Assembly: GCA_002189035.1 (NCBI GenBank)
Contig: NEEC01000004.1
Span: 4,526,001-4,590,000 of the forward strand
Direction of reading: 5' to 3'
Length of the DNA: 64,000 bases
Origin: Utricularia gibba
Taxonomy: Eukaryota > Streptophyta > Magnoliopsida > Lamiales > Lentibulariaceae
Both the position numbers and the translations under genes were made by a program. The notes beneath the pieces are model-generated. The model was not told the DNA's origin. It did no database searches and saw only the letters and a program-made list of their open reading frames with translations. Positions 1-64,000 of this stretch are shown here, piece after piece (positions within the stretch are counted from its first letter, which is position 1; each line of letters opens with the position of its first letter).

Positions 1-1000
1 CTCCTTACGGTCCTTCAACCATCTCCCAACAGTTTTATTGCCCCCGCCGTTTGCGGCGACGGAAACAGTGTACTTCATCGGAATACTCGCCTGCCGGTGA
101 TGCTGTAAGAGATTTTGTCCACGTCAAGGATATGAATCATGTGGGCGATACAGATCACGCGGATTATTAAAAGCTCCGGAATACCCCACCGGAAAACTGA
201 TCGAAAAATCGTAAGAATTTAACAAGAACCACAAAAACATAAATGGTGGGTGTCATTCCTAACTTCATAAAAAAAAACAGCGATTCTGAAAGCAAAACTG
301 CAACTATCTTCTCCGGCATTGCCCGAATCCCTGATTTACCATTCGTCGGAAATTCCGGAGCCCATAAAAAAAACAAAGCTTTAAGAATCCCTGACGGTCC
401 ATTTGTCGGAAATGCCGAAAAAAATGCTCAGAAATGCCGGAAGGTAAAAAAGAACAATTTTGAAATGGATTGAAAAAAGATAACCAAACCTTTGGATTAC
501 CGATTTCTGATGGCGAAGCAGGGGGGCTATCAGAGAGAGATCCACAACTCAGACCGCCGTTGAGGGTGCCGCTGCTGTGAGAAATCCGACCGGAAGTTCG
601 TGGTGATGCATCCTGCTGCAGATATTGTACCTGCCCATCATGAAATACAGCTGGAATTTTAGGAACCAGAAAATCATCACAGAGCAATCTTTCGAGTGAC
701 CCACAGCCTCAAAAAAAGAAAATAACTCACAGACTGAGACATGATCCTTTCCAGTACAACCATCGAAGTCTCCGACGTAGCGAAGGAAAACAGGTTAATC
801 GAGGAGCGCGCAGCCTCCGGCGACAACTGTTCATGTATGACGTCGACGCAGCTCCCACGGGGACTACTCTCTTCGGTCAACAGAGCTCGTGGAGCACCAG
901 CTTGTGAGATTTCACGGGCAGAGAGGCTCCAAGAACGGCAGAGAAACTCCATGGGCTCCGGCAGCGGCCGGAAAAGTGGATGCAGATGCGGCTTCTCCAT
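1..1000 (-). CDS. FORKED-like / VAN3-binding protein (auxin canalisation, DUF828), 5' part only
   Basis: Partial gene that runs off the left edge. Three exons read on the minus strand: 1000-731, 615-490 and 102-1, with GT-AG introns and phase 0 at each junction. Exon 1 starts MEKPHLHPL and carries PEPMEFLCRSWSLSAREIS, then FSFATSETS and ERIMSQS. Exon 2 carries the Ser/Pro block SPRTSGRISHSSGTLNG and SDSPPASPSEI. Exon 3 carries NKTVGRWLKDRKE, the start of the basic segment ahead of the Ala-rich DUF828 core. The C-terminal PH-like domain lies outside the window. Family members bind the ARF-GAP VAN3/SFC and phosphoinositides, act at the trans-Golgi/plasma membrane and help place PIN auxin carriers during vein formation. 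An ATG at 1123 is also in frame, but the one at 1000 fits the family N-terminus better. Confidence 0.88.
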
Positions 1001-2775
1001 GAAAGCGGGGTTCCGCGAAGTGAAATGACAGCAGCAGCCGCAGGATGACGGAGAATCCTTATACAGATACCAAGGAGCCGCAACGGAGAGAGAAGGGAGC
1101 GAGTGGGGGGGCCGAACTGCCACTGGAGTTGAGTGCAGTGGGAACTGGGGAAGTAAAATTACTCAGAAAACGAGGTTCCATTTATGACGCAATTAATCAA
1201 TTAATTCGTTCTCCCAATCTTTTTTTCCCTAATTTAAAATAAATTGATAAATACCAAACCCCTTTTTATCTTGTTTTTTAATTCTGAAACTAATACAAAA
1301 AATAAAAAATTAGGTAAATGGAATAATTTAATCCGGTAAAAACGTAAAAGAGGAATTAATGAGGAATGTGACATGTCGGTGACTGAGATGCCCTACGCTG
1401 TCACTTGTATTTTTCAATCCGCCGTCCCCCAGCCGTACGCCGCCGTCACAGACCCCAATCCAATAATAATAATAATAATAAACACCTCAATAATTCATTG
1501 ACAGCAACATGCTGTACGTGCGACATTAGTGGGCTTTCAGTGACCGTTGGCCCAATTCTCGAACCTAAAAGCCTATTCATTTTATTCAAGCCCATTCGAT
1601 AACTACAGGCCCAATTCTGTTCTCCATTGACCCAAATGATGAAAAATACTTTGAAGTTGTGTCTGATATAGCTCTAGTCATGAGTATGAGTTGTCTGATA
1701 TATTTGTGAGAATTGCAAATGAAATCTTTTGTTTCAATTGGATTTAAATTATTGTAAAAATCAGATTTGATGATCTCATGTTTTCGAATATTATAGGAAA
1801 TAATATTTTATTTCACATTTGTAATAAAATATTCAAATAACTTTTGATTAATTCCATCGAATATTTCAAATAAAACCAGACATTATAAGACACACCTTCC
1901 ATATAAAAAAAATTGAATTTCTAATTAAGTTTTATTTTAAAAATTGGATTTTGGGCTCAGAAAATTCATTTTCGGGTCAACCCAGGAGTTGTGTGTGTGT
2001 TTATTTTATTATTTTGTGGCAATAATAATAATAATGGTAAAAAAGACAAGGAGACAGGGGCTTTTAAGATTTGGTAATGAGTGCGAAGCAAGAGCATGTG
2101 GATGCATGAGGGTCGGAGGAGTACCAGCGGGGGAGCAGAAGGAATAGCAAGTGCCAGTTCATGATTCCAGGCCACATGGAATGCAGAATGGGATCCTGGA
2201 ATTCCAGCAGCTGGCACTGGTTTACAGGAGAATGAGGATCAGGGGTTTCGTTTCTGGGTTGCTTCGTGTTCAGGGAGGTGGTCATGGGGGGGTCCAAACT
2301 ATCAAAACAGTAGAACTTTCAGCTGGTTGTTTTCTTAGTAAATCAATCCATGGCTGTGTGATTACCACAAGAAGGGACTACTTTGGGACCTCCTGATGTG
2401 ATCTGAGAAGCCACGGAGGAGAGACCCACAGAGGAAATGGTCACACCTCACACACTAATATTTAACATGGCGAGGTGGGGGCACAGCAGGGAAACCTCCA
2501 AGCAAAGAAAAGTCATCAAAAAAGAAAGGACGAGAGCCAAGCAACCCCATCTCGTCTCTTCCATGATCCTCTGGGTCGTATTAATTTATAACCCATCAGG
2601 CATCTTCTGCACATGCTTCGACTTCCTCATCCACCTCTCCCCATCATCTTTCTGCATAGGAAACTTCACCCCTTTTCCCCACTTGCAGAAGGGTCTCTTG
2701 GAACAGGGAAAAGGAATCACATTCTCAAAGGAGATCAATTGCATTTGGCCCCTGTGCTGTTGTTCCCTGATCATT
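1001..2775. other. intergenic: divergent promoter region of FORKED-like and IQD genes
   Basis: No gene recognised. It holds an (AAT)n microsatellite near 1462-1481 and another near 2022-2035. GGGCTT, TGGCCCAA, AGCCCATT and AGGCCCAA site II-like motifs lie at about 1530-1615. An imperfect hairpin lies at 2150-2218. The last 300 bases are probably the IQD promoter and 5' UTR. Confidence 0.5.
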
Positions 2776-4223
2776 ATGGGGAAGACGGGGAGGTGGATAA
2801 AGCACTTGTTTGCTGGGAAGAAGGATGTCAAGTCCCAAGCTTGTAACGGGAATGATCACCCTCCGGGGAAGGAGAGGCGGCGGTGGAGCTTCCGGGGTTC
2901 TGTGGGGAGTCGACCAGAGAGGGGATCAATGGATCACGCTGCAGCTTCGGGGATTGTGGTGCTGAGAATGATGCCAAGAAGCATGCTCTTGCAGTAGCAG
3001 ACTTGGCTGTCGCTACTGCTGCTGCTGCTGATGCTGCTGTCGCGGCTGCCAAGGCAGCTGCTGCGGTGATTCAGTTGACAACGGCTGCTGCATCTGGTCA
3101 AGGGTACGGAATGGATGTGGCAGAGGCTGCTGCGATTAGGATACAGTCCGTTTTCAGAGCTCATTTGGTACGGGTTATGCTTGAGTTTCTGTAGATCCGA
3201 AGCTTAGGAATCACCCATATAAATTCTTGTTGTTTTCAGGCAAGAAAGGCTCTCAACGCATTGAGAGGATTGGTGAAGCTGCAAGCACTCGTTCGTGGAC
3301 ATCTGGTGAGAAAACAAGCTACTGCAACATTGAGGTGTATGCAAGCATTGATCACGGTTCAAGCTCGGGCTCGAGCACACCGCCTTCAAATGGCTGCAGC
3401 GAATGAGACCAAGGAATTTGATAAGAAAAAGCACCACAATGGAAAATTCACTCTTGTGAATCGCACCAGAAATTTAAACAACGTAAGTAAATTAATTTGC
3501 TTCAAAAAGGCAATTTTGAATCCAAATGTACCGTGTTTTCCGTCCGACTTGCAGGATTGCGAGAAAAGCCTTGAAGAGAAGATAGTGGAGATGGATTTGG
3601 GGTGCTCCAAGCCTACCGCAAGAGCAAGAAACAGCTACTCAAACCATACACAAACTCAGAGAATAGATCAAAGAATTCCAGCACACAGAACTTCTGTGAA
3701 GCAAGAGAACCAACAGGTTTCACCTGCGGCATCGGCTATGGCAGAAATGAGTCCAAGAGCAAGTAGCAACCATTTTGAAGATTACTCATTTGGGACAGTG
3801 CAGAGCAGCCCGCAATGCTATTCAGCGATGTCAAAGCCAGACCTCAGTAAAATGCCGTTTTCATATGCAAGATCCGAGTACGGAGAACCGCTGTATTATG
3901 ACTTCGCGTTCTACCCAAACTACATGTCCAACACGGAGTCTTCAAGGGCGAAAGTTCGATCACACAGTGCCCCTAAGTGCAGGCCTGCAGATGCCTTTGA
4001 TAGACAACCTAGCAGGCGACGCCCTTCTATGGAAGGGAGAAGTCTTCCTAAGGCTGTCAAAATGCAGAGATCATCATCTCAAGTCAGCTCAAATACTCAA
4101 AACTATCAGCTTCCTTGCTCAGTTAAGCTCGAAAAGTCGACAGCTAGTGAGTGTGGATCAACTGCCACATACAGATCTATTGTTGGATTTGAGGCAAGTA
4201 ATCATTTCCAGCAATCAACTTGA
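2776..4223 (+). CDS. IQ67-domain (IQD) calmodulin-binding protein, apparent frame break near the N-terminus
   Basis: Exons 2776-3167, 3240-3482 and 3555-4223. The N-terminus [17 protein letters not shown] and the [10 protein letters not shown] box are typical of IQDs. An Ala-rich helix ([20 protein letters not shown]) follows. The IQ67 region then reads [11 protein letters not shown], the conserved phase-0 intron, [17 protein letters not shown] and [10 protein letters not shown]. The C-terminal [18 protein letters not shown] block places it near the IQD19-27 group. IQDs bind calmodulin and microtubules or the plasma membrane and act as scaffolds in cell-shape control. The N-terminal block and the Ala-rich block are in different frames. 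One missing base in a G4 run (about 2894-2924) explains this and gives 434 residues; the alternative is an odd 65-bp intron (2902-2966). The last junction may instead be a GC-AG intron (4194-4274) ending in a TAG at 4293-4295. Confidence 0.85.
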
Positions 4224-4967
4224 CACAGCTGAGTGCCATCTAGCTTCCAGCACTAACATTAACTGTACTTTCAGGTGCAAGGAGCTAGGATCTAGTCTTA
4301 ACAACAACCCAGATTAAGAATTCCTGGGAAACTTGCAATAACTCATCAATCAAGCAATAATCCGGGGTTCTTACTCCAGATTTGTTCATTTGCCTTGCGG
4401 GTTTCATATTTTTTAATTTTTCACCTATGGCCTTGCACTCAGCAGCCAATATCTTCACAAATGTGAACCTGGGAGCATCATAAAATCTTGATCTTTCAGT
4501 CAATGAAACGCATTTCCAATTCAACAAAGGCCATATTTTTACATATCGCTCAATGCCACGAACAACAAAATTTCTCGAGACAGAAGCAAAGGATATTAAC
4601 GGATCAAGCAGTTATTGGGGAAGTAGAGAGAACAACAAAAAACAAACCCATTAATACCAAACCGAATTTGAAGGTAGAAAGAAATAGCAGTCCCCTGCAC
4701 AATGAATTGACTGCAGCATCTCAAGAAGGAAAAAGAAGAAATGAAATTGGAAATAAAATGTAAAATCCCTTACCTCATGTGGGCTTGTAAAAAGATGCAC
4801 ACATTGCCCCATTACTATATATAAAGACAATTTCGGGCTTGAACTCACGCATTTCTCGGCCCATCAATATAAACACAGGAGCATCGCTAGGGTTTGCTTC
4901 TCATTGAGTGTATACCGAGGTACTTCGCGGTCTGCGGCCTTCTTCGAGGATCCGCTTCTCCGTCACC
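4224..4967. other. intergenic: IQD 3' end and S3a promoter
   Basis: No gene recognised. The distal part is the likely S3a promoter. It has a TATA-like TATATATAAAG near 4815, a TGGGCC site II element on the minus strand at 4859-4864 and a telo-box at 4888-4895. Confidence 0.5.
4888..4895 (-). promoter_or_regulatory. telo-box (AAACCCTA) of the S3a promoter
   Basis: TAGGGTTT on the plus strand reads AAACCCTA on the minus strand, 73-80 bases before the ATG at 4968. A TGGGCC site II element sits at 4859-4864. The telo-box plus site II pair is the usual promoter signature of plant ribosomal-protein genes. Confidence 0.7.
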
Positions 4968-6413
4968 ATGGCTGTCGGGTAAACTGCTGTTTTTATTTCC
5001 ATTTACATTCTTCTGGATAGTGTTCTCGCATGATTTCGTTTTTATGCAAGCTGCGTTTCCTCGATGTTTGAATTTGGCATTTCTGATTATGTGCAGTAAG
5101 AACAAGAGGATTTCGAAGGGGAAGAAGGGAGGCAAGAAGAAAGCGTGAGTGTATACATATATCAAGATGTGCCCGGGCTTTGTTCCTTTTCATCGTAATT
5201 GGTAATGGTTATTTCGTTGCAAATTTTTGGTAGTGTCGATCCATTTTCCAAGAAGGATTGGTATGATATCAAGGCGCCATCTATTTTCAACACAAGGAGC
5301 GTAGGGAAGACTCTCGTGACTCGAACTCAGGGCACAAAGGTGATTTTCTGAGCCTATGTTTTATCATTTCGCTTATCCTGAGTTGCGTATCTGTATCTGA
5401 AAAGTCGCATCGTCTGGTTTTCTTGCTGCCAAATATTGTCTGATATTTATGTCAAGAATAGCAAAACATCATTTTTCTAATGATTTTATACCGGGTGGGG
5501 AATTAATATTTGGTTCATCCAGATTGCTTCAGAAGGATTGAAGCATCGTGTGTTTGAGGTCAGCTTGGCTGATCTTCAGAATGATGAGGATCATGCTTTC
5601 CGAAAGATTCGTCTGAGAGCTGAGGATGTCCAGGGAAAGAATGTTCTCACCAACTTCTGGGTAGGATTAAGTTTGAGGTTTCAGATCAGATGTGTCATTC
5701 TGATCGTGGCATCTTGAATGGATTGAAATCATGATTTGATCCTGCAGGGCATGGACTTCACTACCGACAAATTGAGATCTTTGGTCAAGAAATGGCAATC
5801 CTTAATCGAAGCTCACGTGGACGTGAAGACAACAGACAACTACACCCTGAGGCTGTTCTGCATTGCCTTCACCAAGAAGCGTGCCAACCAGCAGAAGAGG
5901 ACTTGTTACGCTCAGTCCAGCCAAATCCGTCAAGTAATACGCTGTTGCATTCACCATTTCCCTACTTCATCCTTGTTTCCCGTTATAACATCTTATAATG
6001 TCTGCACCTTCCTCATCCCCCTCTTCCTTTACAGATCCGCAGAAAGATGAGGGAAATCATGGTTAACCAGGCACAGTCTTGTGATCTTAAAGAACTCGTC
6101 CAAAAATTCATCCCCGAGTCAATCGGCAAGGAGATCGAGAAGGCAACCTCAAGCATCTATCCCCTGCAGAACGTCTATATCAGAAAGGTGAAGATCCTGA
6201 AAGCTCCCAAGTTCGATCTCGGGAAACTGATGGAAGTAAGCATCACCCCCCTTTTTACTTGTCGCATATATCTCCCATCTTTGCGCAATTCTGATCTCCC
6301 AATATCCTCCGTCGTCGCAGGTCCACGGCGACTACAGCGAAGACGTTGGCATGAAGCTGGATAGGCCTGCCGAAGAGCCGGCAGCCGAGCCCACTGAAGT
6401 CGTCGGCGCGTAA
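4968..6413 (+). CDS. RPS3A: 40S ribosomal protein S3a (eS1), cytosolic
   Basis: Seven exons: 4968-4978, 5097-5144, 5234-5339, 5523-5660, 5748-5933, 6035-6235 and 6321-6413. All introns are GT-AG and the lengths sum to 260 codons plus stop, the usual S3a size. The protein starts [20 protein letters not shown] and continues [45 protein letters not shown] and [14 protein letters not shown]. It ends in an acidic, Ala/Glu-rich tail ([13 protein letters not shown]). S3a is a structural protein of the small subunit, near the mRNA exit and the eIF3 contact surface. The first exon holds only 11 coding bases, a common layout in plant ribosomal-protein genes. The frame is intact. Confidence 0.97.
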
Positions 6414-7361
6414 CTGAGTAACCACCACCCCCGGCCGGCTTGGGATGAAGTCCGTCCGTTCATGGTTGTAATCTTCCTGTTCTCAAGAACTCTATTGCGA
6501 ATCTTAACGTTTACCTGTCATTTAATTACGAGTTTTTTTTTAAAAAAGGATCATTCGTTTATATTTGGTAATAAATTTATTTATATATTGATTTTCAATA
6601 ATATTCCAAATAGTATTATCCTTTTTTCCTATTTTTAAATATTTTTCATTTTATTTTCGTAATTCTTTCGAAAAAGTGTTGTCCTTTCCCGTGGCAAGCG
6701 CTGTCTGAAAAGTGGGAGCCGGTGGAATGATATATGCTGTCCTTTCGGAAATTAAAAAAGAAAAATAAAAAAAAATAGAGTTGTAGAAATTGTTTATTTA
6801 TTTTAATGAATAATAAATAGGATGCGAAAAATAATATTAAAAAGAGTGCAAAAGAGAAGGCAGGTTCTTCTGGTGTATGTAATTGGGGATGGTTTTGTGG
6901 TTTTTACCGAATTTGATTTCTCCAAATTCATTGGATTACCGGGGAGGAGAAGGAAACCAGTAGATTTCCCCAAAGGAGCGGTAGGCGGGTCGGGTCTCGA
7001 CCCGCTCGAGAGCTATTTGAGGAGATGCAGCAGTCGGTGCTGACTGGCACGGACAGGCTTCCTGATTTTCAGAGATAGTCTGTTTTTATTTCTTTTTTAC
7101 TCTCGTTACCAGTCTTGAAGCACTGCAGATTGGTCACGCTAAGCGAGTGTAGCTGGGGATCTTTCTCCGGACGTTGCTGCACGCGCGCGTGAAAATATGT
7201 ATACGGACGTGGGATTTTCGGGGCTGTATTATATGGTCTAGAGGGGGTCCAATCTGAGCATTTTTGGTGTGGGGTTTTTAGTATTTGGATTTTGTTGTTG
7301 TGGGCGTGGGTGTTGCACTTGGTTCAGTTTGTGTGGAGTGGTAAACCCAGAAAGAAGAAAG
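6414..7361. other. intergenic: S3a 3' region and XRI1 promoter/5' UTR
   Basis: No gene recognised. The first half is AT-rich. A GC-rich partial palindrome (CGGGTCTCGACCCG) lies near 6993. The stretch from about 7100 to 7361 is the probable XRI1 promoter and 5' UTR. Confidence 0.4.
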
Positions 7362-9608
7362 ATGAACTACGAAAATGACGGGTGGGTATCTGAATCTCAG
7401 CTGTTTTGTTGTTTTTGGATCAATGTGTTGGATACTGTTAATGCCTCTGGGGGTGTCGCCTGCTCTTCCGTGCTTGCTCCTTGGAGGGGTTTGGGTTCTG
7501 TGTTGGTGATGAGTTTATGGTGGTTCAGCGCTAGATACTTGACTACAGCCTTATCATTTCAATGCTAAATTTCTAAGCTTTACTGCGTTAAGAAATAGCT
7601 AGTTTCATTACTTAATTTACTAGTTTGTGTTCTTGCTGAATTTGTGATACACACGTTTTGTATCTCCATGAAGCAGTGAGGGTGGAGGATGGGGTTGGCG
7701 GCGCACAAATTCTAATCTTGAAGCTATTGAGAACACTGGTGACTCTCCTCAATGAATCAAATAAAGTCCTATTGCTTTCCACTGTAAAAATCTGTAGCCA
7801 GAGTGCTGACTTTTGTTTTGTGCCGCTCAGCAAAAGTACCCAATGGTGTAATGTATCTATCGAACCAAAGGGAGCGTCTTGTTGACTGTGCGTTCAGTGA
7901 TACCACTACACCACTAAGGGCTTGCGGTGGTCTTTCTCACCATGTAGCTGGCAATGGTGGGAATCAACTTTTCTTGAATGTGTATTCCCTGTTTAACTAT
8001 TTAATAATCGATTGTAACTGATGTCCTTAGAGCAATTCTTTCTCTTTGTTTTCAATGGTGAGGTTTCATTTTAAATGATGTCAAGGGTATGCTATATTGT
8101 ATTATACCATGAACCTGTAAATCTGACTCGCCATATTGGTTCGGTGGATAGGGAAGTTGCAAAGGATTTGTAAAGGTTCTAAAGCATCTCAACTTCCCGG
8201 TCTCAGCCAGTCAGCAAGAGTGTCCTCTAGGATCCTACGAGAACTATTCTCACATTTTTTGCTTGCTTTCTTTTTGAGGGAATTGGCCATATGATGCGTT
8301 GGTTGGTAGAGAGTTTGTGTTTTCTCAATTATCACATGTGTTTCTTGCATTCGAATGATCATGTAAATTTTCTAATGCAATGAGTGAAATGTCTTTTATT
8401 TTCTTGCCACCACGAGCATGTTTATGATGCCAGAATACTACAGGAGTCCATTCGAAGGAGATGGAGCAATACAAGGAGCCTTACTCCCAGCTCAAAAGGC
8501 GCCGGGTGCTCCACTTTGAGCCAGATTTTCTCGATTCATCTCTATGCAACAATGAGTTTTCGATGAGATCTAAGGTCAGTTTCCTGATGAAATCTATTTG
8601 ATCACAACAATTCATACAACTTGAGAAACCTTTGATCAAGTTAGCTCAAAAAGTGCGTTTCATGCTTTGATCTTCAGGAAACAGAGGGTCCTTTTGAGGA
8701 TAAGATGGCTGATATATCTGAGTGGGTGTCGGTATTTGCAGGTTTGAGAATCTTTCTAATTTCTTCCTTCATGAAACCTGAACAACACATTTCTGTAGAC
8801 CTGCTAACATTGTTGTTTGCAGACGACACAAATCTTTTTAGTGATGAGCATATGGATCCTTCATGTGAACGATGGATTGATGACTGCTTTAATGATAACA
8901 AGGCTCACTGTATCACTGACTATATGTATGTTCTCTGATTTATTTTTATCTCTTTCCCTACCATCTCTGACCTTTATGTGCAAATAGGATTGCATCAGGG
9001 CCTTCTGACGTTCAAACTGATCTTATTGGTAAGAATTGAAGACTCCTTTTGGTTGTAGATTTCTGTGCACCTTCATTTTCTATCCAATTTTTACCTCATC
9101 CTGTTCCTGCTCACAGAGCCCTGCAGCAACACAGTCGAAAACGATGCAAATGCTGTAGAAAAACTCCATGTCCACACAACCCAGAATATCACACTCAAAG
9201 GTCAACATCTCCTCCTCCCCCTGCTTAATACCCTTCTTTTCAATGCTCTACCATTGCAGAACTTCTCTTAAGCTTGCGCTTCCCTTTTGTTCCGGTACAG
9301 TTTGATGTTTTACATGCTGCTCTTATGCTCACCGTTCAGGCAAAAAGTCATACATGCGCACACCTCCTAAGCTCGCCTCTTCCATCATCTACCCATTCAC
9401 CTTCATCAAGCCCTGCGGAGCACATGGAGACATGACTCTCAACGACATAAATCAGCGGTTGCATGCTCCAAAGCCAGGCCCGTCTGCGCAAGACGCTTTG
9501 CATTCGTATCCCACATCTGCATTTTCCGGGAAGCCTGTGGTAGGGAAAACGAAGATTCGAACCGAAGGCGGCGACGGCAGCATCACCATTGTCAGAACTA
9601 AGGGGTAA
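7362..9608 (+). CDS. XRI1: XRI1-like protein (X-ray induced transcript 1)
   Basis: Nine exons: 7362-7381, 7677-7738, 7831-7956, 8444-8574, 8678-8741, 8823-8925, 8988-9028, 9117-9200 and 9340-9608. All junctions are GT-AG with matching phases and give 299 residues. Recognised blocks are GWGWRRTNSNLE near the start, TTTPLRACGGLSHHVAG, SQLKRRRVLHFEPD (a likely nuclear localisation patch), WIDDCFND, SGPSDVQTD, and the highly conserved end with KKSYMRTPPKLASS, IYPFTFIKPCG, AFSGKPVVGKTKIRTEGG and ITIVRTKG. Arabidopsis XRI1 is a nuclear protein induced by ionising radiation, needed for post-meiotic pollen development and linked to double-strand-break repair. Exon 1 codes only six full residues. The frame is intact. 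Confidence 0.93.
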
Positions 9609-11598
9609 GTTTCTGACCTTGATAAATTGATAAATACCAGAAACTGGCCAAGGGAACTAGCTTTTGATGAACGTTTGGAGATGGAGTTGAAGCCAACTTC
9701 AGTGCATTGCTCTTCTGTCATACCTTCGCCATGAGTTTGGTGTCCTGGATTCTGTACGGCGTGCCTCATGATATCGGGCCGTTCTCGGCCCATGGGCCGT
9801 AGTACAAACGGGCCTATAAATCTAATAGTTTTTAAACAATTATACTATGTAACACATTATAATCTGGTTGGGCCAATATCGAACCTCTTATAAGTTATAG
9901 GTCCAATGGGCCTTCTCCCGGCCCATCAATCAAATAAATACATTATTCTCTTACTAATTAAAAATTAAGGCATGTTAAGCTTGCAAAAATAATTCCATAA
10001 GTCATTCTAATAGAATTCAAAATTTTGATAAAATAAGAATTTATATACATTTGGAAGTATTTAAAAAATAATTATTCTAAAATTGATTTATATTTGTAGA
10101 TTTTATAAGTTTATTGACATATTTATTAATAACTTGTATCAAAATATTATATCAAATTAATTAAAATTTATATTATTACAATAATTTAAATACATTTATA
10201 TCAAAATTATAATTGTAACTTATTTAAAGACAGATAATAATTTTAAATGTACTTTAACTATATAGTAATACAAAAGATAATTTATAAATTATTTTTGTAA
10301 TATATAAATTATAAAATTTATATAATATGATTTTTTAAATTTATAGATTCATAAAATATTATTATGTAATTAATTTTATTTAACATTTATAAATTTTATA
10401 AGAATAATTTCCAAATATAAATCTCTTTTCATTCTACTGATAAAGACTAAATTAATTTTTTATATGATATGAGAATTTTTTATTTTATTAAAATAATCAA
10501 AATAGAAATTGAGACAAACAGTTGCAGAATTTGATTTGCTTTGTGGGAATGGCGAAGGCGGAGCAGGCTTGGGGAGCTTTACACTGTGAGGTGTATAAAA
10601 ATCATTTGTATGGGAAACCACAATGATACTATGCTACTGTTGCGCTCCTCTTTATTTGTCCTTTATTTGCTTTAGCTTTGGGTGGGCAGCACCAAATTAG
10701 TCTTTTTCGCTCAATCTTGAGGACTATTAAGCGCTTTTGCTGACCAAGAGGTACCTCTTTAGGCAGCAATTGATTCTTGAGGGCTCGCCTTGGTTGCGTG
10801 ATTGCATTGTATAATGACCTGCCACTTGGATGGATGATGGGTTCATGTTGTGGGCTTGAGTTTTTTTTGTTTTTTTTTTTTGAAGTGCATTGGATATAAA
10901 CTGGTATATGTTGCCACTGTTGTGATGCAATGCCTCTTGGAGTGTCTGAAAGACGTGTCATTGAACTGGGGAATGGGGATGGAATATGGCTGTTTGGAGG
11001 GTTGAGTTGGATAAATGAAAGCGTAACACACACGAACACATAAGGGTATCTGTGAGAAGTGGAAAAGAGGGTCTGGTCTGGTATGACTGCACTTTATTCT
11101 GTTCAAATTCTAAGGCTATGATGCTACCATTTCATTGCTGGTATCGAGGTTGTCTCTCAAGAGAAAAAAACGCAGAGAGAAATCAAAAGCCTTCCTCTTT
11201 CCCATAATTCCAGTGTCCTCCTTGTTCTCAAGTTGTCTCAATTTGATTAGCTTTTGCGTTTCTTAAGTTCTCTACCCTTCTCTGTAGTCTCACTCAGCGA
11301 GTTTGTACTGTTGTTTTTGACCGGAGATCTTTCAGGGGGAAACAGTAAATCTTAGTTTGGGGATTCTTGGTGAAGCCCAGAACAACTACACTGGCTTAAG
11401 AGTGAGTATACTTCAGAAATCAGGATCACCCATTTGCAAATTTTACAGCATTTGCAACATTCGCATGAGTTAAAGCTCGGGAGGAGTTGAAATCACACTC
11501 TAGTGGCTGATCTAGTCGAAGATCAAGTTTCTTTCTTGACAAAGAGGGTGGAGGGGGAATCTTCAGGAGATTGTTGCATGAAGGAGTAGTCTAAAACA
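9609..11598. other. intergenic: AT-rich spacer and 5-phosphatase promoter/5' UTR
   Basis: No gene recognised. A dense set of GGCCCA/TGGGCC motifs lies at about 9775-9930. The stretch 9960-10500 is very AT-rich. From about 10540 the composition is mixed, with a T-rich tract at 10861-10881. The last 400 bases are probably the 5' UTR of the 5-phosphatase gene. Small ORFs at 10629-11106 on the minus strand resemble nothing I know. Confidence 0.4.
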
Positions 11599-14468
11599 AT
11601 GAAAGATGGGAATTCGACGAGAAACAAGGTTTTTGTTGCTTATTTCTCTCCCTTTGCCTCAAATTACTTTATTTTTTTTTCTTTCTGTTGAAACGGGTTC
11701 TGATTTTGTGGAAGCTCTCCTGGTCAAAGAAATTGATCAGAAAATGGTTCAGTATCAAGTGTAGAGGCGAGGGGGTTAATTCTGTTGAAGATGTTAACGA
11801 GGGTAAGAGTTTTGATTCTCAAAAACCCATCTACCCCCTGTTTATTTGTCGCTACCTCATCTTGTGTTTGTTTCTTGGACTCTTGTAGCTAGAAAACAAT
11901 GGCTTCTTACAGAACCCAACTGGGTTAATAAGTTGGTTATAAAATTCCCGTGTTTTGTCTTGCAGCAGTTTGTCTTTTTTAGTTCCAATTTAATCTTCTA
12001 GGAATGCTTCGTTGCTTCGTCTTTTGCTTCAATAACCAATTTAATCTCCGAAGCACAAATCTGATGAAGCTCTTTAAAAATACGACCTTTGCCTAGTATT
12101 TCTGTTTCAGGTTTACCAGGATTGTTCGATTTGCATTTTCTACGTGTGCTTTTTAACTTAATGTTTCTCTGTAGGTGAAGATGTATGGAGAAGCAGTTTT
12201 CTGGAGAGGGAAACGCCTACTCTCAAGAAAACTAAGGCAGGTTAGTTGTAGTGCTGTTTTTAAGCTGTATTTTCATTGAAATTTGGATCTGCACTCTATT
12301 CTATGACATGGGTCATGAAGAGAATTTTTTTGACTCTGCAGAAAAAACTGCAAAGGCTGCAGAGCATTCCCTTTCCAACGCTCGTTCACGATCACGGCGT
12401 TGTAGAACTTATCTAGATCATCCACAGATCATTAACATACAGAATTACAGGTATGTGTCTTGTGGGCTAATCTTATATATATATTTTCTGTCTCTGGTGT
12501 TTTGGTTTAATGCCTCTTGTTCTCATATTTCCATAGTATCTTTGTATCCACATGGAATGTGGGAGGGAAGTCGCCCCATTGCAATATGAACTTGGATGAC
12601 TGGCTTCATTCTTCACCTCCAGCTGACATCTATGTACTGGGGTATGATCATTGTTTGTGTTCGCAACAGTGATGAACTTGTGTTGATTCCTTACAATTTT
12701 CTGCACCTCAGATTCCAAGAAATAGTTCCTCTGAATGCTGGGAACATTCTTGGTGCTGAGGACAACGGTCCAGCAAAAAAGTGGCTCTCTCTGATCAAGA
12801 GAACATTGAACAATGCTCCTGGTGCTAGTGTGGGAAGTGGCCGGTATACACCATCACCAGTTCCAGAACCAGTTGCTGAGTGGAATGCAGACTTTGAGGG
12901 ATCTATAGGCCTCAAAGCTTCAACCTTTTTTCCTCGCCGCTCTTTCCAAACACCTCAAGGCTGGACAGTAGGGAATGATGCATCAGCTCAGCCTCGACTT
13001 GATCGGAGATACAGTGTTTGTGACCGGGTTATATTTGGTCGTAGGGCAAGTGACTATGGACCAAGTACGAGATCTGGATACAGACCAAGTGATTCTTCCT
13101 CCAGCCATAGGCCTAGTGACTATTCCTCTGGCCACAGAGTGAGTGACTATTCATCTAGCAGGCGGACAAGTGACTATTCATTTGGTCAGAGGGCAAGTGA
13201 TTTCTCTAGATTTGGTTCAGATGAGGATTATCTACCAGGGACTCACCTAGTCCTGTGTTGCATTCTCCAAGGCCCTCGGGTGCTAATGCACCAGGAGAAG
13301 ATGCATACGCCATTCATGGTTATTCAAGATACCATTTGGTGGCTAGCAAGCAAATGGTTGGAATTTTTCTTACCATTTGGGTTCGAAGCGAGCTGCGGGA
13401 GCACGTTCGAAATGTGAAGGTTTCATGTATTGGCAGAGGATTGATGGGATATTTGGGTAACAAGGTAGTTCTCTTCATCCATTTAACTGAGTCAGTTACA
13501 CAATGAATGATTCATGAAGTTCTTTGAGTAGTAAACTTGCTGCAAATTCTCTTCTCTGCAGGGATCCATTTCAATAAGCATGTTACTGCACCATACCAGC
13601 CTTTGCTTCGTGTGTAGTCACTTGACATCCGGCCAGAAAGAAGGAGACGAGCTGCGTCGAAATGCAGATTTCATGGAGATACTAAGGAAAACACGGTTCC
13701 CTCGTGTTAACAATGCCCATGAGGAGAAATCGCCAGAGACCATTCTTGAACATGAGTAAGCAAGCATTCGTTCAGTCCTTGAGATATTGTAAATCAAGCT
13801 TCTTATCCTTCGAGTTGCATGCAGTCGGATTATTTGGCTTGGAGATCTCAACTATCGGATTGCATTACCATACCGAGCTGCGAAAGTCCTCATTGAAATG
13901 CAAAACTGGAGAGCATTACTAGAAAAGGATCAAGTATGCTTCTTCTCTTGCTCTGTTTATCCAGCTCTTCATAATCTTTCCTCAACGTGCATTCCTTTTT
14001 TTCTCTTGACAGCTGAGGTTAGAGCAGAGACGTGGCCGAGTTTTTGATGGCTGGCGAGAAGGGAAGATATATTTTCCACCCACGTACAAGTATACAGTTG
14101 ATTCAGATCGATATGCCGATGATGACACACACCCGAAAGGGAAACGACGAACCCCTGCATGGTAAAAGCTATTAGAATTTCCCTGAAGTGATTTTAAAGA
14201 TTTTGCAAGCTATTACAAGTTCTGATGCAGTAGCCTTAACTGAAGGTGTGATAGAATTCTGTGGTATGGAAGTGGCATCCAGCAACTATCATATGTTCGT
14301 GGGGAGTCCAGATTTTCAGATCATAGACCGGTTTCAAGTATGCTTTGGGCAGAAGTGGAATCAGTTCCCAACCGGTTGAGGAAAAGCACAAGCTGCTCAG
14401 ACTCGAGAATTGCAGTTGAGGAGCTGCTTCCCTTCTCCCATGTTTACACCGAACTCTGTTTCTTCTAA
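11599..14468 (+). CDS. type I inositol polyphosphate 5-phosphatase, CVP2/CVL1 type, with one frame break
   Basis: Ten exons: 11599-11628, 11715-11802, 12175-12240, 12342-12450, 12537-12641, 12712-13464, 13562-13755, 13825-13933, 14013-14161 and 14246-14468. The N-terminus [24 protein letters not shown] matches CVP2. The catalytic domain shows [82 protein letters not shown] and RTPAWCDRILW. It ends in SFSDHRP-like RFSDHRPV and [14 protein letters not shown]. These enzymes remove the 5-phosphate of Ins(1,4,5)P3 and phosphoinositides; CVP2 and CVL1 control vein continuity. An unusual run of SDY repeats lies in exon 6. At 13238-13240 the frame jumps, and one extra G (PGDSP) restores 608 residues. 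Confidence 0.92.
13055..13215 (+). repeat. coding tandem repeat, about 30 bp units (R-x-SDYS)
   Basis: Inside exon 6 of the 5-phosphatase, about six diverged units encode [43 protein letters not shown] and QRASDFSRF. As I recall it, the CVP2 reference has a single such unit (HRQSDYDP), so the array looks like a local expansion in the linker between the two halves of the catalytic domain. Confidence 0.75.
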
Positions 14469-15467
14469 AGTAAGCATAGACTCGCACTGTCTCCTTGCTC
14501 TCCAACAACACCTTATCATCCTCTAATCTTGTCTCAACTTCATGATCAGATGTAGATACTCCCCGCTGACTCGACTCTAACTCTTCCAATTACATGCTGT
14601 TAAGTTGATTTGCTACTTCAAACTCCCACCTGAAGCATCAAGACAGAGGTGTGAAATGTTCATGATCCAGTGAATGAGAGGGGCTTGTGTTTGTTTGTGC
14701 GCAGGATGATGAAGATTCTTTCATTTGGTAGTAGTGCAGGACACACAGCAGAACTGAATGCTTTATAATCATCATAATAATTGTATCCAGTTTGAACTTA
14801 ATGTTTTCCATGAAGAAGCTCCCAACCCATTTCTCCCTTCACAGCTCCTCCCTGCATCACTAGGCTTTTCAAGGCACCTGCATCCATTTGCACATTGAGA
14901 CAAGAACTGTGTCATGTTCATCGAGACTCACTTTTGTGGCCTGATTGTAATTATTCCAAATCGCTAGGCTTTTTGTCTAGTGGTTTTCGCTTTAAGGGAA
15001 CAAGTGAATTGAGTGAAAACAATGACGCGACAAGGGGAAAGCGAAATAGAAAATGCAAAGGCAATGGGGGCAGAGGTTGCAGGTTCTTTGCAGGGTGGAG
15101 AAAGGGAAGGGAGGTGTGGGACAAATAGGCATGCCCCAGAGTAAATAGGCAGGCATGCTCACTTAGCTGTTACTTTTGAAATGGAAGATGACAAGAATAA
15201 GGGCAAGTTGATTACCTTGGGTAGTTCTATATGGCTTCTCCCAAGTGTGTGCCCATGCCCAGCGGAGAACGGGAACTCTGCAACTACGGAAGGTTTTTGA
15301 AACCACGATGTATTTGCAGCGTAGATTGGAGATCCTCCGCAGCAAAAACACTGCAAAAAGAAAAAAAAAACACATTTTCGGTGCAGAAACGAACCAGCGG
15401 CAAAATTATCGCACCAAAGAGGGGTTGGGGATGACGGGGACAAGACAAACTTGTAATGAGAGAAAAA
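14469..15467. other. intergenic: 5-phosphatase 3' UTR and spacer downstream of U6
   Basis: No gene recognised. The first 300 bases are the probable 3' UTR. The remainder lies downstream of the minus-strand U6 gene. Confidence 0.4.
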
Positions 15468-15517
15468 AAAATTTGGACCATTTCTCGATTTATGCGTGTC
15501 ATCCTTGCGCAGGGGCC

Positions 15518-15549
<32 letters not shown>

Positions 15550-15569
15550 TCGGATGTCCCCGAAGGGAC
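15468..15569 (-). ncRNA. U6: U6 spliceosomal snRNA
   Basis: The minus strand starts GTCCCTTCGGGGACATCC at 15569 and continues through GATAAAATTGGAACGATACA, GAGAAGATTAGCATGGCCCC and TGCGCAAGGATGACACGCAT. It ends AAATCGAGAAATGGTCC followed by AAATTTT. The conserved ACAGAGA box (pairs with the 5' splice site) and AGC triad are intact. The T run (A run at 15463-15471 on plus) is the Pol III terminator. U6 is the catalytic RNA core of the spliceosome. The promoter has a TATA-like element and a USE at the expected distances, so the copy looks functional. Open frames across this locus are shadows. Confidence 0.97.
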
Positions 15570-15590
15570 GAACACTACTTGCTTGCTTTC

Positions 15591-15598
15591 ATATATAA
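15591..15598 (-). promoter_or_regulatory. TATA box of U6 gene
   Basis: ATATATAA on plus reads TTATATAT on minus, about 22-29 bases before the U6 start at 15569, as expected for plant U-snRNA genes. Confidence 0.8.
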
Positions 15599-15623
15599 AC
15601 CAATACAAAATAATTTTCAATAA

Positions 15624-15634
15624 CGATGTGGGTT
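15624..15634 (-). promoter_or_regulatory. upstream sequence element (USE) of U6 gene
   Basis: Minus strand reads AACCCACATCG against the plant consensus RTCCCACATCG. It starts about 65 bases before the U6 start. The gap of about 25 bases to the TATA box is the spacing that selects Pol III over Pol II in plant snRNA genes. Confidence 0.85.
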
Positions 15635-16953
15635 TTCTAACTATTCGGCCTGGGCTTAGTATCAGTAGGCTGTAGCCCATTCTCATTATGTGGCCGGGAA
15701 AGATTGGGCTCAGCACATCCATAGTCCATACACGACTTATAGTTTGAGAAATGTTAGGCCGCCTTTTTGGTGATTGAAAGTATTGGGCCAATGAGTGATC
15801 GTGTTGGGCCCTTCGACCCAGAGAAGTTGGGGCTTAAACCATATCTTCAAGAGTTGAAACCGAAAAGTGAGATTCATGGATAATTCAGGGACAATATTAA
15901 AATAAAACTCCGGTTCACTGCGCCGAAATCCAGCTGCACATTCCAGAGCCATCTCATCATCCATGAACTGAATATCCACAGTTTTGAAAAGGCCCATAAC
16001 GATTTCCGACGGAAAAGCCTCAATAGATGAACACGCCGCCACAACCTCCGGCGAGGACCATGCCGGTGCCATCCCAACAGAGCGAGGCAGGAGAAAGAGG
16101 GGGCAGCGTGGCTGAGGAAGTACGAGAAACCCAGGGGGAGTTGTTGGATCGAGCGTCGCTTCGCTGAAAAGGGTGCACGGGATTTCTTCGGTTGAGATCG
16201 AAGATTTAATCCATCGCTTTTTCCACTGAGTGCGGATCAGCAGCAGAAGATTTTCCAGACTGATGAAGCTCCATTTGGAAGAAGGAACAGAGGAGACTGG
16301 ATTTCGGTGTCCGCAGACTAGGATGTAACAGTAGTTGAACGAACGCCGGCGGAACGCTAATATATTACCTGGTAAAGGATGAATGAAGATCCCACCATCT
16401 TCCTCGCAGATCCTCCTCTGTTGGTGAAATGCAAATGGAGTTCAGGGACTGAAGTGGCATTGATTGAATCTCGTTCAGCATACAAATGAATGGAAAAAAG
16501 AAATGCATCGGCATCTATGAAAGGCCACTGATTTTAGAAAACAAAATGCTCACATTCTCTCAACTTGGATTCTGTTTGCTGGGGTTGATTGACTTCCCAG
16601 TTTGCCGTGCTTGCATCCACAACTCTGTAGGATCACTAGCATCCGCGGCCGGTTCTTCCATCCCTGACTCAACTTGCTTCAATTCCCATGTCTATTTCAT
16701 TGATGTCTTGAAGCTCAATTGCCGCCAACATCCAATTCCGAAGAGTGAAAGTCCACAGGTTCTCCCAGTTTAAAGTGTATCAGCATCTTCAGTGTCAGCC
16801 GAGGAACTCTCGGTAGCTGAATCTGGATTATCCTTCAAGCCCAGAGTGACATTGTTTCCAGTTCGAGGCATGGCGCAGGCGGCTTCACTGCCCGTGGAAA
16901 ATGATTCGGAGCCAGAACTGGAAACTGAACCAGAGGCGTTAGCAGTTGAGCAA
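15635..16953. other. spacer between U6 and the IDM1-like gene; part may be the coding tail of the latter
   Basis: The stretch 15640-15820 is rich in GGGCTT, TGGGCC and GGCCCA motifs. A GC-rich segment at 15900-16340 shows no recognised gene. At 16770-16953 the minus strand reads a Ser-rich acidic peptide (for example ANASGSVSSSGSESFSTGS) to a TAA at 16770-16772. It may be the continuation of the IDM1-like protein after a frame break. Confidence 0.4.
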
Positions 16954-19900
16954 TCAGAAACCTTGCCACGATGATCTGCTATCGTCTTGGTTTGTTTGAT
17001 TCCTGAGTTTCATTATCAGATGAATTTTTAGGCAAGTAATGAAAATTATTCTCTTGGGCTGAACAAGAGCCACTTTACCATATGAAAGGTCTTGCTTCAG
17101 CAGGTCTTTTTGCAGAAAATGCATATCTGGGAAAACCAGTATGTTCATGGTTTTCATTTCTTTCCTGAGTGCATCCTCAAGTTTGCGGAAACCGAAAGCT
17201 CTGGTCCACATCCCCATCTGCTCCGGCAACGCCGGGATGATCATGTGCTCAACTCCAAAACGAAGAAGCTCCTGAAAGATCCCACGGAAAATAAGAACCA
17301 GCCAACAAACCACAAAGTTTCACATTGTCTTCATTCATATACATACCCTTTCAATGGCAGCAAGAAGACGGTGGCACATCCCTTGACGCCTGTAGATTTC
17401 ACGAGTAGCTACAAAGGGCATCTCTACAAGACGTGACCCATGCATTCTAGGAGAAACAGCATGGAACTTGTTGCTCTGGAATGATCAATATAATCAAGAT
17501 ATTGATTGGGAGAAAGTTTAGGAATACCTTAAACATGCAGCAGAAACTATTTCATCTTCACGCTCCAAAATTGCTGTAAAGAATCCTTGGCAATTCAACC
17601 GGCTCAAATTCGATCTGCAAGACATGACTATGAGTAATAGCCCCTAAATCATTCGAATTCGGACATGCAAAAGAAGCTTATGAGTATCCATACCTGATAC
17701 TATAAACAGCACTTTGAAGGATGTTGACCCCACTCCTCCGGTCAATGATGGGTGAAAAGCACTCATCAAGAATCGAGAGAGCAACAGCTAGCTTGGAGTT
17801 GCATTCTACCCTTTGAGGAAGCGTAGAGTTTGAGACTTTGTAGACTGGTGCTCGTTGAAGAAAAGACCAGGAGTATCCAGCTTCTAATTCGTGCTTCACG
17901 CCCAAAATCTTCAGCAACTGATCATACAACTGCGGAATTCCAAAAACAAAGGTAAAAAATTGTATTTTGCTGGTAAAAAAAAGTCAGGCTTAAAGAATGC
18001 GAACAAAGGAAATTAATAGATGGAGTACCTCTTGACACTTATGTCTGCAGAAATATACCCCATTGGAACTTGGAGGGGGGTACGTACAACAACTTGACTT
18101 GTGATCTACAAAAAGTGCACAAGGTAATTATATCTGAGACAAAAATTTTGGGGAGAAAATGTCCTACATCAAAGAAAATCAAAATACATACAGCTTTCAT
18201 GGCAGAAGGCACAGCTTATTAGTTCATTGTCATCATATTCTGCAATATCACCACCACAAAATTTGCATATACAATTTCCACATTTCCAATCTCCTGTAAG
18301 AATCTGTAGCAAAAGTGTAAGAGATCTGCTGAAACACCACGAGCAACATCTTACATTTTGAGATAGACTACCTTAGTTCCTAAACAGGGCTGATGAAAAG
18401 TTGACAAACAATTACTGCAGGATATCAAAGCACCATCATCCCCACAAACATCACAGATGTCATTCTCTGAATCCTGACTGTCAACAGAAATATTGTGAAA
18501 TCCGGAAGTTGCAGAGCCCGCTTGCTTATTCCAGGCATCAAGCTGGCAATTTAAAAGAGAGGAACCGGACTCTAAGAAAATGTTCTGCCAAGGCTGTCGC
18601 ACCTTGCTCTGAGAATGCAGCTCAAACTTTGAAATTGAAAGAATTTTACTGCAGCAACCACAATGAATGCCCTCCCTCGTGATCCAACCCTCAAGCATTA
18701 CTCTACTTGTTTTATGGTTCATATATTGTACCTTTTCACCCAATTGCACTGTCCCGGAATCAATTAACCAGGCCAATATAGTTCTTTTTGCCATGTGAGG
18801 TGCGCATCCATTTGGACCAGGGTTAAGCCCTCGGACAGAAGGACGAGGTTGGAAAATGCCATTGCTCTTTTTACTTGTTTTTATTTGCAAGAGACTAGAA
18901 GTAGAAGCAACAGACGTTTTTTCTGCTAATACTTCCGCAGATTTGACTGGAGAGGAATGCTTGCTCAAATCAGCATTTCTGTCTTGATATTTTTCTTCCG
19001 GTTCACTTATCCCTGACAAGTGATTCCAAGCCTTAGACCGAGCAAGTTTCTCATACTTGTGATCGCTGTCTGAACTTTCCCCATCATCCCCAAAACCATG
19101 TCCTCTACCAAAGACGGTCAAATTATCTTCTTTGCTTTTCCTCTTCAATTCTTCCCTGACTTTCTTTTTAGTTTGCCTTGTAAGTTTATTCAACAGATCT
19201 TCAGGTAAACTGGAGAACGACAGTGAGGGAACAACTGGTTTACCACTTGCCTTGTCCTGCTGCAGCTGTTTTTTAAGGGCATCATACGCCTTGATAATCG
19301 ACCAGTATGCTGTTCCATTTGGATTGATGTAAACAGCATCTAAGTAATCTCGGTTCCTCCTTGGCCTATGATCTATTTTCCAACCAGCATCAACCAACAT
19401 TCCCCTAATCTTTTCTCGCAAGATTTGCTTCTCAGTACTTCCTACACGTTTAGATTTTGTTTCTGCAAAATCTTTAGTTTTCGATCTCTGGGCATTTTCA
19501 AAAGCAGGTGTTCCTTCTTCCGCCATTTCTCTCTTCACATGCAAAACTTGTACACCTGGGAGTCCTAATGTAAGTGCTGTACCAGTACCATCCATTTCCA
19601 TATCCACAGCTTTACGGCTCATATTCCTGCCATGGATCCTCCTCCTACCATCAATTTTAGATTTCTTATATTTGGCTCCACCTTCCTCCACCAACTTGCC
19701 ATCCTTATCCTTGAGTACTCCCCGTATTGCAGGAGAAAATGATCCTGCAGAGGGCGGAAAGTCCACCTTTACACAGTCCTCCAACCGGGAGGTTCCGATA
19801 TCTGTGGCCTCAGTACGCTCGTATCTCAGATGCGGAGGCAAATCCATCCGCCTCCTCTTGTTCACCATTATCTTCAAAACTCCATTCTTTCCTTGCACTC

Positions 19901-20180
19901 TGATAACCTCACCGACCTTCTGCTTATGCGCTTCATCCTCCTCCAGGCAAAACTTTCTATTAACCCCCACAGGGTCGTTACACGATACCTGGTGACTGAA
20001 ATTTGCATGATTATCCCCATCACTCTCCATTAGTCTATAGCTCCTCTTTTCATTGTTGGTAATAAACAAACCACTAGAAGCTCCAGCGGAGCTCCTATTG
20101 TCAATATTCCTTTTGATAATCAGGCATCCTGATGAGCTCCTCTTCTTTATAACACCACCTGATCCATTCCTTCTATCCAT
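16954..20180 (-). CDS. IDM1/ROS4-like PHD-finger and GNAT acetyltransferase domain protein
   Basis: Minus-strand exons 20180-18372, 18303-18192, 18105-18029, 17929-17694, 17614-17528, 17446-17347 and 17271-16954, all GT-AG with matching phases; about 912 residues to the first stop. A basic N-terminal half with [13 protein letters not shown] and [12 protein letters not shown] precedes a conserved block ([39 protein letters not shown]). [14 protein letters not shown] and [14 protein letters not shown] follow. A PHD finger ([29 protein letters not shown]) continues into a second Cys-rich segment. The C-terminal GNAT fold shows [20 protein letters not shown] and YRRQGM. Arabidopsis IDM1 acetylates histone H3 to guide active DNA demethylation; this paralogue's target is unknown. 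The tail from about 17100 down looks frame-shifted. A 5' UTR intron probably ends near 20200. Confidence 0.87.
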
Positions 20181-22006
20181 ATTTTCCAAGTAGCTGCAAA
20201 ACGAAACCATAAAATTGTAATCCAACCCACGGCAAACGTAACCCAAATTTTATCATTTTTTCAAAAAAATACCATCCCCAGACAACAGTTCCCAGTTCTG
20301 ATTCAGCATCCCCCAGATCTGAACGAAAACTCAAACCCCACCAAACCTTTAAAGGAAACGAAGCAACAAAACACCAGAAAACAAAGACACAATCGCACCT
20401 CTCAGGAATCAGCGGGTCGGCCCTTCGTCAGGATCGATTCTATTCCCTCAACAGATCAAAATGCTTGCCCCCACTAAGACCAAAAGAAAAGGAACAAAAA
20501 GATCGAAAAAAAAAGCTACAATTCCAGAAAATAAGAGGACAAAACCCGGCCTAAGAAATAGACGCTGTAGAACTTAACTGGGTGGGAAAAAAAAAAAAAC
20601 CGCCAAAGTGAAAAGCTAAACCCGAATTAATCACATGGATAAAATATTTTTATCCATTTTTTTATTTTAAAAAATATATTTTTAGAATTTAGTTGATAGT
20701 TGATATTAGATAAAAAAAAATACTAATATGTATATTAAAATTTTATATTTAAAAAAATTAAAATTACAATTTGAGATTTACTAAATCCTACCAATTAGTT
20801 AGAACACTTTTCATTTCATATTTTTATTATTTAGTATTTTAATTATATTAAAAATAGTAAGAATATAATAATTTTTTATATAAATAGATGTTAGATGAAT
20901 ACTATATCGATTATGTATGGATATAGAAATAATTTATATAAAATGACATTTTCTAATCTTATATGAAACTTTTTTTTTTAGTAGGAAGAAGTTAAAACCG
21001 TGATGATTGAATATTTAAAATGAATAATACTATAAATAAAAAATAAATCATTATATTTGATATCAAAATTAAATTCGAACTTGTAATCCATGTAGTATAA
21101 ATCTCAATGAGAATATTGAATTTTCAATGGGAGGCAGAAAGACTCAGTCCAAGAAAAGGTACAAGTACCATAAGAAAATCTTATATTGATTAGTAATAGA
21201 GTAAATGAATAATTTATATAGAAGAATATTCTCTAATCTTATATGATTTATTTTTATCAAAAGGAATAAAATTGATTTCACAGGAATATTTATTTCCTAA
21301 TTACAATTTATTAACAATACATATTTCATGACATTAAATATTTATATCCTATCCGAATATCCGTATTATTGATTTTATAAAGTATTTATTTAATTCTGGG
21401 CCGGCCCTTCCCTAGTGGGCCTACCGGATGGGTAGTTTCAAGGCTGTTGCCGAAAATAGTAATGGGTGCCTGGTCGCACCCGCCTTGCAATGCGGATCCG
21501 GGTAAGCGACAAGAGGTAAATCGCTTGAGCTTCACATGCTCCAACAACCCTAGAAACACGGGACTGCTTCGAATCTTTTTAGACTCGTGTCAGGGCCCAC
21601 ATTCATGAGTAATTAAATTTAACCTGTAAAATTAATTTAAATTATTGAAATAACTCTTTACTTTAAATTTCAGTAAAAAAAAACCCATAGAAAGTAAAAG
21701 TAAAAGGTTCCTTTGGGTTTTTATAGTTTTTAAATCAGCTTTATTTGTAGTTGAAAATTACTGTGGGTAAATAATAATGAACAATTTGAAATTAGATTTT
21801 GTTTTCTGTGTTTTTACGAGGGCAAAAAGGGGAATTCACTGTTGAACTCCGATCAGCGCCACCCATCCATTGCCACTGCTACAAATATGCCGGCTCCCAC
21901 TTGTTATCAGACACGACGCCAGCCCAGAAAAAAACAGAATTCCTCTGGCGATTTGCAATCTTCATCTCCTTCGTTGGCTTCCCGGCGGCCTCTGTTCATA
22001 TCTTCG
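20181..22006. other. intergenic: divergent promoters and AT-rich spacer
   Basis: The 5' UTR of the IDM1-like gene, with a probable intron, lies at about 20181-20450. The stretch 20640-21400 is AT-rich and holds two copies of a dispersed motif ending CTAATCTTATATGA (near 20955 and 21232). GGGCCGGCCC and GTGGGCC occur at 21401-21422. No gene recognised. The Sec14 5' UTR starts somewhere after 21800. Confidence 0.4.
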
Positions 22007-24098
22007 ATGGGTAGAAGCAAGAAAGCACAGCAAGATCAGGTTCTCCCGGCCCAGAACGACGCCACTAGAGTGCAGTCTGTTCTTCATCTCCTCAGAAAAC
22101 AAGCTCCCCTCACCGTTAAGCAGGCAATTAATTACCTCCTTATCCGACAATTGAAACCTCATTCACCATCATCGGCTGCTTGTCTTCTCAGGACAAGTTC
22201 TGCAGCAACGCCTGCGTCGAGAGGTTCCTCGCCGCGAAAGGGGACAACGTCAAAAGAGCTGCCAAACATCTCAGACACTGTCTTAACTGGAGAGACAGCA
22301 TCGCCGCTGGTAAGCAAACCTTAGCCTCTTTATCATTATTATTATTACAAAAAAATGCAAAAGAAAATAAAGCATGCAGCAAAAGGTGAAAAATATCATC
22401 TTAAAAGCACCCAAAGATTCATCTCCATGTGGGTTTCGAATTTTGAAGCAGCTTCTTTACAGACAGCCTGATGGCGGATGAGTTCACATCAGAGCTAGTG
22501 GACGGCGTTGCTTACGTGGCCGGCCATGATGCTGAATCCAGGCCTGTTTTGGTAACTTTTTTAAAAAATCTTATTCCTTTTTAATCTAAGAAAACAAATT
22601 AAACCATGACATTGTGTCCAGGTCTTCAGGGTGAAACAGGATTATTACAAATCGCAGGCACAGACCCAGAAGCTGTAAGAATTTTTCTTGTTCGAATTTG
22701 GATTCTGGTTCAATTTTTTTACCATGAAAACCCCAATTTTGTAGATTCACAAGGCTGGTGGTTTTTACCCTGGAAGTGGCGATCCAGTCCATGGCTAGAA
22801 ATGTGGACCAATTCGTGATCCTCTTCGATTCCAGTGAGTTAATTTTTTAATGATCATTAATTAATTAGTTAATTAACTGGATTTGTTCTAAGTATAATGA
22901 TGTAATTAAATTCACAGGCTTCTTTAAGTCGGGGTCCATTTTCATGAACATGGTAGTGTCCACGCTAAGGATCGTAGCGGATTACTACCCCTGCCGACTC
23001 CGTAAAGCCTTCATCATTGATCCTCCCTTGCTCTTTCCCTATCTTTGGAAGGTAAATTAATTGCCCATTATAGTAAATTAGTCATTCTCTGGTTTAAGTA
23101 TTGTTATGAAAAAAAAATTTTAATATTGTTTATACTTTTGAAAAAGTAAAAAGTGGAAGTTTAATTTTTTTTGAAGTATAAATAGAAATGAAGTGTTTTG
23201 GAAAAATTAGATCGATAAAGTGAGATTGCAAAATTTTCAATAATTTGATGTCAAAAATAGAAATGATAAATAGAAGTAGATGTTTTTTTTATTTTTATTT
23301 CTATCTTATTTTTAACTATATTCAAAAATTATTTTTATTAAAAAAACATAAATAAAAATAATAATTTTTATATAAAAAATTATTTTTGGTAAAAATAGAA
23401 ATAAAAACATCATTCAAAAGTTTTTTAGAACGTAATTTAATGTTATATGTTTTTTTTTTTTGGTGAAGGGAATGAAGGCGTTCTTGGAACTGGGTTCGTC
23501 GACGCAAGTGGTGTCGTCTCTGGACTACGAAGATCAGTGGGCGTACAACGACCTCAGCCTGCGGCAGTCGTGCCGCCGGACGTTGACGTTCGAGTCGGAG
23601 AAAATGGGGGTGCAAGCAAATTCGTCGAGGTTCGCCTTCACCGTGTCGCATCATTTCGACACGTTGAAGCCGTGGTACTTGTCGTTTACGGAGACTAGAG
23701 TCGGCCCGACGGATCAAACGCCGGCGTTGTCGCCGCTTAGTGGAAGGTCGATGTCCTTCGCGTCTCCTGGGGACGGCAAGCCCGCTAGAAAGGGGTTGTT
23801 TCCGGCGACGCCGATGCCGGAGAAGACTAGGAATAACGAGGCGTCCGTGATCCGTAAGGCAGCGACCCCGAAGCCATCGTTCCTGCATTCTCCGGCCGCG
23901 TTATTTCGCCGCGCGTCGCCGACGAAACGGGCTGGGACGAGCGGCGGCGATTCGTTCGGCGGGTATTTGAAGTTCTACCGGCGGCCGTACGATGAGATGA
24001 GTTACAGGTCCAAGATGAGGCCTCCACTCAGCGGGCTCGTCTCCATCGTATCTCCGCAAATCAGAAACAGCCACGTGTCGTTATCGCAACGGTACTGA
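22007..24098 (+). CDS. Sec14-like CRAL-TRIO domain protein
   Basis: Seven exons: 22007-22123, 22192-22309, 22463-22551, 22622-22674, 22745-22833, 22918-23051 and 23469-24098; 409 residues with every phase matching. Start [11 protein letters not shown], then a CRAL-TRIO N-terminal helix region ([32 protein letters not shown]). The lipid-binding lobe shows [40 protein letters not shown] and [20 protein letters not shown] Ser/Pro-rich C-terminal tail follows, with the conserved [17 protein letters not shown] and SIVSPQIR. Proteins of this fold bind and exchange phosphoinositides and other lipids at membranes; the specific ligand is unknown. Intron 1 uses a GC donor (CAG|GCAATT, 22124-22191). An in-frame ATG at 21842 would add an unconserved leader. 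Confidence 0.9.
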
Positions 24099-27000
24099 CG
24101 CCCCCCATGAGACAATCATTAAAAGACGATGTACGATTGTATAATTATCGGATTATGGAAAATGCTCGTCCAAATTTAGACGCGAATAAATTAATTCCTC
24201 TAATATCCCTCCATCAAAAAAATTATGAACCACATGCACAATAGATTTTCGATTTTAACGATTCAATCCCGATTAAAAACATAATTGAGTTATTACTTTT
24301 TAAAAAAAACATTTTTTGATTTAACATGTATATAATGTTGTGATTGGTTCTGAATGGATTCAGTTTAATCGAACCATGGTTCAAAAATTTCGAACCAAAT
24401 TGAAATCGAATTGAACAATTCAGTTCAAAACCAAAATCATAAACCTGGAATCATAACTGAAAACAAATCTTCAATTTCAAACGAATTGAAATATTGAAAT
24501 TAAGGATGTGATAGATTGGACAAACACATATGAAGTTTAAGTACATAAAAACATGGATTATATTAAAAATTATTAGTTTCAATCAATTAATAATGTTTTA
24601 TAATTTATTATAAATTTAATTATTTTAATTTTATTTTTGGATGTAAAATTTATTATTCTAAAAGCCAGAATCAGCATCCACGACTCCCCAGCCCTCCTCT
24701 GCTCTCCTTACACGCTGAGGAAGAGAAGGGGGGGGGGGGGGGGCATGCCAAACTTGTGCGCAAAGTTGGTAGCGAAGGCTTGCGCTTTGATAACGACCAA
24801 GGGAGGTTTCTAGGGAAGGAAGCTCGAGGAATGGTGGTTGTTCCTTTGTGTGTTTCGAAGGTGCAAAAAAAAGGGGATGAGAAGAAGCCTGTTTCATCCA
24901 TCTTTTTTGGTTGTATGGACGGAAAAAGGGGGAGAATGATTTGAATGCGCACGACACCCGAGAATCAAAGTTGGCAATGGGTGAAAACTGTGTTGGACTC
25001 TTTCTGGTAAAAGGAATGGAGACGAACACACACAGACGCCTTGGAACCTTATGGCCTCTCTGCTGGGTCCTTGTCTCTCCAGTTTCTCACACCAACATGG
25101 AGAACAGCGCCGCATCGGCCACTTCCTCCTCCCGGGTCGGATCCGGATTCAAACAACACGAACAAACACCCCCACAAGATGTCATCCAAAATATTGTATT
25201 TGATAGATATATTTACACGTGTTAAAATACTAACAAAAAAGTGAGTTTTGATTATTTATTTTCTATATGTAAGGCAGCAGGTTAAATAATGGTATCCTAC
25301 CTTAATTACAAATGAGGAAGATGATATGATTGAATAAATTGATCATACTAATCTTGTATACTATTTTTTTTTGAAAAAATATAAAATTTTGAGAGTTGAG
25401 TATACAAAACGAACCATATTGTAGAAACGAACAAACACCCCCACAAGATGTCATCCAAAATATTGTATTTGATATATTGTATTTCCATGTGTTAAAATAC
25501 TAACAAAAAAACCTCTATAACTAAAATCAGGGGCCAAATGACGGTATCTCAGTTATAAATGGAGGAATCAATGTCTTTAAATAAAAATATATTATTAATC
25601 TTACATGATTATTTTTTTTGAAAAAAATAATATAAACCATGAAAATTAAATATTCAAAACGAACAATATTATAAAAGTAAAACGTTAATGGTTACATTAA
25701 ATATATCAAGAAAAAAGAAATAATTTTTTTATAGTAGAGACAAATAACAACACTACATGAACAAAAAATATAATAATCATATAAACACAGACAATAATTA
25801 AAAATCGCAATATTGTATTATAAATAAAAGAATTATAATATTTTATTCCAAATACTATGGTATTAATAATACGTTTGATACATTAATAAATTATATTAGG
25901 AATAAAATAAAATATATAAATATTTTTATATAAAAAATAAATATATAACAATATAATTTTATTTTAATACTTATACTCTCATTATTTTATATTCTATTCA
26001 TAGAATACAATTTATCCCATCTATCAAATATCATGTTTTACTTTTATTATTTAATTATTCTTCTTTATATTTTATATGAAACACACTCTTAATTATATTC
26101 ATGGAGAACATATAAAAAAATACTATAAAAATATTATCACTCAAAATAGTCAATTCTAAATCACAAAAAAGTTGAATTTTTAAAATGTAGCCCCAAATCA
26201 ATTGAATTGGATGTACTAAATAGTGGATTAAAATTAAGCTTTAAATTTTACTCCAATAAAATTTTTTATGTAATATAAATAATTAAAATATTATATTATA
26301 TCAGTTAATTGTTCGTTATTACTATGAATTTAATTATTTTTATTCTTCTAAAATATGAACCATCTCATGAGCTTACTGGGCCCAGTTGGACGAGTAGAGG
26401 AGTGCCATGATGGGCCAACCAGGTGGCTAGCCCATTAAAAGCAGCCCATACAATAAAAAAGAAAGCCCACTAAATTCCAAGGAAAACGATGGGTACCCGA
26501 AGAGTTTGAAACCGACGTCATCACTTGTTTGGTTGGACATTACATCAAACATCCTACAAATTCATTATCATTTCGAATGATTTAAATATCATATTGTATA
26601 CAACAGTTATCTTAATGACGGTTAGGTAATTAGTGTTATTACACTACCAACAATGATTTTGAGTCAAATATCCCATCGTTTTTAATACGTTTATTTACCT
26701 CTTTAAACATGTATTGGTTTGGTAGACATATTCTCCCATACACATGTAATTTGTAATATGCTGACATAGACTTTACAACTATGTTTTATTAAAATTATAG
26801 GTGATTTTTCTTATAAATACATATATCGTTCATAATAGCATTTTAAACATATATTTGTAAATATTAGCTACCAAAAATACTTCTAATTATAACCATATAA
26901 CATGTTTTTATCTAACTATAATTAATCTAAATATATTATTAATTAAATTATTTTAATAAAAAGTGTTTGAAAAGTCGAATGAGTTTATTTTAGGTAAACA

Positions 27001-28333
27001 AATAATGAGGTTATAACAAATGATTTATAAATATATGTGTGTACAAACTAAACATATTCAATATAATTTTTTTATTTTTGTAATAAAATATTTGTTTTTT
27101 GTACGATATTATATGTTTTAATCATTAAAATCTTACTATTCACACTAATCTTATATAAAGATATCATTTGCTTTCATTGGACAACAGCTAGATGGTATGT
27201 GGGTGGGTGGTTTACATTTCCGGAAAAATATCTCATACAAAATTCAATTTTTTTTATAAGATAAGATTACTACATATACGACATTATGGGATATAAATGG
27301 ACATTCCCCGAATTTTGAAATTAGCATCTTGTGGGGTGGGTGGTTTGCTTCCATTGGACAACAGCTTTTCCTTTGGTGACTGGCTGGAGCTGAAGTATGG
27401 AGCTTTTTCGCCTTTAAACTGTGTGGTTGCTTAAAGCTTTGGCCTTTATATTATGTGGATAAAATTTCATGTCTCTCGGCCTGTTTTTGTCTCATTATGA
27501 GTTCACCGGCATCCGCACCCCTTTTCACCCCCAACAAATTCCTTTCTTCCTTATCAGAATTTCCTCGCTGTCATACATATGCTTGATCATTCTTTGTCCC
27601 CGCACCGCTACAGTCACTAAAATCATCTGTTTTCTTAAATGATTTGGTTCATAGTCGCGGTGTTTTGATTGCACGACGCTTTTTGGGTGTAAAATTTGGA
27701 TCTTTTGGGTTGGAGGGATGGAAGGGAGGAGGAAATGGGGAAGCTTGGGAGACGTTGTAGGTGGGTGAAGAGAAGCAAGGAACGATAGAGGTGTCATAGA
27801 TATATAGGAATCTTTCCTTTTCGCTTTCCAGTTCATTTTTAACATCCCCCGATGAGTTCAGCAGTTAGCAGAACTTTACACTGTGCTACCATGTGACGGC
27901 TCGGGACCATTTGCTCCCTTGCCTTCCAAATTTTCATACAAAGAAACAAACGTCTTCTTCTGTGATGAACAAAATCGCTGGACTGGACTGGTCAATCGAC
28001 TCCCCCAGGTCCCAAATCCCTTTACCTGTTCCCCGCAACCTTTGCCCAAGTCTTCTGCTTCACTGCTTCTTCTCTCAAACACCTTAAAAGCTCGAGATTC
28101 CTTGGCTTCTTTATTGCAACAATGCCCTCTACCTGTTCTTCAAGTCTCCGAGGTTTGGTTTCGGGTTCTTGCGTTAACGATCTCTGGGAGGTGCGCTTTG
28201 GAACCCTGAAGCCAAACTTGTTTTGCTTCTTGGTGGGATGTTGAAATCGGTTTGGTAGAATTCGTTTTGTATTAAAGATCTGATTTTTTGGGGGCGGTTG
28301 GAGATCTGGGAATTTTCTTTTGCCGTTGAACAG
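24099..28333. other. long intergenic spacer, 4.2 kb
   Basis: No gene recognised. It contains a G16 run at 24728-24743 and a diverged tandem duplication at 25159-25690. The stretch 25690-27170 is AT-rich, with a cluster of GGGCC/AGCCCA motifs at 26385-26475. A short repeated motif (TGCTTTCATTGGACAACAGCT) occurs at 27169 and 27346. The last 500 bases are likely the DUF868 gene promoter and 5' UTR. Confidence 0.4.
25159..25690. repeat. diverged tandem duplication, about 269 bp period
   Basis: An 82-base block starting CGAACAAACACCCCCACAAG at 25159-25240 recurs at 25428-25510 with few changes. Both copies are followed by similar, more diverged text with a GGTATC-TAA-TTA-AAATG motif, a T-rich tract and CAAAACGAAC-ATATT. 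The two units abut, so this is a tandem duplication of non-coding sequence. Confidence 0.8.
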
Positions 28334-29224
28334 ATGAGGGACTTTCCTTCTTGTTTTGGGGAAAACGGGGTTCAGGTTGCGGATGCCTCCTGTTCAGTTG
28401 GCGTGGGCAGAGCTTCACAAAACTCTGCTACCTCCGTTTTTTGCTGCAAGTTACTGGGAAAATCATGTTTGATCAGCATCATCTGGAGCAAGAATTTGAT
28501 GGGGCAATGTCTGAGTGTCGAAATAGAAGATTCATCGCATCAATGCATCTTTAAAGTAGACGTAAAGCCTTCCCTGTTCTCCAAGCGAAAAGGGTCCAAG
28601 AGTTTAGAAGTCAACTCACGAAGAATCGAAATCTTCTGGGATGTTTCCATGGCGAAGTTCGGATCCGGGCCGGAGCCAATCGATGGATACTACATAGCGG
28701 TTGTTTCCAAAGGGGAGATGGTTTTGCTGGTTGGAGATCTGAGAAGAGAAGCCTTCAAGAAAACAGGAGCAGTTTCGTTTCTCCCCATACAAGCACCCTT
28801 CATTTCAAAAAGAGAACACATCTCAGGGAAAAGAGTATACTGCACCAAAGCTCAGTTTTCCGGTAATGGAAGATTTCATGATCTCAGAATCGAGTGTGAC
28901 CCCAGCTCAACTCAAGATCCAATACTTGTTGTCCGAATTGATTCCAAAACAGTCATCCAAATCAAGCATCTGCAATGGAACTTTCGTGGGAATTGCTTGA
29001 TCAGGATAGATGGTATCCCTGTCGAAGTGTTCTGGGATGTGCATAACTGGTTGTTTGGACCTTGTCTGGGAAATGCAGTTTTCCTGTTCCATTCAGACAA
29101 GGCATGCAATAGCCAGCAGTTCCACGATGAGTTGGACGACCGGAGCTTCTCCCAAAGCTTCAGGGAAGCTAAGCTTTCAGGCTTCGGCTTCTCCTTGATC
29201 TTATATGCTTGGAAGAATGAATAG
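28334..29224 (+). CDS. DUF868 family protein, intronless
   Basis: Single open frame of 296 residues from MRDFPSCFGENGV. The family signatures are all visible: CCKLLGKSCLISIIWSKNLM, LSVEIEDSS, KPSLFSKRKGSKSLEV, IEIFWDVSMAKFGSGPEPIDGYY and VALVSKGEMVLLVGD-like VVSKGEMVLLVGD. Further along are KRVYCTKAQF, VRIDSKTVIQIKHLQWNFRG, VEVFWDVHNWLF and GFSLILYAWKNE. DUF868 proteins are plant-specific, often intronless and strongly conserved; no biochemical role is established. The start at 28334 is preferred over the in-frame 28298 position because DFPSCFGE is the usual N-terminus. The frame is intact. Confidence 0.92.
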   Translation: MRDFPSCFGENGVQVADASCSVGVGRASQNSATSVFCCKLLGKSCLISIIWSKNLMGQCLSVEIEDSSHQCIFKVDVKPSLFSKRKGSKSLEVNSRRIEIFWDVSMAKFGSGPEPIDGYYIAVVSKGEMVLLVGDLRREAFKKTGAVSFLPIQAPFISKREHISGKRVYCTKAQFSGNGRFHDLRIECDPSSTQDPILVVRIDSKTVIQIKHLQWNFRGNCLIRIDGIPVEVFWDVHNWLFGPCLGNAVFLFHSDKACNSQQFHDELDDRSFSQSFREAKLSGFGFSLILYAWKNE

Positions 29225-30651
29225 TTTGTGTTGGCGTATAAAAATTCTTTGTGATCATACCTTTTTTGAACTTGGGATTTATGTTTTGATGTCTGAGTTA
29301 TGGACCTCTGCTGTAAACTTCACAATTTTTCAAGAATCCCTGTGCAATATGCGATATGAGGCATCTCTCTATAGCAGCAGCAGCAACAAGAACCCTTTTC
29401 CAAATGTGTAGAATTTCTGCAACTCTCATACACAAATACAGTACTTAGCCTATGTTTTCATGTCTCTGATTCTGATTCAAGTTTCTCTTCTTGATATGTG
29501 GAGAAACATTCTCTGCTTTGAGGATGTTCTTCATCCCATCCATTCCATTTGGGTTTCAAGGAAGAGATGACTGGAATATGTGATGCATGGGGCTTCCATT
29601 GCTTCAGAAGAGATGATCAGAGACTAGACACAAACTCTGCAGAACAAGATTAATGGAGAGCGGGTGTTAATGCCCATGAATTCACCACATTTCAATGGGC
29701 TTTCTGCCATGTTCAACTGAAACTAATCCTGCAAAGATTTGTGAAGATGCTTCGTTTCAACAGCTTTTTTCTGAACAACAATATTTAGGATGGCTGCTTC
29801 GTTTCGTTTCTGATGCTACATGCTTCTTCATCGAGGTTCAAACCATGTTTTACCATTTCTACCATTCAACTTGACCCTCCTCTCTGCACACCAAACCCCG
29901 GGAAAAAAGCAGTCATCTACCTGCAGACAGACGAAGGCAATGAAATGGGAACAGGCCATTAATTTAAGCAAAGTCAGCTATCTAATCCGGTCAATAGCCA
30001 TTGTGCATAGGGGGCATTTCAATTGCTTTTCCATTCAGATGATCTCAAAAGCGCGCCCACCGGACTGCAACTCAGATCGAACAGCAAGAAGCCGCGTTGC
30101 GCCATGGACCCACCTCATCATCATCAACAACCCATCCCCAAGCTTTTGTTTTGAGGCAAGCAAGTGGAATAGGCGCCACCCAGAGGCAGCTGGGTCTGGA
30201 CAAAGCACACGTATTGAAAAATGTACGAATTCTGATACAGAAAAAGGACAAGGCATTGATGAGTGTCCGGACCTTGTGCTGGTAGATTTGGCGAATATGG
30301 AACAGGACAACACGTATGGTGTGAAGAAAGACTTTTTTTCTGTCCTAAGAGTTGAAGAGAAAAGGGGAGAAATATGTATACACTTCTTTACAGAGAGGAA
30401 TGTTCAGAGGAGATCATGAAACCAACAAACGCATTTGCCGATATAGCAAATGCACTTTCTGTCCGAATCCGGATTCCCCAATTCACGACCGCCCGTCATC
30501 GACTTTGCTACGCCGATAGCCGTCGTCGAGTTAGCATGTCTCAAGGTAGCCTTGTGCGATCAGGGTTCGATGTTCTCTCAGGCTGCCATATACTTGAAAT
30601 GTCATTTCCTTGTCAACAAGCACCCATAAACTAAAGCTCTCCGTTTTTCAA
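29225..30651. other. intergenic between convergent DUF868 and TIC-like genes
   Basis: No gene recognised. It should contain the 3' UTRs of both neighbours. The plus-strand frame at 29820-30419 has no family features. Confidence 0.4.
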
Positions 30652-33600
30652 CTAACCTGGAGGCTGCTTCTGGTCGTTAGGTTTCACCGGGACGGCCGCC
30701 GGGACCGGATGGAGATACGAAAAACCGGCAGGCAATACAGTCCCGGTAGATTGAGCAGGATACTGTGATGCATTCAGCCTGCCATGGGATTGCGACCCTC
30801 CACCCTTAGCATTAGCTACAATTGCCTTGGCAGGATCACTTGTTACGGCTCCAGCAAATGGAGAGTTCAATGACAGCATCCCACCTGGCATCGATCCGGA
30901 TGTAGATGGTGGTGGAGTCTGCTGGTTATCTGAGCGTCTGTGGGAAATATGACCTCCGGCCCCAGGGCTAGAAGTGGCTGAGTTTGTGCTGGTAGAATGC
31001 TGGGACTGGGACTGGGACTGCATATATGGATTAGGGAAGACGAGTTGCGCATACTTCTTTCCTCCACTGTTCCCCGATGAAGCCATCTGAAGACTTCCAG
31101 CAACTGATGCCGACTTCTGGGTTGTGATGGATGGTGGATTCTTGGACGGCTGCACCGACGGCATTGTGGTCTGACCAATTTTGCAACCTGTTAACGCCGA
31201 TGTAGCCATCCGTGGGCTTCCGCTGGCACCTTTCGACACATTAGACGCTGTAGGAGATCCAACCATCATGGGTGTTGAAAAGGGAGGAGGTTGGTTGGAA
31301 GCGGGAGCAGCCTGTCCTTGACCTGCAGATAGTCCTTTCTGATTACCGCCAAAAGATATCTGAGTGAGCACAGGGGGTTGAGACGCGCGTGCATGCTGCT
31401 GTGGAAGATTCTTAAGTGCAGCCACAGACGGAGGAGGAGCAAGAGATGATGGAGCTTGAGAGGTTGATGTTTTCAAAGAATTTTTCCAATGAGACTGCTG
31501 CTGATGATTCGGGCTCCCAGACCTGCTCTGAACCTGATTCTGAAGACCAAACCCAGAGAGTCCACTTCGAAACTTGGATGGAGATGAGCTCAGATCAGAA
31601 TAACCAACGCCATTGCCTGTCAAAGACCCCTTACTCCGGTTAACCGGAGCTGTGGACAGCCTCTGATGCTCCTGCTGCTGCTGAATTTGAGACTGGATAT
31701 TAGCATTAGAGACACTAACGCTGCCCATGGGACGCGAGCTGTTGTGGTTGGCACTTGACAAAACCGGAGATCGACTCGAGCTCTCATTCACAGTGCTCGC
31801 CTGAACCGGAGCAACTGCTACTGAGTCTGGCAACTCTGACCTAGCAAAAGCAATGGAATGGCCAGCACCATGAGCCTTTGCAGCTGCATTTTTCCTGTCA
31901 TCCCCATTGGCTGAAGAATCAAAGCCAGCAGATTTTGCATCCTCCCAGATTTGGAAACTGTTCTTCTGTGCAACCTGCGTAGCAACACTGGCAGCGGCCC
32001 TCATCTCTGCCTGACCAGCAGTGGCTCCATTAATGCTGCCGCTGAAGGACATCGCAAAGCTTGGCGGCAATGATTCTGCACCTGCCTTCAACCCCTGCTG
32101 CTGCCCCTGATAACCTTTCTTCTCCATTTGACGACTGGTAGAGCTCACAGCAGCAGCGCCGCCGCCCAAAGGAGGCGAAGGCGCCGCCGGCATCAAGGTA
32201 AAATTCTGCGGATGCATAGGCTGCACCCCAAGATTCTGACCATACATATTCAACAAACCTCGCGCCGCCCTGCCGTCTTCACCCTCCTGATTCCTCGGCC
32301 TCTGAGGCTGCGCGTACGGATTATGGGACTGTTGCAGCTGCTGAGAAGGGGGGTTCTTCTGGGAGCCAAAATTGTGCAGGTTCATGCTCCCTGTGCCACT
32401 GGAAACACTCTCGTTCGTTGACCGTGACTGCTGGCTTGGCACAAGTTTCTGCGACAAGGAGCTGTTTGAAGCTGCGGCACTGGGCTGAGCTTGAAGCAGC
32501 TGTGCCACATGAGCCGAGGGAGGCTGCTGCATTTGCGAAGGAAGAATCATCTGAGAAGAGTAGAAAGACGACCCGTGGAACAACTGCATTCCCTGAGGTG
32601 GAGCTCCGCGGTAATTAGGAGGCGCGCCGACTACCGGGACAGGAAAAGGGTAAGCATTGTTGGGCAAGATAGCCAAGTACTGAGATTCATTAGCAGCAGC
32701 CATGTTGGGGTAGCTGAAGCTCATAGTAGCAGACGCAGATGATGGGGCTGATGGAGGACCATTTGGGGCCGATGACTTTGCTGCCGGAGGCCGAGCTCCT
32801 GCAACACCTGGTGGTGGTTGTTGATTCAAAGGAAATATGAAAGCCGGACCCTGTGATAAGGCAGATTGGACGCTCACCAGCTTAGAAACAGCGAAAAGAT
32901 TCAGTGAAGGATGAAAACAGAGAAAGCTTGAGATTCATACCAGCAAACTACCAGCTGCTACTGGGGGCAAAGCTTGCTGAATCAGAATCTGCTGCTTCCT
33001 CGAATCGACCTGCGCAGATGAACCTGCAGCTTGACCAGTTTTCTCCTTTCCATTGTTGGGCACACTACTAACGCTGTTTCCCTTGTCCACTGAATTATTA
33101 TACGCAGCGGCAGCAGCAGCAGCAGGAGCAGTTCTGAGGGATAAGTTTCCACCTTGTTGATCTGAAGCAGGGATCGGATTAACATTGCAAGATTTTGACC
33201 CAAATAACGAAGCTGCACCAGGCGATCCTGCCCAGAAAGGGTTCATCTTCATGAACTGTTGCAAAAATTGAATATTCCTAGCGATATGGCAATGAGTCGC
33301 GCAGCGCTTCGGCCGTGGCTGTGACATCAATGGCTACAGAGAGAAACAACCATCAAAGGAGAAATAGCGAAGAAAAGCAGGAGGGCAAACAGAGAAGAAA
33401 TGCGTGAAACTTGTACCTGTAAATGTGGCTGAGCAACCGAGCTTCCATCCATCGACAAGACCCCTTGCAAAGGTGCCATGTATCTGAAAAACAGTAACTT
33501 TTACACAGATTCACAGCTACTTTCAGTGAATAGAAAACAGACATACCCCACCGGAGGTGCCCCACTCGGCCAACTAGCCATAGACAATGGCAAAGGCACT

Positions 33601-36042
33601 GCGACTGCTGATGGTCCTGACAATAAAAATTCTTCAGTTTCCTCCATATCCAAACCCACAAGAAAGAAAGAAAGGAAGACTGTACCGGATTTATCTTCTT
33701 CCTTGGAAGCCTTGAACTGCATCTGCTGTTGAGTTTGCTTAGAAGTAGCATTCTGCAGCGATTTGTGGCGAACGGAGTTGGCTTTTCTTTCAGACTTCTC
33801 CAAGTCGAGCTGTAAATCGACGACTCTGACCTTGCCATCAACTCTCTTTTGAGAGTCACCAACTTCCATGGGCTCTTTAGCAGTCTCTTCGTCAGCCTCA
33901 GCGTACTCTTTAACTTTCCTCGGTGCCTGGAATGATTTGTGGAGATTGAAAAGATGATAAAGAGGAGAAATTCAAAACCAAAACTGAACTATCAGCACAT
34001 ACTGTAGAATCCATGGACAGAACAAGCTTGGGATTTACTGCACTCGCCATGGACCCATCTGGGGATTCTCTTTCCGGAGAAGATCTCATCTGTGGCGGCG
34101 GAGCCTACAGAAATTCCGATAAAAACACAGATCGAAGAGGGGTGAAGAAATGACTAAACATCCCAAAACACACTCACCATGAGATCAATTTGGAACTTGG
34201 AATCCTTTGGATTTTCCTTCTCCGCTGCCGCTAAAATCCTGCAAAAATCAACACCAAAAATGCTGAAAAAAATCAAATGATTGACTTCCAAGACTGAAGA
34301 TTTTTTCTCATTCTACATTAAACAAAAAACTCACGTCGTCGACTGTGAATCCTTGACAACACCCTCCTCTCTCGTTGCCAGGGAATCTTCTTTCTCCTTT
34401 GCTGAGCTGCTTGCCTCAATCTTCCCCGCAAAATCTACCCTTTCTTTAGCGCTTTCCCTGAAATCGGAATCCATCTTGCTAGATTCCAATGGCTTCGTCT
34501 CCAGAAGTTCGTGTGAATCCAGAGAAACTCCCCCATTTCATTTCCATTTTCTGAATTCCCTTTTTCCGGAGGGGATGAAACCTCGGCCTTTACTTGTTGA
34601 TCTGCAGTTGGGCAGCTCCGGTTTCCGTAACTAAAGCTATCAGGCACTTGCCTCGGCCGCTTCCGTTTTGGAGCTGCAGCAGAGCTTCAGAAATCAACAA
34701 ATCGGAAAAGGGAATGCAAAAATATCAAGAAAAATCTGAACCCTCACCGACGATAGAAAGTGCATTAGAATGAGCTCCCATGGACGGATAACTCGGATTA
34801 GACGAATTAGAAATTGGTGATGAGTTCCTCGATTTGGTGTCGACTGTGGATCTGTTAGCTTCTCTGGTTTCCTCTCTTTTGGATGAAGGCCCATGCGACT
34901 GTGTCATCAATCCGTACAGAACTTCGGCGATTTCAATCTCTAGCTCCTCTGGATTCGATGAATTAGGCTTTGAAGATGCTTTCGGCGGTTTTGGCTTCGG
35001 GCCACCGGCGGTGTTCGCGTTTGTTTTCTACGGGTGGAGAAAAACTTGTGAGAAAGGGGTGAACAGAAAAATCTACCCAAAAAGAAAGTGTCTGCAACAC
35101 TGACAAGTTTCTTTGCGTTGGAGGTAGGGGAAACTGGAGCCGCCGCTGACGGCGACGGCACAGAACCGTGTATAGCCGGAGAGCCAGAATCTTGCCGGAA
35201 GGCTTGCTCCCGGCCGGAAGCTGCTCCCCCACTGTTGTTATTGCTGCTGCTTGAAATCCAATCATTCGACCGCTTCGTAGATGCTGCAAAAAAAGATGAC
35301 GCAGGTCAATGCCAAAATATAAAAACAAAGAAAAAAGTGATTCAGAAATGAGTTGTGTTTCTTTACCAGACCGAGCTTTTCTGGGTACTGAAACACCGAT
35401 CATCTCGTCACCGGGTTTCCAAACCGACGGTGACCGGGAAACCTTGGACGCAGTAGAACCAGGAGGGAAGGTCTTCCGGTGTTGTAGTTGATGATTGTTA
35501 CTCACAATATTGGTATTCTGTCCAAAATTACTACTGTGTTGGTGGTTTTTGAGTCCGCCGCCGTGGTGGTCGGATATGGATCCCACCGACGGTGCCAACA
35601 GCCTGACGCCGGAACCCACCACTGAAGCGGCGTGTTCTTCATCCTCGTCATCGTTGTCACTCTCATCAGAACTTTCATCCCCTGCGATATCGCTTCTGTT
35701 GTTCGTTAGCCTCTCCGCCCTTCTCCTCTTACTCCGATTAGACCTTTCTCTTAAATCTCTTTCTCTTTCCCTCTCACCGTCTCTCTCGCTATCTCGATCT
35801 CGATCTTTCTTCACTCTCTCCCTCAATCTCACAGACTCCTGTAACTCCAACCCCCCATCTTCATCTGCAAAAAAGAAAAAAAAAAAAACTCAAGATGATT
35901 CAAAAAACCAGAAATTGAATCCAGATCTGTGAAACCGCAACCCACCAGGAGAGTCCCTGAGACTGCTCATTCTATGCCTCCTCCGGTTGAAACCATTAGA
36001 GCCTGCAACAGCAGGCCTTCTGGCATCTCTGTTTCTATCCAT
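30652..36042 (-). CDS. TIC: TIME FOR COFFEE (TIC)-like clock protein, with one frame break
   Basis: Twelve minus-strand exons: 36042-35946, 35864-35367, 35283-35105, 35027-34748, 34673-34335, 34238-34178, 34104-34003, 33926-33686, 33616-33547, 33483-33417, 33333-32941 and 32880-30652. Allowing one missing base in exon 5, all phases fit and give 1518 residues. The start MDRNRDARRPAVAGSNGFNR, RRHRMSSLRDSPDEDGG matches TIC. Then come an Arg/Glu/Asp-rich tract, VWKPGDEMIGVSVPRKARS, PEELEIEIAEVLYGLM, KFQIDLMAPPP, and KRCATHCHIARNIQFLQQ. A long low-complexity Ser/Gln/Pro-rich C-terminus follows. TIC is a nuclear circadian regulator that also affects metabolism and jasmonate signalling. The 5-C run at 34530-34534 (coding GGGGG) is one short: NEMGE then SLDSHELLETKP lie in different frames. 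Confidence 0.92.
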
Positions 36043-38207
36043 TCCGTGAATCCACTATCCACGCGAATGAAGAAATCAAAAACCCATACACAGAAAAAGG
36101 AAACTGGAAACCCAGATTTCACTACCCAAAAAATGAATCAAAATAACAATCTTCAATCTTTTCACTCAAGATCCAGAGATGGGTATCAGTCAAGCTCTCT
36201 TCTTTCCTCCTGCAACTCACCCACACTTCTTCTTCCTCCTCCTTACCCTCTCTCTCTCTCTCTCTCTTTCTCTCTGCTCTCTCTCCACTACCTATAAATG
36301 GAGCCCTTTATTTTCTGCTATCTCAATCTCATCATCTCGATTCATATTTCTCCTCTCAGCTATTCCACAGCCATCGTGGAACCCTCAGACGCAGCCGCTT
36401 TGTCACGCAAATGAATCCACTCCGTCCATTCTCCCCTACGATCAACGGCTTACATTTCACGCCTTTCCACCGTGGATTCATCCTCCACCGTTGGATCACG
36501 TCCCCGAACCCCGACGAACAGCAGATATTACCGCAACGTGTCGGTTTTCCACATCCACCTCAATGTCATGTACGGCAACTACTAAATTACCCAATTAATC
36601 ATATTCCCCATGTGTAATCTAATTATTAATTTAAAATAATAATAATAAGAATAAGAATAAGAATAATCTTGGTTATGGCTAAATTAGGAATACTTTAACG
36701 CTTCAAGCATTCACACAAGTCATGTAGAAAGTAGAAACTACCTAATTATCAAAATAATATTAATAATAAGACTAATAATTAATGAGGGCGAATACCGTCA
36801 ATAGCCGGTTGCAGGTGACACCGAAGGGTTGAATCCGCGCAAAGAAATATCAACCGGTCAAATGATTCATTTCCTCATTTATTTTTTCACCTAATAAAAA
36901 CCAAAAGCGAGAAATAAATAAAAAAATTACGACTTTATTCTATTAAAAAATAAAATATAAAGAAATTCACAAGGGGTCTTCCTGCAATAATAATTAATAC
37001 AATAGGGACTGGTATATAATAAACTACTTTTTATAGGCGATCGACACGTGGGCCCCAGTTTGGACGGATGAGATCATGCAGGCGGGATGGTGTGCATATG
37101 CCGCGCCGTTGGATCAGCTGCTGACGTGGAGGCTCGGCAGTTCGTTGGCGCGCCGGTTCGGCGACAGGGGGGTGTGGTCAAATCTCAGATGAATCCAGAC
37201 CGTCGGATCATGTTGACAAACATGCATGCGTTCACTGTCCGGGTGGGAGAGAGTGTGCGGGGCCCGCATTCTTTTTTTTTCTATGTCGAGGGGCTTTATC
37301 TTTATATTCTTTATTATTTTAATATTTTTGGTATTTTATTATTATTAGTCGGTGGGCAAAGTGGGGTTTTCAAACAAGTATTATTTTAATCAAAAGGGTA
37401 CGCTTTCATTTGTCCTCTCAAGCTATTAATAATAATTCGGAAATAATCACATCCTAAATCCGCCACGTAGGACTGGGGGTGGCCCACATCGGGATAGTTG
37501 ACACGAGCGTGGACCAGTTGCTAACCCTGTGGGGAAAAAAAAGGAGAAATCTCATCAGGGGGAGACACGTGTCGCCACCGCAACATGCCATTTTGTGCCA
37601 CGTGGCGACCTTTCGACCACCATGAATGTTTAATTCAATAATGAAGGAATTAATTAGCTGATTTGAATTTAATAATTAGCTGCGTGGGGTCCATTAATTT
37701 CAATCAATTTATGTGAAAAAGAATTAATATTTTTTATAAATGATCCCGAAATCAACGGGTTTTTTTAGTGACTGACCCGGGTCGGGTGCTACGGAGTCGA
37801 GTAGGAGCATTAAATAGAATTATTAATTATTTTGGTGGGACCCTGTGGGAATATCTACAACATTTTCTCCAAATTTCTAATGATTTTAGACAGCTGTGAT
37901 ACAGGGCACGTGCTCTTTTTTGTATTTTTTTTAATTAAAATAAAATAATAAAAAAAGGAAAAGATATTTTTTCTCCCTGGGAAGGACGAAGCTTCACTTG
38001 GGCCTGGGCCCACTGCGGGAAGCGGAGACCGTACAATAGATTTTGAAGGCACAAGTAACAATAAGAAGCCTCCATTTGGAAGATCACACAACTGTGAACA
38101 TCTCTTCCTTTCTACCAAGGCGGATACATTTACAGACAGAGGAATCTGAAGAAGAAAATGGTGGGGAGGAGGGAGGCAGCAACTAGAGGGCAGCTTCTCC
38201 AAGATCC
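36043..38207. other. intergenic: TIC-like 5' UTR/promoter and cyclin T 3' region
   Basis: A (TC)n tract (GA-rich on the coding strand) at about 36247-36287 sits in the TIC-like 5' UTR, with TTTATAGG as TATA box on minus at 36291-36298. Four CACGTG G-boxes lie at 37045, 37566, 37599 and 37907. The stretch 36600-37000 is AT-rich with AAT/AAG repeats. No gene recognised. Confidence 0.5.
36247..36287. repeat. (TC)n microsatellite in TIC-like 5' leader
   Basis: Near-perfect CT dinucleotide run, read as GA on the coding strand, just downstream of the probable TATA box. Confidence 0.8.
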
Positions 38208-41200
38208 TTAAAGAAGATCCATGAGCTGGTGAGCAACATCTGTGTCCCATTTCATCAGGCATTAATATTGAAAGGGAAGCATAGAAAGCACCAACTGGGA
38301 GTGTAAAAGAATCCAGCAACTTGGTTCTAGTGACTACAGGGAAGAACGTACCTTTCAGAACGGATGATGGGGTATAGAATTCACGCCAGACGTCATGGGC
38401 AGAAGTGAGATTCATGTTGAGGTATTTCGAAGCGAGGTATGCAGCTCCTGCAGCTATCTGCTGAGGCTTGAACTGAAGCCACAGCAAGCTCCTGAGCCTG
38501 CATGAGGAGGATCTCCATTTATACAAGCATGAAAATCGGAGACTGTAAACCAAAGGTAGCAGACAATTTTGAAGCAAACCAGCGGCAAGCCATCCCAAAT
38601 CAAACTGCCAAGAGACTATGGAAGAATAAAACTATTAGCTATAATGACGACAATCCAAAACAGTGTAATACCGTATAACCAACTAAATCTTCAGTTTTTT
38701 TGTTTTTCAAAATCCAACTAAACGGACTAAAGCAAGGTTTCTTACCATAATAAATAACCAGATTCGTCTGTAGAATGTTGAGTCATATCTCAAAATAATA
38801 TGCCACCCATCTATAGATAATATCAACTTCAAGCATAACCGCCATAGTCACAGTCAAAATACTGTGTTGATTTAAATTCACATGTACCGAACCAACTTAT
38901 GTTGAGGCAAGAAAACTCCTTCAGAAAGTTCAAGGTCCTCAAATTACTAAATATAGCACGCATGTGCAATAGTTTCTGCATGAAAGACTCCATGGCCCTA
39001 TACTTTTTTCTGATTGAATTAGAAAACACTCCTCTGTCGTATCTTCGACTGTCCACAGTACACCTCAAGGTAATCTGAAAGATCATATTTGGTCAAGAAT
39101 GAGGTTTTTTTGCAAAACAAGATGCGGGATCCCCTTCCCCTTAAAATCAGTCTCACCACATCAAAAGTGATGTAATGTTTGAGTTATAAAATTATAAATA
39201 AGAGGGCCATTTAGCGCCCCAAGTTCACGTTACACAAAAATATTTTGAAAAAGGATTCAGTGAATAAACGTAAATAGGAAGTAGATCAAAGGAAGGTTGA
39301 CTTATCATCTAGTGGTAAATGAGGAGAGTTTAAAAGTCATCCGAATTAGCATACGGGACACTTGAGACTCGGCAAAGCCTTGGTGACAAACAGGAAGAAC
39401 TCAGAACAGATGTTGAGGAAAGCCTCAATCAGATTATATGCATCCTACGTGGATGCACAGTGGACAGCCAAAGACACGCATGCAGCTTACCAGATTCCAC
39501 TGAACGAAAGATTATGATCCAAGAAGGAAAATAAGGTTCAAATCATCCAAGAATTAACTTCTTTAGCAGTGAACATCATTAAGCAGTCAGCGTTGAAAGG
39601 CATCCATACATTTCCTATTTTAACATCAGAAGAAAACAAAGATTGGATGAACAGCATATCAGCAACCTTGCACTAATATCATAATGTGAGCGAGCTAATC
39701 CCTTATTGACCCTGCAATTATATGTTATTCCAAATAATCAAAGTCAAAACGGAATCACAGGTCTTCAAACGGACATCAATTTTTCAGACACAATATGCTA
39801 GCCTAATGAATTTCCAAGAGAAAATAACAATTTCCCCACTTCCGTGACAACTTTTAGTGCAACAGTTAGCCCCAGATATTCTGAAAGCCACACTATACAA
39901 CCATTTTCAATAGCCAGCATAGGGTATTGGAAATAATAGAACTTACCCCTCAGTGATGAAGCACCATGCCAGATTCTCCAAGGCTGACGAAAAGCCTAAT
40001 TTCCGAAGAGTTGAGGATAGAGACTCATAAGGATGGTGCACTGTTAGCTCAAAATTCAAGGTTGTCAAAACCAATTGCTCTGCCCCAATGATCTGTTCAC
40101 GGTATCGTTCAAACCAATCCTGTTGACAGCATGTTGTCACCATTAACCATGCAAGTAAATGCTTTACTTTATTGCCATTGAACTAAATTCAACAAAGCCG
40201 ATTGATGTACCGAGTTATATCTTTTGTAAGTACAAATTTTATTATTGTTTCAAAATTACAGCTATCCACCCGTAACTTTGCGGAAAGAAAAAAAAAATAA
40301 GGAAACCAAGAGAACATAAGTGATGGGGAAGAATGAAAACCATGCGAGACGATCAAATTAAGAGAAAAGAAAAGACTTACAAGTGGCAGCATATATGAAA
40401 GGACAGCGAAATGCTGCCTGTGGATAATTTCTGCCGAAACTCGTAACACATCAATTAAAGGGCGAGCTGTCTCCTCAGACTTCGAAGCCAAAAACAGTAC
40501 GGCTGTAGCAATTAACTGCAGCCATGAAAATATCGCATTTGTTAAGCCCAGCTGTTACTGAATACACGCAGTGCATGGCTGAGAAAACGGAAATCTCACA
40601 TATCTATCATGAGAGGCATGTGACCGGCGAAAGAAAAACCGATGGCAAAGAACCATTGCAGTCCCAATTGTTGTTGGTGGTCTGAGAATAACAAAAAAAT
40701 GATGTAAACTTCAGTGTTGGAAATCTAAGAACAGCAAAATAGAATAGAGAAAAGTACGAGGTTCTTCAATAATAAAAAAAATAGATATAAGTTTTTTTGA
40801 CGGGAATACTTACAGATCAAGCCTGTATCCAAGATCCTGAAGGAATGCACAATAAGAGTAACGTAGATGTGTCTCCTGAACGGGGCTAATGCCATCTCTT
40901 CTTGAAGGAGAGGACCGCTCTATTTCATCCCTTGACACAAAAACCATGCCATCGTCCTCAAACTTTGAAGAGTCATGCTTTGAAGTAGTTGAACCACAAG
41001 TAATAAAATCATTGCGGCTTCCATAGATAGCAGAAGAATTATTGCTGACTAAACGTGTATCAGGCTGAGGATTGAAGTAATTGATATGCTGTGGCTTAAA
41101 ACGGTTCTGTACATCACGTTGGTAGGGATATTGATACTGAAAATGCCCCCCAGTAACCTCGCAGGAGTCAGCAATTTTTCTCCGCTTATTAACATTTGCA

Positions 41201-41385
41201 TCATCTTGCTGATGATAATGGCATAAGTCAACGTTGACTGTATCACTAAAGGAATCATAATTTTTTTGCCTGTATTTTGGAGCAGCATTCGAGACCCTCA
41301 ACACCGTGGCTCTTTTTCTCCCACTAAATTGTCCACCATCTGCATCAAAATAATGTTTCTGATGGTAAGGCCGGATCAGGGCCAT
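38208..41385 (-). CDS. cyclin T-type cyclin (CYCT), CDK9/CDKC partner
   Basis: Six minus-strand exons: 41385-40814, 40681-40600, 40515-40381, 40119-39947, 38497-38352 and 38239-38208; 379 residues and all phases match. The first 190 residues are poorly conserved (start [14 protein letters not shown]) but end in the cyclin entry motif [19 protein letters not shown]. Cyclin box 1 shows [39 protein letters not shown] and [18 protein letters not shown]. Box 2 shows [20 protein letters not shown] and LASKYL. The end is [24 protein letters not shown]-type cyclins pair with CDKC kinases to phosphorylate the Pol II C-terminal domain (P-TEFb). A 1449-base intron separates the two halves of the domain. 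The frame is intact. Confidence 0.92.
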
Positions 41386-43533
41386 AATGCCTGTTCAATC
41401 ACCAACATCGGACGTAAGAGATAGTGATAAGAAAAATCATTCACCATCTCAATTATTCAACACATGAATAAAATGAAAAAATTTCCTATCATCCATCTCC
41501 AACGCATCATCATGAATTAAGAATAGACGGAAAGAAAATAGCACCCCATGATCACGAAATACATATAAACTCAAGCATTCAGTGCCAATTTTTTCAACCT
41601 CCCCCAAAATACATAGTAGCAAAATTCCTATTACCCGATCAGTTACCCAACTAAAATAACACGAGAATTGCATCCAAAAAGAACGACTGCATCTCATCAA
41701 AACACCATCTTTCAAAGAAATCAACATCTAGATCATGAAAAGTAACACAGAATTGGAGTCACTAAACCCTGAAACTTGAATTAAAACAATTCAAAAAAAT
41801 TACCGAAACGGAGAGATTACCTGAGATATCCAAGATCCCCAAAAAAGAAAGAACCGCCTGTGAATTTCGTTCCCAAGACTTTTCTCCGTCAAGACACGAA
41901 AGCTAAACAACAGACAGCTATCGTCATTACAGTTCTTGGTCCGACAGCACAACAGTACGAGAACGAAATATTTTCTCTCCAAGCTAAGGACCTTTCCGTC
42001 ATTACAGTTCTTGGTCCCAGGCCCAAAATCTTCAATGAGCCCAAGTTACGGGAGAGCCCGCAATCGCTGTGCGCAACTCACCATCCGTACTGCTATTTTT
42101 ATTTTTCATTATGGAATTTAAATTCTTTTTATCAGAATAAAAAAAAAACATCTCCATAACATGCCACACTCTATGTAACAATTTATAATTATTTGAAAAA
42201 TAGAAATTATTTTGAGAATTATAATAACACGATACTATTGAGCCGAATCAGGCCCAATAATACTCAAGCCCATGGCTTCTCGAGCAACAAGTTTGGGCCA
42301 ATCTCATTTGAAAAAATAAAAGTCGTACAAAACGGTGACGTACGGAGCTATCCGCGTCGCCGCCAAGGCGGAAGGCGCCGCCGGCTGACTTACGAAGACG
42401 AGCGGCTGCTTTCCTCATCGAAAGGGACAGTTGACGGAAAATTCAACGTTAAAAAAAAACACACTAATCTTCAATAAATTATTTTTAAAAACAATCTATC
42501 AAACATACTTTAATAATAATTATGTAATACGTGATTATTTAAATATGTATAATTAAAATAAATCATTAATTAATATATTATACCAAATCCATCCTAATTC
42601 AATAAAAAAAATAGTAGCTTAAAAGCGCTTCTAGTCAATTATACCAAAAGCGTGCGTTTTTGTTAATAATTAAATAAATAACACGTTTTGTGTTGTAATA
42701 TTCGGACCACCGACCACTGCATGGATGACGTTGCCTCCAAAGGCAAAAAAATCACTTTCATGTAATAGAAATAGATGCGAATCACATTTTATTTTATAGG
42801 ATATTAAATTTCATTAAAATAAATAATTTAAAAAATATATCATATATATTTTATAAGAAATTACATTTAATTAAGTATTTTATTTATTATGTGTGTGTAG
42901 AAATGTTTACAATTGAATTTATATATAAATTACTAAAATACTCATAATTAGTTATTTATATATAATTATTTATTATATAGTTGAAAAATTAGATAATAAT
43001 ATATTTTAAATAAATATAATTTTAACACACGCTATTTTAAAACTTATGTGCCAAATGGACTTTAAAAGCAATTGAAAAGTGAATATTTAAAATATTTAAT
43101 TAAAATAATTTAAATTCGAATATGAATAAATGGTTTTTTTAATTAAACATGTGTTTTTAAGAACAAACCCTACCACCGAACCTAATCTATCCCCAAATTG
43201 ATTTGCGCATGTTGTGTATGTGGTACACAGAGATGGACGAAAGGATAAGTTCTGGTGTGTGAGGGTGCAGGAGAATTGCCGATAGATTTCCAGCCATTTT
43301 TCTTAATTATTTATTATTAAATATTAAACAATAAAGTAAAAATATACTATTTTTTTACTCCCTTTTTGTTAAATTCCATGACAGGCCAAATGTGTGCGTC
43401 TGGTTTTGCTTTGGTGGGTGCGTTTTTTTGGTAAATTTCATGTACTTCTCGTCACTACAAAATCACCCCTTCCCTCTCCACTTCGCTCGTCGACCGCAGC
43501 CACTGCTTCCGTAATTCCGATTGGGTTTGATTC
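41386..43533. other. intergenic: cyclin T 5' region and FAF-like promoter
   Basis: The cyclin T 5' UTR, with a probable intron, reaches to about 41900. TGGGCC-type motifs occur near 42010 and at 42248-42300. The stretch 42480-43160 is AT-rich. The last 100 bases are the likely FAF-like 5' UTR. No gene recognised. Confidence 0.4.
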
Positions 43534-44192
43534 ATGTCTACTATTGTTTGTCAGAGTCGTGTAAGTCGTTATGATTCGAGACCGCGTGAGTTAACCGCCA
43601 CCCTGGTGCTGAAGCCGCCGGGATCCATGGAGGATCTTCCGCCGCCGCCGGCGCCGCCGTCGCTGTTAGACAACTGGGGGGTTCGCTGGATCATCCGTCG
43701 TATTCGAAACCGGCGCCATTGAGTCTGGGTCCCCTGTCTCTGGACCTGTGCACTGAGAATTTGGGTAGCGAGACGGGGAGCGAAATGTCCTCGCCGCCGT
43801 ATTCCCCAAGAGCGCTGGATCTCGAAAGGGGGGCACGCCCTCATCGGCGCGCCAATCGGAGACCGCCCCCTATCTACCCTCCACCGTTGATCACGATGAG
43901 CGGGGCGAGCACTCTGCAAGTGCGCCGCCGACGGGAGGAAGGGCGACTGATAATCGATGCCGTGGAGGCGCCCTTCAGGAACGCGTATCTCCAGGCGGAA
44001 CGCAGCAACGGGAGGCTGAGACTCTCCTTCCCCGGCACCGCCCAGGAGGAGGAGGAAGAGGAGTTCGACGGCGAGACGGAGGAAATCGATTTGATGAACA
44101 GCCGTCGGTGCAACGACGGCGGGTGCGGCAGAGATCGGATACCCCACAATACAGCTTGGGAATCGCGCCACCATTGGGTCGTGACTTCCTGA
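43534..44192 (+). CDS. FANTASTIC FOUR (FAF)-like protein, one frame break
   Basis: Intronless. The first part, MSTIVCQSRVSRYDSRPREL to PPSLLDNWG, is in one frame. From SLDHPSYSKPAPLSLGPLSL onward it is in another. One extra G in the G6 run at 43676-43681 joins them into 219 residues. The conserved LCTENLGSETGSE box is followed by the FAF domain (YPPPLITMSGASTLQVRRRR, EEGRLIIDAVEAP, YLQAERSNGRLRLSF) and an acidic patch (EEEEEEFDGETEEIDL). FAF proteins regulate shoot-meristem size by repressing WUSCHEL. The family is plant-specific and usually intronless, as here. Confidence 0.88.
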
Positions 44193-47100
44193 ATTTTCTC
44201 CAATTTTATTTTTTCATTTTCTTTTCCGATGTGTTGTGGAATCAATGATTTAGAGGTAATACCAAGCGCTAATCATTCATCAAAACACCGTTAGCATCTG
44301 AGGTAAAAATATCTGGTAGGACACAGCAGAGCAGGTGCACAGGAAGACAAGGTTTTGAAAACCGCGGGTAAAGTGGGGCCCGCCTCATCAACCAGCTATG
44401 ACGTGGGCCCCGTAGATGAATCTAGGGCCGGCTCTTTTGCAGAATCCAATGTTGCTCTTCTGCTTTTTCAATTAATCTTAAACAATAGCTAAGTAATCTG
44501 GTTTAGTCATGATCACTTTTCCAATGGCTCTTTTGCAGAATCCAATGTTGCTCTTGTGTGAAAAAAGTGATCATGACTAAACAATAGCTAAACAAAAGAG
44601 GCAAATTAAATGGAATTCTTGCACAATTGTATTATTACTGAAATCGTAATAATCTGGTTGACGGACGGTATTACAAGATTTAAATGATTTTGGATTATAT
44701 GGATTTTTTTAATCGTAGATTTATTTAAAACCATATGTTTTTTATTTTACTCAAAACTAATTAATTCAATTTTTAATTTTTCTTATACCTAACACAATAC
44801 CGAAAAAACTAATTCCTCTGCTGCACTTTTATTTAAACCTAAGTAAATTAAACTTACTTTTATCTCATTACTATCAATAAAACATTGTAGGGTCATTTGA
44901 TATCAAAGTATTAGTATGTTTTAGTGCAATTAAGTATATGTATACTCAATTGATGATAACATTTGATATGTAATAATAAAAGTTTGAATATATGAGTGAT
45001 ATTCATATAATTAGACCCCTCATCCATTTGCATATAACAATCATATACTTAAAAAATAAGTATGTCTATAGTATAACTATATGAGGTTGGTATAAGTATA
45101 CCAATCAATGAAACAACGGTATATATGTAAACTTAAGTATAAATCTTCAATACTCTATTATCAAATGACCCCACCCTAAACTCATTATTTCAGTTCCAAT
45201 AAGCAGGATTTAAAAAGATTTCAAATGCTTCATATTTCACACATATAGTACATTTTATGTGTTTTGAATTTTAGATTCAAATTATATAGAATACTAAAAT
45301 AAAAATTTAAAAATAATGTGAAGAGAAGAGAACATGCCCATATATATTATCTTGGAGTTTTAAACACACAACAAGAGGAGGAAAAGGTGGGCAAGTGGGA
45401 TTTGTTTGTGGATATGCATGTGGAGGGATACTGGTTGGTGGGGAGGGGGGGGGAGCGAAGAAGACGACCGAAAAGGGGGATTCGGGGGCTGGCAGTGAGA
45501 TTGGATACTCCTGCACCTTCCTGCTTCTTCCTCCTGCTTTCCACGACATGATAATACTAAACTAGTCACCATCTGTGGTCAGGAACGCCGGCGACGTGGA
45601 AGCACCACTGCCTTCCCCTATATATATACATACCACTTTTCCCCCAACTTGCCACCCACCAACACTTGCACTTTTAAATTCAATCATTTATTCGCTTTCA
45701 TTTTTCAAGATTCTAATCTTTGGCCTTGGTTTGGCTAGTGGGGTGGAAGTTAACTTGGGAATAAATTATTTGGATATCTTTAAGCGTATAACCATGGGTT
45801 TTGTGTAGAAAAACATGTTTGGTTACTGTTGAAATTTAGGATCTGATGAATCAGACGAACGTACGTGTGAAATTTAAATACACAAGAAACGTAGATCACA
45901 ATAGAAAAAATTAGACACATTCATAATCCTAATATAAAAAGGTACTCCCATATCCATCCTGATCTGGATGCTGTCGGGCTACGCAACAAAACCCTAAAAG
46001 GGATCTTGGCGGAGGACCCTGCCCAGCCCCAACCCAACCTTATCCAGATCTGGATTCCTATTCTATTACCAATTTTTGGCTGGCAGGGTGAATTTTAGGG
46101 CACGCAAGTACTCTAGAAGGTACGGAGGAGCCGAGTCGGACCAAACCCAGCCAAACCGATTCGGTTTCATATTCTAGGAACCAAAATCACGAACCTGATT
46201 CCAATTCCGATTCCGATTCGCATTCGGAGTGGGATTCCGATTCGGGTTCCACTGCGTGATGACCTAATTGGAAAGGATTGCTGAGGTAATTAATTTAAGT
46301 TTTGTTAATGAGACCTTCTACTTTCGTTTGTTATCAAATGTGAATAAATTTAATTAAGTTTTTTTTAAAAAAATATTACTTGAATTTATTTTTGAGATTT
46401 TAGTCGTTATTTATTATATATTAAAATCATAAATTTTAATTTTAATATTCGTTATATCAGTTATTGGATTTTTTATGTAAATAATATATTAATTAGAAAT
46501 TTACATTATTTAAATCTTCACACCTATATATACATATATTATTTTACAATTATCAATATATTAATTATAATAATCCATAAAATAGTTTTATAATTTAAAA
46601 TTTATTTTATTTATATTATCTTAAAATTAAATCTATTCTATATAATTTAAAATTATATAAAAGGTTCAATAAATTGGGCCTTGGTGCAATAACTATCTTC
46701 GGCCCATAACGAAATTAATGGGCCCAAAACCCGGATCACGCAGGTTTAGTTACACTGTGGTGGGAGGTCGCAGTGCATCAGGGAGTTAATGAGCTTCACC
46801 GCGCCCTAAATCTCTCGTCTCTTCCCATGGTGATGGATCGGATGGCAAGAGCCGGAGAGGTGACCGGTCCATCCGGAAGCTTCTAGAGGCCTCCGGAAAA
46901 CCATGGGAACGTTGCTTTCTCGCCGTCGACCGGTCGAAGGCGAACCTGCCGACGCTCGCCGGGCTAATGATTCCCAAACCCGGGAGCATTTAATTCCGCT
47001 CTTTGGGTTGTTTGATGCTAGGGCTCGACGCAACTGCAGTGCAGTCTCTCAAAGGACCAGAAAAAGCCTGTAAAGCTGATGCTCTCCTTCATTGCACCAA

Positions 47101-47406
47101 GTAACAAAGTTTAACCTTCGCTTTTTTTTTTCCTCTTTGTGTACTACATGTCTATGTTGGCATTCAGATTCGGCCCCAAAATCTTAAATTTTGAATCCTA
47201 GTCTCAGTACGGCATGGTCCACTCCACAGTTCCTGTGTCAAACTGAAGAACAAATTAGGGGATTGATTGCTGGTCATGATATATCAGTTAGTTGGTTATA
47301 CAGAGAAATAGAAGGCACTATTTTGCTGCTTCAGTGAGTTCCTTTATGCAAAATTTCGTGATATTCATTCAGTTCCTGCATCAGCTGAAGAATGTGAAAG
47401 CGTATC
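44193..47406. other. intergenic spacer between FAF-like and ECR1
   Basis: A mosaic of short direct and inverted repeats lies at 44430-44591. The stretches 44690-45300 and 46310-46660 are AT-rich. A short (GATTCC)n run lies near 46199-46250. TGGGCC/GGCCCA motifs at 46675-46725 precede a GC-rich segment (46780-47040) in which I recognise no gene. A 56-codon plus-strand ORF lies at 46903-47073. Confidence 0.4.
44430..44591. repeat. nested direct and inverted repeats
   Basis: A perfect 30-bp direct repeat lies at 44430-44459 and 44526-44555. A perfect 20-bp inverted repeat (GTTTAGTCATGATCACTTTT) lies at 44501-44520 and 44563-44582. A 14-bp direct repeat TAAACAATAGCTAA lies at 44479-44492 and 44578-44591. 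Confidence 0.9.
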
Positions 47407-49737
47407 TTACAACTCACCAACTGGTTCCTTGAATACAACCCGAAGTTTCCTCAAACAAGATTGTTTTTTGTCCCCTTTCCCTGTCATACCGTTGACATGA
47501 ACGACATCCCTGGTTACTCCCTCCAGTAACTCGAAGAGCGGCAAGTCGAGGTTCGATCGAGTCATCTCTTCTAGGATAGGAGGAGCCTGCATGTACAGAT
47601 TCTTGCCTCTGTGAGTCACGCTCACTCGAGTGAGCAGCAGCCTTGGGTGGTCTTCCAGCTTTCCAATGAACTGTTCAAGAATGGAGAATCATTATTGGTG
47701 TCAAGGGAGTAACCACAGTTACAGTGGTCTAGTGTCAATGAAGAAGAAGAAGAGAAGATTTCACCTTTTTCAGAGTAGTGGACCTCTCTAGCTCGATGAG
47801 AACCCCAGGACCGCAAACAAGGCAATCGGGGTCGCGGACGAATTCTGTGACTTTTGCATGGAGTCCTTCAACTCCATTGTACCTGTATGATAATGTTTGC
47901 ATTGAATATCATGGAGCTTGATACTTGATCACAGTGTCACAAGATCTAGAAGCTAAAAGGCATACGCCAAGTAATTCGACAGCGTTTTGCTGCATCCGGA
48001 TGCGATCTTCAAAGTTTCTAAAGTGCATGCAGCAGAGATGATTGCATTGGTGGAAGCTATGGCAGGGATTATGTTTTTCACCACCCCTGTAGTGAAGGTC
48101 TTTTTATAAGTAGCAGGAAGCATTTGCGCGGTGCACAACCTCATTGATGCAAATAAGAGATACATGTACTCACTTGAGTCAAAGAATATGTAACACCGGG
48201 AATCCCAAAGAGCTCGGCCCTCCGGACAGCCTACAAGAACAAATGTAAAAACCAATAGAGCATGTGGATAGACCTTTGCATCTGAGAATTCCCTATCAAT
48301 AGAAAATAAACCTGTTTAGTTGATTACCTCATCAAACACCCACTGCATGTCTTCTGGATTGTCGGGGTTGAAACTTCGACTTCCATGTACCTAGTTGGAA
48401 GAAACATGTCAATGGCCTCATCAATTTAAAGGAATATGCAACAAGTTTCTGCTGTATAAATAATGCAAGAAGTTTTAATGAGAAAAACAATCAGCGCACC
48501 TCAGGCCATTTAATCAAATGAGCATATTCAATGCAATGAGCAGCAGTTCTTGGAGTTTCAGCCAAGGTACATAATGGAAATTTCACTTGTGGAGGAAACA
48601 ACCAAATAGTACACTCAAAACAAGGTGTTGTTCCAGGCATTATAATCCTAGCATGCCCCTTGAATCCTTCAGTTCCACCATCCACCATAGGTTTCACGGT
48701 TCCTTCTATAATGTTATCTTCAGAGTCATACTCTACCAAATCAAAACAAAACAAAGAGAGAAGTGACAAAGTTACTAAAACCATTCAGATTACACCACAC
48801 CTTATCAGTAACCAACACCAGTAGATTAACGAATAAATTTTGACTAATGAATGTAAACATCTGATTCATAGCATATCCTAGGAGACAGTTTTCCCTGATT
48901 AAAGGCAACTTCTTGCAAATCTTCGAAATGCTTAGAGTATGGGGAGAGATCAAACCTAGGAACCCGCAAGCCACACCATTTATATAGCTCCGAGCCTCAA
49001 TTGAATCAAGGCCAAGGACAATTATGTGGAAATCACTATAGAAATCCAAGGGTTTATCCTCAATACGGCAGAAATGTGGTGTAATATCTACACCATTGAC
49101 TCTTTCCATTACTCTTTTTGCAGCTACTTCAGCCTTTGGTTTCCCCACATCTTCAAGCCTATGCAGAGAAAAAGATAGATATACTCAGCATAAAACATAT
49201 GATGGTATGCTCACAAGAGATTCCACACTCACATACAAATCAAAACCCAACATCAAGCACGCTCAGGAAACATATTAAAAAACTCACAAAATAGTGCTAT
49301 TGTACTAGACGTCATATATACACCTGAAGAGGAACTGACGATTGAGGTTGGTCACTTCAATGCGGTCCATATCGATGACATCCAATCTCCGAAAACCAGT
49401 TAATGCCAAGTCCTTCAACAATTCACAGCCTAGCCCTCCTGCTCCCACAACCAAAACTCTCACGTACTCTCTAATGTCATCTCTCAGCTTTGGAGGCAAA
49501 ATAAAGATCGAAAAAACGCCGATCATCACAGCGAAAATGCAAAATGAAACAATACTACGAAACAACCCAGATAATCGAAAAATTGCACAGCTGCAGATCA
49601 ACCACAAAAGGCGCCAACAAAAAAAGAGAAGGAAACTTTACTTCAACGCCCGGCTCAAAACTCGGGCCAACAAGGTGCCCCGGTCGGAGAAGAAGCTTGT
49701 CAAGGTCTCTTGATCTGCTGGGCTGTGAAACCGCCAT
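47407..49737 (-). CDS. ECR1: NEDD8-activating enzyme E1 catalytic subunit (ECR1/UBA3), one frame break
   Basis: Nine minus-strand exons: 49737-49642, 49487-49324, 49158-48956, 48732-48500, 48390-48328, 48230-48174, 48086-47966, 47882-47765 and 47670-47407; 439 residues if one G is added at the start of exon 7. Motifs: [40 protein letters not shown] (ATP-binding GxGxxG), [51 protein letters not shown], the catalytic-cysteine segment [14 protein letters not shown] and [20 protein letters not shown]. Then come [20 protein letters not shown] and the zinc/ubiquitin-fold parts (CLVCGPG). With AXR1 it activates RUB/NEDD8 for cullin modification, needed for SCF/auxin signalling. Exon 7 should open GGG GTG GTG but the C4 run at 48084-48087 gives one G too few. 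The C-terminus (KEPVGEL) differs from the family, and another intron may follow the GTGAGT after PVG. Confidence 0.93.
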
Positions 49738-50218
49738 TTCTGTGTCTCTTCAACCTCAGCCTTCACTTCGTCCCTTCAGTGCATAACAAATATCACCACA
49801 CCCCAATTTCCCTTCCTTTCAAATCTCCGAATCGGAAAGGCTTCACCTCTGGAAATGGTGTGAAACGACTTTAGCTTCAAAAACGCTCTTCCTTCGGTAC
49901 CCTAGGGATTTAGCGCACCAGATGAGACAGGAGCTTTCCAAAATTAGGGTTTAGAATTGAATATTATACTTTTTTCCCATATTATTATTTATTACCAATT
50001 TTATTATTATTTACTACTAAAAGAAAACCAGTCTTGAAGGAAGTCAGCTCATTTGATCAAGTTTCCATGTAGCTTCCATCTCGGACGGAGCTTCAGCCGG
50101 AGGCCGGCTCTGCAGCGCCGGAAACGGTGCTCGGTAATGCTCAGTGCAGCTATCCTCATCAAACGTAAACACCCAGAGGTCCTAATGCTTTGAAACCGGG
50201 TACCCAATTCATATGCAG
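49738..50218. other. ECR1 promoter region, possibly shared with the plus-strand segment at 50219
   Basis: No gene recognised. It should hold the ECR1 5' UTR and promoter, with an AAACCCTA telo-box on minus near 49947-49956. Confidence 0.35.
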
Positions 50219-50596
50219 AGTTGGTGTCAGCATCTCCGGATGAGAGCAAGCAAAGAAGAGATTCCTACTGGTTTCTTCTGACTCGTCTGTTTCAAAGTTT
50301 TTTCAGCATGATCCATCCGCTGAATCTGTTCCAGATGCAAGCAGAAGCATCATGAATAACCTAATCACAATGTTAAAAACGGTGCAGAGGAAGGGGTATC
50401 ATCAATGTGTCCGATTTTCGACAAATTCGAACACAGAAAGCGCCATTCGAAACTGGCCGGCCCCAAAGCATGGAAAGAAGATAATGAATCACGGGCTGAG
50501 AAGATGATCTTTCTCTCAAGATGGCGAAAGGAAAACTTCATTGGACCTTCTGATTGGAATCCATACTTCAACTCATCAGAATCGTCACCCGCCGGC
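50219..50596 (+). CDS. unrecognised coding segment with two apparent frame breaks
   Basis: Not recognised. Three overlapping frames each read protein-like text: ELVSASPDESKQRRDSYW, then SSDSSVSKFFQHDPSAESVP and SIMNNLITMLKTVQRKG, then MCPIFDKFEHRKRHSKLAGP, EKMIFLSRWRKENFIGPSDW and NPYFNSSESSPAG. Each shift is explained by one missing base: in TTT at 50272-50274 and in GGGG at 50393-50396. A plausible acceptor (ATATGCAG) precedes 50219 and a strong donor (GGC|GTAAGT) follows 50596, so it may be an internal exon of a gene whose other exons I cannot place. The long single ORF here (50405-50848) runs on past the donor and its tail is probably not coding. Confidence 0.4.
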
Positions 50597-51681
50597 GTAA
50601 GTTTAACCTCTGGGGGGTATCATCTCCATCTGAAGCCCCGACCCAAGAATCCAGAAACGCAGTTTCTTGGCCGCCACTCCCCCCTATCTCTTCCACCGCG
50701 GCGATTCTTGCAATTTCTTTTAATTGCAGATAGACCCCTAAAGTTTGCGGTATTGTCCATTTTGTCACCTCACGCTCTTCTACTTCTAGTCACGTTTTTT
50801 GTTTTTAATTTTAAACACGCTTTCCAAGAAGAAACGCGTTTAAAGTGAATGCATCATCCTTAGGGACAAAACCGACATTTCCTTTCACGTTGACGCCTTT
50901 CCCCGCACCGTCTTCTTTTTTCCGCATAACCCGCGTCCCCTTCGGAAAAATGTCAATGCACCGAAAAAGAGAAAACAAAAAAAAACCGCTACATTGTTTT
51001 TATAAAAATTATTAAAAAATCGGCAAAAAAAGTTGTATGGGCCTGAGCCATGTGGGCCGAGATCTTCCAGGACACCCAAATAATAATAAAAGAAAAGTAA
51101 TCTTTTCTTTTCATTTTTTAAATCCAATCCTAAAAAGGTTACCAAATATGGTATAAAAACGTTTTAACAGTACAAAATATGAAACATTTGTTCATTGAAT
51201 TATGTAATCAATCTTTTCATTGTAAAGTATTAATATACTTAATTATAATATAATTTAATATCTATATAATCAAATATATAATATTTAACATTCAATAATA
51301 GAAATTTAAATATGTGAATGTTATAGATATAATAACTATTTTATTTATGTATATCACATGCATGCTTAAAAAATAAGTATGTGATAAATATAATCTTTCA
51401 AGATTTACATACTCAATACATATATTAATTAATCAAACAATAATTTAAATATAAATTTAGATATAAATCTTCTATAATAAACACTAAACATCTTCTAATA
51501 AAAGTTAGAAATCCTTCTAAAGTGAAAGAAGATTTGGAGTGGTTTTTATTGAGGAGAAATGGTGGTGTATGTGCGCCATGGCAATCCACAAAGTTGCAGA
51601 CTCCACTCAAAACGATTACTTGTTGGGAATCGTTGGGCAAAGCCAAAGTAGTAGAAGCAGTCGTCGTCGTCGTCTTCGTGG
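50597..51681. other. intergenic or intronic, AT-rich
   Basis: No gene recognised. The stretch 50600-50850 may be an intron or 3' part of the unrecognised plus-strand gene. The stretch 51110-51540 is AT-rich. The last 140 bases are the probable 3' UTR of the minus-strand HIPP gene. Confidence 0.35.
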
Positions 51682-53439
51682 TCACATTATGCTGCAGCTC
51701 TGAGTGTTCTCGTCGCTGAAGAGGGTGTACCCGTCGACCGGGTCGCCGCCGCTTCTGGGCTGCTCGTAGTACGGGTACGGTTGAGGAGGGTATTGCGGCG
51801 GCATGTAGCTGACGGCGGGGGGCGGCCGGGCGTACACCATCGGTTGAAATCGTTCGTTGCCGCTGGCGCGTTGCGAGTTCATCATCATTGCTGCGTATTG
51901 CTGTTGCTGATTGTACGGTACTCCCGCCATTTGATTGGGTCCGGCGGGTGAGAAGTAGGCTCCGGCGGCGGCGGCGGCGGCCGGGAAAGATTGGGGGTTG
52001 GGATTGCTGGGCATCTGGAGCATGTGAGGATGGGCCATGGGGATATTGCCGGTGGGTCCCGTACCACCGGCAGGAGCATTCATGGGCATCATCATGTTTG
52101 GCATGCCATGATGTCCGTCGTTCGGCATCATCATCATCCCCTTCTTGGACCCGTTGCCCATAAGACTGCTCACATTGGGAGGCCCACGACCGGCGCCGCC
52201 GTGCCCACCGGCGTTCTTGTTCTCGCCCACACCACTGTTTTTCCCGTCCTGCGGTGGCGCCCCACCGCCGTTTTTCCCACCTTTACCACCGCCACCTTTG
52301 TTGGTTCCACCAATGTTATTATTATTGTTGTTCCCGCCCCCACCGCCTTTCTTCCCGCCGACAGCACCGCCTCCGGCATTGAACTGTACCGGAGGATTCC
52401 CTCCGACAGCCGACTTCGCGTTCACACCATTTTTCATCATCCCCTGTTGCGGCTGCGCATTCAAAATGCTCTTCATCATCATATTCGCCATCTGCTGCTG
52501 AGGATTTCCGATCACTGGTTTCATCTTATTAACTGGGGCAGCTCCAGTTTCACCATCAAACTCATACTCGTCGTCGTCGTCATCATAATCGTCGAATTCG
52601 TCATCAGTTTCGAACTCATCGTCGCTGAGACCTTCCTCTGGCAAATTCGACTTCACCGACTTCTGATCCTTGCCGTTTGCAGCCACTTTCATCTGATCTT
52701 TCAGATCCTGTAATGCCTTCATCTGCTGAAGTTTCTGAATCTGTGGATTCTGTGCCTGAGGAGCAACTCCACCTTTCGGCTGAGAGTTCGCCGCCGCTCC
52801 TCCTTTCGGAGGTTGCTGATTCTTATTATTCCCACCTTTACCATTTCCAATTTGCAGATTCTTCAGCTGGTTTTGGTTATTCACAATGCTGGGCAGCTGG
52901 ATCTTCGGCGCAGCTCCCCAAATTTCAGCAAACTTCCCTTCCTTGTTGAGCTTCTTGATCAGTGTAGCAGGCTCGACATTGCCTGAAACCGTGACCTTTC
53001 CAAGCTCTGAATCTATGGCGGTGGTGTACACACCTAAATGAAAAAACACGCAGGAAAAAGCAAAAGATGGAGAAAGTAACTCAGACCACATCTCACGAAA
53101 CTTCCATCAAAAACAAATTTTGTGAGTAAAGATTTTGCCTTTTTGACCGAGGCCGAGTTCCCTTCTTTGCTTTTTAACAAACCAACAAGAATGATAACCA
53201 AAGGTAAATAATTTATAACCACTGATTACCCTCAATCTTGTGCAACACTTTCTTCACTTTTGCCTTACACCCTTCACAGTGTATATTGACTTTAAGAACA
53301 CAAGTCTGCAGTCACAAGCAACCCCAGGAGCAAGGTAAAAGCTTTACTCAAAGAAAAAAAGAAAAACAACTGCGGCTAGAGGCATGCTCTGCGTCAGAGA
53401 GAAGCTCACCTGAGTCTTCAGGAACTCTTCTTTACTCAT
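51682..53439 (-). CDS. heavy-metal-associated isoprenylated plant protein (HIPP)
   Basis: Three minus-strand exons: 53439-53410, 53305-53230 and 53033-51682; 485 residues with matching phases. Start [20 protein letters not shown]. The HMA domain spans residues about 10-75 with the metal-binding HCEGCKAKV (Cys-x-x-Cys) and ends near FAEIW. The rest is low complexity. A Gln/Lys/Asn-rich region is followed by an acidic run ([18 protein letters not shown]). Gly/Asn/Met-rich stretches and a Pro/Tyr-rich end then lead to the C-terminal CSIM, a CaaX farnesylation box. HIPPs bind heavy metals or act as membrane-tethered partners in stress and development. The first two short exons cut the HMA domain as in other family members. 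The frame is intact; plus-strand ORFs over this gene are shadows. Confidence 0.93.
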
Positions 53440-56254
53440 TTTCAACACAGTGTAAACACTTCTCAGATCGAACCCAAGTAATAAGAATTCCAATGGGATA
53501 GATAGATCTGAAGAAAGAAAAAAGAAAAAGATAGTCAGCTTCCCAGAAAACGAAAACTCACAAGGGAGAAAAGAAAAAAGACTCTGAGGCGGTTGTTGAG
53601 CAACATTAAACCTCCTCTACCTCTCTACTCAGTCTCTGCTTTCCTCTATTTCAGAGATGGGAGCCGAGAAAACTGCAGTATTTGTTGTGTAAGAGAAAAG
53701 AGAGAGGAAGAGAGAGAGGGGAAAGTTACACTAAAGCGACCAAATTGCAGACTGGCATTCAGAAGAAGAAATGAAGGGAGGGTGGGCATGGAGAAGTTTT
53801 CCACACTACTCTCACTTCAATTGGCTCGAGGCTGAGGTGCTTCTGCTTCTCTTTCTTTCGTTTTAGTGAAAAAAGCACAGAATTATTAAAAGCTCGCAAA
53901 TGTTTATAGATTTTAGCGTTCCCCGGCCTTCCTCCATGACCAAAAACCTCTGTAATCTCTTTCCCAAAACTGTCCTCCTCGGGGCCCGGTCTGCCATAAC
54001 CAAACCATGGTTAGTCAAAACACCAATGCCGCGTCTCCTTTGACCAGCACATGCCCCTCTTGCTTGTGTCATACCCCTGTCCCAATAAACACCTCATTTG
54101 GTTAAATGTAACATATCATCATCACTTATCTCTCGCATTTACAGCCAGACCTGATTCACATCACATGTGAAACATGAAGCATTCATCTGTCCTGTATTTT
54201 GATCACACCCATTGTTTCGGTTTTCAGTATGTTTTAGTTGCACATTCCTTCATGGTGGGAGGATGAGGGAAGGCAGCCCGGGGGCAGAACCATGAAGTGG
54301 AGCAAGAACGCCTCATTCTGAACCCTGACTCGTTTGTAGCACACCAGTGCGAAGCAGTTGCATTCAAAAAAAGGTCTAATAATATTGAATTCACCCTCTA
54401 TGAATAAGCAACAGCAGCAGCAGTATGATTAAGGAGCCTGCCCCCTGGTGTGCATTGCAAGCATGGCCTGAGGGGGGTTAAAGGATTGGTACCTGATGTC
54501 AAAGGGTTTAACTTTGCTTCACCTTTACTTAAAAACACAGGCCCCCTCTCCGGTCAAAGTAGACCAGCAGCTTCAATTTTTGTTTTCCCTTTGGTGACAT
54601 ACAAGATTTCTGGTGATTAGAATGAGCAAAGATAAATGTAGCTGCAAGTAAGCAATGAAAGAGGACCTAAGGAATGCAGAGATGAGGTTATGGTATGGAG
54701 CAGCAGGGTCGGAGACGAGATCACTGGCTGAGTTTCTGCAGACTGCAGCAAATGTTTCGAGGGGCTGGGGACTCAAGAGACAAACAAAATAAATGCAAAT
54801 GTGAATGCCTCAGAGGAGGGAATCTGCAACGGACAAACAATTATTGCCACTGTCAAGCAGCATGGGAAGGTGGACCCTTTTTTTAGAGGGTATGCTATAG
54901 GGTCACTGACATATTTGCCCTCAACTTCACTAGCAAGATTTCTTCCAACATATCCAATCAAAGAAAGCTTTTGGATCTTTTCAACAAAAACAAAAGCACA
55001 TGAAAGAAAAAGGCTAGTTCCAAGCCAAGAATACACTCGTATCAGCAAAGTCCAGTCCCATCCTTCACATATGCAAATATCTATGTGCTGTGTTTGTGGA
55101 CCGGACCTGTCAAAAGGGTTGAAAATGGAACTTACTTGTTAGTTGTCCATGGCCAATGAGGGTGGGGTTGGGCTGGTTGCTTTTCTTCATGTGCCTATCA
55201 GAAAAGTTGCAGAAGTAAAAATTGGAGGAGGTAGTTGCACAGGTGTAATGGCAAACCAAGCCAAATACTACTGAAATGGTCCCCTACATAAAGAGAGAAC
55301 TGGATAACAAGCAATATTCCTCCCATTAATCTCAGAGAAACCAGCTCCTTTTTAGGCTTCTTGGGTGGACTGAATCTTTTAAAAACAAGCTTGGCACTTT
55401 TAAAATAACCCTGTGAATCTACTTTTTTCTTGCCATGCTTTCAACAATCCTGAACAGAAAATAACACTTAATGCTTCTGAATCCCTATTTCCTTCTCAGA
55501 TTCAGGAGTAACAGACCAAACGCAGAAATGCGCTTTTGGCAAAGATAATAAGATCATCTTTTTACAAAATAATGTTACTCTGCAGAATCCTACTCGTGGT
55601 TAACATAAATTTTAAATGGGGTATGCAGCCGCTACTTCCGGTGCATAAATAAATGTCGACCTGTATCAGGCAACAAAGGAGAACAAATCTACCAAGTACA
55701 TAAAAGTCTAGCATCAGACTGTAAAAAAGAAAATCTTGAATATAAGATTGAGAATATATCAAAAGCAAACAAAATGTATGACCCACTGGCTTAACAGAAG
55801 CCGGAAACCTAAAGGAGTCAGTGAGAACAGAGATTGGATACCAATCTTGATTCCAGGAGATATTTCAAAGGTTTTCCCAACATATTGTGATTGCAGGCAT
55901 TCAAAATTCTGAGTGATGGTTCAAGGCAGCTAGTCATCATCATTTTTATAAACAAGTGATGATTTAACAGACAATCTACCTTTGCACATTATATTAAACC
56001 ATGTAATATGCGTTACATTGTTTACATGAAGATATGATTCGTACACCTACAGCTTACAAAATGGATCTGTTCCGGTGCACCAACAGCATATAATGAGATG
56101 TGAATGGATAACAGAGAGTATAGTCACGAATAATGCTGTTAAAATTCAGATGGCATATTCTCTCGTGAAATGCATCTCCCATGCACATGTATATATTTGC
56201 TGCCATCACGTGCAAATGAGAGAAAGGAGAAGGGAATTCACAGAGAAAAATGAA
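53440..56254. other. intergenic spacer between HIPP and VTT-domain genes
   Basis: The HIPP 5' UTR and promoter lie at about 53440-53850, with a GA-rich leader (53680-53720 on plus). A short CAG run lies near 54411-54423. No gene or RNA recognised in the remaining 2.4 kb. Confidence 0.4.
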
Positions 56255-58372
56255 CTAGTTATCATGACCATCTTGAACAGGATCAATTCTGATTATAAGT
56301 GGATCGAGGAGATCAATAGAAGGTTCAGTTTCGGTGGCCAACGGAGGAGAGAAGACATCATCCCCATGTATATCCTCGTTTTCAGCCAAGGCTTTCTCTA
56401 GAGCAGCCTTTGCAACCCTCACAACACATATGATTAACAGCGCTGCAGTGGAGAAAGGAGTCTGGATTCAGTTAAGGATGATTTCAGGCGATGAACAGGT
56501 ATAAAGAAGACCCACTCACACTGATTCTCCAAGTTTATGCAGTAAGGAAACCAAAAAACAAAGGAGTCATAAAGAATTACCAGATACTACAAGCCCCAAC
56601 AGAATAAATGCCTGCATCAGTGTCAAGATTAGAATTTGTGTGAACCAAGATGAAATTTGGAATTCGATCATTGCTTTTGTTGTCTTAAAACTACAAAAGC
56701 TCTTTACCACACGGGTTTTTGAGAAATCATTCCATCCATGAGTAACATCAGATAGGTCCTTCAGAGTTGTCCCGGCATAGACTAAGGCCAAAGTGATGGG
56801 CTGCAAAAACATAAAAAAAAAAAATCTGGTTGGTAAAGACAAATTTGAGTAGAAATAAGACAAACGGAAGTGCATACCATCATGCCCAACCATGAGGCGA
56901 GCAAGTAGTGATAGAAAGGAACTGGGGTTACAGACAATAGGTAGTTCAACATGCTGAAAGGAAGCAGAGGGACGAGTCGGAGCAACAATACAATCTGCAT
57001 AGATAAAAATTTTAGATCAAAATCCAACAAGGGAATTCAGGGAAGTAATTTCTAAACCCAGAAACTAGAATCAATAGCAAGGGGCGACCTTGAAGCCAGA
57101 TTTCTGAGTTGCTAGAGCAACTGCACGGAACTTTGGGTAGTCTTTTAACTTTGACATTACAAATGACCTCCCTATCTGCTCAATGTTTTCAGTAGAGAGT
57201 AAAATAAGATAACAAATAAAACCTCTTTAAGAAATATTCCATCAATTCTTCACGAAAGGACTCCTCATAAAGAGGCACACCTACGCTTACAGCTTATACG
57301 AGATGGTAAGCTATAACTTACTGTTCGGCCAAGTAGAAAAGCAGCTCCTGCACCAATTGTGGCACCTACAGAATCAGCTAGGAAACCTATAGGCAAACCA
57401 AAGAGGTAGCCTCCCCCAGCTGCAAAATGAAGAAAAGAACATAAGTCTTCATCTAAAAAAATGGTCTCATCCTCTAGGAAATAAAAGAATTGCTTTTTTT
57501 CTTATACCAAAATATTTGTTATGATCCACAATTAGCAACATGAACTGAACTTAAAAAGTAGAGTTGATAAACTATAAAAAACTGCTGCCAGGCTCACAGT
57601 CAAAATTGACGCTGGAACAGCCAGAATCGTTAATGGGATGTATGCAACAGCTCTGCAGGGTCAAGAAACGAGAAGTCACTCAACACAACATCCAGAGTAT
57701 TCAAATCAAAAACTATTCACAAAGAATTAAGAAAAAAAAAAACCATTGAGACCAACACATACAGCATTATAGGCCCCACGGACCAAGATCATTCTCTATC
57801 CATACCAAGAAATCCTTCAATATCTACAAATAACAAAAATAAAACAACATCAGATAAAAGCATTGATTTAGAAATTCTAGGACCAAGTGACATGCATATT
57901 AACACTCTTTCAATGATTCAACTTCTTCAGGCATAAAGTATGAGTTCAAAAATAAATATGCCAACTCCAAAAGGGACAAAAAAAACCAGCAGACGAATCT
58001 ACCGAACATCAAGTTACAACCATAACCAACAAGCATCTACCGACAACGAACGCAACAAAACTAGTTAGAGGCTCTTATAGGAATCGAAGAAAAAGTTCAA
58101 GAAACTTCAAAGAATAGTCCAGATCAGGGCATTCAGTATAGTCTTGGATATTGAAAAAAGAGCAGCAAGCATCGAACTTATGGAAACAGAGCAGCTCCAG
58201 AAGACAATCAAACTCAACAACAAGAAACACGGGGGAAACAAAAGGAGTCAAAAGGAAAACCTCAAGGTACCTTATCAACAGGGAGAGTGAAGCAAGCAAT
58301 CGCAACTGAGCCAATAATCAGTACCAACAATGAAATTTTCAACGCAGAACTCCAACTGAATTTAAACGCCAT
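56255..58372 (-). CDS. VTT/DedA-domain membrane protein (TVP38/TMEM64 family), two frame breaks
   Basis: Nine minus-strand exons: 58372-58271, 57823-57763, 57652-57598, 57419-57322, 57175-57089, 56994-56878, 56800-56708, 56611-56581 and 56442-56255. With one G added in exon 2 and one in exon 4 all phases match and give 277 residues. The N-terminal hydrophobic segment is ISLLVLIIGSVAIACFTLP. The VTT core shows DLGPWGPIMLAVAYIPLTIL, GGYLFGLPIGFLADSVGATI, GAGAAFLLGRT, RSFVMSKLKDYPKFRAVALA and LLLRLVPLLPFSMLNYLLSV. Two further membrane segments and an acidic tail (ENEDIHGDDVF) follow. DedA/VTT proteins are multi-pass endomembrane proteins, with scramblase and trafficking roles shown for relatives. 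Breaks: C4 at 57774-57777 (PWG then PIML) and C5 at 57413-57417 (LGGGY). Confidence 0.88.
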
Positions 58373-58953
58373 GAAAATAGAATGAGGAGCAAAAAACAAA
58401 ATCTTGTTCCGCCAAGGCCTCCGCTCCACTTCCTCAGGTTCCTCCTCCAAAGTTTGCTTCAAAGAAGAGCGAGGCCTAAAGTTTATCCCCCAAGATTTGC
58501 CAGATTGGATTAACCTAACAAGACGATATTGCACCGCCTCACCCAAAAAAAGAAGTCCTTTTTTAGAATCAAAAACCGTTGCCGTTCACCGAATTCAGCC
58601 TATCCACCGGAAGGATCGATGCGATCTCCACAAAAGCTCCTGGGTTTCTTCTATATATCCTCCAATTGGCATCCAATTGCGAAAATCCAACACGCAGCTT
58701 CCTTCACAACCTTCGTACCCCTTCTCGTTCCCTCCCTGTTCCAGATCACTATGCAGATATGCCGCGTTGCTACAGAAGTTGATACGATCTCCCTTTTGCT
58801 TTTACCCCACCGTTACGCCATTTTTACATCTACCAAATTGCTACCTCCATTTATAGCAGCAGCATGCACCGACAGGATTTCTTGTCGGAATAGAATGAAT
58901 AAAAATATATTACACAATTTTAGGCCTTCTTTTCCGCAGAAAGGGAAGGAATT
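58373..58953. other. spacer between two minus-strand genes
   Basis: 5' UTR and promoter of the VTT gene plus the 3' UTR of the upstream PC-esterase-like gene. No gene recognised. Confidence 0.35.
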
Positions 58954-60650
58954 CTACATGATACACAAGGCGTTGAAGAGAACATGAGCAAGCATGAGAT
59001 CAACGAAGTACTGATGCCCGATTTCCCCATCCCTCCACTTCATCTTCAATGGGGCGCGACCGTAGTGAACCCCATCGTTGCACCTGTTGTCGAAGTGCCA
59101 AGGGAAGGTGAGGTCGAAGTCATCAACAACCTTCCCCAAAGCTCCATGCTTCCTAAACTTTTCCAGCACCACTGCATTGAACGCCTCCATCTTCTGAGGA
59201 TTAAACGCTAACCTCCGAGCATATCCCCCTGTTGCTACCGTCGTTCGGTACAGGACTTCCGGTGGGGTTCCTCCTCTCTGTCGTATCTCCTCTAGTACCT
59301 CTCCCCAAAAAGAGGCTGCGTACTCCGCTCCCCTAATGAACCTTCTGATGTTAGGCCAAAAGACTCCATCATGGAGGCCTGAGTTCATGATGATCGTGTC
59401 TGGGACTACTTCACCGGAAAAGTAGCTCTTCAATAGAGTTTTGTATTCTGGGTTGATCAGTGAGTTCAGGCCCTGATAGTTTCCTGTTGCATTCGGATGG
59501 CCGTTGAAGATGCTCGTGAATCTTACTACTTGTGAATGGTCATCGGGATTGGTGATATTCATTTCAAATATTCTAGGAACGGTAGCCATCTCATGTACAC
59601 CCAAGATGAAGTGAAGCAGGTTGCGTATTGTATCACAATGATTAGAGTCACCCACCAAAAAATCCATCGGTTTTTCAAGCAATCCCAAGCTTCATCCTTT
59701 GAAAACATCTTGAATGAACAATGAGCGGAATACACCCATCCATTGCTCTCTATAGATCCTAATGGACCCTCACACCATGGTTTTTCGCAAGGAAAATCTG
59801 GTTCTTGGCATCTGTATCTCCCATCATCACTAATCGGACAAGTATCATTTCTCGCATGACGAGTCCACCGTCCAGACCAAGCATCTCTGGAGTAATCAGA
59901 ACTTCTACATTGGCTTATCTCAGGCAGCTGAGATGAAGATGCATAAAACCTGATCGGAATCACAGTAACAACTTTGTCAACAGAAAATCTTTCAGGGGAA
60001 AACTTGAGTCCTTCATAATGTCTGAACAACAGAGTAATAGTCAAGTTGTAATCTCCAGAAAAATCAGGATGAACTTGAAGGGAAAATGTATAAGAGCCAT
60101 TTCCCCAATCTTGTATTGGAGGCCTAGATTTCCATCTTTCCCCTACAAGATTAGTTTCAAAGTAGTCTCCTCCCACACAATGAAGGTTTCCGGATTCATC
60201 CAATGCTTGGAAAACAAACTCATGAATATCACTAGTAGACAACAATATGCTGCTGCCATTGTTTTCTAAACCAGGAAATCTAATTCCTACTGTAGTTGAA
60301 TCTTTACAGGGCTCGCCCCCAGGAGTCAGCCATCTGTCCATAAGATTCGAAGAGTAGTTCGTTCCGTAGTCAACCGAGATCCAATGTTTCACACCGGTAT
60401 CATTGGTTGTAGCTGGACCAAATCGTGTAAGATCCAAGGGGCTAAGAGAGCTCCACTCACCATATGATCTTGTCCAAAATTCTGAATCAATAAGCTTAAA
60501 GGTAGCAAATTCTTTCGAGAAACTGCTTCTAATAAAGCAGCCAACAACCACAGCAACAAATGAACCAAAAATCAAAACTTTGAACCACAAATTAACCATT
60601 GGGTTTGTCCTAAGAACCCATGGCATTTTCCCAACCTTTTTCTCTGACAT
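58954..60650 (-). CDS. membrane-anchored SGNH/PC-esterase-like protein (NXPE/CPED1-like), one frame break
   Basis: One coding exon of 565 residues if one G is added. Start MSEKKVGKMPWVLRTNP, then a signal anchor (VLIFGSFVAVVVGCFI), so probably a type II Golgi protein. A luminal region with several N-glycosylation sequons (NDTG, NYSS, NGSS, NGSY) and a Cys-rich stretch (CPISDDGRYRCQEPDFPCE) follows. The catalytic part holds WDCLKNRWIFWW, then GDSNHCDTIRNLLHFILG (the SGNH Gly-Asp-Ser block) and, near the end, FDNRCNDGVHYGRAP (Asp-x-x-His). The two halves are in different frames. The break is at CCC 59651-59653, where WWGDSN needs GGGG. By fold it may be a polysaccharide acyl-esterase or O-acetyltransferase; the substrate is unknown and the family name is moderately sure. 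A UTR intron probably ends near 60708. Confidence 0.72.
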
Positions 60651-62683
60651 TGCACAATATAACAACCCAGAGGACGCATCAACGAACAAACCCACCAAAT
60701 CCTGAAACGGAAAACGAAATCACTCCATAAATTCTAAAAACCCATCAGCAAGTTCTCCTGGGAGTAACATTTTCTCGTACCTGAAAGAGGCTGTGCAGCG
60801 CTCACGATCCCTTCAGAAGACGGTGGCGACCTTTGCACTCCTAATCCAACACAATATGCACCCTGTTCGCCATGATTCGCAGAAACGAGGAAATAACAGC
60901 AATGGCGCCCAACAAAAACAAGGCCAACAAAACCACACTATTCGGAGATATCAAATCTGCTGGAAGACAGCTAAATTTGGGGGGCCTTTTTTCTCATTCA
61001 TTCATGATTGTGATGCAGTACCGCACTCTCCAAGCTCGGGTGTCATATCACGAGAACGTAGAGAAACACCACAGCACTTTTGGATCTGGAAAGCCGATCT
61101 ACCACATCCAGCCTATGCAATCTTCTAGTGAGTTAATTAATGAATGATATTTATTTACCTAAAGTATACCTAAAATTTTAGTTAGTCGTACGAAATATAT
61201 TCAAATATTTATATTTATTATAAATGTATTATTTTCATACAAAATGTAATCTTAACAATTTTATTCGAAAATTTATTATTCACACCCATGTGAAAATATG
61301 ATTATAAGGAGTGAGTAAATTTAGCATTAATGTAAAATCATTTATAATTTATTTCAAGTATATGTAATATAAGTAATATTGTATCAATCCCTATATTTGA
61401 CACATGACCAAATTTTACGAGGGATATAGCTTGCGAGTTTACATAAACTTTAGAACAAATACCTTCTTCAAAATATGTACATATAAAGAAAATACCAAAA
61501 TATTTCGTAAGTGTTGACATTTGGTATTACTACAAACCCAAACATGTATCAATGATGGGATGAGGGGATATTTAATAAGAATGGTTAATATCTAAGAATG
61601 TGTTTGATAGAGAAGATAAATGAAATAGTTAAATGAAAAAAGAAAAATATCATATTTGATAGATATAATAAATTATATCATAAATATAGAATAAAATAAT
61701 GATATTAAAAATATTGGAATAAAATTATATTGTTATATACATCTTATTTATATATCATCTTTTATATTTAATATAATTTATCCATATATCAACACATTCT
61801 AATAGTAAAAAAAATGTAAAACCAGAGGTCTAATAATGATATCTCATATTGACTACAAATAAAAGAAATAAAACGTCTAAATAAAGTAAATTTTCTAATT
61901 TTATATAAGATTTTTTTTCTCCTAACATAAACATGAGGTACAAAATCATGAAAAATTTAATACAATTTTTTTTATTTGAGAACACGTGGCCACATGCATA
62001 CACAAATCATATTTGTATAAGAAAAAATAATTAAATTTAGAGTAAAAGCTTCACTAATTAATATTTTCCACCGACACCTATTTTTCCTCAATTTTTTCTT
62101 AATAATTTAATTTATTTTTATGTAGGAATTTTTATTGAGTCGGATTAAATTTGAATAAAAATACCTACAAAATTTATTCGAACATTTTTTTAAATTTGAT
62201 TTAAACAAAAATTAAAATAAAAAAATTGATTGTGTTATGGACCATGAACGTACCGAGGGGCGTACCATTAATGAAGACTAGCCCTTGCCTCTAATACTGA
62301 ATTTAATATATGCTTAGTGTGAGACGCAATGGACCACGGGACATAGAGTTAGGTGATGCCCAAATCCTTTACTAACGGTTAAGTGATTATTCGTTATATT
62401 TAATTCTGCAAAAAAATTATTTTATGTTTTTCAAACTTTATAATATGAAGGTTTCAAAATTGGAATGGCTATAGAAAAAAAAATGTTTTTTTTAAGTGAA
62501 CACTATGTGAATCTGTGTTAAAGTGCGCACCGCCGGCGCTTGTTGCTAAAATGCACGGATCTCCACCATTTCCCCTATATTCCTTTGTTTGTCACCTGAG
62601 AATCCTCACCCTCCGCCGCTTCTCCGCCGATGTCTCCAGTTTTTCTGGAGTAACATGCGCTGTAGTTTATTGCAATCGTATCC
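60651..62683. other. intergenic, AT-rich, with a dispersed repeat copy
   Basis: The 5' UTR of the minus-strand gene reaches to about 60800. A plus-strand ORF at 60872-61147 has no recognised features. The stretch 61140-62480 is AT-rich and contains, at about 61820-61960, text similar to the repeat at 25530-25680. The last 180 bases lead into the next gene. Confidence 0.4.
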
Positions 62684-63304
62684 ATGGCGCCTTCTTCCCT
62701 CAGAAAATCCGCCAATCTAAATTATCAAAACTGTCCCTTGCTTTGCAGACACTTCCCCTCCGCGACGCTTGACCTCATAATCTTCATCCTTGTGCTATTC
62801 TCCGGCGCTTTTTTGATAATCTCCTATTTTTCTTACCTTTTCCATAGCCTCTCACTGATTTTGCCCCCTTTCACTACGATTATTTCCTATTTGAGTCACC
62901 ATTTGAGTTCGAACACGCAATCCCAGTTGATATTTTTTGCATTTTTCGTGACTTCGTTTGTGGTTTTTCTTTTTTCATTCGAGATCTGTTGTGGGCGTAG
63001 ATCAAGGAGATGTGGGAGGAAAGGGTGTAAAGGTTTGAAGAAGGCGATGGAGTTTGATTTGCAGCTTCAAGGTGAGGACTTGCTGCGAATGGGGAATGGG
63101 AATAAGGCCGTCAGAGATGTTAATGATTTGCCGTGGAAAGGGGGAAGTGAAGAGAATCCTGATTACGAGTGTCTGCGAGCGGAGTTGAGGAAGATGGCGC
63201 CGCCTAATGGGCGGGCAGTCCTGCTCTTTCGCAAGAAATGCGGCTGCGCAGTTGCCAAACTCGAAGGATGGGGGTCGCGGCGAGGCCGACGCTTTAAGAA
63301 GTGA
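62684..63304 (+). CDS. L34e-superfamily-like membrane protein
   Basis: Single exon of 206 residues starting MAPSSLRKSANL. The N-terminal half is hydrophobic, with two membrane segments (LDLIIFILVLFSGAFLIIS and QLIFFAFFVTSFVVFLFSF). After a Cys/Arg-rich turn (CCGRRSRRCGRKGCKGLKKA) comes the conserved domain: EFDLQLQGEDLL, DLPWKGG, LRAELRKMAPPNGRAVLLFR and KCGCAVAKLEGWGSRR. Plant genomes annotate this group as 'ribosomal protein L34e superfamily', but the membrane segments make a ribosomal role unlikely. The real function is unknown. The frame is intact. Confidence 0.82.
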   Translation: MAPSSLRKSANLNYQNCPLLCRHFPSATLDLIIFILVLFSGAFLIISYFSYLFHSLSLILPPFTTIISYLSHHLSSNTQSQLIFFAFFVTSFVVFLFSFEICCGRRSRRCGRKGCKGLKKAMEFDLQLQGEDLLRMGNGNKAVRDVNDLPWKGGSEENPDYECLRAELRKMAPPNGRAVLLFRKKCGCAVAKLEGWGSRRGRRFKK

Positions 63305-64000
63305 GTGACTTTACATTGATGAAAATCAAATTTTTCTGGGTTCTTGAATTGGATCAAGATAGATGCCCTTTGAGGGATTGATTCAACACTTTTCGAAATG
63401 TAGAGTCTTTCATCGTTGTGCCTGTGTGCCGAGTTTTGTTCCATCATATATGAGTTGCATTGACGATCTGATCAAGATACATAGATGTGGCTCCACGGAT
63501 TTCTTGATCTGATATATGTGTCTCATTACCGATCAACTTCATCAGGCTCAATTTTCACCTTGGCGCCTGGTTGCACCTCTGGCTGTGATAGTGTTGTCCA
63601 AAATGTTTCCTTTTTTGGAACCCCAAGAGAGATATGAGTTGCATTCCAATCAACTGATCTGTTTTTCAATGTCTGCCTGTGGCTTTGAGATCTGTTGTTC
63701 AAACCTATTCCTCTTTGTGCTTTTCATGTGGAGGTTTTGAAGTTATCGATGAACCTTCCATGAACGAAAATTGGACATTTTTCCCATGAAGGTTCCTGTT
63801 GGATTGCATTTTCTGTCCTGCTGTGACTACTGCATCTGAACTTAGGAATCTAATGATAAAAATCGATGCTTGAACATTCTTAGACATCTAGTTCCTTGTA
63901 CATTGGTGTCAAGTTCATCATGAAAGACGCATGACGTGACGCCTTTCGTTTCACCCCTTGATAACACCCATGTCTTCTTATGTTCAGATTCATGCTTTGA
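63305..64000. other. region downstream of the L34e-like gene
   Basis: Probable 3' UTR followed by non-coding sequence. No gene recognised up to the window edge. Confidence 0.35.

Follow-up and report, generated by a model that had tools for sequence, protein, structure and literature searches.

Re-reading of the genes in a 64,000-nucleotide stretch of Utricularia gibba DNA (hereafter the window; C413:4526001-4590000 within a 100.09 Mb, 516-contig assembly) revealed eight one-base losses that break the frames of seven genes. These breaks are very probably (probability about 0.96) homopolymer errors left in the consensus of an assembly built from long reads alone, in all likelihood the PacBio HGAP genome of this species; we infer the platform and insufficient polishing to be their cause. 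Each of the genes concerned was re-read from the sequence, and the run positions were placed by script. All eight confirmed sites lack one base at coding-strand G runs with an observed length of 3-6, in genes of both orientations, and the true run lengths would be 4-7. The sites, together with one named in a preliminary description of the window, are as follows:

2949..2952, plus strand: break in IQD-like exon 1; a G4 is the best candidate run, judged from the frames and homeolog L006
13238..13240, plus strand: inositol 5-phosphatase-like exon; G3, compared with G4 in homeolog L007
34530..34534, minus strand: TIC-like exon, G5 one base short; homeolog L081 (C4) is longer by one base at the run
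43676..43681, plus strand: FAF-like gene, G6 one base short; frame kept in homeolog L082 (C4), with Pfam FAF downstream
48084..48087, minus strand: ECR1 (NEDD8-activating E1 catalytic subunit-like); one base missing from a G run at the start of an exon, as judged by aligning it with human chains (1r4m_B among them)
50272..50274, plus strand: TTT named in the preliminary description; gene and break not established
57413..57417, minus strand: VTT-domain gene, second break, G5; LTLGGGYLFG motif within the Pfam VTT match
57774..57777, minus strand: first break of the VTT-domain gene, at a G4; placed by intron phase and the GPWGP reading
59651..59653, minus strand: PC-esterase-like gene; G3, compared with G4 in four paralogs (L083-L086)

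At most of these sites a homeolog, a paralog or a relative of solved structure stays in frame. The 5-phosphatase homeolog (C413:866-906 kb) reads CCAGGGGATTC compared with CCAGGGACTC, with GGGG versus GGG in the window. In the PC-esterase-like gene, the window has TGGG where all four paralogs have TGGGG. The homeologous IQD exon is open; the IQD site is not unique, as other G4 runs lie within the interval (about 2893-2952). The inferred FAF protein matches Pfam FAF. For ECR1, the homeolog on C4 is not recognisable at the site (L087 was examined), and the junction LTQ|GVVK is supported by an ungapped alignment with the human NEDD8-activating catalytic subunit. The inferred VTT protein matches Pfam VTT, although its first site lies outside the match and is placed from intron phase and motif. 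A close paralog of the VTT gene was found nowhere in the genome, and a pattern scan of bacterial genomes detected no relatives. Two further window genes with homeologs, DUF868-like and HIPP-like, have no break, nor has RPS3A.

The preliminary description had reported frame jumps, all by minus one, at coding-strand G runs for every assignable site but one. This stands for the eight G-run sites listed above. For the segment at 50219 with its TTT, the exception, no relative turned up in the rest of the genome, so that both the gene and its break are unproven. The protein lengths proposed after repair were reproduced in part: 219, 565 and 277 residues directly from the models, and 608 and 439 once exon ends had been adjusted manually by one base, whereas the TIC-like protein has approximately 1508 residues rather than 1518.

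The homeologs belong to two long collinear blocks that probably derive from whole-genome duplication, one pairing window 2700-15600 with C413:866-906 kb and the other pairing window 16000-64000 with C4:350-402 kb. The PC-esterase gene, single in the window (58954-60650), is matched by a tandem array of five relatives in the C4 block (C4:350-365 kb) and by two relatives on C98 (C98:336-357 kb). A U6 snRNA-like gene at about 15455-15632 on the minus strand is 87% identical to its homeolog including the flanks, and its G4 and C4 runs are intact by eye. The window also holds short dispersed repeats of MITE-like size at 23089-23463, 44889-45171 and 51202-51501, with dozens of copies in the genome at 72-81% identity.

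Several small contigs (C377, C316, C251, C241 and C416) repeat parts of larger ones, and gene counts from the assembly are therefore inflated. Error rates were calculated from the duplicate pairs C377/C321, C316/C412 and C251/C244 (four alignments, 31 kb), with C241/C304 excluded because it carries real substitutions. Between two copies of a locus, run lengths often differ although the sequences are otherwise almost identical: 9 substitutions versus approximately 34 isolated one-base indels over the 31 kb (a run-walking count gives 48 indels, since it splits longer ones). Within C377/C321, a 9.3 kb alignment is free of substitutions and contains five runs that differ by one base, and a 5.6 kb alignment has two substitutions and about a dozen such differences. 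The indels affect all four bases in both coding and non-coding DNA and on both strands, and most are deletions in the short contig of the pair. For G/C runs the error per copy, from small counts, is 0.1% at a true length of 3, 1.5% at 4, 9% at 5 and 21% at 6; the corresponding values for A/T runs, also from small counts, are 0.2%, 0.4%, 0% and 2%. Longer runs are thus affected more often, and G/C runs several-fold more often than A/T runs of equal length. The lengths of 4-7 inferred at the window sites correspond to the range in which G/C run error is common in these pairs.

Similar breaks occur elsewhere in the genome. A GRAS profile search in which all 69 candidates were scored revealed approximately 14 genes with matches abutting in different frames, nearly all by the loss of one base. 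Searches with blastx found ten more broken genes among the UDP-glucosyltransferases, all by minus one, and one HSP70 gene is broken as well; the broken genes of the three families are spread over many contigs. In several GRAS paralogs the break lies at or beside the RPGGPP motif, whose codons form long G/C runs. The homeolog of the TIC-like gene is itself broken at two other places, a G run and a C run. The only gain observed is in the PC-esterase paralog L084 (C4:362950-364700), which has one base more than its sisters near 964-971. Kinase and P450 searches gave mostly intact domains among the best-scoring candidates, a choice that leans to intact copies and was unused for rates. Altogether, the duplicate contigs, the intact homeologs and the like breaks across the genome strongly support the earlier suggestion of homopolymer shortening in the assembly.

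That suggestion had been accompanied by the view that the bias to G on the coding strand is unexpected for plain sequencing error. This view is not supported. Coding-strand runs of at least 3 bases number 151 for G versus 103 for C in the window genes, and 370 versus 266 in 28 kb of coding sequence sampled outside it, giving an expected G share of 0.58-0.59 among G/C breaks. On these counts the window split of 8:0 has a P of about 0.015-0.016, calculated post hoc. The firm sites outside the window comprise about 10 at G (L010, two in L012, two in L026, L029, L037, L050, L052 and the TIC homeolog) and 8 at C (L011, L013, L016, L019, the last site of L021, L025, the first site of L048 and the TIC homeolog); including the probable ones raises these counts to about 14 and 11, in keeping with exposure. 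The assignments were made by eye from conserved residues and frames with the question known, and thus not blind. Sites at which the base is not assignable (L014, L023, L024, the second of L048, L051, L054 and L066) were left out of the firm count, and those at which a neighbouring run also fits (L017, L020, the first two of L021, L027, L044, L070 and L071) are probable or ambiguous. In this independent sample, G runs are not shortened beyond C runs relative to their numbers (expected share 0.59), shortening of C runs is about as frequent as the run numbers predict, and A/T runs lose bases too, mostly the longer ones. A coding-strand G bias as a real effect was accordingly rejected. The difference between 8:0 in the window and 10:8 outside (Fisher P 0.03) is read as chance plus selection, because the window was picked for its pattern, and the strand bias in the window is exposure plus chance. 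There is a slim chance at best that a small strand-specific component, by which coding-strand G runs here are more prone to loss than C runs, acts on top of the ordinary error.

The same data bear on an alternative in which coding strands would lose G strand-specifically, in vivo or during DNA preparation, for example because G in the non-transcribed strand is oxidised or prone to slippage. Such a process would account for the eight G sites in genes of both orientations, but coding-strand C runs are shortened elsewhere in line with exposure (L011, L013, L016, L019, L025, L048 and the TIC homeolog), and the G/C run loss in the duplicate contigs is unrelated to genes, which makes this account extremely improbable. 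Only slightly better placed, and still very unlikely, are real mutations, with the broken copies being pseudogenes or alleles shaped by homopolymer slippage. Homopolymers do mutate fast, the duplicates C241/C304 differ by substitutions too, and L084 may be a true pseudogene; against this, the broken genes have open frames and a conserved exon structure apart from the breaks, and the duplicate contigs differ by about four one-base indels per substitution, many of them in G/C runs of only 4-6. Allelic differences in run length would not come with so few substitutions, nor fall mainly in short G/C runs.

The runs could also be genuinely short, with the frame restored during expression through transcriptional slippage at G runs or programmed ribosomal frameshifting, a proposal whose probability we regard as practically negligible. 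Those systems share with the window a frame change at a homopolymer, and the coding sequence downstream of the window breaks is conserved. In contrast to them, the window sites are not conserved between copies, homeologs and paralogs carry the in-frame run, and breaks occur anywhere across many unrelated families. Since most of these genes have a sister copy that is in frame at the site and like gaps occur assembly-wide on either strand, there is nothing biological to explain.

Under the preferred reading of consensus error, the consensus comes out one base short in homopolymer runs. The chance of error rises steeply with run length and, at equal length, is several times greater in G/C than in A/T runs, so that errors in coding DNA fall mainly on G and C runs. 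On coding strands G runs outnumber C runs about 1.4-fold, which gives a mild G excess, and the 8:0 split represents this excess plus chance and selection. The published PacBio genome of Utricularia gibba has a size of ca. 100 Mb, with a 6.8 Mb Unitig_8, from 10 SMRT cells (PMC8333044), and was assembled by HGAP with a contig N50 of 3.4 Mb (PMC5793159). Long-read-only assemblies are known to retain homopolymer indels that cause frameshifts (PMC8812927, PMC12007338). These known errors are likewise one-base deletions that depend on run length and shift the frames of genes, and they are corrected by short reads; nothing essential differs here, in a plant assembly in which duplicate contigs and homeologs, rather than reads, provide the evidence. 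The window is comparatively dense: its coding sequence, about 13 kb, contains 8 breaks, more than the rate of about 1 per 3.5-9 kb elsewhere and more than the roughly 3-4 that the pair rates predict for runs of at least 4; this local excess may be due to local read depth or to selection of the finding.

These results carry a warning, as one-base errors break conserved coding sequence approximately every few kb in this assembly. If the large contigs, with 10 errors in 35 kb (about 1 per 3.5 kb), are representative, the genome would contain some tens of thousands, a rough figure extrapolated from small counts. Short-read polishing is thus needed before the assembly is used to infer pseudogenes, the loss of genes or the size of gene families.
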